From: a virus
Virus record (IMG/VR): IMGVR_UViG_3300044940_000357
Location: 1 to 63,963 of that record
Length of the DNA stretch: 63,963 nt
Direction: 5' to 3' (one strand)
Below, in pieces: positions 1-63,963 of the stretch (positions within the stretch are counted from its first letter, which is position 1; every line of letters begins with the position of its first letter). The notes beneath the pieces were generated by a model. That model was not told where the DNA came from, searched no databases, and worked only from the letters and a program-made list of their open reading frames with translations. The translations under genes and the position numbers were made by a program.

Positions 1-38
1 AATTAAATTTTAAATATTATTTCTCCTATTATTTTTTT

Positions 39-1052
39 CTAAATATCTACTCCGAAAAAGAAATCGGATACATCTTCTACTTCTTCATCTAATCTACTAT
101 TATATCGCTGTTTGCTATTATAATTGTTTTTATCATCTACAACAACTCTTTTCTTTTTTAATTCTGCAATTTCGTCAGTTAACTTATTTACATATCCAGC
201 GATTTTAGGTAATATTGCATAAGCTGTAGCTATTTCGAGTAATCCTTCTCTTGTATCGAGTAGATTTATTAATTCTGATCTGCCATTGTCGCTAAATATA
301 AGTTCCCTTACATTATTTTTTACATCATCATCTACAATAAAATTATGGATGTGACTTATATTATCTATGAGCTCATCAACTACTTGATATTCTTCTCTAA
401 TTTTAGACATTTTGAGCTCATTAACTTCGTTTTCTTCCTCCCTAATTTTACGTTCAATCATATCAGATAACTCTCTTCTAGCCTGATTGAGTTTATATTC
501 ATAATTAGGAGACTCTTTTAACAATTCTATCTCCATTGCTATTTGAGATTCGTCAAAATCAGGATACATATCGGACAATTTCCAAAAAAGTACCTCATCA
601 TCGGTATATTCCTCATCGTATTCTCCAACATATCCTAAAAGTTTTTCAATAGTTTCAGTATCTCCAGAACGATAAGCGTTTATAAGATCTATTTCAAATG
701 AATCAAGATCATCTTCGGAATCATAATCTTCAAAACTATCGTTAGCTTCACTATATCTTAATACATCTAGCAATTGTTTATTATTAAGATCTGATAACGG
801 TATTTGAATAGGATCTTCGTCTGTTCCACTGATAATATACTCACTTCCTATTTTAGATCTTACATAACCAAGTAAGTTAGAATCGGGACCTGTAGTACCA
901 TAAGATTCTCTTGCTTTTCGATCTAATCTTTCTATTGGATCTTCCTTAATAATATTAAAAAAAGGATCAAGTTGATTATTGTCATCTACATTTATAGGTT
1001 CTTGATTAACATTTACAAGAACTTCATCATCATAATTATCAAAATTTGTCAT
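39..1052 (-). CDS. acidic coiled-coil late protein, scaffold-like
   Basis: A 337-residue, very acidic protein with Asp/Glu-rich runs near residues 105-120 and 143-155. Charged helical stretches near residues 190-225 and 285-305 look like coiled coil. No enzyme motif is visible. It is the last complete gene of the leftward late operon here, 18 bases beyond the tail gene upstream. Acidic helical proteins at this place in phage late operons are often scaffolding or inner-core proteins, but the capsid gene is not in the window, so the role is inferred. Confidence 0.75.
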   Translation of the reverse strand: MTNFDNYDDEVLVNVNQEPINVDDNNQLDPFFNIIKEDPIERLDRKARESYGTTGPDSNLLGYVRSKIGSEYIISGTDEDPIQIPLSDLNNKQLLDVLRYSEANDSFEDYDSEDDLDSFEIDLINAYRSGDTETIEKLLGYVGEYDEEYTDDEVLFWKLSDMYPDFDESQIAMEIELLKESPNYEYKLNQARRELSDMIERKIREEENEVNELKMSKIREEYQVVDELIDNISHIHNFIVDDDVKNNVRELIFSDNGRSELINLLDTREGLLEIATAYAILPKIAGYVNKLTDEIAELKKKRVVVDDKNNYNSKQRYNSRLDEEVEDVSDFFFGVDI

Positions 1053-1070
1053 AACGCTCGTTATATTTTA

Positions 1071-2240
1071 TCATAAACTAATTGTAATTGTATTTCCACT
1101 CATATCGGTTGTTATATCATCGCAATCTAGTGCTCTAATTCCTTCTATATATATAGTATAATCTCTATCTATGCAAGGTATTGTATAAACACCGCCTATA
1201 TTTTTATTATTAAAAACTTGATTCCAAGTAACGTCGGATAAACCAGATTGTCCGTTTACTAAAAATTCTGTAATTTCATGTATATTATTTATACCTTGCC
1301 AAGCTATGTTTATTTGAGAACAATAAGTTCCAACTTGATTTATTCCTACTTGAAACTGTCCTAATATTTGAATATTTCCTGTAACATTTGGTCCTAGTTC
1401 TATTATAACAAGATACGGTAACGTAGATACTGTTCTATTAATAGTCAGTGAACCAGCACAATTTGAAACAGTCATTGTTATATTGTAACTAGTGTTTAAA
1501 TTTAGTCCCGTAAAAGTAACAGTTCCTGTTGGTTCTACCAAATTTATAGTTTGACTACCCAATGTTATAGTACCAGTAGCTTGAGGATTTTGTAAAACGT
1601 AAGACAAAGTAATACTAGATGTAGTTACAGCAATCACATCTAAAAAAGGAGGATTAACTGATGAATATTGACAACAATCAGGAGAATTGAGTTGAACTAT
1701 TCTAGTATTAAATAAATTGGTGGCCCAAGGATCGGGTATACCCAAAGCTATTATATCAGCAATAGTTGCAGTATAAGGTATATTTATTATAGATTCTACA
1801 CCATCAATAATAGATCTAACTTTATATCTTATAACATTTCCTTGATAACAAGTATCAACATTGTACCATTGATAAGAAGTTGTTCCACATGTGGGTATAG
1901 AATTTTCAAATAAAGCAATCAATTCTCTAGATCGAGGATTACTGCATATCAAAGGACAATCAATTAAAAACTTTGTCTTAGATTTTTCTATTTCTTCTTG
2001 TGTAAGACAAGATTTACCACAAACAAGCAAATGATTGTCAATATATTCTAACCACTCGACTAGTCTATAAAGTTCATAAAAATAATTATTAATAAGAGTT
2101 CTTAAATCTTTTTGATGATCTCCATATCGTTCATAGTGAACTATATCGTCGAAATAACTTAACATATAGGGTTCAAGTATACGATAGCCCTTTTCTATTA
2201 AGTTATTATATCGACTATGGTAAGGATAAGTATTACACAT
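1071..2240 (-). CDS. tail/surface protein with an Fn3-like domain
   Basis: About 389 residues. The N-terminal 110 residues are helical with several Cys. A small domain follows that ends in NLFNTRIV, a motif shared with the neighbouring Cys-rich protein (NLLNTRIV). From about residue 200 the sequence is Ser/Thr/Gly-rich beta strands with a fibronectin-III-like segment (LNTSYNITMTVSN). I take ATG at 2240, which overlaps the upstream stop as TGATG; an in-frame TTG lies one codon earlier. It belongs to a five-gene tail cassette joined by start-stop overlaps. Probably a tail or capsid decoration protein; exact role unknown. Confidence 0.8.
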   Translation of the reverse strand: MCNTYPYHSRYNNLIEKGYRILEPYMLSYFDDIVHYERYGDHQKDLRTLINNYFYELYRLVEWLEYIDNHLLVCGKSCLTQEEIEKSKTKFLIDCPLICSNPRSRELIALFENSIPTCGTTSYQWYNVDTCYQGNVIRYKVRSIIDGVESIINIPYTATIADIIALGIPDPWATNLFNTRIVQLNSPDCCQYSSVNPPFLDVIAVTTSSITLSYVLQNPQATGTITLGSQTINLVEPTGTVTFTGLNLNTSYNITMTVSNCAGSLTINRTVSTLPYLVIIELGPNVTGNIQILGQFQVGINQVGTYCSQINIAWQGINNIHEITEFLVNGQSGLSDVTWNQVFNNKNIGGVYTIPCIDRDYTIYIEGIRALDCDDITTDMSGNTITISL

Positions 2241-4072
2241 CAATTTAACGTTTTAGTTACTATAGTACCTACTGTAAAAGTACCTATTAATCTCCTGAAC
2301 GCAAAGTCAGAGTTACCAAATATACGAGTAGACGCATTATTTTTCACTTGTAATTGAGAACCCGATATACGACCTTGTAAATTAAAAGTGCCTTCTTGAC
2401 TAACCAATGTAAAGTTTTGCCAGTTGGTTGTAAACCCAAAACCTGAAAAAGAATTAGGATTGGGATTATACCCTGGTACATTATAAGGCGAAGCTGATAT
2501 TCTCATATTCACTGTTGTTACTGATACAGTACCTCCTGAATATCTATTAAAGGCACTTCCTGATATAGGAGGGCTGCTTGGAGACTTAGCGTTAAATTGA
2601 AATCCTGATATAACTAAACTTGTTGTTGGTGAAGTCCAAGTACTTTGTCCTCCTGATAGTAGAGTGATTGTATAATCGGCACCAAATATAGGATTTAATT
2701 CTTGAGCGATGTATTGATTTAACGCTGCTTCTATTCCAGCAGTTGTAGTGGATGATAATTTAATATATATCTCGGTTGCAGGATCAAATGATCGAGGCGG
2801 TGTGGCTTCACTAGGAGAATTAACCGTGCCTATAGATAATCTTCTTGGATATACAAGTTGTCCTCTATAGTTTGCAGTTAAAGCTATATGGGTAGCATAA
2901 TTGATATTTGCTCCAGGAGAAGCTGCTGATATATTGCTAGTCGTATAATACACCTCTCTTTCTTCTGTAACGGTGACTTGATTCATTTCTACATTAGGTC
3001 CATTATCTACAACACAAGTAGAACCTTGTTGTATATAACCTTGTGGACAAGATGATACACAAGTTCCTGAAAAACAGAATAATCCAGAACAACAAACGCC
3101 TGATGTACAGCTACCACCTTGACCAATACATGGATTTTCTGTACATTGTCCATTTCTACAAGTACGATTGGTACCACAAGGTAATCCTTCTCTTATATTA
3201 ACAGTGGTTGTTTCTGTAGAATCTACACATTGCCCTCCAACACATATCTGTCTAACCGACGATTGTATACAATCGTTAGGTTGTGGAGGGATCAATCTTT
3301 CTCTACATTCTGGATTACATGGTCGATCAATACATATACCGTTTTGACAAATCTGTCCCGATGGGCAAGATTTAGGTTGACATCTTCCATTTCTACATTC
3401 GGTACAAGGATCTTGACAAGAACCGTTAGGACAATCGAGAGAACAAGGTGCATTTTGACAATTTATTTTACATGAACCGTTTACGCAGTTATAACCGGCT
3501 GGACATGAACCTTGAGGACAAGATGGACTACATGTCGTACAAGGTTGAACACATTTATTTCCATCGCAATTACCAGTACATACAAAATACGGTTCACTTG
3601 TATCAACACATTGACCGTTTACACAACGAGTATTTCTTCTAAATTCTCCACAAATGACTGTACTGACAACTCTATAGTCGGTACATCCAACACAAGACTG
3701 AGATACGCATGTACCAAGTTGATTAGCTGTAGCTTGAGCTATACGACGAAATTCTTCTTCAGCTTGTCTATTAGCATCCTCTTGAGATATCGACGATCTA
3801 TATCTTCCAGCAGGAATATTAACTGTAACAAGCGAACCTACTGCTGGAAAAACACATTCTTTTCTTACTTGTCTTGATATCGCTACGTTAAAATAAGTAT
3901 TGCAACTTTCATCAGGTACAATGCGAGTATTTAATAAATTTATAGCGTCTTCTAAACTTATATCGGGTATAAGTAAGGTTAATTCATAAGGTGTTATGTT
4001 TACAGGAACACTGTAAGTAGCTTTAGGTTTTCCACAACATCCCCCCCATTCTATTGTTGTATATCTTATCAT
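2240..4072 (-). CDS. Cys-rich surface protein with DUF5977-like domain
   Basis: About 610 residues. An N-terminal domain ends in NLLNTRIV. Next comes a segment matching the DUF5977 pattern (IPAGRYRSSISQEDAN, then ANQLGTC), a domain of Bacteroidota surface proteins and their phages. Residues of about 130-350 hold dozens of Cys in short CxxGxC-like units (CPNGSC, CRNGRC, CSGTC), resembling extracellular disulfide knots. The last 240 residues are Gly/Ser/Thr-rich beta sheet. ATG at 4072 overlaps the upstream stop as ATGA. There is no signal peptide, so disulfides would form after lysis or after assembly. Probably an adhesin or tail tip; receptor unknown. Confidence 0.82.
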   Translation of the reverse strand: MIRYTTIEWGGCCGKPKATYSVPVNITPYELTLLIPDISLEDAINLLNTRIVPDESCNTYFNVAISRQVRKECVFPAVGSLVTVNIPAGRYRSSISQEDANRQAEEEFRRIAQATANQLGTCVSQSCVGCTDYRVVSTVICGEFRRNTRCVNGQCVDTSEPYFVCTGNCDGNKCVQPCTTCSPSCPQGSCPAGYNCVNGSCKINCQNAPCSLDCPNGSCQDPCTECRNGRCQPKSCPSGQICQNGICIDRPCNPECRERLIPPQPNDCIQSSVRQICVGGQCVDSTETTTVNIREGLPCGTNRTCRNGQCTENPCIGQGGSCTSGVCCSGLFCFSGTCVSSCPQGYIQQGSTCVVDNGPNVEMNQVTVTEEREVYYTTSNISAASPGANINYATHIALTANYRGQLVYPRRLSIGTVNSPSEATPPRSFDPATEIYIKLSSTTTAGIEAALNQYIAQELNPIFGADYTITLLSGGQSTWTSPTTSLVISGFQFNAKSPSSPPISGSAFNRYSGGTVSVTTVNMRISASPYNVPGYNPNPNSFSGFGFTTNWQNFTLVSQEGTFNLQGRISGSQLQVKNNASTRIFGNSDFAFRRLIGTFTVGTIVTKTLN

Positions 4073-6219
4073 ATGCAAGTACCGTTTGACCAATTAAAAC
4101 ATTTAGGACAATTTAGTCTACATACATCGCAATATTTTAATAAAGCCTCTTTTAATTTGTCCCACTCTGCAAAATCATCAAGCTGATTAGTGATGTCAAT
4201 TGCAGTATATCTATAATTTGCACGTATGTTATAATATTCTAATTTATTTAAAAACAATTGATATATAGGTTGTATAGTAGCTAATCGACCATTCATCAGC
4301 TCTCTGTCATCACAACAACCACTGGTGGTGGTTTTACACAATTGCTCTTTTAACAACTTATTGTAACACTCATTTATTTTGCAAAATATAGGAAGTATAA
4401 CATTTTTATCTCCGTAAGTTATTATATAAATATTATCTTCTTTAAATCGATGAGTTTGTTTGCTTAATGGATTTATAGTATAAGTTTGAATCGTTTGATT
4501 TGTTTTTGATAATTTTATATTAACTGTTTGAGGTGTAGTACAATTATTTATTATTTCATATACATCACATTCGCTACATTTTTCTATGCTTTTACACACA
4601 GGCCTTACTTGTAAACATTCACATATATCAAATTCTACTGTTTTTTCTACTGTATCACAACAGTTAGATAACTGAGCTACAACTTTATAAGGAGATAATT
4701 GTGTAGGAGTAAATCTAAATACAGCACTATTTGGGTTATTTGATACTATTATTGTACTATATTCTTCTTCAGGTATCCAAGAAGAAGTATCAATATCATA
4801 ACGATAAGCTTGATAAGATATAGATTGATTTGTTGCAGAGAAAGTAGCAAAATGATTGGGGTCAAAGTTTTGAGGATTAAAACCGCCAGTGAGGGTTAAT
4901 TGTTCACATAAATCGTTATTTACTTCTACTACGCTAGGTAATATCGTTACACTTTCTCCAAGATTTACACAACATGGAGGTTTAGTTAATTCTAATCGAG
5001 GGATATACTCTAATACTGTTATTGTATTATATACCCAAGAAGATAGTAATATTATTCTACTTGTTCCTCCGCAATTTACTACTTGTCTAGCAATAAATCT
5101 CTTTCTTATATTATATTGACCTGGACCTAATGCGCAATTACTATAAGTAAATCTATTAGTTCTAGGTATCGATGCCATAGGATACCATTCACCAGATATT
5201 TCTATTTCATATTCTACTCTACCTCTATTAGCGAGAGCGGGATTAAAAATATTGGTAGAATCAACAATTTCTATAATATCACTACAAGATTTTTGAACAT
5301 ATGAACTTATTTCAACAGCTACTGATTCTATATCAACGGTACTAGACATAAATTGTAGCCCTCCAGTAGAAATCAACAAACCATTGAAGAATATTTTAGA
5401 ATAATATTGATATCCAAAGTTTATAGTGTAATAACCCTCGGGTAGATTAGATATTGTCAGGGTTTTATTTGCGCTACTATATAATCCTATAACAGGAGTA
5501 ATGCTTGATGAATGGTACTCAATAGTATATCCTTCCCCGTCATTTTTTAGCGTTAGTATAAAAGATTGATCTGGGAAAGTTGTAACGATTGAATTATTAG
5601 CATAATATACACCTTCGGTAGAATCTACTGTGTAATAGATATTACTTGATTGATATCCTCCAGGTGTAAGTATAAAGATATCTCCGATAGCTTCCCATTC
5701 TATTGTTCCACTTGGAGCATATATTATACGACTTCTAAGAGTAACTGGCGCAGATGGTTTTACTAAAGCTGTACCAGTTACTTTAAAACTAGCATACGTT
5801 TCCCATACTCCAGGACTAACTTCTCGTTCAACTATTACCGTTGAGTTTAATAAAATTGGATTTTGTAACCAACTAGTATTACTTACTGAAACATCTGGGT
5901 GAGGATAGGTTTGTACACTTGTTACATCATATAATAATATACCTTGAGTGTCAGGTAGTCGCTTGTATATTACTTTTGGAGAAACTACCTCGTAAAAGTA
6001 TTGCTGACTATCTGTACCAGAGGTAAGAGTAGCAGTTGCTATATAACCAGAGCTATTTATATCAGTGATCCCGTTTATTTGCAAAGAAGCGGGTTGATTT
6101 ACTACTCCTGGTTGGTCAGATAAAAAATTTATAGTTCTATTAAATCCTCGCGATACTGTTATATAATTACTATTATAAAATAATCGGATATCACGAGGAG
6201 TAGTAATAAATATAGCCAT
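4069..6219 (-). CDS. large beta-rich tail protein with Cys-rich C-terminus
   Basis: 716 residues. The first 540 are rich in Ser, Thr, Asn, Tyr and Val with repeated beta-sandwich-like segments, as in tail appendages. From about residue 535 a CxC-CxxxxxC-CxxCDVY cluster begins, and the C-terminal 90 residues are helical with Cys pairs (CDVCRLNCPKC). The start forms a TAATG overlap with the stop of the tail-fibre gene, so the two are translationally coupled. No known enzyme motif. Likely part of the receptor-binding apparatus. Confidence 0.8.
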   Translation of the reverse strand: MAIFITTPRDIRLFYNSNYITVSRGFNRTINFLSDQPGVVNQPASLQINGITDINSSGYIATATLTSGTDSQQYFYEVVSPKVIYKRLPDTQGILLYDVTSVQTYPHPDVSVSNTSWLQNPILLNSTVIVEREVSPGVWETYASFKVTGTALVKPSAPVTLRSRIIYAPSGTIEWEAIGDIFILTPGGYQSSNIYYTVDSTEGVYYANNSIVTTFPDQSFILTLKNDGEGYTIEYHSSSITPVIGLYSSANKTLTISNLPEGYYTINFGYQYYSKIFFNGLLISTGGLQFMSSTVDIESVAVEISSYVQKSCSDIIEIVDSTNIFNPALANRGRVEYEIEISGEWYPMASIPRTNRFTYSNCALGPGQYNIRKRFIARQVVNCGGTSRIILLSSWVYNTITVLEYIPRLELTKPPCCVNLGESVTILPSVVEVNNDLCEQLTLTGGFNPQNFDPNHFATFSATNQSISYQAYRYDIDTSSWIPEEEYSTIIVSNNPNSAVFRFTPTQLSPYKVVAQLSNCCDTVEKTVEFDICECLQVRPVCKSIEKCSECDVYEIINNCTTPQTVNIKLSKTNQTIQTYTINPLSKQTHRFKEDNIYIITYGDKNVILPIFCKINECYNKLLKEQLCKTTTSGCCDDRELMNGRLATIQPIYQLFLNKLEYYNIRANYRYTAIDITNQLDDFAEWDKLKEALLKYCDVCRLNCPKCFNWSNGTCI

Positions 6220-7637
6220 TATATAGACGTTGTTAATTTAGTTGCCAATTCATTCACTCTATCTTGAAGGTTTTTAACTACACGTATCAAAGTATCAAGT
6301 TCGTTTTTATTAGCAAACCCCCAAGGAGACGTATTAGTTGTATCGGTGATAATAAAATCATTTGTACCAGTTAAAGCTGTAACATTAATTGTGGTTAGAG
6401 CAGTGTTAACCATCGGACTAGTTGAAATAGCACTTAATTTGTTATCGTTAGCTACTGTAAATACACGATTATTAGTACCGTTAACATGATTGTCCACATT
6501 ACGAGCAGCTACCAATTCAGTATTAATCTTACTTGCTGACCACAATTCAGTTGTAGAAGTAGAAGAATCGTTAATCTGTCTATGAATAGTAGAGTTGGCA
6601 ATGTGAGCATCTATCTGAGTATGGTTATTTATCCCTGCACCTGATAAACTTTGATGGGGTATATTTTCTGGTGATACTTGTATCGCAACATGATCAGGTT
6701 GATCTGAAACACTCAATGTTGTATTACCAGCTCTAATTCTTTTAAATTGTAAATCTACACCTGATTTACCTGCAAAAATAATAGCACCTGTTCCAGCTAA
6801 ATTACTACCAGTGTTAACTTCACCAATATCGGCAGACCATTCCAATCCACTCAAAGTAGAACTATTAGCTTTAAGTACTTGACCGTTAGATCCTGGCGTT
6901 AAAGATACATAGTTCACACCATCGTGTACGAGAATATGACCTTTTGCTGGTGTTAGTGACGCAGCTGAAACTACTTGATTAATTGTAGTACTGTGTGGGT
7001 TAATTGTAGATGCTATATGGGCATCTATTTGAGCATGGGTGTTAGATCCCCTATTATTAATAAAATTGTGGTCTATGTCTGCTTGTGTAAAGTGAATAGA
7101 ATTATTTGCTATATGTGTGTCTATTTGAGCATGAGTATTGGTACCGCGATTAATTATATTGTTGTGGTCAATTTGACTTTGAGTAAAGTGGATATTATTA
7201 TTATCCAAGTGTACTCTAATCGCAGATACCTGAGTTTCATTAGGCGAACCTTGAGCTATCACTTGAACCTGAGAAGGGTTAGGTAAATTATCAATCAAGT
7301 TTTTCAACAATTGACCTTGAGCAGCAGACAATGGGCTATCAACCGAATTGGATAAAAGATTGTTTACCACATTGGCTCGTTTAAGTATAGTAGGATCGGC
7401 GTTTTCTTTTCCAGCAATTGCTGCAGACAATCCGCTAATCGATGCAATAGACAAACCATCGATTTTATTATAACTACTATCAACAAGATTTTGTATAACA
7501 TTTTGTAATACTGTAAATATCTCGTTAACAGTACTTGGTATAATTAACGGAGAAGTATTATCCATCTTAGTATCAAGCTCGTTAGCTTTCCATGTACTAA
7601 GTTGGGTTGATATTTGAGACGAACTAAGTATAGCCAT
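6219..7637 (-). CDS. tail fibre protein with NTHAQID repeats
   Basis: 472 residues. The N-terminal region has SPLSAAQGQLLKNLID, a motif common in phage fibres. The centre carries tandem copies of a unit of about 33 residues built on NTHAQIDxHIANNxIHFTQ, with a further partial copy near residue 335. The C-terminal 25 residues form a short coiled coil (VVKNLQDRVNELATKL) suited to trimerisation. This architecture is typical of a trimeric fibre or its connector. It sits between the portal-proximal gene and the beta-rich tail gene and has a TAATG overlap with the latter. Confidence 0.85.
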   Translation of the reverse strand: MAILSSSQISTQLSTWKANELDTKMDNTSPLIIPSTVNEIFTVLQNVIQNLVDSSYNKIDGLSIASISGLSAAIAGKENADPTILKRANVVNNLLSNSVDSPLSAAQGQLLKNLIDNLPNPSQVQVIAQGSPNETQVSAIRVHLDNNNIHFTQSQIDHNNIINRGTNTHAQIDTHIANNSIHFTQADIDHNFINNRGSNTHAQIDAHIASTINPHSTTINQVVSAASLTPAKGHILVHDGVNYVSLTPGSNGQVLKANSSTLSGLEWSADIGEVNTGSNLAGTGAIIFAGKSGVDLQFKRIRAGNTTLSVSDQPDHVAIQVSPENIPHQSLSGAGINNHTQIDAHIANSTIHRQINDSSTSTTELWSASKINTELVAARNVDNHVNGTNNRVFTVANDNKLSAISTSPMVNTALTTINVTALTGTNDFIITDTTNTSPWGFANKNELDTLIRVVKNLQDRVNELATKLTTSI

Positions 7638-7646
7638 ATATTAATA

Positions 7647-8072
7647 TTAAAAAGGATTCCAATAAAATTCACTAATTGGTTTTAAATGTAAGAGTTTTTT
7701 ATAATTATCTAATAAGTTTTGTAGTTTCTCTTTTCCAAACTTATCAACCCATCGCGATTTAAATAATTGCCCCTCTCTTATAAAATAAACAGTGTGAGGA
7801 TCTGATCGCACAGGTATCAATAATTCTTGATTGTTATCTTTTTTTTCTACTTTTTGATTTTTTAGTAGAGTCGTATATCTAAGTCGAGTAATTCTAATAG
7901 TTTCTTCATCATATTGGTCACAATTATCCAATATTGATTTATATTCTTCTAGTTTTTTTAACTCGGCTGCTTTTTTTTCTTCTTTTTCTTGAAGTCTTCT
8001 TGTTTGATATCTTTTAGAATAAACGTTCCAACGTTCTCCATCAAACTTATATCTTTTTGTACGTTGAGCCAT
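7647..8072 (-). CDS. small basic late protein next to portal
   Basis: 141 residues, rich in Lys, Arg and Glu, with a helical charged stretch at about residues 25-50 (RRLQEKEEKKAAELKKLEE). Family not recognised. Its ATG overlaps the portal stop as TAATG, so it is translationally coupled to the portal gene. It could be a portal-associated or head-completion protein; this rests on position only. Confidence 0.75.
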   Translation of the reverse strand: MAQRTKRYKFDGERWNVYSKRYQTRRLQEKEEKKAAELKKLEEYKSILDNCDQYDEETIRITRLRYTTLLKNQKVEKKDNNQELLIPVRSDPHTVYFIREGQLFKSRWVDKFGKEKLQNLLDNYKKLLHLKPISEFYWNPF

Positions 8073-10447
8073 TATATCATGTTAAAATTAATACTATTAT
8101 TATTAGGATTATTATCCTTAATCTGTAATTTTTCTACATTGAGCGCCTCTTCTTTAATAGCTCTATTGTCATTAATCTGTTTGTTTTTAAGTTCAAGCTC
8201 TTTTAGTTTAGTTTCTTTTTCCAAATTTAACTTTTCGCGCTCAAGTTTAAGTTTTTCTTCTTGTATTAAAGCTTCTTTGCCTCCTAATTTTTGAATTGTT
8301 GCTTGCAACTCTTCAATTTGTTTTTGTAATTGTTCATTTTCTTGTTGCATGTTAGCCAGTTGCGTCATAGCCGATTGTTCAATTGCCGCAACACCTTGAT
8401 CAATAACTTGTTTCCTTCTACTTATAGATCGAGACATCAATGTATTAAATGCAGTTTGAAGATCTACTAAGTTGTTATCAAGCGCTCTCAATAATAACTC
8501 ATCGGCTCTTTTTAATTTTTCTGTATCTTCAAGGTCATCGCTTATAAATACACCATAATCAGCTAAACTATATCGCTCTGCATCTATTGAAAATATTTTA
8601 TGAGTATCTCCAACAGTAACACTACCTACCCAGTTATCCATGACAGTTAATCTTGATAAGTTAACAACATTGGTCAAAGTTTGTTTGATTAACATTCCAT
8701 TAAGATAATATAAATCTTTTGTAATAACTTCTCCTTGTTTTATTGCCATGGTAGTAGTAGATTTACCATCTTGTTCTTCTATTTGACCTAACAGCTGTCT
8801 ATTTAAGCCAACAATGTTCATTGCTTGTTCTCTTAGTATCTCAAGATAGTTCATATAAGCTTGAAGTAATCCTCCATCAAGGTTAGAAGGGTAACTTCCA
8901 AAGTTATTAAAAGCATATTGACCTTCCATACCTTCTTGAGAAAGCGATACTATTTGATCCATTCCTGCTTTTTTATAAGCTGCGTTTTTAATAATTCTTT
9001 CGTGAACTTTATCTCCAAATTGTTTAGGTATGTGTTCAAGAGGTATGATTACTCCACCTGGACGAGCCATAGAAAATAAGTTATTTAACTGAAAATATGT
9101 GATATCGTACATATTTTGTATGTCTCTTGTTGCCCATACTAAAGAATAGGGTTTGCTATTACGTCCGCGATATAATAATCCATTGTATGACAATTTACAT
9201 TCATAGGGATTATCGTGTTCTCTATTAACATAAGCACACTTACCATATCCAAAATATAAACCTCTTCCAATATCTATCTTATAACATTCATATCGATCTT
9301 TTCTTCTACGTTTTTTAGAATTGATATTATCTCTTCCTTTTGTATGAACCAAATCGAGAACGTCATTATCGGCTTCTACTTCATTAGGACTTATCCATTC
9401 TACGTGAAATACTGGAATGAGAGCTCTTCTCCATCTAGCTGTACCTGTAAAGTAAAGATGTTCTTGGTTAGACCGGTTTTCTGAATCAATTTGATTAATA
9501 AATACCTGTTCGTTTCTCCATCGACCGTAGTTATTATAATAATCTACAAACATCATCTCTAATCGAGTTCTATCCTCCTCAGTAAGATAATGCCCGTATT
9601 CTGTTAATATGTCTCCCGATGTCATCCAGCGTCTATGTACTACTCTTCTACAATCTTGTAACCACATTTTCTCTTCATTGTAATCAAAAAAAGTTTCTTC
9701 GGGATTACATAATTCTACTACTGGATCTTTTCCAAGTTCTTTTATATAGGTTCTTATATAGGCTTGTCCGGTAACACACAGATCTTGAAAAGCCATATTA
9801 AACTTTTGTTTAAGATTATATCGATCAATATAATATTGTATATAATCTTGTGCAGCTACTTCGTAATCGGTTTTCCAATTGCTTCCATATTTTTGACTTA
9901 TTTTCCTTTTTAAGTCTTCGATCCAAAACATTTTCTTTTTACTTTCTCTTTCAAGCTCCTCTTTGATATTTTCTGCTTTTTTTGGATCGCGACTCATCAA
10001 CTTTTGATACTCTTGAACCATTTGAAGGTGTTTGTTAAAAGTATTCATTACTTCTAGTGATATTTCCTCCAACATGAAGAAGCGTCTCTCATTTTGTTTA
10101 ATCAAAAGAGCATCGGAGTTTTGACAAGTAACTTGATAATCGAGATGATTTTGCAATTGAACGTTAGTTAATGCTTTTATCATTACTCCCATCAAAGGAA
10201 CAAAAGGTATATCTTGTGGATGAGATACTCCATAATTGTCTACTAAGTGTTGAAATTCACTGTTATCTCTTATACCGTTAAAAAAATCATAACATTTACG
10301 TTCGTAAATTTTATCTGTTACGAGATCGGCAATGTGTCTATCACAATTACCTATCAAGTACCGTTCTTTTGATTTATCTTCTTCTTTTACAAAGTCACTT
10401 AATTCGCTTATACGATTGTAACCTGTTTCTTGAGAACCATTAGTCAT
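8072..10447 (-). CDS. portal protein
   Basis: 791 residues, directly after TerL in the operon, the usual portal position. The body includes GLNRQLLGQIEEQDGKS and a long helical region typical of large portals of crAss-like and related podoviruses. Residues from about 690 to 770 are a strong coiled coil (QKQIEELQATIQKLGGK, then alternating Lys/Glu helices), forming the barrel end. In the virion it would be the dodecameric ring for DNA entry and exit. The start overlaps the end of TerL by 8 bases. The call rests on length, position and character rather than one diagnostic motif. Confidence 0.85.
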   Translation of the reverse strand: MTNGSQETGYNRISELSDFVKEEDKSKERYLIGNCDRHIADLVTDKIYERKCYDFFNGIRDNSEFQHLVDNYGVSHPQDIPFVPLMGVMIKALTNVQLQNHLDYQVTCQNSDALLIKQNERRFFMLEEISLEVMNTFNKHLQMVQEYQKLMSRDPKKAENIKEELERESKKKMFWIEDLKRKISQKYGSNWKTDYEVAAQDYIQYYIDRYNLKQKFNMAFQDLCVTGQAYIRTYIKELGKDPVVELCNPEETFFDYNEEKMWLQDCRRVVHRRWMTSGDILTEYGHYLTEEDRTRLEMMFVDYYNNYGRWRNEQVFINQIDSENRSNQEHLYFTGTARWRRALIPVFHVEWISPNEVEADNDVLDLVHTKGRDNINSKKRRRKDRYECYKIDIGRGLYFGYGKCAYVNREHDNPYECKLSYNGLLYRGRNSKPYSLVWATRDIQNMYDITYFQLNNLFSMARPGGVIIPLEHIPKQFGDKVHERIIKNAAYKKAGMDQIVSLSQEGMEGQYAFNNFGSYPSNLDGGLLQAYMNYLEILREQAMNIVGLNRQLLGQIEEQDGKSTTTMAIKQGEVITKDLYYLNGMLIKQTLTNVVNLSRLTVMDNWVGSVTVGDTHKIFSIDAERYSLADYGVFISDDLEDTEKLKRADELLLRALDNNLVDLQTAFNTLMSRSISRRKQVIDQGVAAIEQSAMTQLANMQQENEQLQKQIEELQATIQKLGGKEALIQEEKLKLEREKLNLEKETKLKELELKNKQINDNRAIKEEALNVEKLQIKDNNPNNNSINFNMI

Positions 10448-12647
10448 ATATCCAAGTTTTTGTTTTTACATTATATATACGTTCCTTTATCTGTTCTTGT
10501 ACTATAAAATCATTATTGCGTCCAGGAACACCAAAATGTTTAGCTCCATTGGGAAGTCGATACCATACGGGAAGCTCCAAAGTGTCTTTTGTAGATACTA
10601 TCTCTTTTGCTATTTTATTTGAATACTCAGCTTCTAATATTTCTGTCATTCCCATTGCAGCTACTATGTCAAACTTTCCCTTTTCTTCTCTTGTGTAAGA
10701 AGTTAACTGTTTAACTTGAGCACTAAAATAAAGATTCTCACCATAATCAGTAAGATATTGAGTTATTTTCTCAATATAAAAGTTAACAACTACATGGGTA
10801 GCTCTTATTCCATATTTATTTTTGTTAGCGCGATAACTACTATCTGATCGAGATAAAGCGTCGGGTTCTTTAGAAAGGTATCTTAAAAATCCATTATCTC
10901 TAAAATAATCCAATATATTTATACGAGTATATTCTAGCAAAGCTATACCATTAAAGTACATCAAAGCATAAGCTATTTGTTTATATCCTTCTCTAACATC
11001 ATCGGGGCGATGATTGTACAAACAAACATAAGTATTGTTATAAATATCTCTAGGATTATTGGGATCGATGCGTTTTTTTATAACCATTGATAATTTGGAA
11101 GCTTTTCCTCCACTTTCTGAATCGACACCTCCCTGATCTATACTATCAATACCCCCTATATATAGATGACTTATATTTTGATTAGATAATAACGATTCAT
11201 ACGCACCATAGGGCTGTTTTATGACCCACGATGGATGATCCAATATATGTATCAGACCAGCGGGATCCTCTATAAATTTTATTCCTATTAACTGACCCTC
11301 TCTATTTCTTATTTCTGAGAAATAACCGCGTTGTATATTAGGTTTTATAAGACCAGTTTCCAAATCTACAAGCTGCCTAGCTAGCTTATTAGAGCTAAAT
11401 ACTCTACCTGTGGTTTTAATAAGAGCCTCTTCTATTGTAAAAGGGTGATCGGCAATGTAAGCCATAGCATCTTGATCAGATTGACCAGAAAGAACTTTGG
11501 CTCTTCCTTGTTTTAATCTTCTTAATGACTCAGATCTTAGTGGATTTCCGTCAACATCTCGCAAAGCAACATCATAAGCTGGAACAAACCATCCTACACC
11601 CGATCCTTTTTCATAATACTCGGGACTATTATGATCAATTATTATAGATAAAGGATCGGTAGGTATTGACTCTATAAATTCCTCGGTTATTACTCCTTCA
11701 GGAGGGGCCCATACATTCCTAAATTTTACCATATTAAAACCATTGGGGTTATATATAATAGATTTTAACCCTTCGGCTGCTTGTTCTTCTACGTTGGATG
11801 TTCCCCACGCAATAATAGTTCCTATTACTTGAGTACCACTGTTAAGTTCTACAAGAGGTCTAGAAATATTTATTTGATTTACAAGATTTTTATTAGTACC
11901 AGCTTCTTCGTAATATAATTTATAACCGCGTTTACCTCGTACTTTATCTACTTTATCTACAACTACACCCTCTATTACACCCGATGTTTTAGTACGAGTA
12001 CCATCTTTTTTGATTATACCACCTTGTCTTTTATAATCGGCTACTTTATCTGCAATCTTGAAGTGCTTTTTAAATCTACCGTCGGTGTGGTTATTGAGAT
12101 AGTCCATAGCATTAAAAGCTTTTGTTATGATACCATCGCCTCCGAGATATTGGTCATAACTAGCAAAATAAAAGCTATTTCTTTCTATTATTTCTTTTGA
12201 TGATGGGTCATAATCGGTTATCATTATATCACGCGCTCCCATAGCTGCACACTTTTCGCTATAACCACATCCTCTAACTTTAACAGCTCCAAGATGAAGT
12301 CCATTTTTTTCACAATATTCTACTATACGAAAAAATTGCCAATCGATAAACCAAAAATCAGGATGTCCTTGTACCCTATCGGGACTACCGTTGCGCATAA
12401 TAATTTTAGGTATAGGATAATAATTAAGATAAAAATAATGATATCCTGTTATTCTTACCTCGCCTACTTGGTAACCTTCTAAACATCTACGTTTTTCCTC
12501 ATCCCAAAAAGCAGCCCAGGCTTTTGAGCCTGGGACTTCCAATGTGTATCTGCCATGGGCTAACTTAAATTGGGCAGCTTTATTAAAATGATGGGTGTTT
12601 TTTATATACCCTCGATCATCAAAATAAGGAACATTCTTTTTACTCAT
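10440..12647 (-). CDS. terL: terminase large subunit
   Basis: 735 residues. This is the packaging motor ATPase and nuclease that pumps DNA into the prohead through the portal. The Walker A position near residues 123-132 is unusual (KVRGCGYSEK instead of GxxxxGKS/T), and the Walker B-like strand is GYKLYYEEAG at 241-250, with Glu carrying catalysis. The RNase H-like nuclease domain starts near residue 495 with IGGIDSIDQGG, and a later Asp is in KGKFDIVAAMG. Length and order fit crAss-like TerL. It overlaps the upstream small gene by 8 bases. Confidence 0.92.
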   Translation of the reverse strand: MSKKNVPYFDDRGYIKNTHHFNKAAQFKLAHGRYTLEVPGSKAWAAFWDEEKRRCLEGYQVGEVRITGYHYFYLNYYPIPKIIMRNGSPDRVQGHPDFWFIDWQFFRIVEYCEKNGLHLGAVKVRGCGYSEKCAAMGARDIMITDYDPSSKEIIERNSFYFASYDQYLGGDGIITKAFNAMDYLNNHTDGRFKKHFKIADKVADYKRQGGIIKKDGTRTKTSGVIEGVVVDKVDKVRGKRGYKLYYEEAGTNKNLVNQINISRPLVELNSGTQVIGTIIAWGTSNVEEQAAEGLKSIIYNPNGFNMVKFRNVWAPPEGVITEEFIESIPTDPLSIIIDHNSPEYYEKGSGVGWFVPAYDVALRDVDGNPLRSESLRRLKQGRAKVLSGQSDQDAMAYIADHPFTIEEALIKTTGRVFSSNKLARQLVDLETGLIKPNIQRGYFSEIRNREGQLIGIKFIEDPAGLIHILDHPSWVIKQPYGAYESLLSNQNISHLYIGGIDSIDQGGVDSESGGKASKLSMVIKKRIDPNNPRDIYNNTYVCLYNHRPDDVREGYKQIAYALMYFNGIALLEYTRINILDYFRDNGFLRYLSKEPDALSRSDSSYRANKNKYGIRATHVVVNFYIEKITQYLTDYGENLYFSAQVKQLTSYTREEKGKFDIVAAMGMTEILEAEYSNKIAKEIVSTKDTLELPVWYRLPNGAKHFGVPGRNNDFIVQEQIKERIYNVKTKTWIYD

Positions 12648-13212
12648 CGCCGATAATTAATTTTTCTTCCCATCCAAGATCAAGATCTCCTTTTGTAGCA
12701 GTTTCTTGTTTAAGTTCTTCAAGAGCTCTCTTTTCAAGACGTTTAATAGAATCAATAACAAACTCTGCTTGTTTCATAATAGCTATAAGTTCTTTAGGAT
12801 CATGAAGAAGCGTGCCTTTTCTAGCACCACTATCTACTTTTTCAATAAAATTGACTGTATCAAAATAATCTTCTAGTGATTTCATTCCCTTTTCCATTTT
12901 TTTAATCATTCTTAGTACTGGAGTGGAATATTTTATACTATGATATTTTTCAGCAGCTATTTTTACATAATCGGGTACTTCTTTTAACGATATATCAGAA
13001 AGAGCTTGCGCTTCTGCTTCTGCTCTTGTAAAATTCACATAGGGACTTTCTGGATCTTGAGTAAGGTATATATAGGTAAAGTATTTAAACGCTTGACCTT
13101 TATCTTTAGATTTATCATTATCTATTATTTTTTTAAATTCCTCTATTAAAAGTAACTCGGGTATATTAAGAGTTAATTTAAAATTATTATAACTAAATAT
13201 CTTCAGTTTCAT
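12640..13212 (-). CDS. helical late protein, possible small terminase
   Basis: 190 residues, largely helical and charged, with no visible motif. It lies immediately upstream of TerL and overlaps it by 8 bases, the place where a small terminase subunit often sits. That is the only argument for such a role; I see no clear helix-turn-helix. It overlaps its upstream neighbour by 20 bases. Confidence 0.72.
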   Translation of the reverse strand: MKLKIFSYNNFKLTLNIPELLLIEEFKKIIDNDKSKDKGQAFKYFTYIYLTQDPESPYVNFTRAEAEAQALSDISLKEVPDYVKIAAEKYHSIKYSTPVLRMIKKMEKGMKSLEDYFDTVNFIEKVDSGARKGTLLHDPKELIAIMKQAEFVIDSIKRLEKRALEELKQETATKGDLDLGWEEKLIIGDE

Positions 13213-13528
13213 CTATTACTTCACAATTGTTTTCTTTACAATAATCAGCCAACATTTCAGACGCGTATCTGACCCAAATTTGAGGAATATCAATCATACA
13301 TTGATCCTCACCATCAATACCTCGATATATTCTATTACCATCGGTAATTTCAAGAGTAAAATTACCTAATCGAGGGAATATTCTATATCCCAACCCGTTG
13401 GTAAAATTTCCTTGAGCCCAACCATTATACAAACCATTACCTCCATATTGATCAGGAGATCGATAAAAGTTAGACAATATGCGTATTGTCTTAGCTATAT
13501 CTTCTGGAGAAGAATATGTAGATTTCAT
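13193..13528 (-). CDS. small late protein of unknown function
   Basis: 111 residues, mixed alpha/beta, with a Gly- and aromatic-rich centre (YGGNGLYNGWAQGNF). Not recognised. It overlaps both neighbours by a few bases, so it belongs to the packaging and head operon. Confidence 0.68.
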   Translation of the reverse strand: MKSTYSSPEDIAKTIRILSNFYRSPDQYGGNGLYNGWAQGNFTNGLGYRIFPRLGNFTLEITDGNRIYRGIDGEDQCMIDIPQIWVRYASEMLADYCKENNCEVIDETEDI

Positions 13529-13947
13529 GGATTAAGGGATAATAAATAAACATATCGAGCTATAAAACCTTCAAGTTCATCGAGTACATTTTTTATTGAT
13601 CCAACAGTTTCAGGAAAATCCATAATATACTCTAACACTGTTTGAAGAATAGTTATAGCTTCTTTTTTAGAATGATAATCGGTTAATTTATCAACTATCA
13701 TTGGAGATATAGGTGATGAGGTAATACCTATGTATATCTCGGCTAAAGTATCGGCATACTTGGCAAATCCATCGACAATTTCATCATAATATTTATGCTC
13801 AGTAGAAGACTGAGTATTCCAATGATAAAATTTAAACTGGGTTTCAAGAAATTTTAAATCGCTTATCAATTGTACGATAGGATCGACTTCTTGAACTTGT
13901 TCTTCTGCAGAACTTTTGCTATCATGAATTGATTCTATTAAGTTCAT
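13525..13947 (-). CDS. Dps/ferritin-like helical protein
   Basis: About 140 residues starting MNLIESIHD. ATG at 13947 is preferred because an upstream start would run through 130 bases of the neighbouring gene. The core FLETQFKFYHWNTQS followed by helices resembles the Dps/ferritin-like four-helix proteins (DUF5856-like) found in crAss-like phages. The EH pair of the next helix (STEHKYYDE) is present. Whether it binds metal cannot be told. It would be a small late or virion-associated protein. Confidence 0.65.
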   Translation of the reverse strand: MNLIESIHDSKSSAEEQVQEVDPIVQLISDLKFLETQFKFYHWNTQSSTEHKYYDEIVDGFAKYADTLAEIYIGITSSPISPMIVDKLTDYHSKKEAITILQTVLEYIMDFPETVGSIKNVLDELEGFIARYVYLLSLNP

Positions 13948-14377
13948 CTTGTTTTTTAATATATTGTTCAAATAAAGTTTTATTCCATCGACCCATCGGG
14001 CAAGGTCCTGTTCCATCTTTCTTCTCAAGTTCTGATTCTTCAAAATAATGATTGGGTTTATTAGGCGTGCCGTCAGCATTTAATATAGGACAACCACATC
14101 CTCTATAATATACTTTGTTATTATCAATTACTAATCGAATAACACCAAAACTATCAGTAACGTTGATATATTTATCAGCGTTGATTATATCTATAGTATC
14201 TCCGTCTTCAGATTTTAATACATTGGGATCACATACTCTATTATTTAATAAAGGACATGATTTGCATTGAGAAACCCTAAAAGATACAACATCAGGATCG
14301 GGTCGACCATTAATAAGAGTATTAAACTTGGTAGATACCAAGTTTAATACTCCTTTTACTAAGAATTTATTTTCCAT
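13922..14377 (-). CDS. Cys-rich probable zinc-binding late protein
   Basis: About 151 residues with CKSCPLLNNRVC near residues 38-49, GCGCP near residue 94 and CPMGRWN near residue 127, a spacing that suggests a zinc site. ATG at 14377 is taken, with an in-frame TTG one codon earlier. It overlaps both neighbours. Probably a small structural or assembly protein; no family assigned. Confidence 0.7.
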   Translation of the reverse strand: MENKFLVKGVLNLVSTKFNTLINGRPDPDVVSFRVSQCKSCPLLNNRVCDPNVLKSEDGDTIDIINADKYINVTDSFGVIRLVIDNNKVYYRGCGCPILNADGTPNKPNHYFEESELEKKDGTGPCPMGRWNKTLFEQYIKKQDELNRINS

Positions 14378-14717
14378 CAAAGTAATAAATAATATTATGG
14401 GTAATCATCATAATATACTCACCTCGATATTCTTTAAGATCAGCTACTTCAAACTTTTGGAAAGTGCTCATAGTTGACCAAAATACTAACATACCGGGCA
14501 AAATATCTTTATCGTTAGATGCAAGTACATAACCACAAGGTAATTTATCTCCAACCATAGAAGGAGCTACATATATACCTTTTTCATTTTTCTCATTAAT
14601 ATCGATGGGTTTAACAATTACCTGACGAGTGTCGGTAATGTTTGGAAATTTAGCAAGAGCAAAATAATCATATTCTGCTTGTGCTGGTTTTTTTGTTTTT
14701 ATAGTTTCTAATTTCAT
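14367..14717 (-). CDS. GroES/Cpn10-like co-chaperonin
   Basis: 116 residues. The pattern VIVKPIDINEKNEKGIYVAP, followed by GYVLASND, DILPGMLVFW and a C-terminal strand ending in HNIIYYF, follows the GroES fold. That fold has a mobile loop, then GxV, then VGDxV, then a final beta strand. Phage co-chaperonins such as T4 gp31 cap host GroEL to fold capsid protein, which suits a place in the late operon. Sequence identity to true GroES is low, so this is a fold-level call. The ATG overlaps the upstream stop as ATGA. Confidence 0.5.
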   Translation of the reverse strand: MKLETIKTKKPAQAEYDYFALAKFPNITDTRQVIVKPIDINEKNEKGIYVAPSMVGDKLPCGYVLASNDKDILPGMLVFWSTMSTFQKFEVADLKEYRGEYIMMITHNIIYYFDGK

Positions 14718-15082
14718 AACATTTCTAATATTTCATTTATACGTTTAATTATTTCAGTATTGCCATACAAAGCATCTTTTGCCAATTGTAAATAATATTC
14801 ACCTGTACGACTTTCTTTTACAAGATCTCTTGAGTCAAAGTTTTTTTCAATGTATTCTCCTTCGGTCGTATGACCCATGGGATCGGTATACTTGGTATAC
14901 CAACCACACTGGATACCTTTTAATACATTGTTTTCGACTTTTTCTCCGTTTTCTAATTCTACTACTCTCTTTTTAAGAGATCCATCAGGATTGGTGTCCC
15001 ATATAATACCAGTAACTCTCATACTTGGAGATTGATCGAAAGGAACTCCTTTCAATTTAACTGTATCGTTTATATGAAACAT
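14714..15082 (-). CDS. small SH3/DUF2158-like late protein
   Basis: About 122 residues from ATG at 15082, which overlaps the upstream stop as TAATG; a longer start at 15118 is possible. The beginning (NDTVKLKGVPFDQSPSM) and a later QCGWYTKY recall the small DUF2158-type proteins (VxLKSGGPxM ... CxWF). Function unknown. Confidence 0.6.
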   Translation of the reverse strand: MFHINDTVKLKGVPFDQSPSMRVTGIIWDTNPDGSLKKRVVELENGEKVENNVLKGIQCGWYTKYTDPMGHTTEGEYIEKNFDSRDLVKESRTGEYYLQLAKDALYGNTEIIKRINEILEML

Positions 15083-15543
15083 TACTTTTCTTTTTTTGTT
15101 GCTCTTATTGCTTTCCATTCTTCGTAAATTGATTCTCCTATTATAATATAATTAACATTGACTATGTTGTAAGAAGCTTGTCCTTTATACGATAGTCTAT
15201 ACAACAGCGCAAAGATATCGGGGTTTTCTTTACAAAACAAATAACAACTTAGATAACTTATGAAATGAGCTATAGTTCTATTTGAATAAAACACACCTCG
15301 ATAATTAAAAGCTCCTTGATTATTATATATCCTTTTACCTACTTTAAGAGGTATAGTAAGATATACGTTTTCTTTATAATAATATCCAAAAGATATACCA
15401 TCGACATTATATATACCGCGCGTATTATTTTCTACTTTACCTGTAAATACTTCACCATAACATGATGATTTTACTACAGGTACCCACGGGTTATACAACG
15501 ATAATACCTCGGTAACAATATCACTAGGAGTCGTTACTTCCAT
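15082..15543 (-). CDS. late protein of unknown function
   Basis: 153 residues, rich in Tyr, Asn and Val, probably mostly beta sheet with one hydrophobic helix near residues 88-105. No motif recognised. It overlaps the PD-(D/E)XK gene upstream by 10 bases and is coupled to the next gene by TAATG. Confidence 0.65.
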   Translation of the reverse strand: MEVTTPSDIVTEVLSLYNPWVPVVKSSCYGEVFTGKVENNTRGIYNVDGISFGYYYKENVYLTIPLKVGKRIYNNQGAFNYRGVFYSNRTIAHFISYLSCYLFCKENPDIFALLYRLSYKGQASYNIVNVNYIIIGESIYEEWKAIRATKKEK

Positions 15544-16280
15544 ATTACAGATACATCTATCTTATCAGCGTCTACTATTGTAAATCGATCCCGATCTATG
15601 TGAATTAATTTTAATTCATCTACCTCATAACCGACTTTCGTTAATATATGTCGATATATAGATAATTGTATAGAGTATCGGGAATGGTTCGTATTAGGAA
15701 GATAATCAAAAGGAGGTCGCAATTTAAAATTGGTCTTTTTTTCTTTCCCTGTTTTTTTATCAATATAAGTATCTCTTAGTATCGGCTTTCCAGTTTTATA
15801 ATCAAGCAAAGCAAGACGATTGGTTTCAAGATTGTAAGCAAGTACATCACATGTACCCGACACTCTGAGATCTGGATCGTACATACGCAACTCGGAACAT
15901 ATAATCTTATATCGCCCAGCAAGATGTCTATACAACGATATCAATGTTGATCGATACTCTTTTATATCAATACCTTTTACTGGTAAATTAAGGCTCTTAT
16001 TTTCAAGATATTTGTGAACTAACGAACCTTTCTCGGTAGCTATTTTTGACTTTTTATCCCATTCTTTGATAACTTCTTCTTGAGTCATATTATACTCATC
16101 GGCCTTCTTTTTAGACCAGTAATCACGGTCAAAATTCTCATAGCGTTTTACTATACTAGTAGCAGATGTTAATTCTAGGTCGGGTTGAGTAGCTAAGTAA
16201 TATTTATGATTAACTTCATCAAATATAAGATCCTTAAATAACTCTTCTATCTCTGCGCGCAGTTTCTTTTTATTTATCAT
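15534..16280 (-). CDS. PD-(D/E)XK superfamily nuclease
   Basis: 248 residues. The Cas4/RecB-like nuclease signature is visible: GSLVHKYLE near the N-terminus (His of the motif), VSGTCDVLAY (Asp), ALLDYKTGK (D-x-K) and SIQLSIYRHIL (the QhxxY motif). Such single-domain exonucleases process DNA ends during replication or recombination in many crAss-like phages. It lies among the genes closest to the divergence point, not with the other replication genes. Its start overlaps the upstream gene by 11 bases. Confidence 0.85.
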   Translation of the reverse strand: MINKKKLRAEIEELFKDLIFDEVNHKYYLATQPDLELTSATSIVKRYENFDRDYWSKKKADEYNMTQEEVIKEWDKKSKIATEKGSLVHKYLENKSLNLPVKGIDIKEYRSTLISLYRHLAGRYKIICSELRMYDPDLRVSGTCDVLAYNLETNRLALLDYKTGKPILRDTYIDKKTGKEKKTNFKLRPPFDYLPNTNHSRYSIQLSIYRHILTKVGYEVDELKLIHIDRDRFTIVDADKIDVSVIWK

Positions 16281-16458
16281 ATGTTACAGGAATAACTTCT
16301 TCAATTGTATAATCGTCATAATCGATACCCAAATCTTCAAATTTTTTTATAGCTTGTTCTTTCCCCCAAGCTTCTATCAACAAAGTCTCTGTTATAAATC
16401 GTCCACGATCGTTAAAACGATAATACAGATAATAAAATATCTTATAAGTTTTCATCAT
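16270..16458 (-). CDS. small protein of unknown function
   Basis: 62 residues (61 if the second ATG is used). The pattern ITETLLIEAWGKEQAIKKFEDLG is alpha/beta, as in many phage small proteins. It overlaps its two neighbours. No function assigned. Confidence 0.6.
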   Translation of the reverse strand: MMKTYKIFYYLYYRFNDRGRFITETLLIEAWGKEQAIKKFEDLGIDYDDYTIEEVIPVTYDK

Positions 16459-16612
16459 TTCTTGTAAAAGAATAAAGTAAAAATATAATAGAAACCATTA
16501 ATAATGATAAATCAAGTATACTGACACTTAATCTCATTATACTATAAGTAGTATTTATCACTACAAGTAAAAATATAATAGCAGCTAACCAAAATAAATA
16601 TTTATTTTTCAT
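16442..16612 (-). CDS. small two-helix membrane protein
   Basis: 56 residues from ATG at 16612, with another in-frame ATG one codon earlier. Two hydrophobic segments are clear: LFWLAAIIFLLVVI near the N-terminus and LLMVSIIFLLYSF near the C-terminus. It fills the gap between two coupled genes and overlaps both, which supports it as a real gene. An inner-membrane protein is likely; a holin-like role is only a guess. Confidence 0.6.
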   Translation of the reverse strand: MKNKYLFWLAAIIFLLVVINTTYSIMRLSVSILDLSLLMVSIIFLLYSFTRNDENL

Positions 16613-16814
16613 CATCTTTATTTTTTAATCTTCCAAAACTAATATTGGGCAAAACTCTCATGTCTGTATGAGTCCATTGCCATATCTCGCCAGACTCTTG
16701 TATCACAGTATATAGAGTATCGGTCTCTGTTCCATACTCGGTTACTAACCATATCACACCTTCGCCCTTAGGTGTCAAAACATAAACCCTATTTTGAGGT
16801 TCAAATATTCTCAT
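16602..16814 (-). CDS. small protein of unknown function
   Basis: 70 residues, beta-rich (VYVLTPKGEGVIWLVTEYG), like a small SH3-type barrel. It overlaps the RepL stop as ATGA at its start and the membrane-protein gene at its end, so it is part of the repL-led operon. Confidence 0.62.
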   Translation of the reverse strand: MRIFEPQNRVYVLTPKGEGVIWLVTEYGTETDTLYTVIQESGEIWQWTHTDMRVLPNISFGRLKNKDDEK

Positions 16815-17266
16815 TGTATCTTATCTCTGTATTTCTTTATACGATTACCTTGAAAAAACATATCGGGATTTATCCAAAAAACATCTTTTATTACTGTTGG
16901 AGAAATAAATCCATATCGGATCAATTCATCTCTTGCTTTAGTGTAAGTGTTATAAGATAAATTTTGTTCTTTAAGATAGCGATCTTTATTAATATAAACC
17001 CAATCACAACCCTCATCTATTTCAAATATTAACCAAAGAAAAAGTCTTTGAGAACACGAGGATAGATCGTTTACAATCTTTCTACGTTCACTCGAAACAA
17101 ATATTTTAGTAAAACGCGTAGCTTCCAACTCTATAATCTCTTTTACTAAAACATCATCATCCATCACATAATTTTTTCCTTTTATTTTATTTACAGGAAT
17201 GGATAAAGAGTTAACAAAAGGATTTTTACCTAATAAAGATTGATCTATTGATTTATTCTTTTTCAT
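16811..17266 (-). CDS. RepL-type winged-helix replication initiator
   Basis: 151 residues. A winged helix spans about residues 72-135 (CSQRLFLWLIFEID, then NLSYNTYTKARDELIRYGFI), followed by FWINPDMFFQGNRI. That last pattern matches the conserved WINPxxFFxGxR region of the plasmid RepL family. RepL proteins bind their origin and start plasmid replication, and they also occur in crAss-like phages, where plasmid-like maintenance has been proposed. This is the first gene leftward of the divergence and faces a 480-bp non-coding region with tandem and inverted repeats. It could also act as a transcription regulator. Confidence 0.75.
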   Translation of the reverse strand: MKKNKSIDQSLLGKNPFVNSLSIPVNKIKGKNYVMDDDVLVKEIIELEATRFTKIFVSSERRKIVNDLSSCSQRLFLWLIFEIDEGCDWVYINKDRYLKEQNLSYNTYTKARDELIRYGFISPTVIKDVFWINPDMFFQGNRIKKYRDKIQ

Positions 17267-17271
17267 TTGTG

Positions 17272-17279
17272 CAAAGCTA
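17272..17279 (-). promoter_or_regulatory. candidate -7 element of the leftward promoter
   Basis: On the minus strand this reads TAGCTTTG, matching the Bacteroidota -7 consensus TAnnTTTG. It ends only 5 bases before the repL ATG, so the transcript would be nearly leaderless. I see no convincing -33 TTTG. Weak on its own. Confidence 0.3.
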
Positions 17280-17294
17280 ACACATATATGTATA

Positions 17295-17316
17295 TTATCA
17301 TATAGTTATCATATAG
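17295..17316. repeat. tandem 11-bp direct repeats upstream of repL
   Basis: TTATCATATAG occurs twice head to tail (17295-17305 and 17306-17316), followed by a partial third copy (TTATCAAAA). Short tandem repeats beside an initiator gene are typical of iterons or operators. Confidence 0.6.
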
Positions 17317-17387
17317 ATATTATCAAAATTTTGTGAGTTTTATAAAATACTATACATCTCACAAATGAGGGGTCACAAAAAATAGGG

Positions 17388-17403
17388 TCACAAAAAATTG
17401 TGA
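17388..17403. promoter_or_regulatory. inverted repeat TCACAA-aaaa-TTGTGA, copy 1
   Basis: A perfect 6-bp inverted repeat with a 4-base spacer. Two further TCACAA half-sites (17359 and 17373) and one TTGTGA (17331) lie just upstream. The same 16-bp site recurs at 17578. Suggests binding of a dimeric protein. Confidence 0.5.
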
Positions 17404-17577
17404 AATCGAAAAAGTCAAAAAATTGTTTAATCAGATATATGAGAGTAACAAAAAATGACAAAAAAAATTCAAAAAAGGACCGTCTTATAGCTTTAAGGGT
17501 ATACTCGAGTAGGTCAATTTTTGGTCAAAAAACGATTGATGAGCTATATAGAAGTAAACTTTTCTCTTTTTTTCTAC

Positions 17578-17593
17578 TCACAAAAAATTGTGA
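17578..17593. promoter_or_regulatory. inverted repeat TCACAA-aaaa-TTGTGA, copy 2
   Basis: Identical to the site at 17388-17403, 190 bp away, including the spacer. A further GTGAG half-site follows at about 17600. Confidence 0.5.
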
Positions 17594-17749
17594 GAAAAAT
17601 GTGAGATGGATTCTCTAATGTTGTTTAAAGCACATCAAACGAATTTTTTTATTTTTTTATTTTTTTTTTGTTTTTTGTTGAGGGAATATTTGGTCTGTAC
17701 CCCCATCCTGCCCCGCTTGGGTTTGCAACTAAACATTTAAAATTAAATT

Positions 17750-18034
17750 ATGAAAAGCTACGAGTTTCAAAGTGGAGCGGAGTTTGCGGGAGCAACTTTG
17801 CTCGGACGTATAGAAGTGGAGGTCGTTTCTTCTAATAAAGGTACGGGCCTTTCAAAAGGCAAATGGAAAAACACCATTTTGCCCGTAGAAGTAATTTTGA
17901 ATAACAAGGGGACTAAAACAGTTTCCGTAAGAGAAGGGTTCAATTCCAAGAGTAAGCTTGAAAACGGCTTGTACACCGTGGGGGTGTACGAAGCCAACAT
18001 AAATAACAAGCTTACCGCCTACCTGGCTTTATAG
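17750..18034 (+). CDS. first rightward early gene, unknown function
   Basis: 94 residues, beta-rich and basic (KSYEFQSGAEFAG at the start, then two Lys-rich strands). Not recognised. It resembles small plasmid or phage proteins in size only. The coding sequence already has the folding style of this segment: a 12-bp stem with one bulge at 17966-17995 inside the gene, and an 8-bp stem (18009-18016 with 18038-18045) that spans the stop codon. It follows a T-rich run and the divergent region. Confidence 0.7.
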   Translation: MKSYEFQSGAEFAGATLLGRIEVEVVSSNKGTGLSKGKWKNTILPVEVILNNKGTKTVSVREGFNSKSKLENGLYTVGVYEANINNKLTAYLAL

Positions 18035-18428
18035 TCGGGTAAGCTGTCGCCCCTTCGGGGGTAAGTGTGCCTCAATCATTAGCCACATGATGAGAGGCAC
18101 AACCATACACTCGCCACACGGTGTATGGTAAGTAGCGTGTGTGGGCATATTTTCATTGTCTTGGTTGAAAATATGCTTCCCCAGATATCTGGGAGTGGGT
18201 TTTTTAAAAACCCAAGACATCCACCCCTCATTGTCCGAGTGAGGGAGAGTGTGACCAAGTTGTTGTAACCATCCGACAACTTGGCACACCGTGGGTTATT
18301 TATAGGCAAATTGAAGACGCCTATATCTCGGAATGGGGGATGCCGAAAACCCGTATAAAAGAGTAGGCAAGGGATGTAACTCACGCCCTGCATGTCGCGA
18401 AAGGTGGGTAGTAAAAGATTGTATTACC
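18035..18428 (+). ncRNA. structured leader or non-coding RNA
   Basis: About 390 bases without a convincing gene, filled by consecutive inverted repeats. They include a UUCG tetraloop hairpin (18050-18061), a 7-bp stem (18067-18100), an 8-bp stem (18103-18128), an 11-bp stem (18145-18176) and a palindrome (18180-18193). A 14-bp stem with one bulge (18249-18289) and a 7-bp stem whose loop holds AAATTGAAGA (18301-18325) follow. It ends with the repeated GCCGAAAACCC element. Probably a structured 5' leader of the next gene. Confidence 0.55.
18332..18368 (+). repeat. GCCGAAAACCC...GAGTAGGC leader element, copy 1
   Basis: Contains GGGGGATGCCGAAAACCC, then after a few bases AAAAGAGTAGGC. A near-identical element lies at 18964-19002 and a shorter relative at 24367-24389. 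In each copy the terminal GCC and GGC can pair. Confidence 0.6.
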
Positions 18429-18848
18429 ATGTTGTTATATAAACAGCCCATAACCCGTGAGGAAATGGGCAAACTGGGCAAAATCCTTAGAGCGATTTTG
18501 CCTAAGGATACTAAGATTACTTTTAACGAAGAAAAAATCGACATTTTTGCGTCCTACATATCATACGAGGGTAATTCTATTACCCGCGATAAGGAAAAAA
18601 TTGTCATTTTCACGGTATCAAGGTTTGAAGGCGCCCTCCTATTGGAGAGGTTGCCCATTCAAGAAACGTTTTTCTTTAATGGGGAACGCTCAGAGCGTTA
18701 CCCCGACGAAGATCCGACGGTGTCGGATTTATTAAAAAATCATGTGGATTCAGACAGTATAGTAGCTTACGTACTCTACAGAGAGCACGTTTGGGAGGAC
18801 TACTGGTCAATAAACACATCAAAGGAAGCAGAGATTCTGCTTCCTTGA
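18429..18848 (+). CDS. unknown protein in the hairpin-rich segment
   Basis: About 139 residues from ATG at 18429 (MLLYKQPITREEMG). An open frame extends upstream to 18333, but that part is the repeated leader element and unlikely to be translated. No family recognised. The gene carries many stems, for example 18478-18501 (8 bp), 18681-18704 (10 bp with a bulge) and 18712-18728 (7 bp). An 18-bp interrupted stem at 18813-18854 covers the stop codon. Confidence 0.68.
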   Translation: MLLYKQPITREEMGKLGKILRAILPKDTKITFNEEKIDIFASYISYEGNSITRDKEKIVIFTVSRFEGALLLERLPIQETFFFNGERSERYPDEDPTVSDLLKNHVDSDSIVAYVLYREHVWEDYWSINTSKEAEILLP

Positions 18849-18854
18849 CGTGTT

Positions 18855-18949
18855 CCCCCCTACCTTGGGCAAGTAGGGGGGTATCGCAGCCTACCCTTGC
18901 CGTCGTCTAACGGGCAATCGCCGTCATTTAAAACGGCAAGGGTTTTTTT
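18855..18949 (+). terminator. stable hairpin followed by intrinsic terminator
   Basis: A 9-bp C/G-rich stem at 18855-18881 is followed by a 10-bp stem, 18894-18903 with 18933-18942 (CCCTTGCCGT/ACGGCAAGGG), and then a run of seven T. This is a textbook intrinsic terminator after the 139-residue gene. Confidence 0.75.
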
Positions 18950-18963
18950 AATGGGGGATGTTT

Positions 18964-19002
18964 AATGGGGGATGCCGAAAACCCAAAGTAAAAAGAGTAG
19001 GC
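18964..19002 (+). repeat. GCCGAAAACCC...GAGTAGGC leader element, copy 2
   Basis: Shares GGGGATGCCGAAAACCC and AAAAGAGTAGGC with 18332-18368. A partial tandem AATGGGGGATG precedes it at 18950. It ends 19 bases before the ATG of the next gene. Confidence 0.6.
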
Positions 19003-19021
19003 GTAAATTGAAAAAATAGAA

Positions 19022-19282
19022 ATGGAAACTAGAACCATAATATCGGAGGTTAACACAGCTCACCTCCACATGATCAAGGAGAACTTTGATCATGAGTGCC
19101 CGCTTCCTGAGGGCGGGTACGTGCTATATTCATTTATATCAAATATTGAAGCAATTGAAGCTATAATTCTAATTGTAAAGAAAGAAAAGCTCATAAAAAC
19201 AAGAGCTTTTCTTTTCACCGGGGAGATTCTCCAATTAGAGAATTTCCTTGCTAAGCATGGGATTGAAATATCCCTAGCATAG
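19022..19282 (+). CDS. unknown small protein
   Basis: 86 residues (METRTIISEVNTAHLHMIKEN), with a hydrophobic beta strand EAIILIVKK. Not recognised. Inside the gene are stems at 19045-19067 (6 bp), 19069-19094 (9 bp), 19096-19120 (8 bp with one G-U) and 19182-19213 (11 bp), nearly end to end. The leader contains AAATTGAAAAAATAG, a variant of the recurring loop motif. Confidence 0.68.
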   Translation: METRTIISEVNTAHLHMIKENFDHECPLPEGGYVLYSFISNIEAIEAIILIVKKEKLIKTRAFLFTGEILQLENFLAKHGIEISLA

Positions 19283-19813
19283 CGAGCCTCCCCTTTGTCT
19301 CCTTGCCGCCATTTAATGGGTAAAACGGCAAGGGGGGTTTAAAGATGTCCCTGTCAAGCAGAATTGAAGATGACAGGGCATCTTTATTTTTATCCCTCCA
19401 CCTTGAGCAAGTGGAGGTGGGTGTTTGCTCATGTCCCTCAATCGGACCGCAAATGTAACGTCGTTATTTGATGGTTACTCAAGCTGGTTCGATGAGGGAC
19501 ACTTATTTGACTAAGACGGGGTCAGATAAGTAAAAATTAAACCGTCTCTGCCGAAGGCTCGCGACGCGTTTTGCTCGCTGAGCATTGGCAGATTCCCCGA
19601 AAGGGGAAATTAGCGCCCCTTAAGTGGGGCTTTAGCTTGTCCGTACCATACCGGACTTAAACATAGTATGGTAAGCCTTTGTACTAGGCTTTGATTGAGG
19701 AGCTATGCTCCAAAAGAAGGTACAAAGACCGTCGTCTAGATATTTATCTAGGCAGAATGTTAGGACGGCGCGCACAGGGTTCTGGAAAGCTTCTTACCTG
19801 TGCAAAATAAAGT
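19283..19813 (+). ncRNA. structured spacer upstream of tRNA-Arg
   Basis: About 530 bases with no convincing gene. Besides the terminator at 19341 it holds a 16-bp stem with a bulge and a G-U (19432-19448 with 19486-19501) enclosing a smaller hairpin. A 10-bp stem (19502-19530), a GAAA-tetraloop hairpin (19593-19608) and a string of 5-7 bp stems continue to the tRNA. Likely a processed transcript or tRNA leader. Confidence 0.5.
19341..19392 (+). terminator. intrinsic terminator
   Basis: A 15-bp stem with one bulge (AAAGATG-T-CCCTGTCA pairing with TGACAGGGCATCTTT) is followed by TATTTTTAT. The loop contains AATTGAAGA, the motif that recurs in this segment. Confidence 0.7.
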
Positions 19814-19887
<74 letters not shown>

Positions 19888-19930
19888 CGATTAAAAAACC
19901 TAATCACAATTAAAAAAACAAAAAAACGTT

Positions 19931-20344
19931 ATGAACAAAAAGTCACTCATCTTTGTGATCGCCATGGTGGTGGTCACATTGTTTTTGGCCACCTTTGCTG
20001 TGGCCAAGCCCCGCCCAAAATGGGTGCGGGTAAGTCACTCAATTTTAACAAGCGACTTAGGTCGCATTGATCGCGACACTGTCGCTATCAAGTTAACCTT
20101 CATCCGTTTCGACGGAGAAGGTAATCCCGTTGTCGCAAGAAATCTTGGGCTCCTCACAATCGAGGTGGCTTTCACTGTGGATCGCAGCGAAGCGATCCGC
20201 ATTATTAACGGCGGAAATCTTTCCGCCAACGGGCATGTCCTCGCCCGTTTCTCAGAGGGGACAAGAATAATTCGCGATCCTAAGGGTCGCGAAGTCCGCC
20301 GCATGAGAGCTGCGGACCTCTGCAGAATTTTATATGCAGAGTAA
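19931..20344 (+). CDS. exported or membrane-anchored protein
   Basis: 137 residues. The N-terminus MNKKSLIFVIAMVVV...AVAKP is a signal peptide or membrane anchor. The rest is a small beta-rich domain. A weakly similar protein with the same layout is encoded at 29874 (both have DxDTV followed by a GxNPV segment), in AT-rich sequence. The last 170 bases of the gene are covered by five hairpins almost without gaps: 20179-20198, 20210-20227, 20228-20249, 20271-20293 and 20318-20341. Function unknown. Confidence 0.72.
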   Translation: MNKKSLIFVIAMVVVTLFLATFAVAKPRPKWVRVSHSILTSDLGRIDRDTVAIKLTFIRFDGEGNPVVARNLGLLTIEVAFTVDRSEAIRIINGGNLSANGHVLARFSEGTRIIRDPKGREVRRMRAADLCRILYAE

Positions 20345-20345
20345 A

Positions 20346-20378
20346 AAACAAGGCGGTTTCTTTGAAGCCGCCTTGTTT
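20346..20378 (+). terminator. 15-bp hairpin just after the stop codon
   Basis: AAACAAGGCGG-TTTC / GAA-GCCGCCTTGTTT forms a 15-bp stem with one G-U pair and a 3-base loop, starting two bases after the stop. Only a short T stretch follows, so it may be a terminator or an RNA-stabilising hairpin. Confidence 0.6.
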
Positions 20379-21342
20379 CCCCAGCTATGGGTAAAATAGC
20401 AATCGTTTTATTTTTTTAACATGTACTATCGTCCCCGGGTAGTACATCAGTAGTGGCACAAGGAGGCCGCAAGGGGTGAAGGCATATGACCTTCAATGTA
20501 TAATAAATCGTGGTATTGAGCTAGACCACGTTGAAATAGTTAGCTCACCTGTCCACAAACACGGAGGTGTGACAGGTTCATGGGAGAAAGAGGCCGTCAA
20601 TATTAAACGACGTGTCTCTAAAGAGAAAAGGGTTTCCGTGTTGCGACTGAATCTCATGTCGCACAAGTTAACGACTTGACCCGAGATATATATAGCTCTG
20701 TACGCTAACAATAACTACGTCAACAATAGATGTAGGGAGTGGTGTATATCTATATATGTACGATTTGAGACTGGACAACTCAAATCAATATGTACAATGT
20801 CCAATAGCCGTACGCCACAACGGTTATGATATCTTAAGATATGAGTCGATATTAAAAGACCTTATCTTAGATATAATTATTTTAGTCAAGGGCATGAGTC
20901 GGGGTTGACATCCCGATAAGGGTATGGAGTAAAGACCATACTTGAAAACGTCAACGTCCGATAATCAAATCAACAATAGATTTGAGGAGGACGTTAGGGC
21001 GAATTGAAGTCGCCGTCTATATTTCTATCCTGTACGGATAGTTGTCAAAGTCGACCATGGGACTGAGACGTAAAAACAGAAAGAAGCCTAAGTCGTGCGA
21101 TGCTTCGCATCGATATGGTGAGCGCTCATGGTTATAGTAGGAGACATCCGACAATGTCGTATGTCGTTATTACTACTGAATAAGTCCGAAAGGACTCTGT
21201 CGTCTATGTGCGTGGCTGTGCATAGACCTGATGAGGGGTTAACCCGAAACAGTATTGCCCGCGTAAGATAAGACTGCGTTAAGGTCTTGTGAGTGATGCG
21301 TGCCCACTCAGAACGGCATTAATTTTTTATCCAAAATTGAAG
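20379..21342 (+). ncRNA. nearly 1 kb of structured non-coding RNA
   Basis: No convincing gene; one weak GTG-start frame lies at 20476-20679. The stretch is a chain of hairpins, for example 20421-20447, 20508-20529 and 20757-20792 (13 bp, interrupted). Nested stems at about 20953-20995 and a 5-bp hairpin with loop ATTGAAG (20998-21014) follow, then a GAAA tetraloop (21183-21196) and a 7-bp stem at 21201-21226. Either a long structured leader of the AAA+ gene or a separate RNA. Confidence 0.5.
20476..20679 (+). CDS. possible small ORF with GTG start (doubtful)
   Basis: 67 codons starting GTG, about ten bases after an AGGAGG-like sequence. The product (KAYDLQCIINRGIELDHVE at the start) is hydrophilic and unrecognised. 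Bacteroidota rarely use Shine-Dalgarno sites, and the whole stretch is structured RNA, so this may be chance. Confidence 0.25.
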   Translation: MKAYDLQCIINRGIELDHVEIVSSPVHKHGGVTGSWEKEAVNIKRRVSKEKRVSVLRLNLMSHKLTT

Positions 21343-21349
21343 ATGGGTA
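21328..21349 (+). promoter_or_regulatory. start-codon hairpin with AATTGAAGA loop (AAA+ gene)
   Basis: TATCC (21328-21332) pairs with GGGTA (21345-21349), one G-U, around loop AAAATTGAAGAT. The loop and stem contain the ATG at 21343-21345. A second, outer pairing ATTAATTTT with AAAATTAAT is possible. Closely matched by the hairpin at 24396-24420. Confidence 0.5.
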
Positions 21350-22467
21350 GAAAATTAATTAACGCCCTAGAATGCGAAAAGTATATACAACGTAAGCTTT
21401 TCGCATTCAACGCCGGCAAGACGCTGGCTAGGGCGTGGAACGCGGGGGAAAACGTTCTTCTTACTGGACCAGGTGGTTACGGTAAGACGGATGGAGCATA
21501 CTCTTTCTTTGAGTACCTCAAGTCTCAGGAAGCTATTATGGATGAAAATCCGTACATATTAGCTTTTGGACAAGGGATGACTGAAGAAAGACTCTTCGCT
21601 GGATTGGATATTAAAAAATTCCAATCAGAAGGGGAGTTAGTTTACAACCTTAAAAAGGCTTTTGTAAACTACGAGTATGTAATCTTTGAAGAATTGTTCG
21701 ATGCCTTTCCAGGCGTCTTATTAATCCTCAAAGATGTACTCCAATCGAAGAGCGTACGGTTAGGCGACACCGTATTCCCCTTGCGAACTAAATTTATAGT
21801 CGCCTGCACCAACCGTAGCAATGAGGAAGTCGCTACGGATAGAAGTACATGGGCCCTCTTGGAACGCTTTGTATTCCAGAAAGAGGTAACATGGACTTCG
21901 TGGGAAAAGTCTGACTACCTCTCAGCTTTCGAGGCAGCCACAGGCCAGAAAGCTGATGCCGTCATGGAGGCTGTGGCACGTATCGCTGCTGCCAGCAGCA
22001 AAGGTGAGATGAAAATATCACCTCGCACTGCTGGTAAAGGCCTAAAAGCGGTAAAACAAAACGGTAACGACATTACCGTTTTGGAAGATATTCTCGGCTT
22101 CGATAAGAAGTCCGTAAGAGAAGTCTTCACTGCTATGGAAGGCATAGCAGCAGACAAGACACAACGTGACCACGTAGCTGCGGTGGTTGCGTTATGTAAG
22201 CAGACAGCAGCTACTTCTTCGAATTCCGCCATTAAATTGGCGGTTGCCGCTAAACGAGTTCACGTAGAACTCGAGAAACTTAGCGGAATTCAACGTCGTG
22301 ATGCGAACGTTGAATTGTTCGAAGAAAGCATCATTGTCATAGAGAATCTGAGGGAGTCTCTATGGCAAAGAGCCAAGTCCCTTATTAACAAGCCACCAGT
22401 TGGCAGCTTGGCAGAGTTTATACAAAACTCTAGCACAAGCTCATTCGACTGGAGCTTGTTGAGATAA
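21343..22467 (+). CDS. MoxR-like AAA+ ATPase, hairpin-rich copy
   Basis: About 374 residues from ATG at 21343 (MGRKLINALECEKY), chosen because it aligns with the start of the paralogue at 34041. Walker A is TGPGGYGKT (about residues 41-49), Walker B YVIFEELFD (113-120), sensor 1 ACTN (154-157), then LLERFVF. MoxR-type ATPases work with VWA proteins to remodel or insert cofactors into partner proteins; the VWA partner follows. The gene is full of stems: 21371-21407 (11 bp) inside 21362-21436 (9 bp), 22057-22083 (11 bp), 22247-22286 and 22287-22316 (10 bp). The 34041 copy lacks these. Confidence 0.88.
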   Translation: MGRKLINALECEKYIQRKLFAFNAGKTLARAWNAGENVLLTGPGGYGKTDGAYSFFEYLKSQEAIMDENPYILAFGQGMTEERLFAGLDIKKFQSEGELVYNLKKAFVNYEYVIFEELFDAFPGVLLILKDVLQSKSVRLGDTVFPLRTKFIVACTNRSNEEVATDRSTWALLERFVFQKEVTWTSWEKSDYLSAFEAATGQKADAVMEAVARIAAASSKGEMKISPRTAGKGLKAVKQNGNDITVLEDILGFDKKSVREVFTAMEGIAADKTQRDHVAAVVALCKQTAATSSNSAIKLAVAAKRVHVELEKLSGIQRRDANVELFEESIIVIENLRESLWQRAKSLINKPPVGSLAEFIQNSSTSSFDWSLLR

Positions 22468-22538
22468 TCGTTAACCCAATCTCTTGGGTTTGACTTGCAT
22501 ATAAGGTTAATCGTAAAAGCAAGGTAGTTATAATTTTA

Positions 22539-22568
22539 TGGGGTTATGAAAAAAAGAACCATACCCCA
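22539..22568 (+). promoter_or_regulatory. hairpin sequestering the VWA start codon
   Basis: TGGGG-T-TATG (22539-22548) pairs with CATACCCCA (22560-22568): 9 bp with one bulged T and an A-rich loop. The initiating ATG (22546-22548) lies inside the stem, so folding would block translation. Confidence 0.5.
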
Positions 22569-23775
22569 CCATCTGTACGTTGAGCCTACGCGGCGAGACG
22601 TACAAGAAAGATTTAAGGAGTTAGGTTTTGATAAAACCTACTCTTATGATCTCGTACGGGATATTGCTAATGCGATGTCTCACGTACAGAATGGTGGGAA
22701 AGTCACTGACGCAATGACCAACGTCAGTGATTGGGTTCTTCCTTCTGACTATAAGTCAGAGAGGGAATATCAAAGAGCACTCTCGTATCACGAGAATGTT
22801 CAAAGATTTATTTCTTCTCTTGACTTTGACAAGTTCAGTGGCAATACTCCGCTTGCAAAAGCGGCAAGTGTTGTTGCTGCACTGTCTAGTCAAGAAGGGG
22901 GACAAGGCAGTGAGGGTGATGGTCAACCCTTGCCAATCTTCCGAGGTTCGTCAGAATCTATGGAAGAAAAGGCTAAAAAGTTGGAAGAGGCAGTTGATCA
23001 AACTGTCGAGGCTAACAAAAGCCTTGCGAGGTACATCATCAATCCTGATGAGTCCTCCCCAGAGGTGGCTCTCGCGACCTTGAACAGCGAGAATCGGGAT
23101 CTCTTAGCCAAGTTAGCGCTACTTGGTGACAGAGGTAAGATACGTTCACAGCGCACTTCTCCCACAAACAAACTCGCTCAAATGAGTGAGTATTCACAGG
23201 TGGGTCGTGTGAACGGTATGAGCAATGTCCTTCTTCCCACTTTCGGGTATAAATTTGCGACCAAGCAATTGGTTGTAAGAGAACCCGAACAATCAACAAG
23301 ACAAACCCTTGTCTTATTGATTGATAACAGCGGCTCTATGGACGAGACCGACAAATTAAGTTGGGTCAAAGCCATAGTAGTTGACAGACTAGACGCTGTC
23401 AGTAGGGGGGAAGCTGAATTGTACATCGGTTGGTTTGAATGTTCTCTCGACGAAGAGAACATTGTTAAAATTGCCAACAAAAAAGAAGCCATAGCTTTTT
23501 TACAAGAAGGCTTCTTGGGTAATTTTAACGGAGGCAAAACCGATGTGCAACGGGCCGTTGAACAAGTTTGCGAGGGAATCAAACTTGGAAGGCTCGGTAA
23601 TTATTCCCTCAACGGAGTTAAACCCCAAATCGTTGTAATGAACGATGGGCAAGACTTCGTTGACAGCAATTATAAACCCAGTGTTGTGACTCACGGGTTT
23701 ATCTTAGGGCGAGACAATGACGGAATGAAGTCAATGATCGCCAATTGCGGAGGTCACTATGAAAGATTTTTATAA
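22546..23775 (+). CDS. VWA-domain protein, hairpin-rich copy
   Basis: 409 residues. The C-terminal von Willebrand A domain has the metal-binding site LLIDNSGSMDE (DxSxS at about 260-264), GNFNGGKTD (Thr) and VVMNDGQDF (Asp). The N-terminal half is helical with an Asp/Gly-rich linker near residues 115-130. It pairs with the MoxR-like ATPase just upstream, as in known MoxR-VWA systems. Its closest relative in the window is at 35194, which has the same order, LIDDSGSM and GNFNGGGT. Gene-wide stems include 22622-22640, 22703-22730, 23173-23190 (with a G-U) and 23572-23610. Confidence 0.88.
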   Translation: MKKRTIPHHLYVEPTRRDVQERFKELGFDKTYSYDLVRDIANAMSHVQNGGKVTDAMTNVSDWVLPSDYKSEREYQRALSYHENVQRFISSLDFDKFSGNTPLAKAASVVAALSSQEGGQGSEGDGQPLPIFRGSSESMEEKAKKLEEAVDQTVEANKSLARYIINPDESSPEVALATLNSENRDLLAKLALLGDRGKIRSQRTSPTNKLAQMSEYSQVGRVNGMSNVLLPTFGYKFATKQLVVREPEQSTRQTLVLLIDNSGSMDETDKLSWVKAIVVDRLDAVSRGEAELYIGWFECSLDEENIVKIANKKEAIAFLQEGFLGNFNGGKTDVQRAVEQVCEGIKLGRLGNYSLNGVKPQIVVMNDGQDFVDSNYKPSVVTHGFILGRDNDGMKSMIANCGGHYERFL

Positions 23776-23983
23776 ATCTTTCTTTTCCCTATGCTCTACT
23801 AATAGGGATGTAAAACGATAGTAGCTGGAAGAAAACTACCCTACCTCAGGGTTATGTGACTATAAGGGTTAATGGGTGCGCTACCATTAGAAAAGTCACG
23901 CATATAAAAATCCTGCCATTGCAGGTTGAAACACAAAACCTTACCCAGTTTTGTGTGTATATAACTCATGGGTAATAAAGGAT
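23776..23983 (+). other. structured spacer between VWA and next gene
   Basis: Contains a 9-bp palindrome-like stem across the VWA stop (23760-23781), CCCTAT/ATAGGG, a GTGACT/AGTCAC stem with a nested hairpin, CCTGC-CATT-GCAGG, and the pseudoknot at 23931. No gene seen. Confidence 0.45.
23931..23975 (+). promoter_or_regulatory. candidate H-type pseudoknot before a start codon
   Basis: ACACAAAAC (23931-23939) pairs with GTTTTGTGT (23948-23956). The loop TTACCCA (23941-23947) is complementary to TGGGTAA (23969-23975), which lies eight bases before the ATG at 23984. The two pairings are topologically compatible as a pseudoknot and would occlude the translation start. Confidence 0.45.
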
Positions 23984-24229
23984 ATGGATAACTTTTTTCT
24001 TGAGTTGTTTATAGCAACTCAACAAGAAAGAATTCAATCCGAGGGATTGTTTTCTATCCTTTGCCGAATTGAAGAAGACAAGGATATGAAGAAAATCCCT
24101 TTCCACTCTCAAAAAGAGATGGAAGATTTCCTCTGGTTAAACAGAGGGAATTATCTATTCATCTCTTTGGAAGAGGCTGGGCTATTAATGTCCACCTCTC
24201 CGTTTGAGAACGGACTTGGATTGAATTGA
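23984..24229 (+). CDS. small protein following the AAA+/VWA pair
   Basis: About 81 residues from ATG at 23984 (MDNFFLELFIATQQE), preceded by AAAGG. It may correspond to the gene at 36551 that follows the other VWA copy: both have a Ser-Lys/Gln-rich turn and then an acidic helix (PFHSQKEMEDFLW versus IYFSSKDDFDVYI). A hairpin at 24055-24086 inside the gene has stem TATCCTT/AAGGATA and AATTGAAGA in its loop. Function unknown. Confidence 0.6.
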   Translation: MDNFFLELFIATQQERIQSEGLFSILCRIEEDKDMKKIPFHSQKEMEDFLWLNRGNYLFISLEEAGLLMSTSPFENGLGLN

Positions 24230-24413
24230 TTGGGGACCACCTGCACTAATCATCGGTGGGATATAAATAGAGGATTTTTTCTAACCATTCCGTTTTGTAA
24301 TATTACAAATAAAGGTTGAATCTGCGACAGGCATAGGGATATGTGCGAGTAATAGCAGAAGAGGAAGCCGAAAAGCTAAGTGAGTAGGCATTAATTATCC
24401 AAAAAATTGAAGA
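24230..24413 (+). other. structured spacer and leader
   Basis: Holds CCACC/GGTGG and GCATA/TGTGC stems and the palindrome TTGTAATATTACAA, followed by the third leader element and the start-codon hairpin of the next gene. No gene seen. Confidence 0.4.
24367..24389 (+). repeat. GCCGAAAA...GAGTAGGC leader element, copy 3
   Basis: GCCGAAAAGC and GAGTAGGC match the elements at 18332 and 18964; the centre differs. It ends 24 bases before the ATG at 24414. Confidence 0.5.
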
Positions 24414-24420
24414 ATGGATA
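24396..24420 (+). promoter_or_regulatory. start-codon hairpin with AATTGAAGA loop
   Basis: TATCC (24396-24400) pairs with GGATA (24416-24420); the loop is A-rich followed by TTGAAGAAT and contains the AT of the start codon, whose G is paired. TTAAT/ATTAA (24391-24395 with 24423-24427) extends it after a 2-base bulge. Upstream GCATTAATT and the loop are shared with 21319-21349. Confidence 0.5.
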
Positions 24421-24731
24421 TGATTAAGTCTTTATTTCCTCAGGTAGCCAAGTCTACCTTTGGAAAAAAAATGTTTAATCGCATAGCTCCCATTGTGGAG
24501 AAGCTGTGCGATGAAACATCGATGATCGCGATGCCCTCAATCGCAATGTTCCTGAGTTTCCATCCCGGAGCTTCTGCTCCGCAGCAGATGGTGTTTAACC
24601 ACCTTGCAGAAGTCGCACTGCAAGGCAACTGGAGGGTATTTGTTGCGACATATGGAGAACTTATTTCTCCTCTTGACCCGTTGGCTGTGTTGGGTCAGGA
24701 AGGAAGAAAGCAGTTCTTCCAGCCCATGTGA
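24414..24731 (+). CDS. unknown protein of the hairpin-rich segment
   Basis: 105 residues (MDMIKSLFPQVAKSTF), helical, with a hydrophobic centre (MPSIAMFLSFHPGASAP). Not recognised. Its stop overlaps the next GTG start (ATGTGA). Stems inside include 24480-24510 (9 bp with one G-U) and CGGAGC-TTCT-GCTCCG, and a CTTGCAG/CTGCAAG stem follows. Confidence 0.65.
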   Translation: MDMIKSLFPQVAKSTFGKKMFNRIAPIVEKLCDETSMIAMPSIAMFLSFHPGASAPQQMVFNHLAEVALQGNWRVFVATYGELISPLDPLAVLGQEGRKQFFQPM

Positions 24732-25078
24732 AACTCTACGTCCTTAACTCTGCGGTAATGCCAGAAGATGGTTATTATCGCAGAGTTAAGATAAGTAGAG
24801 AGAAGGCTTCCGAGATACTCAATACAGCCACAGAAATTGTATCTTCTGTTGGGTATCCGGAAGTTTGTCAAATAATATATGAAATATCAGGAGTTGTTGT
24901 TCCTCTTGATATTGAAAAGCGAGTAACAACATTTGCTGAAGATGAGTGTACTATATTAGTATGTAAACTTGTCTTCAGGGAAAAAGCAGAACGAAAAGGA
25001 GTTAATCGTCATACCGACATTAACGAATATGAGTTCTGCTTAGTTCATTATAAAAAAAATAACCCTTTTATCAAATAA
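24728..25078 (+). CDS. DUF1874 / AcrIII-1-like protein with altered active site
   Basis: 116 residues from a GTG overlapping the preceding stop. The pattern LYVLNSAV, YYRRVKIS, VSSVGYPEV, GVVVPLD and a final YEFCLV follows the DUF1874 (STIV B116 / AcrIII-1) family. Characterised members are ring nucleases that cleave cyclic tetra-adenylate and so block type III CRISPR signalling. The family's catalytic His lies in an IGH motif; here the position is Tyr (VGY, residue 43), so it may bind without cleaving or have another role. The gene opens with a 12-bp stem (CTTAACTCTGCG with its complement), and a 15-bp interrupted stem (24809-24866) follows. Confidence 0.62.
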   Translation: MKLYVLNSAVMPEDGYYRRVKISREKASEILNTATEIVSSVGYPEVCQIIYEISGVVVPLDIEKRVTTFAEDECTILVCKLVFREKAERKGVNRHTDINEYEFCLVHYKKNNPFIK

Positions 25079-25100
25079 ATAATAAAAGGGTTATTTTTTA
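25053..25100 (+). terminator. intrinsic terminator closing the hairpin-rich segment
   Basis: An A-rich stretch plus AACCCTTTTA pairs with TAAAAGGGTT plus T-run, up to 17 bp, overlapping the stop of the DUF1874 gene and ending in TTATTTTTTA. After this point the dense folding style stops. Confidence 0.75.
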
Positions 25101-25134
25101 ATTCATTCAAATCATAATCATTTATCATATTCAT

Positions 25135-25329
25135 ATGGAATTATATCCCGTAGTAGAATGCTTAACAAAAGAAGGAGCGTCATTTATTGTTTCTTTCTTT
25201 TGTGAAAAAGGTTTCGACTTCTACTTTGTATTTACAGGTAATAAGAAACCTTATCTTGTAGTTACAAACAAAGAAGGTCTAAAAGCTTTTGAGCAATGGA
25301 ATCATTCATTAGCAACAATTGTTCATTAG
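25135..25329 (+). CDS. small protein of unknown function
   Basis: 64 residues (MELYPVVECLTKEGASF), beta-rich with an aromatic FDFYFVF strand. Not recognised. Its 3' end runs into the first TTCATTAGCA repeats. The sequence is AT-rich without the dense hairpins found upstream. Confidence 0.55.
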   Translation: MELYPVVECLTKEGASFIVSFFCEKGFDFYFVFTGNKKPYLVVTNKEGLKAFEQWNHSLATIVH

Positions 25330-25392
25330 CAGGTTTCATTAGCAACTTATTCACTTTTCATTAGCAATTTTCATTAACATTTTTCATTAGCA
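25305..25392 (+). repeat. TTCATTAGCA short direct repeats
   Basis: TTCATTAGCA starts at 25305, 25322, 25335, 25357 and 25383, with a variant (TTCATTAACA) at 25370. Spacings are 17, 13, 22, 13 and 13 bases. The array ends 3 bases before the ATG at 25396. Could be a protein-binding array or a slippage product; the unit is not palindromic. Confidence 0.7.
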
Positions 25393-25395
25393 ATT

Positions 25396-25608
25396 ATGTA
25401 TCAAGTCACAAAAAATATAAACGGAGTCTATGCTGAGGCTACGTTTAAAACAAGAGAAGAGGCGTTGCGCCAAGCCACACGTTGGTTCGATTCCATGAAC
25501 ACTGATATTTCAGATTTATGCGGATCGTTCATTAGCCGTATTGTTAGCGGTAAGAATATAACTTATAGATTTCAAAAAGGATCATTAACAATAAGACATG
25601 AAAAATGA
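25396..25608 (+). CDS. small protein of unknown function
   Basis: 70 residues (MYQVTKNINGVYAEATFK). The pattern of a beta strand, then TREEALRQATRWF, resembles small phage proteins with a beta-alpha layout. It overlaps the next gene by 11 bases. Confidence 0.6.
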   Translation: MYQVTKNINGVYAEATFKTREEALRQATRWFDSMNTDISDLCGSFISRIVSGKNITYRFQKGSLTIRHEK

Positions 25609-25828
25609 AATTTATGGGTCTTTTTCGTTAATGACATTGACGGAAGAGGGAAAGTTGATTATAAATTTTCTATCAGACAATAACGAAAAGTTTATTGTTG
25701 AAATAGAATCTTTAATAAAAGAAGATGGTAGCGGAAGAAAATTTTTAATTAATCATAAAAGTGTAAACTCTATTAGCGGCTATGTTGACTTTGCTACTAA
25801 TAAAGGTTACATAAAAATTAAAAATTAA
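25598..25828 (+). CDS. small protein of unknown function
   Basis: 76 residues (MKNEIYGSFSLMTLTEEG), beta-rich. Not recognised. Overlaps the gene before it, so the pair is likely co-transcribed. Confidence 0.58.
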   Translation: MKNEIYGSFSLMTLTEEGKLIINFLSDNNEKFIVEIESLIKEDGSGRKFLINHKSVNSISGYVDFATNKGYIKIKN

Positions 25829-25833
25829 ATTTT

Positions 25834-25841
25834 TACTTTTG
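25834..25841 (+). promoter_or_regulatory. candidate -7 element before the tRNA cluster
   Basis: TACTTTTG matches the Bacteroidota TAnnTTTG consensus 33 bases before the first tRNA-like element. I see no clear -33 box. Confidence 0.3.
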
Positions 25842-25873
25842 TTGTTGTATTTTATAACAGCAAAGGTTTATTT

Positions 25874-25948
25874 GAGAACTCTTAACTCAATAGGTTAGAG
25901 TAACTGACTTATAAAGAGTTACAAGTTCAAGTTTTGTAGAGCTCACCA
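25874..25948 (+). tRNA. degenerate tRNA-like element with encoded CCA
   Basis: A D-arm (ACTC-AATAGGTTA-GAGT), a T-arm (ACAAG-TTCAAGT-TTTGT, one G-U), and an acceptor GAGAACT opposite AGAGCTC (5 of 7 pairs), then A and CCA. The anticodon arm has only three outer pairs around CTTATAA, which would give UAU (Ile). The variable region is almost absent. Possibly a decayed tRNA or a tRNA mimic. Confidence 0.45.
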
Positions 25949-25962
25949 TCAAGAATCAAATT

Positions 25963-26103
25963 AGAGGTGGCGCTGGATGCGCCTTGGATGCTGACAGGCG
26001 CGCGACTGTGCAGCATTGGTACTGGCAAGAAGCTGAACGACGGTTCAGTAGACGCTAGCAAAGGGCAGCTCCCTTGAGGCCGGTTCGATTCCGGCCACCT
26101 CTA
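25963..26103 (+). ncRNA. tRNA-like element with four-hairpin insertion
   Basis: The acceptor AGAGGTG pairs perfectly with CACCTCT, and the T-arm GCCGG-TTCGATT-CCGGC is canonical. About 109 bases lie between the 5' acceptor strand and the T-arm instead of about 42. They can form GGCGC/GCGCC, a 9-bp bulged hairpin around GCGCGCGA, CTGAAC-GACG-GTTCAG and AAGGG-CAGCT-CCCTT. No standard D- or anticodon arm is visible. It could be a tRNA with an insertion or a dedicated tRNA-like RNA. Confidence 0.5.
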
Positions 26104-26117
26104 CTTAAACAAACACA

Positions 26118-26191
26118 GGGTCCATAGCTCAGCCGGTTAGAGCATCTGACTCATAATCAGGGGGTCGCAGGTTCGAGCCCTGCTGGGCCCA
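26118..26191 (+). tRNA. tRNA with CAU anticodon (Met or Ile2)
   Basis: A full cloverleaf: GGGTCCA pairs with TGGGCCC, anticodon loop CTCATAA, T-arm GCAGG-TTCGAGC-CCTGC, discriminator A, no encoded CCA. The CAT anticodon fits elongator Met or, if the C is modified, Ile for AUA, an abundant codon here. Confidence 0.92.
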
Positions 26192-26232
26192 CAATCATTC
26201 ATTCACAAAAACCGCGACTGAGGCATCAGCAA

Positions 26233-26478
26233 ATGGATGGAAGTTCCTTTACAATTATGTATATGATAACGGTAGAAGTTTATGATTGTGAAAAAGGCAC
26301 TAATCGCTATGCGATAAAAGCTGCCAACTTCGAAGAAGCTGTTGAAAGATATGAAGATATCAAATCACGCATAGCTACAAACTGGACTCGCCATCCAGCA
26401 ATCACCGAAGAAATTAAACACCTCGATTGTACATACGATTCTTTTAATGAAGGTTGTATAATCGTTTCTCGTGTTTAA
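26233..26478 (+). CDS. small protein of unknown function
   Basis: 81 residues if the first ATG is used; MYMITVEVYDCEKG (26257) is an alternative start. Alpha/beta pattern with an acidic helix NFEEAVERYED. A CATTCATTCAC leader motif lies at 26193-26206, upstream. Confidence 0.58.
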   Translation: MDGSSFTIMYMITVEVYDCEKGTNRYAIKAANFEEAVERYEDIKSRIATNWTRHPAITEEIKHLDCTYDSFNEGCIIVSRV

Positions 26479-26485
26479 AGATATT

Positions 26486-26589
26486 ACCATCTATCGTTTA
26501 AGTAAGACGATTTGACAATCGCTTATAACAAAAATTGAAGATTATAAGCAATTGTTAAATAAATACAGGTTCGTATCCTGTTAGATGGT
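26486..26589 (+). ncRNA. tRNA-shaped element with long arm instead of anticodon arm
   Basis: ACCATCTA pairs with TAGATGGT (8 bp), a D-like arm is TCGT/ACGA, and the T-arm is ACAGG-TTCGTAT-CCTGT. In place of an anticodon arm there is a stem of about 11 bp (CAAT-C-GCTTATA with TATAAGC-A-ATTG). Its 15-base loop is ACAAAAATTGAAGAT, carrying the AATTGAAGA motif of the upstream segment. Confidence 0.5.
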
Positions 26590-26594
26590 CAATT

Positions 26595-26685
26595 AATCAC
26601 CTGAGTTTAAGAGATTCACCCTAAGGTAACTGACGTTAAACTTTTTGTCAGGAGAATAAGGTTATGACATAAGTCATAGGTGATT
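26595..26685 (+). ncRNA. cruciform tRNA-shaped element
   Basis: AATCACCT pairs with AGGTGATT (8 bp). Inside are CTGAC/GTCAG and ATGAC-ATAA-GTCAT. There is no canonical T-loop, so it is less tRNA-like than its neighbours. It fills the gap before the gene at 26709. Confidence 0.35.
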
Positions 26686-26708
26686 TAAGATTTTAAACTA
26701 TTTATCGC

Positions 26709-26930
26709 ATGAAAGTTTACGTTCACAGGTACCAGTTTGAAGGAGTATTAGTCGAGTTAATATTGCCTCATAACAATCTTATTGAAGTTGGTGACTTGAT
26801 TTCAATTGAAGAAATTGAAATTGAACCAATAAGAATAGAGCACGCAATCTTAGATGCGGTTGTCGTATATTTTTCTTATAGAGGCAAAGAAAGAAGTGTA
26901 ATCGTTGACAAATCAAATCTTGAAAAGTAA
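26709..26930 (+). CDS. small protein of unknown function
   Basis: 73 residues (MKVYVHRYQFEGVLVEL), beta-rich with an acidic EEIEIEPIRIE strand. Its stop overlaps the next ATG as TAATG, so the two are coupled. Not recognised. Confidence 0.6.
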   Translation: MKVYVHRYQFEGVLVELILPHNNLIEVGDLISIEEIEIEPIRIEHAILDAVVVYFSYRGKERSVIVDKSNLEK

Positions 26931-27181
26931 TGGAAGAAATAATCTTGGCGTTGTTAGACACTTGTCTAATCAGAGAACGCGACCCACGACAATTTCCAAT
27001 ATCAGAAGACACTATGTATCAATATAATATGCCTGAGCAATTATGCGATACTATTGTATCTATTGGTAAATATGTTGAACCGCAAACAGAAGCAGATCGC
27101 TATCGCGAAGCTGCAATTGGTAAAACATATATCGTTGACATTTATCAATTATACAATACAATCATTTCTCATGGAATTTAA
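26930..27181 (+). CDS. small acidic protein of unknown function
   Basis: 83 residues (MEEIILALLDTCLIRE), helical N-terminus. Coupled to both neighbours by overlaps. Not recognised. Confidence 0.58.
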   Translation: MEEIILALLDTCLIRERDPRQFPISEDTMYQYNMPEQLCDTIVSIGKYVEPQTEADRYREAAIGKTYIVDIYQLYNTIISHGI

Positions 27182-27578
27182 AGTTTTATTCACATCACCT
27201 AACGGTTACGCTGTCGATTTAAAAAAACAATCGTTTGGTTATAACCAATATGAGTTTGCCAAACGTTATGTAAATCCAATGGAACTCGATCCCCGTGTGG
27301 TTTTAGATTACATAGATGAGTTTAAAACTGATATTATCATAAACGTATGTGTAAGTAAAATTAAAGGATGTCTTTCATCTGTATTTTATGACACTACGTT
27401 TGTAAAAGTAATAGTTCCATCAGGAACATTGCGTCGGTATGTAAGTCTCATCCCTGTTGTCGAAAAACATTATGATCAAATAATCAGTATAACTTGGAGA
27501 TATCAAATCAATGATGACAATATATTAGATTCATGGTCATCAGATGGTTGTCCTTTATACTGGAATCCCATTAAATAA
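27171..27578 (+). CDS. protein of unknown function
   Basis: About 135 residues from ATG at 27171 (MEFKVLFTSPNGYAV). An earlier in-frame ATG would run through the preceding gene. Mixed alpha/beta, with a C-terminal WSSDGCPLYW segment. Not recognised. Confidence 0.6.
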   Translation: MEFKVLFTSPNGYAVDLKKQSFGYNQYEFAKRYVNPMELDPRVVLDYIDEFKTDIIINVCVSKIKGCLSSVFYDTTFVKVIVPSGTLRRYVSLIPVVEKHYDQIISITWRYQINDDNILDSWSSDGCPLYWNPIK

Positions 27579-27606
27579 TCATTCATTCACCTTAAATTTA
27601 AAAACC

Positions 27607-28206
27607 ATGTACAAGATCATCTCGGTCGTTTCAAAAAATTCCTTAATTGAAACAGATTATAGAAAAAACATAATCACTAAAGAAATTAAAAAGAGAGAGT
27701 CGATCATTGCAAACGAAAATCCTTATTGGGTTAACGTATCGTTATATATGGTCGTCGCCAATCTTAAAAGTTATCCAAAGCGATGGTATTATGTTGTAGA
27801 TGAAGAAGGTCGGTATCACATTGCTGTTGCTGACAACGTGTCTAAAGCAACTCCTAACATACCATCGTGGGTTATTGACGTTTGGTTAAAAGATAACAAT
27901 GTTCAATTTAATGTTACTTTTGATGAACTTGAGCAATTAAATTGTGAATTAGCAAAAGAAGATAATGTTCAGTTGCCAAATTGCTTAGAGGAGGTTGTGG
28001 TAACAAAAGAACATTTTGAAGTTATTCAATTAACTAAAAGCAATAACTTTATATTGAGACACATCAAAAAAGGACTGATAGTTATACTTGAAAAAAAACA
28101 TCATAAGAAGTTTTTTGAAGGTTTAAAATTTCAAGTAGAAAAAGAAACTTGGTCCCGATATGGTGATGTTCTTGTAGTAAGACCGTTCTCTGTTGTAATT
28201 TTGTAA
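27607..28206 (+). CDS. protein of unknown function
   Basis: About 199 residues from ATG at 27607 (MYKIISVVSKNSLIE), which follows an ATCATTCATTCACC leader and an A-rich stretch. Alpha/beta with no visible motif. Followed by a terminator. Confidence 0.65.
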   Translation: MYKIISVVSKNSLIETDYRKNIITKEIKKRESIIANENPYWVNVSLYMVVANLKSYPKRWYYVVDEEGRYHIAVADNVSKATPNIPSWVIDVWLKDNNVQFNVTFDELEQLNCELAKEDNVQLPNCLEEVVVTKEHFEVIQLTKSNNFILRHIKKGLIVILEKKHHKKFFEGLKFQVEKETWSRYGDVLVVRPFSVVIL

Positions 28207-28210
28207 TATC

Positions 28211-28240
28211 AGTACGCCTCTTGAACAGAGGCGTACTTTA
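28211..28240 (+). terminator. intrinsic terminator
   Basis: AGTACGCCTC pairs with GAGGCGTACT (10 bp, loop TTGAACA), followed by TTAAA. Placed four bases after the stop codon. Confidence 0.65.
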
Positions 28241-28259
28241 AATCAGTCAAAAAAAAAAA

Positions 28260-28973
28260 ATGAAAAAGATTCGTAAGTTAAACAAAGAACTTTTTGAATT
28301 ATTTCAAAACAATAAATTCAAAAATAAAAATATCGATTATATTCAAATGCTCATTGATAGGTATCGGTCGATAGTTAATCCAGTATTCAAATTAGGTAGT
28401 TATGATTTTAATATAAATATATCATATCAATTTTTAGACAGTCGAGATATTAGAACAATAAAGTTATTAGTCGAATCATTTGAAAAAGAAATTAATCGGG
28501 TATATGATGATATTAAAGAAAGATATTATCAAGATATACTCGACTGGGGTAATCAATACAAATCGCCAAGATGGAATTTAGAAAATTTATACGCAATGGC
28601 TGATTATATATCAACTGTATCTCAGGAAGAATTTAATATAAGTGCCCCTCTCAATTATGATATAAAACACATCAAAGATGTAAAAGTAAAAGATGTTATT
28701 GGTCATTGTGTAGTAATCGATGATCAATTTAATTCTTTTCTTACCCAAAATAATTTTGATTTTCATCGATGGTGTGAAAACTTTACTGGTTTATCAATAC
28801 ACTGCCCAGAATGGATTTGGTGTTTTGGTTCACAATGGGCTAATACAGATAATACACCAATGGGCGCTGCTATAAGAATACTTTGGCTTATTGAGTGCGG
28901 TTTACCTAATAATTGGGAAGCACAAATGAACAATCAGGCACCTTTGTGTTACGAACAATTTTATGACATATGA
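28260..28973 (+). CDS. unknown protein with WCF-QWA-DNTP domain, long copy
   Basis: 237 residues. The C-terminal 120 residues are related to the next gene: IGHCVVIDD, F(H)RWCENFTGL, EWIWCFGSQWA, TDNTPMGAAIRILWLI, GLPNNW and LCY are shared. The N-terminal half is helical and unique. An IGHC...W...DNTP..AA.RI pattern occurs in small phage proteins of unknown function. The start follows an A-tract. It overlaps the next gene by four bases (ATGA). Confidence 0.68.
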   Translation: MKKIRKLNKELFELFQNNKFKNKNIDYIQMLIDRYRSIVNPVFKLGSYDFNINISYQFLDSRDIRTIKLLVESFEKEINRVYDDIKERYYQDILDWGNQYKSPRWNLENLYAMADYISTVSQEEFNISAPLNYDIKHIKDVKVKDVIGHCVVIDDQFNSFLTQNNFDFHRWCENFTGLSIHCPEWIWCFGSQWANTDNTPMGAAIRILWLIECGLPNNWEAQMNNQAPLCYEQFYDI

Positions 28974-29380
28974 ATAAAAAAAATCTTATTTCGATAGCTC
29001 GATACTTGCCTACAATAAGACAAGAAAATTTTGACATGTTAAAATTTAGGACTGGTGATAAGTCATCTCATGAGTGCAATTCAATAGGATGCGTCATTGG
29101 TCATTGTACAATATTAGATGACTACGAAAACATACCTCGTACACCTACAGGTCAAATAAATTTTCAATTATGGTCTGAAAAGTACACTGGTTTACCTATC
29201 GATAGTGAAGAATGGGCTTGGTGCTTTTCTGAACAATGGGCTCATTGGGGAACAGATAATACTCCCATTGGTGCAGCCAAGCGTATAATTTGGTTAATTA
29301 CCGAAGGACTACCTGAAAATTGGAGAGAACAAATTACAGGTGAAGATCCTTTGTGTTATACGAACATCGAAATATTTTAA
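28970..29380 (+). CDS. unknown protein with WCF-QWA-DNTP domain, short copy
   Basis: 136 residues, a tandem paralogue of the C-terminal half of the preceding protein (GHCTILDD, WAWCFSEQWAHWG, DNTPIGAAKRI, GLPENW, LCY). Conserved Trp, Cys and Asp suggest a folded core, but no reaction can be assigned. Coupled by an ATGA overlap. Confidence 0.68.
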   Translation: MNKKNLISIARYLPTIRQENFDMLKFRTGDKSSHECNSIGCVIGHCTILDDYENIPRTPTGQINFQLWSEKYTGLPIDSEEWAWCFSEQWAHWGTDNTPIGAAKRIIWLITEGLPENWREQITGEDPLCYTNIEIF

Positions 29381-29388
29381 ATATCACT

Positions 29389-29697
29389 ATGTATACAATT
29401 TATTTAGAATTAAAAGACGGTAGTAAAAGCAAACACACCGTCGAATCAAAACAAGATTTTGCAAATTGGTCGCTTAAAAACATTAGAAAATTCGATACTA
29501 TGGGAGTATTTTTAGTTTATCCTGAACATTATTTGTCAATCGATTCTCCTAATAGTTTTTTCGTAACGCCTTTCTTTGTTGAAGTTATCGACTGGTTTAA
29601 AGACATAAATCTTTCTCCTAAAATATATATAAAAATATTTGAAAGAAATGATTACTTAGCAATAGTAGATTATTTATATAATTTTTATAAAAAATAA
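29389..29697 (+). CDS. small protein of unknown function
   Basis: About 102 residues from ATG at 29389 (MYTIYLELKDGSKSK), a beta hairpin followed by a helix. A longer frame reaching back to 29353 would overlap the previous gene. Not recognised. Confidence 0.6.
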   Translation: MYTIYLELKDGSKSKHTVESKQDFANWSLKNIRKFDTMGVFLVYPEHYLSIDSPNSFFVTPFFVEVIDWFKDINLSPKIYIKIFERNDYLAIVDYLYNFYKK

Positions 29698-29720
29698 CCA
29701 GTTGATTTTGTAGTAACTGT

Positions 29721-29766
29721 ACCCGTGTTGCATCCCGTCAGATCTGCTCGCGGGTCTTTTTTTATT
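29721..29766 (+). terminator. intrinsic terminator
   Basis: ACCCGTG pairs with CGCGGGT through 7 positions (one G-U), enclosing a smaller hairpin, and is followed by CTTTTTTTATTT. Confidence 0.65.
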
Positions 29767-29781
29767 TAAATATTAATACAC

Positions 29782-29877
29782 ATGAATGATACTCAATTGG
29801 TAACTGTGATAATACTTTTATCATTTACCCTATTTAAAATATTAAAAAGAATAATCTTTAATTCACTTGAGAAATGA
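29782..29877 (+). CDS. 31-residue membrane peptide
   Basis: MNDTQLVTVIILLSFTLFKI is mostly one transmembrane helix with a basic tail. It overlaps the next gene as ATGA and lies just after a terminator, so it may open a new operon. Too short to assign. Confidence 0.45.
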   Translation: MNDTQLVTVIILLSFTLFKILKRIIFNSLEK

Positions 29878-30245
29878 GAAAGCAAGCGTTTTATATCATC
29901 ATGATTGTCATAACTATTTTTATGGCAGTTATTAGTTACGCGTCGGTTCCTCGATGGAATCTTAAATCTACTACTATTATCAATAATCACGACTCTATTG
30001 TGACATATAAAACGGTGTATGAAAATAAATCAACCGATAACGATACAGTAATTACTGTAGTATTTCAATTACCTCTTGGTATCAATCCAGTAAATGGATT
30101 ACCCGATCATAAATTTTCAGCTGTATATGTTAAATTTACTGTTCAAGGAGTAGTAACAATATATAGAAAAAGATTTAACGATCGATACAGAATAATTTCT
30201 TTTAGAAAAATGTCAGTAGAGGATTTAAAATTATTAATGAACTGA
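29874..30245 (+). CDS. exported or membrane-anchored protein, AT-rich paralogue
   Basis: 123 residues with a hydrophobic N-terminus (FYIIMIVITIFMAVISYA) that looks like a signal peptide or anchor, then a small beta domain. Weakly similar along its length to the protein at 19931, sharing a DxDTV strand and GxNPV. Both precede an AAA+/VWA pair, though at different distances. Function unknown. Confidence 0.65.
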   Translation: MRKQAFYIIMIVITIFMAVISYASVPRWNLKSTTIINNHDSIVTYKTVYENKSTDNDTVITVVFQLPLGINPVNGLPDHKFSAVYVKFTVQGVVTIYRKRFNDRYRIISFRKMSVEDLKLLMN

Positions 30246-30258
30246 ATCACAAAAAAAC

Positions 30259-30639
30259 ATGAAAAAAGGAGATTATGTAAAAACCAGTAAAAATAAAACT
30301 GGTATAATAAGATCAATAAAATTTATTGTTTACTCTTCTACCGACCCCGATGGAGAAGTTGATGTAAAAGAGATTAGATGTTTTGAAAACGAAACAGAAG
30401 GTTATACTTATATAACAAACCTTGAAAACGATAACCAAGATAGTAATATTTACTACCATATAAAAAAATCTATTATGGTTCAACTTGGTAGTAATGAATA
30501 TGAAATTGGAGAAAACCAATTAAGAACTATCGATTGGTTAACCATCACTATCCCATCGAGTTTTACTCTTGATATAAATAATGCTCGAGAGGTACTTGAT
30601 ATGTTATCAAGATATAAAATATATCACACAATTGATTAA
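30259..30639 (+). CDS. protein with KOW/SH3-like N-terminus
   Basis: 126 residues. The start MKKGDYVKTSKNKTGIIRSI has the GDxVxxxxxxxGxI turn of KOW/SH3-like barrels, followed by acidic beta strands. Such domains bind nucleic acid or proteins. No closer family seen. Confidence 0.58.
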   Translation: MKKGDYVKTSKNKTGIIRSIKFIVYSSTDPDGEVDVKEIRCFENETEGYTYITNLENDNQDSNIYYHIKKSIMVQLGSNEYEIGENQLRTIDWLTITIPSSFTLDINNAREVLDMLSRYKIYHTID

Positions 30640-30677
30640 TTATCAAATTGTTCATTCACCTTTTATTTACACAAAAA

Positions 30678-30944
30678 ATGAGAGTAGCACACGTTTATCA
30701 TCCAACAAAAGATCCCCAAGGCATGTATGAAATCAATAAAAAGCAAATATCGGGTACACGTAAAGTAAAATTATCCGAGGCTTACGTTGATTGGTACACT
30801 GTTACTGTTCATAAAGCTCAACTTATGGATCAAGATCTTGTAAGATTATTCTTTTATATTGGAAACCAAGAACAATCTTGCGTAGCGTTAAGCGATGAGT
30901 ACTTGAGATTAAAATCAACCGACGATGCGCCTATAACAAACTAG
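30678..30944 (+). CDS. small protein of unknown function
   Basis: About 88 residues from ATG at 30678 (MRVAHVYHPTKDPQG), after a TTCATTCACC leader and an A-rich stretch. Beta-rich. Not recognised. Confidence 0.6.
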   Translation: MRVAHVYHPTKDPQGMYEINKKQISGTRKVKLSEAYVDWYTVTVHKAQLMDQDLVRLFFYIGNQEQSCVALSDEYLRLKSTDDAPITN

Positions 30945-30947
30945 ATT

Positions 30948-31316
30948 ATGAAAAAGCTGATTTTATTATTAATGTTAGCGATAAGTTTTTCAACTTATGC
31001 GCAAACCCAAGACGTATTGAAAAACAAGACGTATGAAATGAAGATAGAAGATACTACTATAACTTGTTACAAAGTTATACGTAAGTATACTATCCCAAAT
31101 GATTACCGTCCTGTTTACATATACGTTTGGGCATTTGTTCCTGTATCGGCAGCAGAGACTATGAATAGTTATGATCTGTGGCCTTTTTCATTTGACATGA
31201 AAATACAATATTGGTATGGCGTCAAAGTAAAAAATCGTTGGGTAGAAGTTCCTATGGGTAATGTAAAAGACAGCGATTGGATAGATGTCAACCAGTACTT
31301 TCACGGAGAAAGATAA
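30948..31316 (+). CDS. secreted or periplasmic protein
   Basis: 122 residues with a clear signal peptide (MKKLILLLMLAISFSTYAQT, likely cut after Ala). The mature part is a small beta domain rich in Tyr and Trp (YWYGVKVKNRW). Early expression of an exported protein suggests action on the cell envelope; no function assigned. Confidence 0.7.
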   Translation: MKKLILLLMLAISFSTYAQTQDVLKNKTYEMKIEDTTITCYKVIRKYTIPNDYRPVYIYVWAFVPVSAAETMNSYDLWPFSFDMKIQYWYGVKVKNRWVEVPMGNVKDSDWIDVNQYFHGER

Positions 31317-31318
31317 AA

Positions 31319-31921
31319 ATGACAAAGTCACAAATCATTTTAGAGGTTGAAACGAGTGATTTTCAACCTCATTTTTCATTTACAGACGATATCGATTCTG
31401 TTATAGATGATATTAATCGTCCGCATGAAGATTATTTTCTTGGACTCAATGATAAAGTCAAAGAAATAATCCAACGTGAAATCGAATACGCTCAGTCAGT
31501 TGACGATTACTTTATAACTTTTGCAGATGTTTGTAATTGGCAAAAAGAATTGTTCTATTACAAAAAAGAAAAAATATATCAACTGCAAAATAATAGTGAT
31601 GACAAACTCAAAGAAAAAGCAATCGGGTTGCCAAATCAACATATTAATCTTGGTCTTAGACAAGTTAGTGTAAAAGTTGGTCGATGGACACCACCTGGGC
31701 CTATCTTTCTTGAAGAGTTAAAATCAATGAGCTTTCCTATTTCAGTTGAGATTGTAAAGTCTTTGTGTGATTTTGACGAAGATGTAATACTTTATCTTAC
31801 CGATTGGTATAAAATCTTTCAAACTATTCACATGTTTGAAGATTTCAATGGACGATTAGGAGGTATAGTAATTAACATACTGTCTTATATCGTAAACGGT
31901 CACTACCTTATTAGACTATGA
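31319..31921 (+). CDS. protein of unknown function
   Basis: About 200 residues from ATG at 31319 (MTKSQIILEVETSD), right after the preceding stop. Helical, charged centre. Its end overlaps the next gene by four bases. Not recognised. Confidence 0.65.
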   Translation: MTKSQIILEVETSDFQPHFSFTDDIDSVIDDINRPHEDYFLGLNDKVKEIIQREIEYAQSVDDYFITFADVCNWQKELFYYKKEKIYQLQNNSDDKLKEKAIGLPNQHINLGLRQVSVKVGRWTPPGPIFLEELKSMSFPISVEIVKSLCDFDEDVILYLTDWYKIFQTIHMFEDFNGRLGGIVINILSYIVNGHYLIRL

Positions 31922-32280
31922 GTATCAATGAAGAACAACTAAAACAAGTAGTACCTCATATGAATGAGGTACTACAGCGTTGGTCAGTACCGTACAACAT
32001 GAAGAATGTAAACGATACTATGAAAAGTTTTATTCTTGCATGTATTTATTATAATGACCGAAAGGAACATTATATAGCTAAAAGATTAAAAAAATCTTTT
32101 GATGTAAACTTAGATTTGACCTTTGATGGTAAAATCAAACAAGTTAATATCGTAAATCATTTGAAACCATTTGAGTTAGGTACTGCTTATGAAAGTATAA
32201 TTGATGCTTTACAAACCTTCTTTTCTTTTAAGATAGAAGAGCTTGATTATGAAAAAATTAATAGTATAACATTTCCATAA
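31918..32280 (+). CDS. protein of unknown function
   Basis: 120 residues (MSINEEQLKQVVPHMNE), helical. Coupled to the previous gene by ATGA. The 5' part carries a GTAGTACCTCAT/ATGAGGTACTAC inverted repeat (31949-31973), unusual for this AT-rich region. Confidence 0.62.
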   Translation: MSINEEQLKQVVPHMNEVLQRWSVPYNMKNVNDTMKSFILACIYYNDRKEHYIAKRLKKSFDVNLDLTFDGKIKQVNIVNHLKPFELGTAYESIIDALQTFFSFKIEELDYEKINSITFP

Positions 32281-32286
32281 ACCATT

Positions 32287-32670
32287 ATGACAGAAGAAAA
32301 AAAGTTTTATGATGCTTTAGCCAAGTTAGATGCTATTATGAAAGGAACACTTAATCGTAAAGATAAAGTAAATTCCGACTCATTAAATAGCATTGTTGAT
32401 CAATTGATCGCGGAACAACAACAAGCTGTAGCTGAAAAGGTAAAAGAACATCTTAGACAACTTGTAAAAGCAAAAGCAGACTTTGACAAAGTAATGAAAG
32501 AAGAAGAAGACAAGTTGAAAGCTCTAAGAGAAAAGAAAATGAAGGAGTTTGTTTCATCTGTTCAAAAGCTTCAATCTATGATAGAAGATGTTTCAAAAGT
32601 AGAAGACAGTTATAAAAGTACTGTAGAAGCTATTTCAAAAGAACAACCAGAAGATAATACTGAAAACTAA
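32287..32670 (+). CDS. coiled-coil protein
   Basis: 127 residues, almost entirely charged helix (VAEKVKEHLRQLVKAKADFD, then KALREKKMKEF), predicted coiled coil. Not recognised; such early proteins often bind a host complex. Confidence 0.65.
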   Translation: MTEEKKFYDALAKLDAIMKGTLNRKDKVNSDSLNSIVDQLIAEQQQAVAEKVKEHLRQLVKAKADFDKVMKEEEDKLKALREKKMKEFVSSVQKLQSMIEDVSKVEDSYKSTVEAISKEQPEDNTEN

Positions 32671-32690
32671 TCACTTAAAAAATTAATCAC

Positions 32691-32894
32691 ATGGAATTAT
32701 TAATAATAGGAGCAATAGTATTAATATTAGCATTATTGTTCGTAGATGCAAGAGACATTCTTTATTGGATAAGAGCAACAGCTTTTATCGCATTGTTATT
32801 ATTTCTCGTAGCAGACATTAGCAATTTCATCATATATGTTATTTTATTTGGTACGGTTATTTACGTATCTACTATTTTGTTAAAAACAGTATAA
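32691..32894 (+). CDS. small membrane protein
   Basis: 67 residues with two or three hydrophobic segments (IIGAIVLILALLFV, AFIALLLFLVADI, VILFGTVIYVSTILL). Probably an inner-membrane protein. Role unknown. Confidence 0.6.
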   Translation: MELLIIGAIVLILALLFVDARDILYWIRATAFIALLLFLVADISNFIIYVILFGTVIYVSTILLKTV

Positions 32895-32897
32895 ACG

Positions 32898-33116
32898 ATG
32901 ATAATTGTAGAATGGGAAGTATTATCAAAAGAAAAAGAATGTCGTAGTTTTTATTCATGGGTGTCAGCTTGGGCGTACTTCCGTTCATTATTTAATCGAT
33001 GGAACGAAATAGTTCCATCGATTAAATATATCATTAACGATGATGCTATTTTCATTATGTATCAAGATGGTTATATATCGTTAAAATTAAATCATAACGA
33101 AAAAGCATTAACATGA
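32898..33116 (+). CDS. small protein of unknown function
   Basis: 72 residues (MIIVEWEVLSKEKEC). Contains an 18-base inverted-repeat-like stretch around 32996-33024 (TTTAATCGATGGAAC ... GTTCCATCGATTAAA). Overlaps the next small ORF. Not recognised. Confidence 0.55.
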   Translation: MIIVEWEVLSKEKECRSFYSWVSAWAYFRSLFNRWNEIVPSIKYIINDDAIFIMYQDGYISLKLNHNEKALT

Positions 33117-33205
33117 TAAAGTTTATCCAGGAATACAATCAACGCTTATACCAAAGTAAAGTCAATAATCAGAGGTTGGATCGAAAACAATTATATCGAT
33201 TATAA
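33113..33205 (+). CDS. 30-residue basic peptide
   Basis: MIKFIQEYNQRLYQSKVNNQ plus a short basic tail. The ATG overlaps the previous stop (ATGA), which is the main support. May be a chance frame. Confidence 0.3.
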   Translation: MIKFIQEYNQRLYQSKVNNQRLDRKQLYRL

Positions 33206-33285
33206 ACTTGTTTTAATCTACGGTGAAGGTTAATTGGTTTAGTAACCAAGTAAAAATAATTATCCACAAAAAAAAAACAATCTGT

Positions 33286-33816
33286 ATGAATAATTTAGAA
33301 GTAGCTGTATTACTAAAAATATTAAAAGCTATAAAATCAAATATCGATCCTCTTGATATTATAAAAGAGATGTGTTTAAAAATGGCTAAGTTTTATGCTC
33401 TGATCAGAGACATTGAAGACAGTAACGATATTGTTTTACCAAAAGAATATATTGAGTTAATGTATGTTATGTATAAGATAAAAGAAAATCTCGACTTGCC
33501 ATGTTTTGACACATCTCCTGAGGCTTGTGATGATAATCCTCCTAGACTATTATCTGATAGTATGATTAGATTTGGGGGTATATTGCTATTACAACAACAA
33601 GAAGAAGAACAACAACAAGAAGAAGACAAAAGCGTTGATAACCAATATCAAAAATATATTGATGCTGCTTTAAAAGTACAATTTATGAATTTGATATGCG
33701 CTGTCGATTCTAATAGTATTAGTACCGATACTATTACAAACATTATGATACAAGTAAGAACTTTCAAATCCATGGGATTTTCTCGGTTAATGTATACAAA
33801 AGAACTATTTGAATAA
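33286..33816 (+). CDS. protein with Gln/Glu repeat, unknown function
   Basis: About 176 residues from ATG at 33286 (MNNLEVAVLLKILKA); an upstream GTG at 33223 is possible. Helical, with a low-complexity QQQEEEQQQEE tract encoded by CAA/GAA runs (33590-33630). Directly upstream of the AAA+ module. Not recognised. Confidence 0.62.
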   Translation: MNNLEVAVLLKILKAIKSNIDPLDIIKEMCLKMAKFYALIRDIEDSNDIVLPKEYIELMYVMYKIKENLDLPCFDTSPEACDDNPPRLLSDSMIRFGGILLLQQQEEEQQQEEDKSVDNQYQKYIDAALKVQFMNLICAVDSNSISTDTITNIMIQVRTFKSMGFSRLMYTKELFE

Positions 33817-34038
33817 ATGATTGAAGCAATACTTGATATTAAATTAAAACTTGGTATAGCTTACGCATATATCATTTATTTAGAAGAAGATGAAATTAAA
33901 ACATGGTTAATTGAAGAGTATTCTAATAAAGATAGAGATGTCTCATCCGACTGCATGATCTTGTTTACTAAAGAATATACTCAATTATCTTATAATGTTT
34001 TGCTATCAAATCAAATCTTTAATTTTAAAACTTTATAA
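33817..34038 (+). CDS. small acidic protein before the AAA+ gene
   Basis: 73 residues (MIEAILDIKLKLGIAYA). Starts immediately after the previous stop and ends two bases before the AAA+ ATG, so it is probably in the same operon. Not recognised. Confidence 0.6.
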   Translation: MIEAILDIKLKLGIAYAYIIYLEEDEIKTWLIEEYSNKDRDVSSDCMILFTKEYTQLSYNVLLSNQIFNFKTL

Positions 34039-34040
34039 TA

Positions 34041-35207
34041 ATGACAAAGATAAATCTCACAGAACTACAAAATTATTTTAATGAACGCATGTATGGTTTT
34101 GATGCCAAAATATTTGGTATTGCTTGGAATAGTAATCAAAATGTATTACTGACAGGTCCAGGTGGATATGGTAAAACATACAGCGCTCAATTATTTTATG
34201 ATTTTTTAGTACATAAAGGTATATTTCCAGAAGGTAGTAAACCTTTCGTTCAATCATTAAATCCCGATACTACCACTGAAAAAATCTTTGGCGGTACTAA
34301 TATTAAAGAATTTACCGAAAACGGAGCTATGGTTTATAATTGCCATAATAGCTTTGCTAATGCGCCTTTTGTTATCTTTGAGGAGTTTCTTGACGCACCA
34401 TCATCTTCTTTGATGGCTCTTAAAGACGCTCTTACTTCTGGATATGTCAGAGATGGTCTTTATACCTATGAGGTAAAAACAAAGATGATAATTGCTTGTA
34501 CTAATCTTTCAGCAGATGAATTTGCGGAAGATGACGCTACACAAGCTTTATTAGAGCGTTTTAGATTTCAAATGGTTGTGCGATGGAACGGTCATACAGA
34601 AGACGATTATATAAAGTCCTATGAAATAGCAACTGGTAATAAAGGAGACGATATCATTGTTAAAGCAGTAGCCAATGCGGCAGCTGCTTCTTACGGTGTA
34701 GGCGGAGATCGTCCAGTAAGTCCTCGTACTTATATGACAGCGGTTGAAGCTTGTAAAGGATGTGATAAAGATATAGATCCTTTGACTCCGTTGTATTATA
34801 TGGATTATCCTGGTGGGTTCAAACCAGCAGCTGTTAAAACTGCTAGCGCTAATCTTGCAGCTTTAAGAAAAGTTATGGAAGATCTTGAAAGATTAGCCAA
34901 TTATCAAAGCATGTGGGATACTTATAAAGAGAACTTTAAGACTACGGCTAAAACTATTAACGAAGAAAACTTAATCAAGTTATATAATATGGCCGCTAAA
35001 CTTAAAGAAACTTTAAGCGAGGTCTCGCTTATTAAAGTTACAGATAACGCTTTACCTAACTATCGTAAACTTCTTAGTAGCTATAAAAGTTTATATACTA
35101 GTTGGTATGAGTTTATCGCAAATAAAGTTAAAGAAGACCCATCAATTACTAACGAAAATCTTTTAAAATTATCCAATAGTAGTGTTGAAAGATATGAATT
35201 CAATTGA
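34041..35207 (+). CDS. MoxR-like AAA+ ATPase, AT-rich copy
   Basis: 388 residues. Walker A is TGPGGYGKT (about 38-46), Walker B FVIFEEFLD, sensor 1 ACTN, then LLERFRFQM. It aligns with the protein at 21343 over most of its length, including NxNQNVLLTGPGGYGKT, and adds a C-terminal helical tail of about 25 residues. The coding sequence is AT-rich and lacks the dense inverted repeats of the other copy. It overlaps its VWA partner by 14 bases. By family, it would remodel a substrate together with the VWA protein. Confidence 0.88.
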   Translation: MTKINLTELQNYFNERMYGFDAKIFGIAWNSNQNVLLTGPGGYGKTYSAQLFYDFLVHKGIFPEGSKPFVQSLNPDTTTEKIFGGTNIKEFTENGAMVYNCHNSFANAPFVIFEEFLDAPSSSLMALKDALTSGYVRDGLYTYEVKTKMIIACTNLSADEFAEDDATQALLERFRFQMVVRWNGHTEDDYIKSYEIATGNKGDDIIVKAVANAAAASYGVGGDRPVSPRTYMTAVEACKGCDKDIDPLTPLYYMDYPGGFKPAAVKTASANLAALRKVMEDLERLANYQSMWDTYKENFKTTAKTINEENLIKLYNMAAKLKETLSEVSLIKVTDNALPNYRKLLSSYKSLYTSWYEFIANKVKEDPSITNENLLKLSNSSVERYEFN

Positions 35208-36567
35208 GCCTAGAGTGATTAAACACAGCTCATATGATTATCTTTCCGATAGCTTAATCAACGCCCGCTTTGATGGAGTGGGCGTTGTTGAAGCTAAAAG
35301 AGAGAAAATGAGCTACGATCTAATAAGAGATCTTGCATATTATCACAGTTACTTTTTCATGGGAGAAGACCCTAAAAAAGCATTGATAGATGCACATACT
35401 GCTTATAAAAGAGAAGACTTCAATAGCGATGAAGAGTATTGGGAGCGTATAGCTTATCACAATAATATTATCAATTTTATAAGAGATATAAATATCAACA
35501 TATTTACAGGTAATACTCCAGCCCAAAAAGCGGCATCGGTAATGTTGTCTATTTTAGCAATGGATAATGAAAAAGATAATAGTGAAAAAAATGGCGCTAT
35601 GATGGACTTCTTTAAACCTACCGATGAAGAAATTGATAAAGCTAAAGAAGGAAAATTAAACGATAGCAGAGAAATCCCTACAGAAACAAAGAAGAATAAT
35701 AAAGAAAGTGTCAATGGTAGTGGTGTTGGTGGACAAGGAAGGGCTGATAGAGTTACTTTACTTGAAGACTATGTTCATACTACAATCGATTATGCTATCG
35801 ATAGTCCTATTGCAAGTGAATATTTTAATACCACTACTACTAACGGAGAATTGGCTTTATTTAATATGACTAATGAACAAAGAATATTAATAAACCAACT
35901 TTCCATTGTTTCTTCTATGGGAAAACTCAATACTAGAAAAAAGAGACCTGGTAAATGCTATGGTTTAATGAATGACATAGGTGATATAGTACACGCTTCT
36001 CCACGATCTCAGTTATTATCTCCTATACTTCCTATAAAATTAATAGAGAAGACCCTTACCACTAGTAAATCAAAACAAGGAGGAAAGCAAATACTTATAT
36101 ATCTTATTGATGATAGTGGGTCAATGAGCGTTATAGAAAAAGTACGTTGGGTTAAAACTTTGATGATTAATCGTCTTGATGCTGTAGCAAAGAATAAAGC
36201 AGAATTATATGTAGCTTGGTATATAGAAGATATTATACCTAAGTCAATTATTCATATTAAGAATAAAGCACAAGCAATAGAATTTTCTAAAAAACAATTC
36301 TTTGGCAATTTTAACGGAGGTGGTACTAATATAGCAAGAGCTATTAAAAGTACTGTTGATAGCATCAAAAGTAATAACTTTTACGGTAACCCTATTAAAG
36401 GTGTAAATCCTCAAATAGTCTTGATTAACGATGGTCAAGATTTTATAGATAAAAATTACGAAGTAGGTAAGGGAATTACACTTAATAGTTTTATTTTAGG
36501 GGGTGATAATAAAAACTTAGAAATTGTTACACGAAGATCTGGAGGGACTTATGTTAGATTCTTATAG
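35194..36567 (+). CDS. VWA-domain protein, AT-rich copy
   Basis: About 457 residues from ATG at 35194 (MNSIEPRVIKHSSYD). The VWA metal site is LIDDSGSM, then GNFNGGGTN and LINDGQDF. It shares WVKxxxxxRLDAV, NTPxxKAASV and the C-terminal LGxDN motif with the protein at 22546. The linker in the middle is longer and Lys/Asp-rich. Partner of the AAA+ protein before it. The phage thus carries two MoxR-VWA pairs. Confidence 0.88.
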   Translation: MNSIEPRVIKHSSYDYLSDSLINARFDGVGVVEAKREKMSYDLIRDLAYYHSYFFMGEDPKKALIDAHTAYKREDFNSDEEYWERIAYHNNIINFIRDININIFTGNTPAQKAASVMLSILAMDNEKDNSEKNGAMMDFFKPTDEEIDKAKEGKLNDSREIPTETKKNNKESVNGSGVGGQGRADRVTLLEDYVHTTIDYAIDSPIASEYFNTTTTNGELALFNMTNEQRILINQLSIVSSMGKLNTRKKRPGKCYGLMNDIGDIVHASPRSQLLSPILPIKLIEKTLTTSKSKQGGKQILIYLIDDSGSMSVIEKVRWVKTLMINRLDAVAKNKAELYVAWYIEDIIPKSIIHIKNKAQAIEFSKKQFFGNFNGGGTNIARAIKSTVDSIKSNNFYGNPIKGVNPQIVLINDGQDFIDKNYEVGKGITLNSFILGGDNKNLEIVTRRSGGTYVRFL

Positions 36568-36889
36568 CGATTACGTTACTCCTAAAATATTAGAACAAGT
36601 AAATATACTTACTGCTCTTTTAAAGATATTAAGTAATCAATATTATTCTATTATATCTAAAAGAGTTTATCACGATAATGAAGAAACGTATGAAACAGTA
36701 ATATATTTTTCATCTAAAGATGATTTCGATGTATATATAGCTTCCCATACTGGAATATACGCAGCTGCATTTCGTGATAAAAGTGGTATACTTGTTATTA
36801 ATAAAGCTGATTATTATCAAGTTTTAGATTTTAAAACTGTCAGTACCAAATCATTTCGTTCTTTGTTTGAAACTATAATATTAAACTAA
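36551..36889 (+). CDS. small protein following the AAA+/VWA pair
   Basis: About 112 residues from ATG at 36551 (MLDSYSDYVTPKILE), overlapping the VWA stop by 17 bases. It may be the counterpart of the gene at 23984, judging from position and a weakly similar FSSKDDFDVYI segment. Could be the substrate or adaptor of the ATPase; not shown. Confidence 0.58.
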   Translation: MLDSYSDYVTPKILEQVNILTALLKILSNQYYSIISKRVYHDNEETYETVIYFSSKDDFDVYIASHTGIYAAAFRDKSGILVINKADYYQVLDFKTVSTKSFRSLFETIILN

Positions 36890-36932
36890 GAACAGATTAA
36901 ATTAAATATTCACATCTTAAAAAAATAAAACA

Positions 36933-38033
36933 GTGGCATACTTTATTAAAACCGAAGATGAGTTAAAAAAATCAGGAGCGTGGAATTATTCTACTAATGT
37001 TCCTGTTGGATTTCCAAAAGATGGAAGTAAAAATTCAATGATTGGTAGCGTTTTACCTACTCATTTAATTCCAAAGTGTAAATCTGGAAAACCATTTACT
37101 TATAATAAAGTAAAACTTTCACCAAAACATTTAAAACAGGTAAATACGAAATACAGATTTATAACTGAAAAAGAGCTAGTAACCGAGTTCAAGTATAAAA
37201 TCATATATCGTGTACCAATTCCAGCATTTAAATGTAAACACGCTTTTTACAACGATGGAAGCAATCATAAATATTTTGGGGCTTTTTGTACCGAAGATGT
37301 TAATAAACAAATTGAAAAAGGTAACTCGATAATAGTTATTGATAATTACGAGTGGAGTAATGTATTTTTCAAACCAATAGCCGATGGTGAATTACCTATA
37401 GCTAGAAATAAAACACTTCAAGAACTCATAAGAGATGGAGCTACAATTACTGGTCCTAATCTTACTTATTTAGATAAAACCATTTTAATCGATAGCTATT
37501 ATAAAATTTCAGGTAGATGTCCTGCAGAAACTCATCAAGACATACAAGATAAATTTTACAAATTGGGAGAGATCGATTGGTTGACTAACCGTAGCATATT
37601 TGACATTGTCAATAAGCCTATTGAAACAGGTGACTTTGTTAAGGTAACATCAGGACCTAATGCTGGAAAAGTTATACAAGTAAAAAAAGCCAACGATTTA
37701 ATTTATTTTAACATTGAGAATGATGAATATTATAGTTTCGCTGACATAACACACGTGTCAGACGAAGAAAAAGAATCAATACTTAAAACGATTCAAGATG
37801 AAGTTAACCTTGTTGAAAACACTCAAGGTATTCATTATGTAAAATGTGTTGATACCTTTGTAAAAGGTAATACTGTGTTTACAAAAGGTATAATCTATCC
37901 TATACTTGATATATATCCTGAAACAGAATCTAATCAAGAAGAATATCTTATCAGTAATGGAAAAGATACACTATTAATATCATCATTACATCCAAAGTTT
38001 GAGGATTTTTATCGTTACGATATATTTGAATAG
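36933..38033 (+). CDS. 366-residue protein with KOW motif
   Basis: Starts at GTG (36933) after an A-rich stretch. The N-terminal 200 residues are basic alpha/beta with no motif. Near residues 230-250, TGDFVKVTSGPNAGKVIQVK is a good KOW motif, as in NusG/Spt5 and ribosomal proteins that contact RNA or RNA polymerase. A second SH3-like strand set follows near residue 300. A role in transcription or RNA binding is plausible from the motif only. Confidence 0.65.
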   Translation: MAYFIKTEDELKKSGAWNYSTNVPVGFPKDGSKNSMIGSVLPTHLIPKCKSGKPFTYNKVKLSPKHLKQVNTKYRFITEKELVTEFKYKIIYRVPIPAFKCKHAFYNDGSNHKYFGAFCTEDVNKQIEKGNSIIVIDNYEWSNVFFKPIADGELPIARNKTLQELIRDGATITGPNLTYLDKTILIDSYYKISGRCPAETHQDIQDKFYKLGEIDWLTNRSIFDIVNKPIETGDFVKVTSGPNAGKVIQVKKANDLIYFNIENDEYYSFADITHVSDEEKESILKTIQDEVNLVENTQGIHYVKCVDTFVKGNTVFTKGIIYPILDIYPETESNQEEYLISNGKDTLLISSLHPKFEDFYRYDIFE

Positions 38034-38035
38034 TT

Positions 38036-38221
38036 ATGACTAAGGCTAATCGAGAATTATTAGAAAGAAAAAAGAACATTATAAGACACGTATCTCAATA
38101 TGAAACTTTTGATTCAATTCCTCGAGACGTATTAAATAATGTAAAATTTACTTACAATGTTAGTACCGATTATGTTAAAACTTTGTTTGTAAGCTATAAA
38201 AGAGGAGAGATATTGTTGTAA
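38036..38221 (+). CDS. small basic protein
   Basis: 61 residues (MTKANRELLERKKNIIRH), basic helical N-terminus. Two bases after the preceding stop, so co-transcribed. Not recognised. Confidence 0.55.
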   Translation: MTKANRELLERKKNIIRHVSQYETFDSIPRDVLNNVKFTYNVSTDYVKTLFVSYKRGEILL

Positions 38222-38236
38222 TTAAATTGTTGTGTA

Positions 38237-38407
38237 ATGAAAGCTTGTGAAGGAGTCGATTGTCCAATTAAAGACACATGTCAATTATATATGACATACA
38301 AAAAATTAAATTACTTTTCAAAACCTACGGAAATAATCTTACCTCCATATGACAAAAAATCAAGAAAGTGTAGCGCCTATGTATTGTTTCGTAAACCACG
38401 TAGCTAA
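38237..38407 (+). CDS. 56-residue Cys-containing protein
   Basis: MKACEGVDCPIKDTCQLYMT holds three Cys in a CxxxxCPxxxxxC arrangement, with a fourth later (SRKCSAY), so a zinc knuckle is possible. It overlaps the next frame by up to 59 bases. Real if the next gene starts at 38379 rather than 38349. Confidence 0.45.
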   Translation: MKACEGVDCPIKDTCQLYMTYKKLNYFSKPTEIILPPYDKKSRKCSAYVLFRKPRS

Positions 38408-38792
38408 TATTGGCAACGTTATATTTTCATCTGATCATGAGTTATATCATGTAATGGATGTGCGTAAAGATTGTGTTTTAGCTAAACCTTTAACAAACAA
38501 TCACAACGAAATATACATATCAAGTTATAAAGTAATAGCCAGAGTAGAATTAATTAAACCTCAGGTTGTTAATGTTTATGATACATTTCTTGTCCCTGAT
38601 TTTCCATATCCTTTCGATATGCTTTATTTTGTAGAGTTTAAAGATTACATGGGTAAATATAAATGTACCAATTTGGAAAAAGAAATATGGGGTATTGATG
38701 AAGATATTGTGTTATCTTACGCTTGTAACTATACAAAGAAGCTTTCTGAAATGGATATTTTAGAACTTAAGCGTATCATTTCCGAGTGGTAA
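38349..38792 (+). CDS. protein of unknown function
   Basis: 147 residues, or 137 from the second ATG (MYCFVNHVANIGN). Beta-rich. Not recognised. Followed by a strong terminator hairpin. Confidence 0.62.
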   Translation: MTKNQESVAPMYCFVNHVANIGNVIFSSDHELYHVMDVRKDCVLAKPLTNNHNEIYISSYKVIARVELIKPQVVNVYDTFLVPDFPYPFDMLYFVEFKDYMGKYKCTNLEKEIWGIDEDIVLSYACNYTKKLSEMDILELKRIISEW

Positions 38793-38810
38793 GTTGTATA
38801 TTTGCCTATT

Positions 38811-38833
38811 GTTTATACCCTATGGGTATAAAC
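38811..38833 (+). terminator. intrinsic terminator
   Basis: GTTTATACCC-TAT-GGGTATAAAC, a perfect 10-bp stem with a 3-base loop, followed by AATTTTA. Ends the small-gene operon before the muramidase. Confidence 0.65.
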
Positions 38834-38860
38834 AATTTTAGTGCAACTAATAAAACCAAT

Positions 38861-39283
38861 ATGAAATACATCATGACAATTGTCTTATTATTTATTTCAA
38901 CAACTATTCAAAATAAACCTTGGTTATATCCCGAATTAAAAGTTGTTGATAAAATAGAAGACATAATAATGCCAGATATTATGAATAAAATAGCATATCA
39001 AGAGTCAAGAAATAACTGGTATGCTATTAATCATAATACCAATGGCACAATAGACTTGGGACGATATCAAATTAATACTGTGGCTTTTAAAGAACTAAAC
39101 AATGTGTATAATATGGAAATTCCTGATAAGGATACTTTTTTATCCGACACTTTGTTACAAAAAAAATACGCTCTTGTATTATATGAACATAATACTATAA
39201 TTTTAAAGCGAAGAAAAATACCAGTCAATGATGCGACTATATTATTAGCTTGGAAACACTCTGGTTATAATGTTAATTGGTAA
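38861..39283 (+). CDS. exported SLT-type lytic transglycosylase
   Basis: About 140 residues from ATG at 38861 (MKYIMTIVLLFISTTIQ, a signal peptide). IAYQESRNNWYAINHNTNG followed by IDLGRYQIN is the lytic transglycosylase core, with the catalytic Glu in QES and the GxYQIN motif. It would cleave peptidoglycan from the periplasmic side. The domain is short and the frame ends just after WKHSGYN. Its place among early genes rather than with tail genes is unusual. Confidence 0.78.
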   Translation: MKYIMTIVLLFISTTIQNKPWLYPELKVVDKIEDIIMPDIMNKIAYQESRNNWYAINHNTNGTIDLGRYQINTVAFKELNNVYNMEIPDKDTFLSDTLLQKKYALVLYEHNTIILKRRKIPVNDATILLAWKHSGYNVNW

Positions 39284-39369
39284 AAATACCGATAAATTTT
39301 GATTATAATATTAAACAATTTCGTCCCAAGTATCGTAAAATATTTTATTAACACTATAAAATAAATTAT

Positions 39370-39993
39370 ATGTCTATACAAAAAGTTATAGAACGTATTA
39401 GGATAGCTTCAAGCTTTTGGGTACCAGTATTTGTCTTTTTGTTACCTTTGGGTTTGATGGTTTTATCTGGAATACTAAATCACAATTATGCTACAAGAGT
39501 AGCTACTGAACTTGGTCTTGATAGTACTCGTATAAAAGCGGCAGGTTTCTTTATATTGGCTACAGGTTCTTTATTATTTTCTTATCCTTTTGTATTATCT
39601 CATTTTAAAATGGATAATACTCTTGATCCCGCCGAAAAAAAGATGTTATCTATTTTATTATTAGTAGCAATTACTCCTTATAGCGTATTAATTTTATTTG
39701 ATGCTTTCAATAAATATAAACAAGGTACATTATCTAATGTGTCCACTTTATTTGATATAGCTCAAGTAGTAATAGCTATGGGATTTGAATATGCTGCTGG
39801 TATATTGGCATTACCTATTAGAAAATTAATGTTTAGCGATGTAGCTAATAAAGGAGGTGGTGGAAGCTCATCATCTAAAAGTGTTGGTATCGATGCAAAT
39901 AAAACCTATGGAGGAGGTAGCGGCTCTAATTCTGGACAAGGAGGAGATAACAAGCAAAATCCTCCTGTTGCTCCAAAATCAGGGCCTACTTAA
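39370..39993 (+). CDS. multi-pass membrane protein with Gly/Ser-rich tail
   Basis: 207 residues with about four transmembrane helices (FWVPVFVFLLPLGLMVLSG, AAGFFILATGSLLFSY, LSILLLVAITPYSVLIL, and one near residue 140). A hydrophilic C-terminal tail of about 50 residues is rich in Gly, Ser and Asn (GGGGSSSSKS). It follows the exported muramidase gene, so a holin-like or envelope role is possible, but the tail is unlike known holins. Confidence 0.68.
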   Translation: MSIQKVIERIRIASSFWVPVFVFLLPLGLMVLSGILNHNYATRVATELGLDSTRIKAAGFFILATGSLLFSYPFVLSHFKMDNTLDPAEKKMLSILLLVAITPYSVLILFDAFNKYKQGTLSNVSTLFDIAQVVIAMGFEYAAGILALPIRKLMFSDVANKGGGGSSSSKSVGIDANKTYGGGSGSNSGQGGDNKQNPPVAPKSGPT

Positions 39994-40014
39994 ACATCAG
40001 GCAATATCGATATA

Positions 40015-40800
40015 ATGAAAAAAATCAATGAAAAAGATCCTAATTTAAAAGTGGGTCGTCAATTATCCATAGGATATCAATCAAATAATTATAGAAAACT
40101 TATGCGATTGGTAAATGATAAATCAATTCCTGACAAATCTATTGAAGAGTTAACTCTTGAGATTGAGATGGTTATGAATATGGGAGAAGTTGACGACCCC
40201 GATCAGGATTTCCAAGCTGAATATAGAGAGTTAAAAGTAACAGCTATTGATAGATTACAAAAAATAATCGATTCTAAAAAAAGAGTAAATACTCCTTTAG
40301 TATTACCAAATATTGATTATTTTAAAGAAGATTTATTTGATAGAGCAGGTAAAGTATCTAAACTGTTAAAAATAAATTATACACGTTTAGTACAAAAAAT
40401 AGAAAATGACATAGGTTTGACTATGGAATTTATAAAACTAGCTGATAACTATATAGGAAATACTACTAGTATAATAGCTAGAACTGACCTGATTAAATTT
40501 TTAGGTACTATTGGAATATCTCAATCCACAAGTGATAATTTACAATCGGAATTTATCAATACTGTTTGTTTTTTACTTATCGATTACATTACTTATGAAC
40601 TTGGGGTAGTAGAAGAACATAGCTATAAAGAAGCAAGACTATTACTTGAGGATGCTTTTACAATACCTGGCTTTGAAGATACTGTCAGAGATGCTTATTA
40701 CAACTTATCAGGTGAAGAATTAATAAATCAATTTATAAAAATATTAATTCACTTTGATGTAGTTAAACCAAACGTTTACGATTATATAAAAGATGAATAA
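40015..40800 (+). CDS. helical protein of unknown function
   Basis: 261 residues (MKKINEKDPNLKVGRQL), all-helical and charged. It overlaps the next gene by eight bases. Not recognised. Confidence 0.65.
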   Translation: MKKINEKDPNLKVGRQLSIGYQSNNYRKLMRLVNDKSIPDKSIEELTLEIEMVMNMGEVDDPDQDFQAEYRELKVTAIDRLQKIIDSKKRVNTPLVLPNIDYFKEDLFDRAGKVSKLLKINYTRLVQKIENDIGLTMEFIKLADNYIGNTTSIIARTDLIKFLGTIGISQSTSDNLQSEFINTVCFLLIDYITYELGVVEEHSYKEARLLLEDAFTIPGFEDTVRDAYYNLSGEELINQFIKILIHFDVVKPNVYDYIKDE

Positions 40801-41275
40801 ATCTTCTTTAGATTTGATATATGAAAATCTATTAAACAACTCGTTTTCTAACATAATTAAAGAATCAAAACCTGGTCCATTTCCTAAAAGAAAGCCTGGA
40901 CACATTGATCTTGGTGTAGTAATATACAATATATTAAGGGAGAGATTTGATAAAAATAATCCCGATGCAACAAGTACAGTCAGAAAAAGTTTTTATTGTC
41001 ATCTTAAAAACTTTTTATTAGAACTTGATGGAAATAATCAAGTACCTTGTGAACCTGTTATAGATGTCATAGAAGCTCATAGTTACAGTAGCTCTAGAAG
41101 AAATCAAGACTCTATTAATATATCGGTGTATACTAGCGACAAGTACAAAAGAGTATACTATCCCGATCCTAATTTTAAAATTAGTAACGGTAGTGATAAT
41201 AGTGTTATGATTGGAAGAAAGTTAGTAAACGATGGTTATAAGAACATAATGACAAGTGTTGATGTGTGCGTATAG
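40793..41275 (+). CDS. protein of unknown function
   Basis: 160 residues with a basic Pro-rich stretch (ESKPGPFPKRKPGH) and a beta-rich C-terminal half. Not recognised. Overlaps the preceding gene. Confidence 0.62.
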   Translation: MNKSSLDLIYENLLNNSFSNIIKESKPGPFPKRKPGHIDLGVVIYNILRERFDKNNPDATSTVRKSFYCHLKNFLLELDGNNQVPCEPVIDVIEAHSYSSSRRNQDSINISVYTSDKYKRVYYPDPNFKISNGSDNSVMIGRKLVNDGYKNIMTSVDVCV

Positions 41276-41315
41276 TAAGTTAAACATTGTGTCTAGAGAG
41301 TCAATAAACAAGACT

Positions 41316-41873
41316 ATGAAAAATAAATTGAAAATAGGTATCATTAAATTTACTCCATCGGCGACAAATCCTGATGGAAAATTAGCACACGTAGAATGCG
41401 TTAATATTCATACTATGAAACGATTTACCAAAAAACTATCCAATATGTATAGACAAGGGTCTATAGGAGAAAAGGTAGAATATAATGGTCGAGTCGTAGT
41501 AATAACTGGTGTAAGATATCGCGATGGTGTTAATTATTACACCGTAGCTGATCTTGAAAATTTAGATCATACTTTTGAGGTAACCAATGTAAAATGGTTA
41601 TCTAAAAAAGCAACTATTAATGAAGGCGATCTCTGGTACGTTGAAGAAGTAGGAGACTATGTTTATCTTGTTAAAAAATCAAAATCCAAGTTAGTGAAAG
41701 AACGTTGGCAAAGTAAAAGTCCATCGTTACGAGTAGCATGTTTAGAAGAACATCCTCATCTTTCTTTTGTATCAGAAAATGATGTTGTGGTAGCAGGTGG
41801 AGAGAGTATACCGTTATATACTTTACTTGCAAATGCCGATAAAAATAAAAATATTAACTATCCAAGAAAGTAA
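41316..41873 (+). CDS. SH3-like protein of unknown function
   Basis: About 185 residues from ATG at 41316 (MKNKLKIGIIKFTPS); a start at 41256 is possible. Two SH3-like units are suggested (GEKVEYNGRVVVITGVRY, then EGDLWYVEEVGDYVYLVKK). Not assigned. Confidence 0.6.
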   Translation: MKNKLKIGIIKFTPSATNPDGKLAHVECVNIHTMKRFTKKLSNMYRQGSIGEKVEYNGRVVVITGVRYRDGVNYYTVADLENLDHTFEVTNVKWLSKKATINEGDLWYVEEVGDYVYLVKKSKSKLVKERWQSKSPSLRVACLEEHPHLSFVSENDVVVAGGESIPLYTLLANADKNKNINYPRK

Positions 41874-42465
41874 AAACAATCAGGGTGGTAAAGTAAAAAT
41901 ATTATTTCCTGCTCGTATAGAAGCAATAGAAGCTACTAATAACCCCAATGTGTTATCAGTAAAATTATCTTGCGAAGTATATACTTTTTATGAAGGATAT
42001 AATCGTAATGATTACGGATGGACTCTACAAAAAGAACATCTACGATCTATAGGCATACCAGAACCATATGTTAATTGGATTACTTACGAACCAGAAGTAA
42101 GATATGCTACCGATAACATATCAAAATTTATTGCTAGACGATTAGATCTTGAAGAAGGTATGTATATTGATGGAACGTTTATAGATAAATTAAAATTAAA
42201 AGATCCTCCTTTTGACGGATGTCCTCAGGTTATATATTTTAAAGTCGATGATCAAATTTATCATACTGTTAATCGTACAGGTATAAAGATAAGAAATGAA
42301 GAAGAACTAGTCGAGGTACAAGATATTGATTTTGATCCCGATGATATAATTATAACCGAAATGTATTATCCTAGATTTGTATTAAATACATTAAATGAAG
42401 TAAGGGACGACGACGAAAAGAGATCAGTTAGCAAAGAAGAAGTGTGGGTATGTTTAGAGAAATAG
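41833..42465 (+). CDS. protein of unknown function upstream of polymerase
   Basis: About 210 residues from ATG at 41833. The folded part seems to begin at KVKILFPARIEAIEA, so a later start is possible. Alpha/beta, acidic C-terminus. Overlaps the DNA polymerase gene by 16 bases. Not recognised. Confidence 0.6.
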   Translation: MPIKIKILTIQESKNNQGGKVKILFPARIEAIEATNNPNVLSVKLSCEVYTFYEGYNRNDYGWTLQKEHLRSIGIPEPYVNWITYEPEVRYATDNISKFIARRLDLEEGMYIDGTFIDKLKLKDPPFDGCPQVIYFKVDDQIYHTVNRTGIKIRNEEELVEVQDIDFDPDDIIITEMYYPRFVLNTLNEVRDDDEKRSVSKEEVWVCLEK

Positions 42466-44405
42466 ACTATAATAATCTATGGTCCTATGATATAGAAGTA
42501 ACTCCGGTAGTACATAATACCGGAGCTTCTATATTTTTTTCTGCCGTTTTTATAAGGGAAGGTAATCGTGTAGTCTTTGAAATATCCGATAGAATAGATC
42601 AAACTGATGAACTTTTATCTTTTATATCCAATCGGTGGTTAGCAGGATACAATAATCATGGTTACGACGATCGTGTTTTACAATATTTAAAAGAACTTCA
42701 TTATGGTGATAAGTTTTTAAATCTTGAAGATAAACTAAAAAAATTAAAGTCTTATAGTGATTATTGTATCAGGAATAAAGAAAAAGAGCGAGTAGAACTT
42801 AGTAATTGCACGATAGATTTGATGACATTGACTTATCAATATAAGGCTCAAAAGAGTCTTAAAATGGTAGGAATATTATTGGGTCACAATATTATATCAG
42901 AAAGTCCTATAAGTTTTGAAACTGGATTGGGCATGGAAGATAAAGATCGCGACGTAGTATATGATAGCATAATAAAATATAACATTAATGATGTTATTAT
43001 TACCGATATGTTATTGTCGCAATCTTATGGTAAGTTACGTTTGAGACAAGATACTGGACGTATGTATAATATCGATATCAACTCTTCATATGATAGTGAG
43101 ATAGCTAAGATATTATTTACAAACGAATACAAGAAACGTTCAGGCATCGATCCTACTAATTTGAGAACATTTAGAACCGAGTGTATAGTATATGATCTTG
43201 TACCCGATAGTATTAAGTTTACTGATATTCCAGAATATGTAGAGTTATTGGAACAATTAAAAAAATGGAAATTTAATTTTGCTAAGTATGAAGATGATAT
43301 ACAAGAGATAATTGTAAAGACTAAATCTTTATCCCATACTATTGCAGGAGGAGGTATCCATAGTAACAATGAACCACAACTTTATAAAAGCAACGAAGAA
43401 GAGCTATTAGATGTCGACTATGATAGTTATTATCCAATGATTATGTTAAACTTTAAGTTTTGTCCAGCACATCTTGATAGCGATATCTTCTTTGGAATAT
43501 TAAAAGATTTAACATATGAACGTATACACTTTAAATCGGAACTAAAAAGATTAAGTCGTTTGGAGAAAACTAAAGAAGTACAAGAAGCTATAGAGAACGC
43601 TGATATAAACGCTTCAAGGCGAAAAATTATAATCAATGCTATATATGGATTAACTAACAGTGATAGTTTTTTCCTATACGACCCTATGGTGACTTTACAA
43701 GTATGTATAACAGGTCAGCTTATGTTGATATATATGGCCTGGAAACTTGAAAAGTTATATAAATCAACCACTTGTATATATACTAACACTGACGGTTTAA
43801 TGGTTACAACAAGTCAAAAAAAAGATGTATCGACTTGGATTGAAAATTTTGCTCGCAGTTTTAACTTTACAGTTGAATTTACCGATATGAAATGGGCTGC
43901 TATAAGAGACGTTAATAATTATGTTATGATGACTCAATCGGGTAAATTAAAACGTAAAGGTACTTTCGAATATAGTATACGATTACTTTCTGGTTATGAT
44001 ATGCCTATAATAGGTATGGCTGTAGAGAAATATCTTGTTGATTCCATACCTATTGAAGAGACAATATATAATTGTAATGATATACGATTGTTTACTCAAA
44101 GTAAAAAGTTTGACAAAAATGCAAAAGTTTATAGTTACGAGTATATCAATCAACAATTAATCGAAAAAGAACTCAATCTTACCAATCGATGGTATATAAC
44201 TAAGAGTAATTGTAAAGTACTTAAGAAAGATTTGTATAAAGGGAGAGAACGAGTCACCGATCTTAGTTCAAAGTTTAGAGCGCGTGTTATATTAGATATC
44301 GATCCTGATGTACCTATATCAAAGTATAATATAAATTATTCTTATTATATATCGGAAGCTAAAAAATTAGTAACACCTTTTAAAAAAGAATTAAAATTAT
44401 GGTAA
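42450..44405 (+). CDS. family B DNA polymerase with 3'-5' exonuclease
   Basis: About 651 residues from ATG at 42450; a GTG lies two codons earlier. Exonuclease motifs are SYDIEVTP (Exo I), NNHGYDD (Exo II) and YNINDVIITD (Exo III). Polymerase motifs are VDYDSYYPMI (A), RRKIIINAIYG (B) and YTNTDGLMV (C). In motif C the usual DTD is NTD, a form seen in some phage PolB. No terminal-protein insertions are obvious. The replicative polymerase, leading a string of coupled replication genes. Confidence 0.93.
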   Translation: MFREIDYNNLWSYDIEVTPVVHNTGASIFFSAVFIREGNRVVFEISDRIDQTDELLSFISNRWLAGYNNHGYDDRVLQYLKELHYGDKFLNLEDKLKKLKSYSDYCIRNKEKERVELSNCTIDLMTLTYQYKAQKSLKMVGILLGHNIISESPISFETGLGMEDKDRDVVYDSIIKYNINDVIITDMLLSQSYGKLRLRQDTGRMYNIDINSSYDSEIAKILFTNEYKKRSGIDPTNLRTFRTECIVYDLVPDSIKFTDIPEYVELLEQLKKWKFNFAKYEDDIQEIIVKTKSLSHTIAGGGIHSNNEPQLYKSNEEELLDVDYDSYYPMIMLNFKFCPAHLDSDIFFGILKDLTYERIHFKSELKRLSRLEKTKEVQEAIENADINASRRKIIINAIYGLTNSDSFFLYDPMVTLQVCITGQLMLIYMAWKLEKLYKSTTCIYTNTDGLMVTTSQKKDVSTWIENFARSFNFTVEFTDMKWAAIRDVNNYVMMTQSGKLKRKGTFEYSIRLLSGYDMPIIGMAVEKYLVDSIPIEETIYNCNDIRLFTQSKKFDKNAKVYSYEYINQQLIEKELNLTNRWYITKSNCKVLKKDLYKGRERVTDLSSKFRARVILDIDPDVPISKYNINYSYYISEAKKLVTPFKKELKLW

Positions 44406-44677
44406 CTACAATAAAAGTAGAAGATTCAAATATTACATTAGAAGTAGAAACTTCTCAAGGAACACAATCAATCTCTTGGGATATATCAATAATAGATGGA
44501 AAAATTAGTCTTGGACCAACAGGATTGTTATCATCAGAGTTGCAAAAAATAGCTATACTAGCTGGTATGGGTATCGCTTCTGAAACTAGTAAAATTAAAG
44601 AATTGGGATTATATTGGCTTGAACAGGACTCAGAGACAAGAACAAGCGATTCTAAAATGGAAAATACAGGGTCTTAA
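44399..44677 (+). CDS. small protein between polymerase and helicase
   Basis: 92 residues (MVTTIKVEDSNITLEVE), beta-rich and acidic. Overlaps both the polymerase and the helicase start. Could be an accessory replication protein; not recognised. Confidence 0.55.
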   Translation: MVTTIKVEDSNITLEVETSQGTQSISWDISIIDGKISLGPTGLLSSELQKIAILAGMGIASETSKIKELGLYWLEQDSETRTSDSKMENTGS

Positions 44678-45911
44678 TGGAACTATAGACGCTTGTGTAG
44701 GGTTTGGTAAAACTTTGATGACCATAGTAAATGTATTGGAACCTATATATAAAAAATACCCCGATTATAAGGGTATCGTTATAGTTCCAAATAAAGATTT
44801 GGTTAAACAATGGTCAGATCAAATATCTCATCTTCCTTACAAAGTTGTTACTGTACAAAGTTTAATAAGAAAGCCCGAAGAACAATGGGATTTTATCATA
44901 TATGATGAAATTCATAAATACTTTGGTAAAAAGTTTAGTAACGTTTTACGTTACAAAGCTCGTTGGAAATTAGGTTTATCTGGTTCTTTAAATTATAAAG
45001 CTAAGGAGTTATTAAAACTTTATAATTTACCAGTAGTTGATACTATAACATTAAAAGAAAGTGTTAAAAATGGATGGAATAATCAGTATAGAGAATATAA
45101 TCTAAGAGTGCCACTGTCTTTATCTGATAGTCAATATCTTAATAAAAGAGATAACGACTATTATAAATATCTCAGTATATTATCAGGAGGTAAAGATCTT
45201 GATTATAGTATCATTAAGAAAATTACTTATAAACGATTACTAAGATACAAAACTCGAGATGGAAATATTGTTACATATCGATCGGGTAATAAAAAAGGAC
45301 AACCTGTGCCTATATGGGAATATCCATATGCTCAAGAAATAGCTGATCGACTTGGTCGATCTACTAAAGAGGTTATACTGATGGCTTTAAAAGCAAGTGC
45401 TATAATAAGGGACAGAAAAAAGTTCTTTTATAATTATCAGGGTAAGATACCAATAGTTAAATCTATTATAGATCGTTTTAGTGATAGAAAGATTATTGGG
45501 TTTACTATGGAACAAGATTTTTGTAATCGTATGGCTAATTATTGCGGAGTGCCTAGTTATCATGGTGGACTTAGTAAATCGATTCGCAATAATATCATGA
45601 GTCAATTTAAAAGTCAAGATACAGGAGCTTTACTAGCTTGCCTTGCTATTAACGAAGGGGTAGATATACCTAATCTCGATGTATGTATCAACATATCGTA
45701 TTTTTCTACATCGGCGTCTAATATGCAAAGATTAGGTCGAAGTGTACGAAAAAACATGAGGGGTAAAGATAGTATAATTATAAACTTAGTAACTGTATAC
45801 CATCCATCAATTAATTCAAAGACTGTCGAAGAGAAATGGTTGAGAAAGTTTCAAGATGAACTTGATTCATCTGCCCATTATATCGATGACATTGATGATA
45901 TTATCATATGA
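44619..45911 (+). CDS. SF2 helicase
   Basis: About 430 residues. Motif I is ACVGFGKTL, motif II YDEIH, motif III LSGSL and motif VI NMQRLGRSVRKN. A Q-like RTQRQEQAILKW precedes motif I, so translation most likely begins at TTG 44619, overlapping the preceding gene by 59 bases; no suitable ATG exists upstream. A UvsW/RecG-type DNA-unwinding or strand-annealing enzyme of the replication block. Confidence 0.87.
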   Translation: MNRTQRQEQAILKWKIQGLNGTIDACVGFGKTLMTIVNVLEPIYKKYPDYKGIVIVPNKDLVKQWSDQISHLPYKVVTVQSLIRKPEEQWDFIIYDEIHKYFGKKFSNVLRYKARWKLGLSGSLNYKAKELLKLYNLPVVDTITLKESVKNGWNNQYREYNLRVPLSLSDSQYLNKRDNDYYKYLSILSGGKDLDYSIIKKITYKRLLRYKTRDGNIVTYRSGNKKGQPVPIWEYPYAQEIADRLGRSTKEVILMALKASAIIRDRKKFFYNYQGKIPIVKSIIDRFSDRKIIGFTMEQDFCNRMANYCGVPSYHGGLSKSIRNNIMSQFKSQDTGALLACLAINEGVDIPNLDVCINISYFSTSASNMQRLGRSVRKNMRGKDSIIINLVTVYHPSINSKTVEEKWLRKFQDELDSSAHYIDDIDDIII

Positions 45912-46602
45912 AGAAGCTAAAGAACTTATGTTAGAAGAAAATAAGCTTCAATATTTATCCGATATGCTTGAAAACTATGCAAATAGTAATCTTTCAAGCG
46001 CACAATTTATGTATCTTTCATTTTTATATACAAGGAGATATGACTTGTTATTGCGATACCATTATGAGTATTTCGATAAGGTCCGTCAATTTCCATTTAA
46101 TAAAGATGAAATAAACGAACTTTATCATAGAGGGTTAATAACAGAACAATGGAAATCAGGAGATCCTGATAACCCAGCTCTTACAGCCGAAGGTAGCAAG
46201 TTGATGGATAATTTGTTAAAAGTTAATCCTAGAACTATCACAATTGTTTCAGAAAAGAAAGAATCTATGGGTAAAGAGCTGATTGAAGAATATCCCGATT
46301 ACTTTTATGCTAATCATCAAGCTTATCCGACAAAAGGTTTTAGAAAAACTAAAACTCATAACGGTAAGTTTATTGAAGGGCGGTACGATCTTATTAATTA
46401 CTATTACGAAATCATTGAAGGTAATCAAGAATTACATGAATCTATCTTAGAAAAGATACGATATGCAAAACGTCAAAATGGTGTTGATAATAGAGGAAAT
46501 AATGTTCCTCAAATTAGACAAACCATTATGAATTTTGTAATTAATAAAGATTGGGAATATATTAAAGTAATTGGAAACAACACTAATATTAAAATAGGAT
46601 GA
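45886..46602 (+). CDS. replication-block protein of unknown function
   Basis: About 238 residues from ATG at 45886, overlapping the helicase stop. Helical, with a C-terminal half rich in charged residues. Lies between two helicases; by position a helicase loader or adaptor is possible, not shown. Overlaps the next gene by four bases. Confidence 0.62.
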   Translation: MTLMILSYEEAKELMLEENKLQYLSDMLENYANSNLSSAQFMYLSFLYTRRYDLLLRYHYEYFDKVRQFPFNKDEINELYHRGLITEQWKSGDPDNPALTAEGSKLMDNLLKVNPRTITIVSEKKESMGKELIEEYPDYFYANHQAYPTKGFRKTKTHNGKFIEGRYDLINYYYEIIEGNQELHESILEKIRYAKRQNGVDNRGNNVPQIRQTIMNFVINKDWEYIKVIGNNTNIKIG

Positions 46603-47648
46603 TATTACCTATTATTAATTTTAAAGAAGCTATAAATGACTCTAGACAATACATCATAGCTAGAAGAGAAGGGTTAATCACATCATTAAGAACTAAATTT
46701 CCAACTCTTGATCATTATTTGATTGGAGGTATACCGCCTAATACAATTACTTGTATAAGTGCTATGAGTGGATGTGGTAAATCTACTCTTGCTAAATGTA
46801 TTAGAAATAGTATTGCAGAACTTAATGTATCTCAAAAAGTGTACACTTTTGTATTTAACTTTGAGATGTTGGCTAGAGAACAGATAGCAAGAGAACTGAC
46901 CACTCAGTTAAATATGGATCTTAGAGATTTGTATTCTGCAAACACTCGATTATCTGATAAAGATTTTGATAGGGTTGAACAATCTTATATAAAAATGAGT
47001 CAAAATAACCCCGATATATATTTCATAGAAATTAGCGAAACTGCTAAGGTTATTAAAGATTCAATACTTTATTACTATGAAAAGATTGTAAAACCTAACA
47101 ACGGAGTTATGGTTATAGAATTGGACCATACGTTGCTAACTAAAGGTAAAGAAGGACAGTCGGAAAAAGATAAAATAGACGCTCTTATGTATGCGTTGGT
47201 AGATGTTAAAAAGATTATTGCTTCCGATGGTGGAACATTTATTGGTATAGTGTTATCTCAAATGAATAGAGATATAGAAAGCGTAGATCGAATAAAAGAT
47301 CCGGCTGGACATGTACCTAAAACGTCAGATCTTTTTGGTTCAAGTACCATACTTCAATGTTGCGACTATGTAATAATAAATCATATTCCAGATAAACTTC
47401 ATATATTATCTTATACCCCTCTTGAGTTACCAACTCAATATCGAATACAATCAAAAGAATCTGGATTTGATATTATTCAAGCATGTTATCTTCACATTCT
47501 TAAGAATCGGACTGGTGAATCGGGAATCACTATTCCGCTTGAGAATAGATTAAAATATTTTGATTTTGATGAGTTGGATAAAGTAGAATTTGCCACTCGT
47601 CATCAACAATTTAAAAAAACAGGACTAGTCTTATTAAATAAACAATAA
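46599..47648 (+). CDS. DnaB-like RecA-fold replicative helicase
   Basis: 349 residues. Walker A is SAMSGCGKSTL (about 50-60), preceded by GGIPPNTITCI. NFEMLAREQIARELTTQ is the DnaB-type motif, Walker B is VMVIELDHT and a later SQMNRDIE is the DnaB-like Gln motif. The N-terminal DnaB domain is absent, as in other crAss-like phages. Hexameric 5'-3' helicase for the phage fork. Confidence 0.87.
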   Translation: MILPIINFKEAINDSRQYIIARREGLITSLRTKFPTLDHYLIGGIPPNTITCISAMSGCGKSTLAKCIRNSIAELNVSQKVYTFVFNFEMLAREQIARELTTQLNMDLRDLYSANTRLSDKDFDRVEQSYIKMSQNNPDIYFIEISETAKVIKDSILYYYEKIVKPNNGVMVIELDHTLLTKGKEGQSEKDKIDALMYALVDVKKIIASDGGTFIGIVLSQMNRDIESVDRIKDPAGHVPKTSDLFGSSTILQCCDYVIINHIPDKLHILSYTPLELPTQYRIQSKESGFDIIQACYLHILKNRTGESGITIPLENRLKYFDFDELDKVEFATRHQQFKKTGLVLLNKQ

Positions 47649-47649
47649 A

Positions 47650-48162
47650 ATGAATATAGAACACATCGAAAAAACAATCGCTCAGTCTTCTACTATAAGA
47701 CCACAAAACTTTGAAGCTATAAGAATTAACCTGATCAATAATAAAATAAAATTCTCTAAAAAATTTATAGACGAACATCAATTAATTGACAGGTATGGAT
47801 TGGATTATGGTCTTGTTGAAGAAAATGGTCAGAAGAATCTTGTCATTGTAAAAGTACCTCTTAACGTTATGGTTAATGGAAATCTTCAGTATGTAAATCC
47901 CATTCCTCATATATGTGGTAGTCAAAAACTAAAAGCAAAAGGTGGATTTAAGGGAAGCGTTACTCGTCCAGAAATAGTAAACGATCTTTATAAAGCTATT
48001 ATCCCAAAAGAGAAAAACGTGTTTAGTTTTGACATTGTTTTAACTAATCCACGTGTTGTACCATACGTTGAGTGTATCAATCATAAAACAAAATCTGCTC
48101 TTGTAAAACGCAACAACGTAGAGGTATATGATATAGTTCTTGTAAATATTGATAGAATATGA
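47650..48162 (+). CDS. replication-block protein of unknown function
   Basis: 170 residues (MNIEHIEKTIAQSSTIR), alpha/beta, basic. Two bases after DnaB-like, four-base overlap with the next gene. Not recognised. Confidence 0.62.
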   Translation: MNIEHIEKTIAQSSTIRPQNFEAIRINLINNKIKFSKKFIDEHQLIDRYGLDYGLVEENGQKNLVIVKVPLNVMVNGNLQYVNPIPHICGSQKLKAKGGFKGSVTRPEIVNDLYKAIIPKEKNVFSFDIVLTNPRVVPYVECINHKTKSALVKRNNVEVYDIVLVNIDRI

Positions 48163-48590
48163 AACATATATTATTAAATATCGTAGGTTTTTTGATATTA
48201 AGTTTGAGTTGTCTTGGTCAAACTTATACTTACAACTTTTTTGTACCTGCTACTGTAAAAGAATACGACGAAAACGAAAAAGTTATTAACGTAACTAAGA
48301 ACAACAGATTTGTTTTTGGATTTGTTAGCGAAAACGTTTTAAGATTAGGGGGAGGTAATAATTTAGATTTAAAAGTAACCACCATAGAATTAACTGATAT
48401 CAATTACTTTATAGGTGGCAAAAAACACACTAAAGAAGGATTGATATATACATTTAATCCAGATAAAGAAATAAAAGTAAAATTATATCTGGTATATCAT
48501 ACTTATCACCATTGTGTATATGATATGATATTTTATCGTAATTCAAAAAGACTTATAAGTTTCTCTGGTGAATTTTTATTGACCCCTTAA
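48159..48590 (+). CDS. exported protein of unknown function
   Basis: 143 residues with a signal peptide (MKHILLNIVGFLILSLSCLG). The mature part is beta-rich and Asn/Lys/Tyr-rich. A Cys lies at the cleavage region but the lipobox is not canonical. It is odd to find an exported protein between replication genes. Confidence 0.65.
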   Translation: MKHILLNIVGFLILSLSCLGQTYTYNFFVPATVKEYDENEKVINVTKNNRFVFGFVSENVLRLGGGNNLDLKVTTIELTDINYFIGGKKHTKEGLIYTFNPDKEIKVKLYLVYHTYHHCVYDMIFYRNSKRLISFSGEFLLTP

Positions 48591-48649
48591 AATAAGAAAG
48601 TTAAGATTGAAAGTGTCGAAAGTTATATTACTATAACATTAAAATTTAT

Positions 48650-49342
48650 ATGGCATCAATTGCAATTGTAGGTAAATCTGGCACTGGTAAATCAACTAGT
48701 TATGCTAACCTTCCTGAGTCTGGAATTAACGGACTTAATCCAAATGAAACAGTTATTATTAATGTAGCAGGTAAAGACTTGCCAATGAAAGGTTGGAAAA
48801 AACTATACCACGGTAAGTTATCAGAAAATGGTAATTATCTTGCTACTGCTGATCCAGAAATTATCGCAAAATCTATTACTTATGTTTCAGATAATCGACC
48901 TGATATTAAAAACATAGTGATAGACGACGCTCAATATATTATGGCGTTTGAATTTATGCGAAGAGCTAAGGAAACTGGGTATGGAAAGTTTGCAGACATT
49001 GGAGTTAATATTGGTAAAATAGTAAATGCTGCTCGAGTTACTAGAGATGATCTTAAAGTATATTTCTTATGGCATCCTGAAGAAGATAGAGAAGTAGGAT
49101 ATAAGATGAAGACTGTGGGAAAAATGGTCGACGATTATCTTACATTAGAAGGATTATTTACTGTTGTTCTTTATACCGATGTAAGTAAAGGATCGGATAA
49201 TAAAATTAAGTATAGTTTCGTAACTAACAACGATGGTAAATATCCTGCGAAATCGCCTATAGGTATGTTTAAAGATTTATACATACCCAATGACCTCAAG
49301 ATAGTATCAGAAAGTATTGATCGATATAATCGAGGAGAGTAA
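48650..49342 (+). CDS. RecA-fold ATPase, Sak4/AAA_24-like
   Basis: 230 residues. Walker A is VGKSGTGKST (about 6-15), Walker B IKNIVIDDAQY, then VYFLWHPEED. This is the AAA_24/Sak4 layout of phage ATPases that help single-strand annealing together with SSB; the SSB gene follows after a terminator. Function by family. Confidence 0.82.
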   Translation: MASIAIVGKSGTGKSTSYANLPESGINGLNPNETVIINVAGKDLPMKGWKKLYHGKLSENGNYLATADPEIIAKSITYVSDNRPDIKNIVIDDAQYIMAFEFMRRAKETGYGKFADIGVNIGKIVNAARVTRDDLKVYFLWHPEEDREVGYKMKTVGKMVDDYLTLEGLFTVVLYTDVSKGSDNKIKYSFVTNNDGKYPAKSPIGMFKDLYIPNDLKIVSESIDRYNRGE

Positions 49343-49346
49343 TGTT

Positions 49347-49371
49347 AGGGGAGAAGAAATTCTCCCCTGTT
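49347..49371 (+). terminator. intrinsic terminator
   Basis: AGGGGAGA pairs with TCTCCCCT (8 bp, loop AGAAAT), followed by GTTTAATTT. Confidence 0.6.
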
Positions 49372-49422
49372 TAATTTAATTAATAACAAAGTTTAACCAA
49401 TCCAACTAAAAAACGAAAAACC

Positions 49423-50223
49423 ATGAACACAAATTTTCAAGATTTCATCAATGCTCAAAAAGCAAATCAAATCAAAAACAAAAAATATGTAGGAGTTGAC
49501 GCATTTAATGTTCAATTTAATTGGGACGAGCCAGTAAATAATACACGTAGATTAAAGATTACTCTTACCCATCCCACATACAAAGACTTTAAAGCTAACT
49601 ATTTTATCAAATTTAGCACCGACGATGATATCTCTAGCAAAGGTTCTAAAAGATACGTTGATATAAAAGGCGAGACGTCTTATTATGTAAATGATATTAA
49701 TGAGTTAAAAAATGATCGATTTGATAAATCCAATTATCGATTGTTGAAAAAAGGTGAAGGTGATTTTATTGATTTTATTTCAAAGTTTATAAATTACCTT
49801 CCGCCTAAAGAAAAGAATGGAGTAAAACCCGATTATACAAAAACCCCATTTCCTGTATGGAATATTCAAAAGCTGATTAATGGCGATACTAGTGAATTTG
49901 ACATGTTCTTTGAGGCGTTTAAAGATAATATGATAGTAGCCATGATTGGCTTTAATACTATTGTAAAAGAAGAAGATGGGGAAAGAAAAGAATATGTATA
50001 TCAAGAGGTATTTAATAAGGACTTTCGATATGCTTGGACATTCCCCAGTGGTACCAGTCAAAAGGCTATTGACACTCGTAATAAGACTATTGAGTCGTAC
50101 AAAAAATCTTTAAACGATCCCAAAAATTCCTCAAATCTTAATAGTATTTTTGAAGCCACAGAGTTTAAGGAGTATGTGCCTAACATAAACGTTGCCACTA
50201 ATAAAGACGATTTACCATTTTAA
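49423..50223 (+). CDS. single-stranded DNA-binding protein
   Basis: 266 residues. The last residues are NKDDLPF, the acidic-aromatic tip used by SSB proteins to recruit partners (E. coli ends in DDDIPF). The N-terminal 200 residues are beta-rich with basic and aromatic residues, consistent with an OB-like fold, but not a close match to bacterial SSB. It sits between the Sak4-like ATPase and the primase-like gene. Confidence 0.72.
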   Translation: MNTNFQDFINAQKANQIKNKKYVGVDAFNVQFNWDEPVNNTRRLKITLTHPTYKDFKANYFIKFSTDDDISSKGSKRYVDIKGETSYYVNDINELKNDRFDKSNYRLLKKGEGDFIDFISKFINYLPPKEKNGVKPDYTKTPFPVWNIQKLINGDTSEFDMFFEAFKDNMIVAMIGFNTIVKEEDGERKEYVYQEVFNKDFRYAWTFPSGTSQKAIDTRNKTIESYKKSLNDPKNSSNLNSIFEATEFKEYVPNINVATNKDDLPF

Positions 50224-50225
50224 TT

Positions 50226-51059
50226 ATGAAAGACCTCGTGACTTGCTTCCGATCCGTAAAAGATATAACTCCTAAGGCTTACGCTACTTCTAGTGCAATA
50301 CTTGATTATATTAAAACGGATGAAAACAATAAAAAACAAGTTGAATCAATAAGAGGTCTTGATGGAAATGAGTATATTGAAAAAAAGCTTACCCGTCCAT
50401 GTGTATCTTGGACGGGTACTTTTTCACATAGGTCTAATAATGGTATAATTGGTTTATCCGACCTGATGTATTTTGATATTGATGATCCATCGGTAAGCAA
50501 AAAAGATGTAATAGCTATACCAGAAGTAATAGCTGTATGGAATAGTTTATCTGGAAAAGGATTGGGTTTTATAATAGGTACAGTAGGTGTAAACAAAAAC
50601 AATTTTGTATCTACTTATGATAGTTTTTCTAAACGATATGATTTGCCTATAGATCGACTTCACGATATAGCTAGATTAAACATACTATCATATGATAGTG
50701 AGATGTTAGTTAAAGATGGTGTGTTGTATAGAGCGATTGATCCTGTTGCTGAAACAGAAAATAGAAAAATGATTATATCATATCAAGATATATTAGGCGA
50801 TGAATATCGATGGGAAAATCTATGTAATAGAGCTTTGGAGTTAACTTATAAAAAAGGACTTGATTACTCTGTAGGAATGAGACATAATTTTACGGTGTCT
50901 TTTTTTACAAAAACTAATTTTTACGGGATACCTCATGATTTTGCGTTGTATTGGATAAGTAAATTATATTATTTAGACCAAGAAAGAATACAAACATCTA
51001 TAGATATTTATGAAAGATACCGTAAAGATTTTAACTCGTTACTCCGATCTTCCTACTAA
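50226..51059 (+). CDS. BT4734/VirE_N-type primase-like protein
   Basis: 277 residues. The sequence HRSNNGIIGLSDLMYFDIDD (hDhD motif), then SGKGLGFIIG and HDIARLNILSYD, follows the BT4734-like VirE N-terminal domain. That domain belongs to the archaeo-eukaryotic primase superfamily and is common in Bacteroidota. It is the only primase candidate in the replication block. It starts two bases after the SSB stop. No helicase domain is fused to it. Confidence 0.75.
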   Translation: MKDLVTCFRSVKDITPKAYATSSAILDYIKTDENNKKQVESIRGLDGNEYIEKKLTRPCVSWTGTFSHRSNNGIIGLSDLMYFDIDDPSVSKKDVIAIPEVIAVWNSLSGKGLGFIIGTVGVNKNNFVSTYDSFSKRYDLPIDRLHDIARLNILSYDSEMLVKDGVLYRAIDPVAETENRKMIISYQDILGDEYRWENLCNRALELTYKKGLDYSVGMRHNFTVSFFTKTNFYGIPHDFALYWISKLYYLDQERIQTSIDIYERYRKDFNSLLRSSY

Positions 51060-51543
51060 GATACTATTATCTAAAAAAAGAAAACCCCAGTATTATAAAA
51101 AAGGAAAACCTATACCAAAAAAATATCAAGGTTATAACTTTGATAAAAAAGGAAGAATAATAGACGAATCAGGAGAGCCTATAATAAAAAACATAAGGTC
51201 GATTAATAAAGCTCGATATTATACAATTAACTTTCAACAACTATGGTCAGGAAATTTACATCATAGTACTAGAAATAAAGTTAAATGGGAGCTTACAAAA
51301 TTTTTTGAATCAAATCTTCCTCCTCCTATAACATCATTTCCAATAATATTGATATTTAAATCTAGAAATACATCAAAAGCTGATGTAGATAATAATAGTT
51401 TTATATACATCAAGTCATTTCTTGATACCCTTGTAAAAAATAAGATAATACCCGATGATACAAAAGAATATATACAAGGGTATAGTTGGGAGTGGGAATA
51501 TAGTACCACTCCTTCTCTTGATGTTTACTATAAAGAAGTATGA
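51010..51543 (+). CDS. RusA-like Holliday junction resolvase
   Basis: 177 residues. The region TSKADVDNNSFIYIKSFLDT followed by NKIIPDDTKEYI matches the RusA pattern of two close Asp, a Lys and a distal DD. The N-terminal third is basic (KKRKPQYYKKGKPIPKKYQG). Would cut branched DNA before packaging. Overlaps the primase end by 50 bases and the exonuclease start by four. Confidence 0.75.
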   Translation: MKDTVKILTRYSDLPTKILLSKKRKPQYYKKGKPIPKKYQGYNFDKKGRIIDESGEPIIKNIRSINKARYYTINFQQLWSGNLHHSTRNKVKWELTKFFESNLPPPITSFPIILIFKSRNTSKADVDNNSFIYIKSFLDTLVKNKIIPDDTKEYIQGYSWEWEYSTTPSLDVYYKEV

Positions 51544-52208
51544 AATTACTAATCGATGCTGATAGTTTGTTATACAAAGTTTGTTATTCTAGCACAAGTT
51601 TAGAAGAATGTTATGAACGATGGGATAGAAGAATTGACGCTATCAAGATATATTTCAATTCAGTGACTGGTATATATGAATATGATACTATCTTATATAT
51701 ACAACAAAAAGGAAAAACGTTTAGGAATTTACTTTATGATGATTATAAAGCTAATCGTTCTAACATTATACCTCCTTATTTCAAAGAGCTTATTGAATAT
51801 GTTAAATCAAAATATACAGTATGTTATTGTTCTGGAATGGAATCGGATGACCTTATAGCTCTTCATGCAAAAGATAACTGTATAGCATATATAGATAAAG
51901 ATTTAAAGCAAATAAGCGAAGCAGCTATTCACATAAATTATAATAATTTTACTCACTATAATGTATCAAAAGATGAAGCTCGATATAATTTTTATAGTCA
52001 ATTTATTATAGGTGATAGTGCTGATAATATTGAAGGTATAAAAGGTTTAGGTAAACGATTTGTAGAAAAGTATTTTCAAGGTGGAAATTATTTTTATAAA
52101 ACAATAAAACTTTATATTAAAACGTATGGAATCACCGATGGTTGGAAAAAATTTAGAAAAAATTATACACTATTGCGACTCGGCAACTTGGACCATATTA
52201 CTTGTTAA
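51540..52208 (+). CDS. 5'-3' exonuclease / flap endonuclease
   Basis: 222 residues. MKLLIDADSLLYKVCY carries the first metal-binding Asp, SGMESDDLIAL and AYIDKDLKQI the next ones, and IGDSADNIEGIKGLGKRF the last acidic group and helix-hairpin-helix. This is the T5 D15 / PolI-5' nuclease family, which removes RNA primers. The C-terminus is short. Confidence 0.88.
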   Translation: MKLLIDADSLLYKVCYSSTSLEECYERWDRRIDAIKIYFNSVTGIYEYDTILYIQQKGKTFRNLLYDDYKANRSNIIPPYFKELIEYVKSKYTVCYCSGMESDDLIALHAKDNCIAYIDKDLKQISEAAIHINYNNFTHYNVSKDEARYNFYSQFIIGDSADNIEGIKGLGKRFVEKYFQGGNYFYKTIKLYIKTYGITDGWKKFRKNYTLLRLGNLDHITC

Positions 52209-52365
52209 ACGGTTTTATTTTAATTATCGACCTTTAGCCAATGGACTTATACCTATAGGTCCATTTATATTTGTACCTAAAGGTTTTAAATTTAAAGACA
52301 GGCCTAGTATAAAAGAAGCAGCTAGAAAATTAGGATTATATGAAACCACAACTAGCACTATTTAA
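52126..52365 (+). CDS. small protein overlapping the flap nuclease end
   Basis: 79 residues in another frame; 52126 or 52138 may be the start. The distal part (NGLIPIGPFIFVPKGFKFKD) looks like real protein, and without it a 130-base hole would break an otherwise gapless operon. The overlap with the nuclease is 83 bases, long for this genome. Confidence 0.45.
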   Translation: MESPMVGKNLEKIIHYCDSATWTILLVKRFYFNYRPLANGLIPIGPFIFVPKGFKFKDRPSIKEAARKLGLYETTTSTI

Positions 52366-53029
52366 AGATACCTATACTATTGAACAAATAACTCAATGGG
52401 TAGGTCCAGAATGGACAGGTTATTTACAAAGTGAGTTTAATTCTTTTTATATGAATAACCTGTTTAATAAAATTAAAGAAGACAAAAAAAATAACCAAGT
52501 ATATCCTCAAAACGATGACGTTTTTAGATTATATAAAATGTTATCTCCTAACGATGTAAAGTTAGTAATACTATCTCAATCTCCTTATCCTGGTGACTAT
52601 GGAGACGGTATAGCTTTTTCTACTAGATATGGTACACCTCGTTCTTTAAAAAGAATAAAAGATAACTTTAAAACTCATCACAATGATCTCAGTTATCTTG
52701 TAAAACAAGGTGTATGGTTACAAAATTGTATATTGACTTGTAATCATGATACATTAGGACATAAAAACTGGGGTTGGGAACGATTTGTTCAACAATCATT
52801 AAAAGTCATATCTGAAAGAAATAAACACATGGTATGGTGGGCTTGGGGAAGTGATGCTAAAAAACTAATTAAACCAATTGTATCGGTGCATCATAAAGTA
52901 TTTAATCGACCCCATCCTGTAAATAAAGGAGTTGTTAATTGGGATATACAAGATGATATTATTGCCACTAATAAGTATTTAATTACACATGGAAAAAAAG
53001 AAATCGATTTCGCAGGTATCAATCGATAA
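52340..53029 (+). CDS. family 1-like uracil-DNA glycosylase, altered catalytic loop
   Basis: 229 residues. The water-activating motif GQDPYH is replaced by SQSPYPG (residues 79-85), so the catalytic Asp is Ser. The second motif is NRPHPVN with its His kept (residue 192), and GWERFVQQ and the KEIDF end fit UDG family 1. By family it removes uracil from DNA; without the Asp it may be weak, altered, or a DNA-binding relic. Overlaps both neighbours. Confidence 0.8.
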   Translation: MKPQLALFKDTYTIEQITQWVGPEWTGYLQSEFNSFYMNNLFNKIKEDKKNNQVYPQNDDVFRLYKMLSPNDVKLVILSQSPYPGDYGDGIAFSTRYGTPRSLKRIKDNFKTHHNDLSYLVKQGVWLQNCILTCNHDTLGHKNWGWERFVQQSLKVISERNKHMVWWAWGSDAKKLIKPIVSVHHKVFNRPHPVNKGVVNWDIQDDIIATNKYLITHGKKEIDFAGINR

Positions 53030-53345
53030 AGTAACTTTTAAAAGGTTAAAAAACAAAGAGTATAGATTAAAGTCTCGATATAATTTAGATATTAAAACCT
53101 ATAACGAAATGTTAAAAAGTAACGAACATCGTTGTTATATATGTAATAAAGCAGATCGTTTAGTAGTTGATCATGATCATTCCGACGGTAAAGTTAGAGG
53201 TTTATTGTGTCATAATTGCAATATTATGTTGGGACACGCAAAAGATAATTGCGATACGCTAAGTAAAGCAATCCAATATCTTAAAACATGTAAACAAAAA
53301 AGTTATGAAATCGTTACAACAAAACACTATGAAGTATCATATTAA
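52989..53345 (+). CDS. endonuclease VII-like (HNH) nuclease
   Basis: 118 residues. CYICNKADRLVVDHDHSDGK followed by VRGLLCHNCNIMLGHAKD is the recombination endonuclease VII pattern: four Cys for zinc and a His-Asp-His core. It would resolve branched DNA or act as a homing-type nickase. Together with the RusA-like protein the phage has two resolvase types. Confidence 0.87.
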   Translation: MEKKKSISQVSIDKVTFKRLKNKEYRLKSRYNLDIKTYNEMLKSNEHRCYICNKADRLVVDHDHSDGKVRGLLCHNCNIMLGHAKDNCDTLSKAIQYLKTCKQKSYEIVTTKHYEVSY

Positions 53346-53622
53346 AGGTTGGTTTTACACTTATTTTATTAGTTTTGCACAAATTGGATCTGTACAAACT
53401 TCTGTATATTTCATTTCTAACGGTTATACTAATTTAGGAGGATTGTTTCAATTGATTGTAGCATTAACTTGGTTATGTAATAGAGATAATGATTATAGTA
53501 AATTAAGATCTGGTATTGTAGCTTATATGTTAGGTAGTGTAACCGGAGCACAATGGGTTCAATTTTTAGATTATCTATGGAACAGTCCTTTAAAAAATTC
53601 TTTGATGGTAATAGTGCACTGA
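53305..53622 (+). CDS. small membrane protein
   Basis: 105 residues; a start at 53329 (MKYHIKGWFYTYF) is possible. Two to three hydrophobic segments (FYTYFISFAQIGSVQTSVYF, LGGLFQLIVALTWL). Overlaps the nuclease and the next membrane gene. Role unknown. Confidence 0.6.
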   Translation: MKSLQQNTMKYHIKGWFYTYFISFAQIGSVQTSVYFISNGYTNLGGLFQLIVALTWLCNRDNDYSKLRSGIVAYMLGSVTGAQWVQFLDYLWNSPLKNSLMVIVH

Positions 53623-54107
53623 TGGTGGCTACTATATTGTTTACTTTAACTACCATAGTACATAATAGTTATAGTTTTTATATTAACGAAATGAGCACCA
53701 TACCATATATTATTCGTATGGGTATGAGTGTATTAACGTCGTTAGGATTATCTATGATGATTATGATTGTTACTATGAAAGGAAACGAGGGTTTGGGTTT
53801 TATATTTGCCCTTATTGAAACATTTTTAAATATATTATATTACGGTTATAGCGATAAAGGGTTTACTTGGCCTATTACCATGGTTCCTTATGTATTAAGT
53901 AGTATCAGTCCGTTTTGCATATTTGTTCTTGCTACTTTTTTCAAGCGTCAGCAACCTAGTATTGTCGATAAGATATTAGAAGAAAGCGCTAAACAAAATA
54001 ACTTTGAAAATAAAGAAAAAAGAATAAGAAGAACAAATGAAGAAATTAAGTTAAATATTCCTCAAGATCAAGTTGAAAATTATAGAAAAGGATTGTGGAA
54101 ACCTTAA
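53577..54107 (+). CDS. multi-pass membrane protein
   Basis: About 176 residues from ATG at 53577 (MEQSFKKFFDGNSAL). Four transmembrane helices (ALMVATILFTLTTIV, MSVLTSLGLSMMIMIV, LGFIFALIETFLNILY, PYVLSSISPFCIFVLATFF) and a charged cytoplasmic tail of about 50 residues. Together with the preceding gene it forms a membrane pair inside the replication block. Possibly superinfection-related; not shown. Confidence 0.65.
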   Translation: MEQSFKKFFDGNSALMVATILFTLTTIVHNSYSFYINEMSTIPYIIRMGMSVLTSLGLSMMIMIVTMKGNEGLGFIFALIETFLNILYYGYSDKGFTWPITMVPYVLSSISPFCIFVLATFFKRQQPSIVDKILEESAKQNNFENKEKRIRRTNEEIKLNIPQDQVENYRKGLWKP

Positions 54108-54135
54108 AGTTTATTACAAACAACTTAAAAAATAT

Positions 54136-54525
54136 ATGACAGACATAGTATGTTATAGAGTAGCTGAGCTATTATCAAATCTTGATTTAATATCTATTGT
54201 TTCAAGTAATTATGAATATGGATATGATAGTCATAAAAATGCTACAGCTATTATTATGGATATAGTATATCCGGCTCCTACAATATGGGACGGTTTGTTT
54301 ATTATTAAAGATTTAGGTTTATGGGTAAGTGTTGATTATTTTAATTCTTCCAAGTTTTGGATGTGTAAAGTAATCGATATCAATAGTAAAGTCGACGCTA
54401 AACAAAATGTTATATTAAAATACGAAGATAGAGAAAACAAGTATTTTTATGACGCAATCAACGCTTATCATTTTGGTATGACATGGGCATTGGAATATTT
54501 AAGTAAACAAAAAAACCAGTTGTAA
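54136..54525 (+). CDS. protein of unknown function
   Basis: About 129 residues from ATG at 54136 (MTDIVCYRVAELLSN). Mixed alpha/beta. Not recognised. Confidence 0.58.
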   Translation: MTDIVCYRVAELLSNLDLISIVSSNYEYGYDSHKNATAIIMDIVYPAPTIWDGLFIIKDLGLWVSVDYFNSSKFWMCKVIDINSKVDAKQNVILKYEDRENKYFYDAINAYHFGMTWALEYLSKQKNQL

Positions 54526-54544
54526 TTAATTTAAAATTAACAAT

Positions 54545-54658
54545 ATGGGCAAGACGTATAAAGACAAAAAAGATATACGACAGCTACGTAAGGAACAACC
54601 TCGAGTTAAATTAATAAAACAAAAAAAAGAAAAATATAAAAAATATGATATTGACTAA
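54545..54658 (+). CDS. 37-residue basic peptide
   Basis: MGKTYKDKKDIRQLRKEQPR plus a Lys-rich tail. More than a third of the residues are Lys or Arg. The stop overlaps the next gene. May bind nucleic acid. Confidence 0.5.
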   Translation: MGKTYKDKKDIRQLRKEQPRVKLIKQKKEKYKKYDID

Positions 54659-54938
54659 TAAAGAAGAAGTGTACCAATATATTTGGGAACTTATAGCAGC
54701 TTATGATAAAAAAGAAGATGGCGATATTAAAATGAATTATTTTACTGTATTGCAATTCTTTATAGATTCTTTTGATAATTTTGAAGAATATAGCGATATT
54801 ATAGCTACGTTATATCCAATTGTAATAGAAGATATATCCACAGAAGTAGCTACAGTTAGCGAAACATTATTTGATTATACATTTTTAAATACCTATGAAA
54901 GAAATATCATAGCTAAAGAAATAGTATATGGAAATTAA
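54645..54938 (+). CDS. small acidic protein
   Basis: 97 residues (MILTNKEEVYQYIWELI), acidic helical. Overlaps the genes on both sides. Not recognised. Confidence 0.6.
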   Translation: MILTNKEEVYQYIWELIAAYDKKEDGDIKMNYFTVLQFFIDSFDNFEEYSDIIATLYPIVIEDISTEVATVSETLFDYTFLNTYERNIIAKEIVYGN

Positions 54939-55293
54939 TACTATAATTCTCGATCATTATAAGTTAATCAATCAAATATGGGAAGATACTTTGTTGAAAA
55001 TCATTAAAGAATTTCAAATTGCAATGTATCGATCCTCAGGTATATTTTCTATTAAATTTATTATTAGTTATTTACCTGATAAAACCACAAATGAATTAAC
55101 TTGTTTACTTGATGAATTTATTTGTGAAAGTGATCCAACTCATGATGCAGAAATCGTTGAAGAAATTAAAGAAAGCATTATAAAAGCTCTTCCTTTTTTT
55201 AAGGAATATATAGGCAATTATAACGCTTATGAATTTGAAGTAAACTTATTTGGTAAACCAACTATTAATCTTATTAATTATGCTCGTAAATAA
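54928..55293 (+). CDS. acidic helical protein, unknown function
   Basis: 121 residues (MEINTIILDHYKLINQI), helical and acidic. Overlaps the dUTPase start by 14 bases. Not recognised. Confidence 0.58.
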   Translation: MEINTIILDHYKLINQIWEDTLLKIIKEFQIAMYRSSGIFSIKFIISYLPDKTTNELTCLLDEFICESDPTHDAEIVEEIKESIIKALPFFKEYIGNYNAYEFEVNLFGKPTINLINYARK

Positions 55294-55735
55294 ATCAAAT
55301 AACCCATCGCCAGCTCATCAAACTACTTTGTCTATAGGATTTGATATCGCTAGCAATGAAGAACTTGTATTACATCCAGGACAACGATATGCTGTATCTA
55401 CAGGCTTATATCTTGATCATAATCATCCTATTATTGCTCGTGAATTAGAACGAGGTGTCATTTTGGCAGATCAAGGTAAAGAGGTATTGGAGCTACAAAT
55501 TAGACCTCGTAGCGGTATGGCATTAAATCATGGGGTTACTGTATTAAATAGTCCAGGTACTGTTGATATAGATTATAAAGGTGAAATTAAAGTAATTCTT
55601 GTCAATTTGTCAGATAAAGACTATCATATTTCAGTTGGCCAAAATATTGCACAGGGTGTATTTGCTACCGGTCATCAACTATTACCAATTATTAATAGAA
55701 CTCGTACCGGTGGATTTGGTTCAACTAATAGTTAA
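55280..55735 (+). CDS. dut: dUTPase
   Basis: About 151 residues from ATG at 55280 (MLVNKSNNPSPAHQ). Motifs in order: SIGFDIAS, LQIRPRSGMA, LNSPGTVDIDYKGE, VNLSDKDYH and the C-terminal RTGGFGST. A trimeric dUTP pyrophosphatase that keeps uracil out of DNA and supplies dUMP. Together with UDG and ThyX it forms a uracil/thymine control set. Confidence 0.95.
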   Translation: MLVNKSNNPSPAHQTTLSIGFDIASNEELVLHPGQRYAVSTGLYLDHNHPIIARELERGVILADQGKEVLELQIRPRSGMALNHGVTVLNSPGTVDIDYKGEIKVILVNLSDKDYHISVGQNIAQGVFATGHQLLPIINRTRTGGFGSTNS

Positions 55736-55743
55736 AATTTAAT

Positions 55744-56145
55744 ATGGGACTCGTTAAAGATCTATTGTTCGATGCTTTATATTATCCTTTTTATAACGTT
55801 GTAGATTATCCTTTTTATAATAAGGACAATCATTTACCTATTAAATATAATAACAAAACTAACTTCTTTGAAAACGAAAAATTAAGGTATATTATTGATC
55901 CTGAAACTAGTAACTTAAAGATTGATTTACCTTATTTAAACGTAGATAAACTTACAGCTTATATCGAAGATAATTATTTGATTATCAAATATGAAAATAA
56001 AGAAGATGTTAGAAGGAATAAACTAAACTATAAAATATACATAGGTAAAGGAGACGTTAATGTTAGCTATGAAAATGGGTTTCTAATTATTGAAAAAGTA
56101 GAAAAACAATCTGATCGTAAACTAGTGAGTGTCTTATGTAAATAA
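55744..56145 (+). CDS. Hsp20/alpha-crystallin-like protein
   Basis: 133 residues. From about residue 55 the pattern of strands LKIDLPYLNVDKLTAYIEDN, then LIIKYENK, YKIYIGKGDVNVSYENGFL and IEKVEK follows the small heat-shock protein fold (inhibitory strands, GxL replaced by GFL). Related small Hsp20 proteins occur in T4-like phages. Identity is low. Ends at a terminator. Confidence 0.55.
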   Translation: MGLVKDLLFDALYYPFYNVVDYPFYNKDNHLPIKYNNKTNFFENEKLRYIIDPETSNLKIDLPYLNVDKLTAYIEDNYLIIKYENKEDVRRNKLNYKIYIGKGDVNVSYENGFLIIEKVEKQSDRKLVSVLCK

Positions 56146-56163
56146 TTAGGTTTTAAAAGTTTT

Positions 56164-56202
56164 AAAAAAACCTTGAAGAGTAATCTTCAAGGTTTTTTTA
56201 TT
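56164..56202 (+). terminator. strong intrinsic terminator
   Basis: AAAAAACCTTGAAGA pairs with TCTTCAAGGTTTTTT (15 bp, loop GTAA), then TTATTT. The A/T flanks would also allow termination from the opposite strand. Ends the replication operon. Confidence 0.85.
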
Positions 56203-56262
56203 TAATTAAAATCAAAAAAATATATGTAAATTATATAGTACCACTAATTTTAAACTGAAATT

Positions 56263-57387
56263 ATGAAATTACCTAACAATCCTAAAGTATTAGCTGCCAC
56301 GTACAATAAAGTGAGTAATACAAAAATGTTCAGTGTTCTTGTAGATTTTCCCACTGTATTATTAGCAGAGTTAAGAACACATAAGATACTTACACAAGGT
56401 TCGCTATATGAACATTCAGAACTAACTGATTTAAATTTATCTGCAAATAGTGCAAGAGCTATTCCAAGTAAAGATTATTTACAAAAAGTATTAGATAATC
56501 CTTATATCCCAATGTGGACTTCCAAGAAGAAAGGAATGAATGGAGGAAAAGTAACAGAAAAACAAGATGAACAAGCAAAAACAATCTGGTTAAACAGTTT
56601 AAAAGGAAGCACATTAAATAGTACAGATGAAAATAGTTTTCCAGAAGGAATTGTTATATATAATCAAATAATTGAACAATTAGGAGTTTCTGATAGCTTT
56701 AGTAAACTTTGTGAATTAGACATTCACAAACAAAACGCTAACCGATTACTTGCGCCTTATGCTTATACTACTTGTATACTGAGCGGTACCGAGTGGGATA
56801 ACTTTTTTGAATTAAGATGTCCTAAATACAAATGTATTGATGGCAACGTGTACAACTCTAAAAAAGAATGGTGGTATCGTGCAAAATTATATAAAGGATG
56901 GGGATCGGAAAATATACAAGAACCCGATTGGCAAGATATTAATATATCACCAACTCAACCTGAGTTTCAAATAATAGCCGAGATGATATATGACTTGTAT
57001 CAAGAAGCAGATTGGAAAGAAAGTAAATATCATATTCCTTTTGAAGATTTTATTTATGAAGAGTATGGTGCAAAATTAAATCAAGTATTATCAATAAATG
57101 AAGCAATGAAAATTAGCGCAAGTATGTGCGCTAAATTATCATACAACACACAAGACAACCCCGATACATTAGAAAAACATCTTGAAAGAGCTGATATGTT
57201 GATAAGAGAACGACACTCAGAACCTTTTAGCCATCAAGCCATTGCTATGACAGAGCAAGAATATGATAAGTTTTATAAATCTATGATTGTTGTTATTAAT
57301 GGTAAAAAAGAAGTAAAACATGAATTAGGTTGGTGTTATAATCTAAGAGGATTTATTTCACAAAGATTTATTATTGAAAATTGGTAA
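56263..57387 (+). CDS. thyX: flavin-dependent thymidylate synthase (ThyX)
   Basis: 374 residues, longer than the usual 220-260. The motif region ELRTHKILTQG followed by LNLSANSARAIPS resembles the ThyX RHRxxSxNxxSxRY core. RLLAPYAYTTCILSGTEWDNFF and ELRCP are the later substrate and FAD-site segments. Insertions at about 90-130 and 200-270 explain the length. Makes dTMP from dUMP with methylene-THF and FAD. Begins a new transcription unit after the terminator. Confidence 0.9.
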   Translation: MKLPNNPKVLAATYNKVSNTKMFSVLVDFPTVLLAELRTHKILTQGSLYEHSELTDLNLSANSARAIPSKDYLQKVLDNPYIPMWTSKKKGMNGGKVTEKQDEQAKTIWLNSLKGSTLNSTDENSFPEGIVIYNQIIEQLGVSDSFSKLCELDIHKQNANRLLAPYAYTTCILSGTEWDNFFELRCPKYKCIDGNVYNSKKEWWYRAKLYKGWGSENIQEPDWQDINISPTQPEFQIIAEMIYDLYQEADWKESKYHIPFEDFIYEEYGAKLNQVLSINEAMKISASMCAKLSYNTQDNPDTLEKHLERADMLIRERHSEPFSHQAIAMTEQEYDKFYKSMIVVINGKKEVKHELGWCYNLRGFISQRFIIENW

Positions 57388-57400
57388 TACAAAAAATATC

Positions 57401-57730
57401 ATGGAAAATAAACAAAGAGTATATTATATTATTAGATTTTTAGGAAACGAAAACGAAGATGTAATTAAAATTAAACTAAAAGATAAAATCGTAGGTTATT
57501 GTGGCAGAGGTCAGATTATTGTAAAGATATACGAGGACTACGTTAATTCCGAAGTTTTAAACTTGATTGATGAAATTCCTTCTGATTTAGATGTTTTTGG
57601 TCGATGGTATTTTGTACCAGAAAATAAAACCGATGAATTTTTAGATACAAAAATATTTAAGTATGAATGGATAGCTCACCCTGAATATGAAGATGAACAT
57701 ATGGTATTAACTATTGATAAAAATATATAA
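57401..57730 (+). CDS. protein of unknown function
   Basis: About 109 residues from ATG at 57401 (MENKQRVYYIIRFLG), beta-rich. Follows ThyX by 13 bases. Not recognised. Confidence 0.58.
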   Translation: MENKQRVYYIIRFLGNENEDVIKIKLKDKIVGYCGRGQIIVKIYEDYVNSEVLNLIDEIPSDLDVFGRWYFVPENKTDEFLDTKIFKYEWIAHPEYEDEHMVLTIDKNI

Positions 57731-57740
57731 CAAATTTTAA

Positions 57741-58190
57741 ATGATATTATTTAACATACATTGCTCAACTTTACATATATTAACATCAATAAGAATAAAT
57801 TTAAAAGGAAATACAAGAATAGTATTTATATTCAAAAATTTTGTTGTAAAGATACCCAACTTCTTATACCAACACGATCACTTTTTGTTGGGATGTTATT
57901 CAAATTACTGTGAAAGATTGTATTATAAAAGAAACATTAAACTTAAATATGAGGGAAATATGGTTAACTATGTTGCTCCCTCATATTTTTGCTCTTGGTT
58001 CGGTTTAATTCAAATACAAGCTAGATGTGAGCCTCGACTAGAAAATTTAACAGAAGAAGAAATACACTTTTATAAAGACTTACATTGTGAAGATTATAAA
58101 AAAGAAAACTTTGGTTACTATAAAAACAAACTAGTATGTTTAGATTACAGTAACGTTTTTATAAAAACTAAAAAGAGTAATAAACCATGA
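57741..58190 (+). CDS. protein of unknown function
   Basis: 149 residues (MILFNIHCSTLHILT). Contains WFGLIQIQARCEPRLENL. Not recognised. Confidence 0.6.
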   Translation: MILFNIHCSTLHILTSIRINLKGNTRIVFIFKNFVVKIPNFLYQHDHFLLGCYSNYCERLYYKRNIKLKYEGNMVNYVAPSYFCSWFGLIQIQARCEPRLENLTEEEIHFYKDLHCEDYKKENFGYYKNKLVCLDYSNVFIKTKKSNKP

Positions 58191-58214
58191 TTTTTTATTT
58201 AATTACAAAGCCAT

Positions 58215-58874
58215 ATGAAAACAAAAATATTTTACGAATTTTACACTACATCAGAAGCGAGAGATGCCGATCTTATTAGTGTAGGGTTAATAGCAGTTAC
58301 AGATGATGAAATCAAAACATTTTACGCAGAGTTCACAGATTATAACAATAACAAGTATAACGATTGGGTTAGATATAATGTTATTTCTACACTACCATTA
58401 AAAAGGGGTGTGATTTCAGATAACTCAAATCAAGATACTTGTAATGTACGTTTAAGAGCAAATACTGAGTCTATTATTTTCCACCTGAAAAGATGGTTAT
58501 CTCAATTTGATTCAATAGAATTTTGGTCAGATTTTGATTCCATTAATAAACCGATTTTAATAGATTTGATATCTGATTGGGATACTAAAAAAGTTTTAAA
58601 TGAATCATTAGGCAAAGAGTATTCTTATTATGAAACATTTAAAATAGCATTAGTTAAATATCCAATTAATGTTACATATGATCAATTCTTTGATGTTCAT
58701 ACATTATTTAAAGCAAAAGGATTGGACACTAATACTGGTAGAGAAGAATTTATTGGTATAAAAGAAAAAGGTATACCTGTTGAATTACAACATTTAATAG
58801 ATTCAAAAAATCCTAACGCTTTATTTGATAGTTATGTTACTTGGAAATGTTATGAAAAATTAATGTCTATATGA
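58215..58874 (+). CDS. degenerate DEDD exonuclease paralogue
   Basis: 219 residues, related to the exonuclease at 62379: MKTKIF, LISVGLIA, TFYAEF, WVRYNVI, WSDFDS and NALFDSY align. The active site is lost: D8 and E10 of FFDTEFTG become E and Y (YEFYTT), and the catalytic His of HNALWD becomes Pro (NPNALFD). The second-motif Asp (WSD) remains. It may be a non-catalytic partner or decoy. Confidence 0.75.
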   Translation: MKTKIFYEFYTTSEARDADLISVGLIAVTDDEIKTFYAEFTDYNNNKYNDWVRYNVISTLPLKRGVISDNSNQDTCNVRLRANTESIIFHLKRWLSQFDSIEFWSDFDSINKPILIDLISDWDTKKVLNESLGKEYSYYETFKIALVKYPINVTYDQFFDVHTLFKAKGLDTNTGREEFIGIKEKGIPVELQHLIDSKNPNALFDSYVTWKCYEKLMSI

Positions 58875-59059
58875 GTATGGATTTGGAACCAAAAAAACTT
58901 GATAACAAGTCTTGGATAGAATTAGATGCTATTGCAGGAAGACTATTAGAAGAAGATCAAAAATATTGGCCCCATAATGACCCAAGATTTAATATATCTA
59001 ATAGTTTATTAAGAGATCTTATTGTTTTAGGTTTGCAATATTATAACCAACATGAGTAA
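58871..59059 (+). CDS. small protein of unknown function
   Basis: 62 residues (MSMDLEPKKLDNKSW). Overlaps the degenerate nuclease by four bases and the next gene by eight. Resembles small ribbon-helix-helix-size proteins but has no clear motif. Confidence 0.55.
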   Translation: MSMDLEPKKLDNKSWIELDAIAGRLLEEDQKYWPHNDPRFNISNSLLRDLIVLGLQYYNQHE

Positions 59060-59900
59060 ATTAGACAATATTACAATCAATATGAGTAAATTAGATGAAA
59101 TACTTGATGATTTTTATAAAAGTCAAGAAGCAAACAACACTACCGATGGTTCAATATACGAATATCGAGATGATATAAAAGAAATAGCAACTAAATTTGC
59201 CATACACACTCTTGAAGAGGCTAGTAAAATTTTACATACCAAAACTAAAAATACAATGAAAGAACAGAAAAAAGAAATAATTAAACTCTGGAAAGAGTTA
59301 AAAATAGAAAGAGTAATATTTGAGTTTAGTTGCGGTGGTGATTCTATGTCAGACACTTATATATATGCAGAACCTGGTACTAAAGATAATCAAGAACAAC
59401 CTATACTAGATTATCTTGATAATGAAGTATATAATAATGTAGAGTTTTACGAAATAAGCGACGGTCACTATTTAGGGGAATTTGGAATAGTTGAAATAAC
59501 TTTACAGGATGATGAATTTGTATATGAAAAAAAATCAACTTCTGAGTATTCAGAACAAGTGTCTGACCAATTAGAAGTAGAACTTACTCAAAACGAAGTT
59601 GATTATATAAACAAGTATATATTGAGTATATTTGGACGACAAGGACAACCTTTAACTTTTAACTATAAAAGAAATTTTATTTTAACTGATGCACTTCAAC
59701 GTATTGAAGAATCAATTGATAAAAAGATAAAAGAGATAGCTGATAAACACGAGTTTGATGAGTTAAAAGAAGTTCAAGAAATTGATCCATACAACGATGG
59801 ATACTTGATAGCTATACAAAATCCAATAATCATAGAAAATAACATATTAAAATTTGAAATAACAATTAGTTACTTAAAATATGAACAAAATAATTATTAG
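59052..59900 (+). CDS. protein with DUF6878-like segment
   Basis: 282 residues. At about residues 90-160, IERVIFEFSCGGDSMSD followed by EFYEISDGHYLGEFGIVEI recalls the DUF6878-type GDSG pattern of small phage proteins. The second half is acidic alpha/beta. Opens with an internal repeat MSKLDNITINMSKLDEI. Function unknown. Confidence 0.58.
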   Translation: MSKLDNITINMSKLDEILDDFYKSQEANNTTDGSIYEYRDDIKEIATKFAIHTLEEASKILHTKTKNTMKEQKKEIIKLWKELKIERVIFEFSCGGDSMSDTYIYAEPGTKDNQEQPILDYLDNEVYNNVEFYEISDGHYLGEFGIVEITLQDDEFVYEKKSTSEYSEQVSDQLEVELTQNEVDYINKYILSIFGRQGQPLTFNYKRNFILTDALQRIEESIDKKIKEIADKHEFDELKEVQEIDPYNDGYLIAIQNPIIIENNILKFEITISYLKYEQNNY

Positions 59901-60576
59901 TAACAGAAGTTTTGAGTTTAATGTAGGTTGCAGATTGTTACGACTTATGTACAAAGAACCTTTTGAAGGACTTGAAGATATATGGGATGATATAGAGCCC
60001 ATGACTTTCAAAGAGATTGTTGAAATAAAAAATGTTGAAGATAGACGAGTAGCTATCGAATGTTTTGGACTTGAAAGAATACACAAAGAATTGGATTCTG
60101 AGTTAGTAGATACTCAAACTATTAAAAAGAAAACCACTTGGGTGTTAGAAGATGGTGAACTTACAACCTTAGAATATGACGACACTTACAGATTATACAA
60201 AGTAAAAGGTGATTTGTTTAATAATGAGCAAGATCATAACTACCAAAAGTTTAATGATGTTTACTATGTAACCTTTAAAGATACATCTACAGAAAGAGAA
60301 TATCTTCTTTGGGTAAATTCTGATAGGGTTTATGATACAAATCATCCGTGGGATAGTGATAATTATGTATATGTAAGTCGTGATGATCGAAAAATAGATG
60401 CTATTGAAGCTATTGCTTGGACTATAACTACAAATGTAAAGAAAGGAGATATAGAAGAGATAATTAGGCAAGGTGATTGTATATTGATTAAACCAAAGCT
60501 CAATTATGAAACTTTACCCAGATTTAGACATCTTACAAAAGAAGAATATCTTAGTTTAATTACAAATGAATCTTAA
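59881..60576 (+). CDS. protein of unknown function
   Basis: 231 residues (MNKIIISNRSFEFNVGC). The C-terminal half has VTFKDTSTEREYLLWVNSD and EAIAWTITTNVKKGDI, like several small phage accessory proteins. Overlaps both neighbours. Confidence 0.6.
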   Translation: MNKIIISNRSFEFNVGCRLLRLMYKEPFEGLEDIWDDIEPMTFKEIVEIKNVEDRRVAIECFGLERIHKELDSELVDTQTIKKKTTWVLEDGELTTLEYDDTYRLYKVKGDLFNNEQDHNYQKFNDVYYVTFKDTSTEREYLLWVNSDRVYDTNHPWDSDNYVYVSRDDRKIDAIEAIAWTITTNVKKGDIEEIIRQGDCILIKPKLNYETLPRFRHLTKEEYLSLITNES

Positions 60577-60577
60577 C

Positions 60578-60832
60578 ATGAAAAAGCTGACAATTTTAAA
60601 AGGAGAAGGTATCCATCAACATACGTTGTATGGAAATTTTTCAGAAGTTGAAGAAGTAATTGATTTTCAACCTCTTGAAGTATTTGAAAAATCATTTTTG
60701 AAACATGAAAAGCCCGATGGGTCGTTTTCAAATGAACATAAAACTTTAGAGGTATCAGCGGGTACTTGGCTTATGGGAAGACAAGTTGAATATAATCCTT
60801 TTACTCGTGAGGTAACAAATGTTTGGGACTAA
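60578..60832 (+). CDS. small protein of unknown function
   Basis: About 84 residues from ATG at 60578 (MKKLTILKGEGIHQH). Beta-rich. Followed by a terminator. Confidence 0.58.
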   Translation: MKKLTILKGEGIHQHTLYGNFSEVEEVIDFQPLEVFEKSFLKHEKPDGSFSNEHKTLEVSAGTWLMGRQVEYNPFTREVTNVWD

Positions 60833-60840
60833 TTAAATAA

Positions 60841-60900
60841 AATTCATATCTACTATTATTTTTTGAAAGACATTATTTTTTGGTAGATATGAATTGTTTT
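60841..60900 (+). terminator. probable terminator with long loop
   Basis: AATTCATATCTAC pairs with GTAGATATGAATT (13 bp). The loop is 29 bases and T/A-rich, and GTTTTATTTTG follows. Confidence 0.6.
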
Positions 60901-60953
60901 ATTTTGATTTTTCTTTTAATTTATTTAATAATCAATAACTATAATAATTCTAT

Positions 60954-61352
60954 ATGGCAAATCCACACATTCACTCTCAAAGTTCAGTAAAAAGATGGGG
61001 AGGTAAAGTAGAAGATTACCTTCCTATTCACGAATTACTAGACTCTGTAAAAGCGACAATGAATAATAATAGTGCTAGACTTGTTACTCATAACACTTGG
61101 TTTTGTTATACAATCATACCAAAAATATTTGGTTATAACATAACTAACAGTGATGGTAAAAGCGTAAACACTGTAGATATAGCAATGCTTCACGTAGCAG
61201 AAGATTTTCGTATGAAAGGTGTACCTACTCTTCAAGATTATCTTGAAAATTTAGTTGTACAACCTTGGATGAATAATGGAGTAAAACCTATACCAAGTGT
61301 AGAAGCAGAACGAGAAGCTCAAGAATTATTAGAAAGAATAAGAAATAGTTAA
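60954..61352 (+). CDS. DUF6915-like protein
   Basis: 132 residues. MANPHIHSQSSVKRWGGKVE, DYLPIHELLDSVK, NSDGKSVNTVDI and VPTLQDYLENLVVQPWM match the DUF6915 pattern of small phage and bacterial proteins. The family's RHHxxG region is changed to THNTWF here. Function of the family is unknown. Confidence 0.72.
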   Translation: MANPHIHSQSSVKRWGGKVEDYLPIHELLDSVKATMNNNSARLVTHNTWFCYTIIPKIFGYNITNSDGKSVNTVDIAMLHVAEDFRMKGVPTLQDYLENLVVQPWMNNGVKPIPSVEAEREAQELLERIRNS

Positions 61353-61357
61353 ACTAT

Positions 61358-61390
61358 GATCCTCTCTAACAAGAGAGGATCTTAAATTTT
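61358..61390 (+). terminator. intrinsic terminator-like hairpin
   Basis: GATCCTCTCT pairs with AGAGAGGATC (10 bp, 4-base loop), followed by TTAAATTTTA. Confidence 0.6.
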
Positions 61391-61398
61391 ATATTGAT

Positions 61399-61674
61399 AT
61401 GATTACATGGAAAGAATATGTTGAACAATACCAACCTATTAAAAACCATCTTGTAACCGATGCGCCTTTTGATGGTTATATGTATGAAACTTTTGGTGAA
61501 GAAGTTGAATATGTTTTATCTTTAAGAAATACTCGTAATGTATGGGCTATTATAGAAGATGATGGTTACAAATATGTTATTCCAGGATATTATTATATTG
61601 CTCCGTTGGGATATATAATAACTGAAAAACCTTGGGAAAATAACCGTGTAGAAGTAACACTAAATCCTTTATAA
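61399..61674 (+). CDS. protein of unknown function
   Basis: 91 residues (MITWKEYVEQYQPIKNH), beta-rich with VWAIIEDDGYKYVIPGYYYI. Not recognised. Confidence 0.6.
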   Translation: MITWKEYVEQYQPIKNHLVTDAPFDGYMYETFGEEVEYVLSLRNTRNVWAIIEDDGYKYVIPGYYYIAPLGYIITEKPWENNRVEVTLNPL

Positions 61675-61748
61675 TACTTACGGGACGTCGTGGTTTAGAA
61701 AAAGTTTACCATTGATTAATTTGAAATTATTAATTTAAGTATAAAACT

Positions 61749-62336
61749 ATGACCCCTATTGAAACAAAAGAAATTGATAATTATCGCATTGAAATCTTTC
61801 AAGATGAGTATTGCGAAAGTCCTCGTGATTCAATAGATAATTTGGGAACGATGATATGTTTTCACAATCGTTATAATTTAGGAGATTCCCATCATTATAA
61901 TGAAAATGATTATTCAAATTGGGATGAACTTAAAAAAGCCATTATAAAAAATGAAGATGTGCTTCATATTTTGCCGCTTTATTTATACGATCACTCAGGA
62001 ATTACAATTGATATTACTCCTTTCAGTTGTCGTTGGGATAGTGGACAAGTTGGTTTTATTTACGTAACAAAAAATAAAGTACGTGAATATTATAATGTTA
62101 AACGCATAACTAAAAGATTTTCTGAACAAGTATTAGAAATATTAAAAAACGAAGTAAAAACTTATGATCGATATTTAACAGGTGATGTTTACGGTTATAA
62201 AATTTATCTCTTAAAAAAATGTGAACTTGATCACACACATAAAGAAGAAATTGATAGCAGCTGGGGATATTATGGAAAAGATGCGTGTATGAGAGAAGCA
62301 GAATTTTCTCTAAAGTATTACAACAAAACATTATAA
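61749..62336 (+). CDS. protein of unknown function, phage accessory type
   Basis: 195 residues. RIEIFQDEYCESPRDSIDNL followed by MICFHNRYNLGD, then YLYDHSGITI, GQVGFIYVTK, and YDRYLTGDVYGYKI. This series of blocks occurs in accessory proteins of many phages and plasmids, function unknown. I know no reaction for it. Confidence 0.62.
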   Translation: MTPIETKEIDNYRIEIFQDEYCESPRDSIDNLGTMICFHNRYNLGDSHHYNENDYSNWDELKKAIIKNEDVLHILPLYLYDHSGITIDITPFSCRWDSGQVGFIYVTKNKVREYYNVKRITKRFSEQVLEILKNEVKTYDRYLTGDVYGYKIYLLKKCELDHTHKEEIDSSWGYYGKDACMREAEFSLKYYNKTL

Positions 62337-62375
62337 AATAAAATTAATTATATTGTATATTGATTTAACATTTAA

Positions 62376-62972
<597 letters not shown>

Positions 62973-63178
62973 GAAATGAAAGAAATAAAAAATTATTAGT
63001 AGACTTAAAAAAACTATTAATAAAACATTTTCCACACTTAAAAGGATATGAAATGTGAGATTATTTTAATCGTTATGATATCGAAAATCAAAACATATTA
63101 TGGTGGAAGATATGTATGATTTACTAAATCATGTTGTAGAGGATGTTTTTTAAAAAGTAACTTTAATAAATAAATTTT

Positions 63179-63454
63179 ATGAACCAGACAATTTTTAATT
63201 TAGCAAAGGAAACGATAAGAAATACTACACTTGAACTCTTATCTCCCGATGATCCTGCAAATGATAAAGTAAGAGAAGCTATAATATTTTTATTAAATTG
63301 TATTGAAGAAAGCTATTGTTTAGTACAATGGCCAGAATCACAAGATTATATGGGCGAAGAATGGTTTCGTGAAGAAGCTATTTTAGTGACAGATAAAGAC
63401 GATGTTTTTGGTGGCTCAGCATATATGATACCAACTAAAAGAATTATACAATAA
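63179..63454 (+). CDS. small acidic protein
   Basis: 91 residues (MNQTIFNLAKETIRNTT), with a C-terminal WPESQDYMGEEWF region. The 206 bases before it hold no convincing gene, only short interrupted frames. Not recognised. Confidence 0.58.
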   Translation: MNQTIFNLAKETIRNTTLELLSPDDPANDKVREAIIFLLNCIEESYCLVQWPESQDYMGEEWFREEAILVTDKDDVFGGSAYMIPTKRIIQ

Positions 63455-63512
63455 TAAAATCATTTAACTTTTTTATAAATTTAATAATCAGTGTATTTAA
63501 AAATTAAAGATT

Positions 63513-63695
63513 ATGAATAACCGATTTAAAGCAGATTTTTATTTCTTTTCAGGAATAATATACTTTTTACTTTTTGCTTATTACATTGAAAAAGATAAAG
63601 ATATCGTAACTTGGATTTTTCTTATGATTTCTCAAATATGTTTTTTAATTACTTTAAGGCATTGGATAAAACTTGATCAAGAAAACAAAAAATAA
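63513..63695 (+). CDS. small membrane protein
   Basis: 60 residues with two hydrophobic segments (FSGIIYFLLFAYYI, WIFLMISQICFLITL). Likely inner membrane. Role unknown. Confidence 0.58.
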   Translation: MNNRFKADFYFFSGIIYFLLFAYYIEKDKDIVTWIFLMISQICFLITLRHWIKLDQENKK

Positions 63696-63764
63696 GCATC
63701 ACGATTGATAAAACTCATTAAAGAATCACGGTAATACAATACCATTTAAAAATATTATAATGTT

Positions 63765-63963
63765 ATGTTAGAGTTAAAAAGAATTAAAAAAAACGTTTAT
63801 AATGTTAATCACAATACAGCTTTATTAGGTAATATAGTTTTTCAAGACAATGTGTACTTATTTAATGTTAATCAAGATGTATATTATAACGAATATACTC
63901 TAAGACTTATTGCCGATCTGCTAAAAGATAAAAATTCTATTTACTTAGACTCATCGTATATTG
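63765..63963 (+). CDS. partial gene at the right edge
   Basis: Open from ATG at 63765 to the end of the window, starting MLELKRIKKNVYNVNHNTAL. At least 66 codons; the stop is outside. Not recognised. Confidence 0.5.
   Translation, partial: MLELKRIKKNVYNVNHNTALLGNIVFQDNVYLFNVNQDVYYNEYTLRLIADLLKDKNSIYLDSSYI

What the first reader, a model, noticed from the sequence alone, without database searches (positions are those of the whole stretch)
17760..25100. A 7.3-kb segment saturated with inverted repeats in the plus-sense RNA, through genes and spacers alike
Between about 17.76 and 25.1 kb, stems of 5-18 bp with short loops follow one another almost without gaps; I located several dozen by eye. 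Many lie inside open reading frames. In the 137-residue gene, five hairpins cover 20179-20341. The AAA+ gene has 11-bp (21371-21407 and 22057-22083) and 10-bp (22287-22316) stems. The DUF1874 gene opens with a 12-bp stem. Others cross stop codons (18813-18854, 23760-23781). Loops include UUCG (18050-18061) and GAAA (19593-19608, 21183-21196). Most imperfect pairs I noted are G-U in the plus sense (for example 20278/20286, 20357/20367, 19445/19489, 23176/23187, 24484/24506); the one A-C I noted is 18818/18849. This suggests selection on the transcript rather than on DNA palindromes. Flanking genes do not look like this, and the segment is richer in G+C. I know of no dsDNA phage region described with coding RNA folded this densely.
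Basis: partly seen in the sequence, partly recalled or inferred. Interest (0 to 1): 0.92.

Follow-up and report, generated by a model that had tools for sequence, protein, structure and literature searches.

The report
Phage genes folded like RNA viruses
A 7.3-kb block of genes in a DNA phage has its silent codon positions chosen so that the messenger RNA folds into back-to-back hairpins, more densely than the RNA phages MS2 and Qbeta, which suggests that the phage shields or shapes these messages in a way known so far only from RNA viruses.

Summary
In 17750-25100, perfect 7-bp-or-longer stems number 77 against 19 expected. Excess folding (MFED) is 40%, against 6-7% in most of the rest of the window, 29% in MS2 and Qbeta, and 4% in T7. 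Synonymous-codon shuffles give z down to -17. A paralogous MoxR/vWA gene pair in the same phage is not structured, so the proteins do not impose the folding. A sister genome (105 kb; Crassvirales muzzle protein) carries the same segment and no other like it.

Selection acts on plus-sense RNA. GNRA/UNCG tetraloops are 5-fold enriched on the sense strand only. Where the two genomes have diverged (66-79% identity), both versions fold strongly, and more than same-protein nulls on the sense strand. In two of these tracts they share only 0-8% of base pairs.

Best guess at function: shielding of mRNA from RNA-targeting defence or decay. This is inferred, not shown.

The parts
17750..25100 (+). hairpin-saturated, G+C-richer transcription block: first genes of the rightward module, sense strand = folded strand
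   Evidence: MFED 39.8% vs 6-7% in most of the rest of the window
17750..18034 (+). 94-aa ORF; sister version 66% identical in DNA, both folded, 0% of confident pairs shared
18035..18325 (+). non-coding run of hairpins (UUCG loop at 18050-18061; stems of 8-11 bp), 95% identical in sister
18301..18325 (+). hairpin with AATTGAAG loop; one of a family with the same loop and different stems (also 19349-19378, 20999-21014, 21318-21359, 24055-24086, 24395-24419)
   Evidence: 7 AATTGAAG on + vs 0.26 expected, 0 on -
18333..18369 (+). Rfam DUF805b cis-regulatory RNA, copy 1 (46.4 bits)
18429..18848 (+). 139-aa ORF, absent from the sister genome
18965..19003 (+). Rfam DUF805b, copy 2 (43.7 bits), just before the 86-aa ORF
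19022..19282 (+). 86-aa ORF; 34% identical to a DUF805b-led gene in another phage (L109:8863-9204)
19814..19888 (+). tRNA-Arg (TCT)
19931..20344 (+). 137-aa ORF; folding z -6 to -11 under synonymous shuffles; sister 75% identical, 59% of pairs shared, 5 double and 7 single compensated pairs
20345..21342 (+). about 1 kb without a convincing gene, hairpins throughout; 97% identical in sister from 20409 on
21343..22467 (+). MoxR-type AAA+ ATPase gene (PF20030/PF07728), synonymous-shuffle z -17 (+)
21451..21759 (+). mosaic tract inside the AAA+ gene: 74% identical to sister, both versions folded, 8% of pairs shared
22546..23775 (+). vWA-domain gene, synonymous-shuffle z -9.8
24358..24390 (+). third DUF805b copy (32.1 bits, just under the gathering score of 35.6), 23 nt before the 105-aa ORF
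24414..24731 (+). 105-aa ORF
24728..25078 (+). STIV_B116-like (DUF1874, PF08960) gene; begins with a 12-bp stem
25054..25099 (+). 18-bp stem followed by T's: likely terminator at the right edge of the segment
34041..36567 (+). internal control: paralogous MoxR/vWA gene pair, not structured beyond other genes of the phage

Best explanation
The segment is a block of phage mRNA whose overall degree of secondary structure, in the sense strand, is kept high by selection over coding and non-coding parts alike, largely without regard to which bases pair (shown in silico). [quoted passage not shown] The most likely purpose (inferred) is generic shielding. With some three quarters of the bases predicted paired in a chain of short hairpins, there is little single-stranded RNA for RNA-guided or single-strand-specific host factors to grip, such as type III and type VI CRISPR effectors, toxin RNases or decay RNases. 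The message stays translatable because the 10 nt before start codons are more open and because hairpins of this kind are melted by ribosomes. The block lies first in the rightward module, so it is probably expressed at the start of infection, when phage RNA is scarce and most exposed (inferred from position).
For: Saturation far above chance in DNA stems, dinucleotide-shuffle folding and codon-preserving folding. Not imposed by the proteins: the paralogous AAA+/vWA pair at 34-36.6 kb is ordinary. Folding gain over synonymous shuffles -8.4 kcal/mol per 100 nt, against -5.9 MS2, -6.7 Qbeta, -1.3 rest of window, -0.5 T7. MFED 39.8% (sister 33.8%), MS2 29.5%, Qbeta 28.6%, T7 4.3%; SARS-CoV-2 about 15% and highest vertebrate RNA virus 23.4% in PMC7642675. 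RNA on the sense strand: tetraloops, sense-strand maintenance in divergent tracts. Pairing-agnostic: 0% and 8% shared pairs while both versions are folded. PMC7642675 describes exactly this turnover for GORS. Bases in stems diverge less than unpaired bases, 5.1% vs 8.9%. Pairing dips to 0.48 in the 10 nt before start codons against 0.77 for the region. Shielding is biochemically plausible: target RNA structure cut type III Cmr sensitivity by up to two orders of magnitude (PMC8682760), and GORS transcripts escape RNA sensing in vertebrate cells (PMC3950689).
Against: No RNA was measured; all structure is predicted. Only two genomes, one lineage; the independent evolutionary evidence rests on about 1.3 kb of mosaic tracts. 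The remaining genes of the phage are not armoured, so a general defence motive must explain why only this block is. The host and its defences are unknown. The STIV_B116-like protein might have pointed to type III CRISPR, but at the position of the His in AFV3-109's 'IGHQ' it has Tyr ('VGYP'); that this His is catalytic in the ring nuclease is from memory. Some specific elements are conserved (AATTGAAG hairpins, DUF805b, part of the 137-aa gene), so not everything is pairing-agnostic.
Confidence: 0.45

Rival explanations
1. Folding of the nascent transcript keeps it from re-annealing to its template. Crass-like phages carry a virion RNA polymerase for their first genes; if that enzyme (or ssDNA transcription during entry) is prone to RNA:DNA hybrids, dense co-transcriptional hairpins would prevent them.
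For: The segment is the start of the rightward module, beginning at the divergence point and ending at a strong stem plus T's. Sense-strand maintenance, coding and non-coding alike, and no need for specific pairs all fit. Virion RNAPs transcribing first genes: PMC10770324, which also cites the phi14:2 enzyme.
Against: [quoted passage not shown] No RNAP was recognised among the sister's giant ORFs by motif, Pfam or PDB search.
Confidence: 0.2
2. The RNA is an object in itself: it is condensed, packaged in the virion or assembled into a particle, with repeated hairpins (loop AATTGAAG) as protein-binding sites, as coat-binding hairpins are in RNA phages.
For: Structure above that of packaged RNA phage genomes. 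A family of hairpins with one loop and different stems, sense strand only: 7 AATTGAAG vs 0.26 expected.
Against: Genes are under ordinary protein constraint (82 synonymous vs 18 amino-acid-changing codons in AAA1) and start codons are partly open, so it is at least also mRNA. The AATTGAAG loops may be translation signals, as some lie at start codons.
Confidence: 0.1
3. A set of discrete, conserved regulatory RNAs (leaders, terminators, ncRNAs) lying close together, each with its own function.
For: Three DUF805b leaders, tRNA, terminator-like hairpins 20 found vs 8 expected in 17.0-26.6 kb, the conserved non-coding kilobase 20409-21340, conserved and compensated pairs in the 137-aa gene.
Against: Folding runs through every gene body, with pairs replaced rather than kept in divergent tracts; DUF805b-led genes elsewhere are not generally structured (40 vs 100 control genes, p = 0.19).
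Confidence: 0.15
4. DNA-level cause: selection for cruciforms or ssDNA hairpins, or a mutational process (template switching at quasi-palindromes) that makes inverted repeats.
For: Most stems are perfect Watson-Crick and both strands fold.
Against: Tetraloop enrichment is sense-strand only; evolutionary maintenance is much stronger on the sense strand in one direction and somewhat stronger in the other; proteins are intact and changes mainly synonymous; RNA phages show the same two-strand symmetry.
Confidence: 0.07

Closest known systems
[quoted passage not shown] PMC7642675, PMC3950689)
   Same: Excess folding spread over coding sequence, consecutive stem-loops, level of folding kept while individual pairs turn over, stems diverging less than unpaired sites
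   Different: Here in the mRNA of one 7.3-kb block of a dsDNA phage, not an RNA genome; MFED 40% against 15-23% for the most structured vertebrate RNA viruses in that study
Genomes of ssRNA phages (MS2, Qbeta; Leviviricetes)
   Same: Dense local hairpins through genes, both strands folding, similar or lower folding gain
   Different: No replicase or other RNA-virus gene here; DNA genome; the genes are a MoxR AAA+ ATPase, a vWA protein and small phage proteins
Rfam DUF805b cis-regulatory RNA (RF02914)
   Same: Two copies above and one just below the gathering score, at leader positions
   Different: Explains about 110 nt of 7.3 kb; elsewhere DUF805b does not come with structured genes
mRNA structure near start codons in dsDNA viruses (PMC3072339)
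   Same: Comparable codon-preserving test; reduced structure near starts
   Different: That survey of 650 dsDNA viruses found values zero or slightly negative inside genes; here they are extreme

Membership tests
GORS (genome-scale ordered RNA structure) | folding energy well below dinucleotide-preserving shuffles over long stretches of coding RNA | tested here: met
   MFED 39.8% over 21 fragments of 350 nt; z -3.14
GORS (genome-scale ordered RNA structure) | excess remains under codon-preserving controls | tested here: met
GORS (genome-scale ordered RNA structure) | level of folding conserved, individual pairings not | tested here: met
   0%, 8%, 59% and 63% of pairs shared in tracts of 66-79% identity, all folded
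GORS (genome-scale ordered RNA structure) | substitutions rarer at paired sites | tested here: met
   5.1% vs 8.9% divergence, stems >=6 bp
GORS (genome-scale ordered RNA structure) | property of the genome of a positive-strand RNA virus | tested here: not met
   dsDNA crass-like phage: crAss_MUZ, portal and terminase hits; one segment of a 105-kb sister genome. So it works like GORS but is not a member as defined
ssRNA phage (Leviviricetes) derived sequence | RNA replicase, coat or maturation gene | tested here: not met
   PHROGs and Pfam scans of ten segment proteins show none
DUF805b RNA (RF02914) | covariance-model score above gathering threshold | tested here: met
   46.4 and 43.7 bits vs 35.6; third copy 32.1
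Crassvirales | crass-type muzzle, portal and terminase proteins | tested here: met
   PF25731 in sister; phrog_6547, phrog_6681 and TerL hits to crass-like phages at 26-30% identity
AcrIII-1 ring nuclease (within DUF1874/STIV_B116) | family profile match | tested here: met
   PF08960 32.1 bits vs cut-off 26
AcrIII-1 ring nuclease (within DUF1874/STIV_B116) | catalytic His aligned with the 'GHQ' of AFV3-109 | tested here: inconclusive
   Tyr at that place in the pairwise alignment; that this His is catalytic is from memory, not checked

The most novel reading that the evidence does not exclude
A dsDNA phage keeps the mRNA of one block of genes in a GORS-like armoured state through synonymous-site selection, as a passive counter-defence against RNA-targeting bacterial immunity. 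It would be the first structure-based RNA shield known in a DNA phage.
Probability: 0.35. Interest if true: 0.9.

Novelty: new variant of a known kind. Interest (0 to 1): 0.8.

Why it matters
Large-scale ordered RNA structure is known from RNA viruses, where its purpose is still debated. A DNA phage that has it in one block, next to an unstructured paralogous gene pair in the same genome, is a natural controlled experiment: related proteins, same host, folded against unfolded mRNA. If the structure shields RNA, it would be a counter-defence strategy that no protein-based search could find and that could be scanned for in any phage genome by codon-preserving folding tests.

Tried and rejected
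G-U vs A-C mismatches within one genome: composition explains the ratio. Position-specific covariation as the main signal: retained pairs are no more frequent than in the same-codon null except weakly in the 105-aa gene (P = 0.037). Relatives by AAA+ and vWA proteins in viral and genome collections: only the sister genome, its second gene pair and a weak Rhizobium vWA hit; none in annotated phages. More distant relatives of a neighbouring gene (L004-L009) are not hairpin-rich. MT835470, cr118_1 and the part of phi14:2 scanned lack a comparable contiguous segment; cr118_1 has a mild rise at 62-69 kb, MFED 17%. DUF805b as a marker of structured genes: 58 viral contigs found, no general association (p = 0.19), though one phage (G002) has three DUF805b-led genes with moderate folding. 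Virion RNAP in the sister's giant ORFs: not recognised. Anti-phage-defence families for the segment's proteins: none in PADLOC. Literature search found no report of such a region in a dsDNA phage within the held library, which is not the whole literature.
Full report
What was checked. The window is a 63,963-base virus record with Crassvirales-type portal, terminase and DNA polymerase B genes. A sister genome of 105,641 bases (G001) is 95-97% identical over long stretches, carries a Crassvirales muzzle protein, and contains the same segment with several mosaic, more divergent tracts. These are the only two genomes of this lineage that I could find.

Perfect stems of 7 bp or more are four times, and of 8 bp or more nine times, as frequent as in dinucleotide shuffles. 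Mean folding z in 100-nt windows is -3.14 on the sense strand, against -0.63 elsewhere. With protein and codon usage held fixed, the genes of the segment keep z of -2.5 to -17 on the sense strand. The folding gain over synonymous shuffles is -8.4 kcal/mol per 100 nt on average. The same test gives -5.9 for MS2, -6.7 for Qbeta, -2.1 for phiX174, -0.5 for T7 and -1.3 for 23 other genes of this window. With the MFED measure used for RNA viruses the segment scores 39.8%, the sister 33.8%, MS2 29.5%, Qbeta 28.6%, T7 4.3%, most of the rest of the window 6-7% and 25.1-34 kb 14%. A published survey with a comparable codon-preserving test on 650 dsDNA viruses found values near zero or slightly negative inside genes (PMC3072339).

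The proteins do not impose it. The phage has a second MoxR AAA+/vWA gene pair at 34041-36567, 41% and 30% identical in protein to the pair in the segment, and this pair folds like other genes of the phage. Composition does not explain it either, because all nulls keep composition.

It is RNA, and the sense strand. Both strands fold in prediction, but so do both strands of MS2 and Qbeta, so strand symmetry does not tell DNA from RNA. Three tests do. First, hairpins closed by four Watson-Crick pairs carry GNRA or UNCG tetraloops 9 times on the sense strand against 1.8 expected, and 2 times against 1.3 on the other; the sister shows 9 against 1.75 and 1 against 1.27. The two genomes share much of this sequence, so these are not fully independent. 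Second, replacing the sister's changed codons by other synonymous codons at the same places gives less stable sense-strand RNA than is found (Stouffer z -5.3), whereas the antisense strand hardly cares (-1.0); in the reverse direction the values are -5.4 and -3.9. Third, stem pairs of the window that differ in the sister become G-U rather than A-C (32 vs 7, p = 0.0035 against an offset control), but the reverse comparison is not significant.

The level of folding is kept, the pairs are not. In the 94-aa gene (66% nucleotide identity) the two genomes share none of their confident base pairs; in the tract 21451-21759 of the AAA+ gene (74%) they share 8% although 66% and 78% of bases are paired; in the 137-aa gene (75%) they share 59%, with five double and seven single compensated pairs; in the 86-aa gene (79%) 63%. 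All versions are folded beyond synonymous shuffles. At low divergence, stems diverge less than unpaired sites, 5.1% against 8.9%. This combination is how GORS is described: distributed throughout the genome, agnostic about which bases pair, and costly to mutate (PMC7642675).

Anatomy. The segment starts at the divergence of the two gene modules and ends at an 18-bp stem followed by T's. About 4 kb is coding and about 3 kb is not. Specific elements are embedded: three DUF805b leader RNAs, a tRNA-Arg, and a family of hairpins that share the loop AATTGAAG but have different stems (seven motif copies on the sense strand against 0.26 expected, none on the other). Mean predicted pairing falls to 0.48 in the 10 nt before start codons against 0.77 over the segment, and AAA1 has 82 synonymous against 18 amino-acid-changing codon differences, so the genes are probably translated. 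In the sister genome no other contiguous stretch is similar. Isolated single windows elsewhere in crass-like genomes reach high MFED, but no block does.

How it works. Shown in silico: transcript-wide, sense-strand, pairing-agnostic selection for folding. Inferred: that it shields early mRNA. Target RNA structure is known to lower the sensitivity of a type III CRISPR complex by up to two orders of magnitude (PMC8682760), and structured transcripts escape RNA sensors in vertebrate cells (PMC3950689). Structure-agnostic shielding against guide RNAs or single-strand RNases needs only a high level of pairing, which fits. Suppression of RNA:DNA hybrids by a virion RNA polymerase at the first genes fits nearly as well and cannot be told apart by sequence alone. 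RNA packaging and discrete regulatory RNAs fit less well, and DNA-level causes poorly.

Limits. Nothing was measured. Two genomes carry the evolutionary argument, and its independent part is about 1.3 kb. The nulls are approximations. Expression timing and host are inferred, not known. The STIV_B116-like protein is tempting next to type III CRISPR, but it has Tyr where AFV3-109 has the His of its 'GHQ', so I give it no weight.

Noticed in passing
window 34041-36567 and 21343-23775: The phage carries two paralogous MoxR AAA+/vWA gene pairs (41% and 30% protein identity), with no relatives among 50,697 annotated phage records.
   Followed up: partly
window 18309, 19362, 21002, 21335, 24067, 24405, 26533: Hairpins with a shared loop AATTGAAG(A) and different stems, sense strand only, some at start codons: perhaps a translation or protein-binding signal of this phage.
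   Followed up: partly
window 18333-18369, 18965-19003, 24358-24390; loci L050-L107: DUF805b elements; in 58 viral contigs with the core motif the next start codon often lies 22-25 nt downstream, so it is probably a leader element of phage genes.
   Followed up: partly
window 18369-18964 vs L002 around 6010-6045: The 139-aa gene lying between two DUF805b repeats is missing from the sister genome: gain or loss of a leader-plus-gene cassette by recombination between the repeats is likely.
   Followed up: no
L109:9630-10724 and 10810-11206 (IMGVR_UViG_3300044994_000233): A phage contig has a 364-aa TnpB-like protein (NF040570, E 6e-10, below cut-off) followed by a CRISPR-like array of repeats of about 37 nt (GTAGTAATGCAGCTTTTTGATAAAGTACCATTGCGAC) spaced about 72 nt apart: a possible phage-borne miniature type V-like system.
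   Followed up: partly
window 25963-26106: Sub-threshold tmRNA match (20.4 bits, gathering 47) among tRNA genes, which also include a weak tRNA at 25876-25945.
   Followed up: no
window 31277-31921 and 25100-34000: Milder excess folding downstream of the segment (gene 31277: synonymous-shuffle z -5.2; MFED 14% over 25.1-34 kb).
   Followed up: partly
cr118_1 (NC_055872) 62-69 kb: Mildly raised hairpin density and MFED (17%) in and around the divergence point of the two gene modules.
   Followed up: partly
G001 16001-25126 and 10344-15989: Giant ORFs of 3041 and 1881 aa without any Pfam match (no PDB match for the first, no PHROGs match for the second); candidates for virion cargo or RNA polymerase of this lineage.
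   Followed up: partly
window 20378-20409 vs L002: The sister has about 290 bp more non-coding sequence here.
   Followed up: no

Follow-up and report, generated by a model that had tools for sequence, protein, structure and literature searches.

Two paralogous gene pairs, each encoding a MoxR-type AAA+ ATPase and a VWA protein, were found in the genome of a gut-type phage of the Crassvirales, and only one of them, pair A, is saturated with predicted RNA hairpins, as part of an early zone in which coding and spacer RNA alike are predicted to be folded. We consider it probable (roughly 0.6) that the two pairs diverged anciently and that pair A is styled by its position in an early zone selected for folded mRNA, not by an RNA style of its own; imposition of the style by position, and not its import together with the module, is the most likely explanation. 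The analysis was performed on a 64-kb stretch of DNA (63,963 nt; hereafter the window) from virus record IMGVR_UViG_3300044940_000357.

The phage was assigned to the Crassvirales by its terminase (phrog_6681, E 7e-69) and portal protein (phrog_6547, E 1e-56). Its best named relatives belong to the Crassvirales, with which its terminase shares 25-33% identity. A near relative, G001 (IMGVR_UViG_3300044941_000276, 105,641 bp), has a terminase identical to that of the window and a backbone of about 98% identity. Outside the regions described below, two adjacent open reading frames at 28260-29380 resemble tandem paralogues and have TDNTPxGAAxRIxWLIxxGLPxNW in common.

Module A consists of an ATPase gene (21343..22467, with the ATG at 21343 assumed as start codon) and a VWA gene (22546..23775), and module B of an ATPase gene (34041..35207) and a VWA gene (35194..36567), all on the plus strand. 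The paralogy of the two modules proposed in the sequence-only reading was confirmed, with 41% identity between the ATPases across 254 aa (E 8e-58), 30% between the VWA proteins across 455 aa (E 4e-74), and motifs invariant in both. Both ATPases scored above the cut-offs of the Pfam profiles PF20030 bpMoxR (34.7 bits for A and 36.1 for B; cut-off 27) and AAA_5 (27.5 and 34.9 bits; cut-off 22). The VWA protein of module A fell just under the cut-off of VWA_2 (26.9 bits; cut-off 27), and profile search gave no Pfam match for that of module B. By motif, GPGGYGKT was assigned as Walker A (P-loop), CTN as sensor 1, LLERF as the arginine finger and SPRT as sensor 2, all invariant in the four ATPase sequences; Walker B reads VIFEE in both copies, with glutamate in place of the aspartate of the DE ending. 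The MIDAS residues (D306xSGS, T378 and D413) are intact and invariant in the VWA copies, which lie next to the ATPase gene. Judged by these residues, both pairs look catalytically intact, and they look non-virion, being situated apart from the block of virion genes.

Both pairs are present in the window and in G001 alike, the copies of module A being 95-97% identical between the two genomes and those of module B 98-99%, so that the duplication or double acquisition that gave rise to A and B must be old. Relatives of the VWA proteins were found neither among 50,697 phage records nor among 46 other viral records and about 415 Bacteroidota genomes; since this leaves no outgroup for the VWA proteins, the tree of the modules cannot be rooted. 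DUF805b-bearing viral records, too, yielded no relative of the VWA proteins. The MoxR-VWA pair was not found in the other Crassvirales records searched, and therefore does not belong to the core functions of the order. The solved structure nearest to the ATPase is RavA (E 7e-4, residues 30-176), and the VWA protein had no detectable similarity to solved chains; pentatricopeptide matches in the structure library were judged to be low-complexity chance.

The suggested kinship of the genes around the modules was not confirmed. The small genes that follow module A (23984..24229, plus strand) and module B (36551..36889, plus strand) gave no alignment with each other, and the match between the exported proteins at 19931 and 29874 is limited to the signal peptide and its immediate downstream residues (E 1e-4), their mature parts giving no match (E 0.11). 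No Pfam match was obtained for the neighbours at 23984, 36551 and 24414, and neither a beta propeller nor an effector, which would be the third component of a MoxR-vWA-beta-propeller ternary conflict system, was found among them.

The two sequence styles noted earlier are real insofar as only pair A is hairpin-saturated and G+C-richer, but the style reaches beyond the module. From G+C content, fold z and synonymous shuffles, a hairpin-saturated, G+C-rich and putatively promoter-proximal early zone of about 7.4 kb was delimited at 17700..25100 on the plus strand, beginning just past the divergent junction (17.3-17.7 kb) and containing nine genes and their spacers. It is closed at 25054..25099 by an 18-bp hairpin, identified from the fold list and the sequence, with an A-run before and a T-run after it, which is terminator-like on both strands and is missing from the consensus scan because its 10-base loop falls outside the limits of that scan. 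G+C content is 0.43-0.45 in the zone and about 0.30-0.31 outside, with a sharp step at both borders; for the ATPase and VWA genes it is 0.46 and 0.45 in module A versus 0.34 and 0.32 in module B. At third codon positions G+C is 0.45 in the zone, as compared with 0.22 for module B and 0.21 for the remaining early genes, and first positions are less different.

Folding was expressed as z scores. The mean per 150 nt is -3.3 to -4.9 at about 18.0-25.5 kb and +0.3 to -1.9 elsewhere (about -4.5 to -4.9 for module A and about -1.3 for module B), and only the early side of the divergent junction is affected, the late side not. When synonymous codons were shuffled with protein and codon usage kept, the zone genes gave z of -3.9 to -12.4, with -11.2 for the ATPase and -12.4 for the VWA gene of module A; outside the zone the values were -1.7 and -3.0 for the corresponding genes of module B and -0.5 for the DNA polymerase, and one gene reached -3.9. 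G+C content alone was ruled out as the cause of folding, as both dinucleotide and synonymous shuffles preserve composition. The spacers are folded like the nine genes. Per 100 nt the zone (-2.79) is slightly more strongly folded than the RNAs of MS2 (-2.38) and Qbeta (-1.91). Neither stable tetraloops nor A-rich loops were found as a signature of the zone, and its loops have no consensus. No account of such zones was found in the open literature searched.

In addition to module A and the small gene after it, which was included in the synonymous test, the zone contains on the plus strand a first gene of 94 aa (17750..18034; 75% aa and 66% nt identity to G001), a gene lying between DUF805b copies and absent in G001 (18429..18848; synonymous z -5.8), a gene of 86 aa (19022..19282; -5.0), a gene with a signal peptide (19931..20344; -8.4), a gene of 105 aa (24414..24731; -5.1) and a last gene of 116 aa (24728..25078; -6.8). 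About 950 nt at 20380-21330 hold no plausible gene, are folded throughout and may contain a non-coding RNA. DUF805b RNA (RF02914) was detected on the plus strand at 18333..18369 (46.4 bits) and, ahead of gene 19022, at 18965..19003 (43.7 bits); a DUF805b-like copy ahead of gene 24414 (24358..24390, plus strand) scored 32.1 bits, under the cut-off of 35.6. With these three copies in the window zone and four in a second phage, G002, several lie directly before start codons. At 18369-18990 the window has, and G001 lacks, a gene preceded by a separate DUF805b leader; the breakpoints lie within the DUF805b element, as though cassettes of leader and gene recombined at the leader. As a general mark of folded zones DUF805b was ruled out, mean z near its sites being ordinary (-0.6); at one such locus, L133, a short region with a fold z of -4.6 lies about 3 kb from the DUF805b site. 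The sequence AATTGAAGA occurs in 11 exact copies versus 2.1 expected. It or its core was seen in hairpin loops at 18309, 19362, 20998, 21335, 24067, 24405 and 26533, and directly at a start codon twice, at the module A ATPase gene and at gene 24414. Downstream, a tRNA/tmRNA-like structure in which an acceptor stem and a T arm enclose a long folded insert was noted at 25963-26106 (RF00023, E 5e-5, below cut-off), with a degenerate tRNA ahead of it at 25876-25945.

Mismatches in stems and the state of translation starts bear on which molecule is selected. On the coding strand, G-U mismatches outnumber A-C in the window (15 vs 8) and in G001 (23 vs 6), where about 4-5 of each are expected, and in G002 (13 vs 0). 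Single changes between alleles gave 117 G-U and 59 A-C in coding-strand stems, the relation being reversed on minus-strand folds (76 G-U and 105 A-C; the P value of 7e-6 is too small, as the counts pool the structures of both alleles and are not fully independent). Within 25 bases spanning the start codons, the unpaired fraction is 0.61, a value reached by 0 of 5000 random sets, versus 0.445 at random zone positions. Coding sequence in the zone is as paired as non-coding sequence. The coding-strand excess of G-U over A-C, together with the open starts, points to translated mRNA, and not DNA cruciforms, as the molecule under selection.

Overall foldedness is maintained and individual hairpins are replaceable. 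Between the window and G001 the first zone gene, at 66% nt identity, has folding energies of -78 and -79 with only 3 of 79 pairs in common, and the exported-protein gene has energies of -170 and -171 with 69 of 129 pairs in common; in a further pair of diverged alleles 53 of 77 pairs are common. Real zone alleles fold better than alleles in which the same codon changes were redistributed within the gene (z to -8.3), and such redistribution in module B caused no such loss of energy. The first gene of G002 and its relative G004 provides an independent replicate: its two alleles have 58% nt identity and 5 of some 150 pairs in common, and both fold strongly (z of -6.1 and -4.4); a gene farther downstream gave no effect.

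Similar zones were met in a few other Crassvirales. A scan for DUF805b RNA led to G002 (IMGVR_UViG_3300033999_000053), a member of the Crassvirales with a layout like that of the window, and a scan of 80 terminase loci gave G012 (IMGVR_UViG_3300026519_000014); both zones were thus picked from many loci, and they are weaker than that of the window. The first early genes of G002, several of them headed by DUF805b, have a G+C content mostly of 0.34-0.39 and z to -7.9; the first gene of G004 has a G+C content of 0.45 and z of -7.5, fading downstream; several early genes near the junction of G012 are at z -4.7 to -6.9; and a fourth locus, L270, has a weaker zone. At locus L255 (G002), terminase and portal genes at 2767-7040 are split into several frames and the early genes are intact, possibly owing to stop-codon recoding in late genes. 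The zones of G002 and G012 are placed as in the window but lie over unrelated genes, and no similarity to the window's zone proteins was found for those of G002 and G004. The style thus goes with the place, recurring at the same early position in other lineages. A zone common to all Crassvirales was ruled out: crAss001 and cr116_1 showed none, nor did the part of MT835470 that was covered, and few of 60 Crassvirales loci have one, so that it does not answer a general need.

These observations would be accounted for if early mRNA as such were selected for folding. Pair A would then be promoter-proximal in a rightward early region beside the divergent junction, where genes and spacers would be written as short back-to-back hairpins, largely through the choice of synonymous codons and with the translation start regions left open. 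Early genes meet host RNases and RNA-targeting immunity first, and folded early mRNAs may resist cleavage by either at the onset of infection, since folded bodies with open starts would still be translatable and would expose few single-stranded targets. The folding would most likely serve to protect early mRNA against nucleases or RNA-targeting defence, though faster elongation, fewer R-loops or slower decay would fit equally well. The limits assigned to the early transcripts are putative. We suggest, tentatively, that in several Crassvirales selection on foldedness itself keeps promoter-proximal early mRNA folded from end to end, that the folding shields the transcripts of a DNA phage from host RNases or from RNA-targeting immunity, and that incoming genes, one of the two MoxR-VWA paralogues among them, are rewritten synonymously.

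The earlier reading had offered two origins for the style of module A, acquisition from a donor that shares the RNA style or reshaping, and reshaping is the better option. Acquisition of module A, or of the whole island, from a phage or element using this style, with B as the resident copy, would agree with the sharp G+C step at both borders, with the DUF805b-bounded leader-gene cassette that differs between the window and G001, and with zone alleles several of which differ by 20-34% between genomes on a backbone 98% identical, a difference that indeed indicates exchange of DNA between the zone and outside sources. A donor is nevertheless not needed, and we regard this origin as unlikely, because the style takes in every one of the nine genes together with the spacers, is met again in other Crassvirales at the corresponding position over different genes, and is still maintained in both genomes while base pairs turn over; nor was a donor with a related VWA protein found in the records searched. 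Pair A may also have been taken from the homologous early zone of another phage.

It is less likely still that the hairpins arose at the level of DNA or mutation, as palindromes created or maintained by template switching, or because single-stranded or cruciform DNA is needed close to an origin situated at the divergent junction. The stems are overwhelmingly Watson-Crick, with 139 perfect 7-mers against 9 expected, both strands fold nearly equally well and the zone adjoins the junction, all of which would suit such an origin; the excess of coding-strand G-U over A-C, both static and in substitutions, the sparing of translation starts and the restriction to the early side of the junction speak against it. 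The DUF805b elements, a tRNA, the long non-coding stretches and the recurrence of AATTGAAGA in loops could suggest instead a succession of specific RNAs, regulatory or catalytic, that overlap genes. With many pairs unconserved between diverged alleles, no loop consensus and coding sequence no less paired than non-coding, we hold this to be very improbable.

Each pair is most likely an ATP-driven remodeller, a role suggested by the intact motifs and the location outside the virion genes, with a VWA subunit that would select, early in infection, a partner complex different from that of the other pair. As the pairs are placed in the early region away from virion genes, they would be expected to remodel early complexes, of the host or of replication, and not to assemble tails or capsids. 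A DNA phage that limits folding to promoter-proximal early transcripts, with folding constant while pairs turn over, would indicate that RNA is under strong pressure when infection begins, and paralogous modules inside and outside the zone form a natural internal control for such pressure on a gene.

MoxR AAA+/VWA pairs of viruses are exemplified by orf66/orf63 of Bacillus phage 0305phi8-36 (PMC2147016) and by an archaeal virus MoxR-vWA tail-assembly system to which PMC7159879 refers. The modules described here resemble such pairs in the adjacency of a MoxR-type ATPase gene and a partner gene, taken as a chaperone-like remodeller, but differ in that the phage has two diverged pairs, both outside the virion block and with no detectable VWA sequence relatives in 50,697 phage records. 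RavA-ViaA of Escherichia coli is comparable in that RavA is the nearest solved structure to the phage ATPase, whereas the phage VWA partner lacks detectable similarity to a solved chain; to our knowledge, a respiratory target is neither known nor expected in a phage. DUF805b RNA is widespread in Bacteroidota and their phages, mostly at sites without hairpin-saturated surroundings, whereas here it heads early phage genes within such a zone. Genome-scale ordered RNA structure (GORS) is a property of RNA viruses, and the coding RNA of MS2 and Qbeta is folded; the zone is alike in that its coding RNA is pervasively folded beyond composition and codon content, and unlike in that it occupies about 7.4 kb of a dsDNA phage and not a whole RNA genome.
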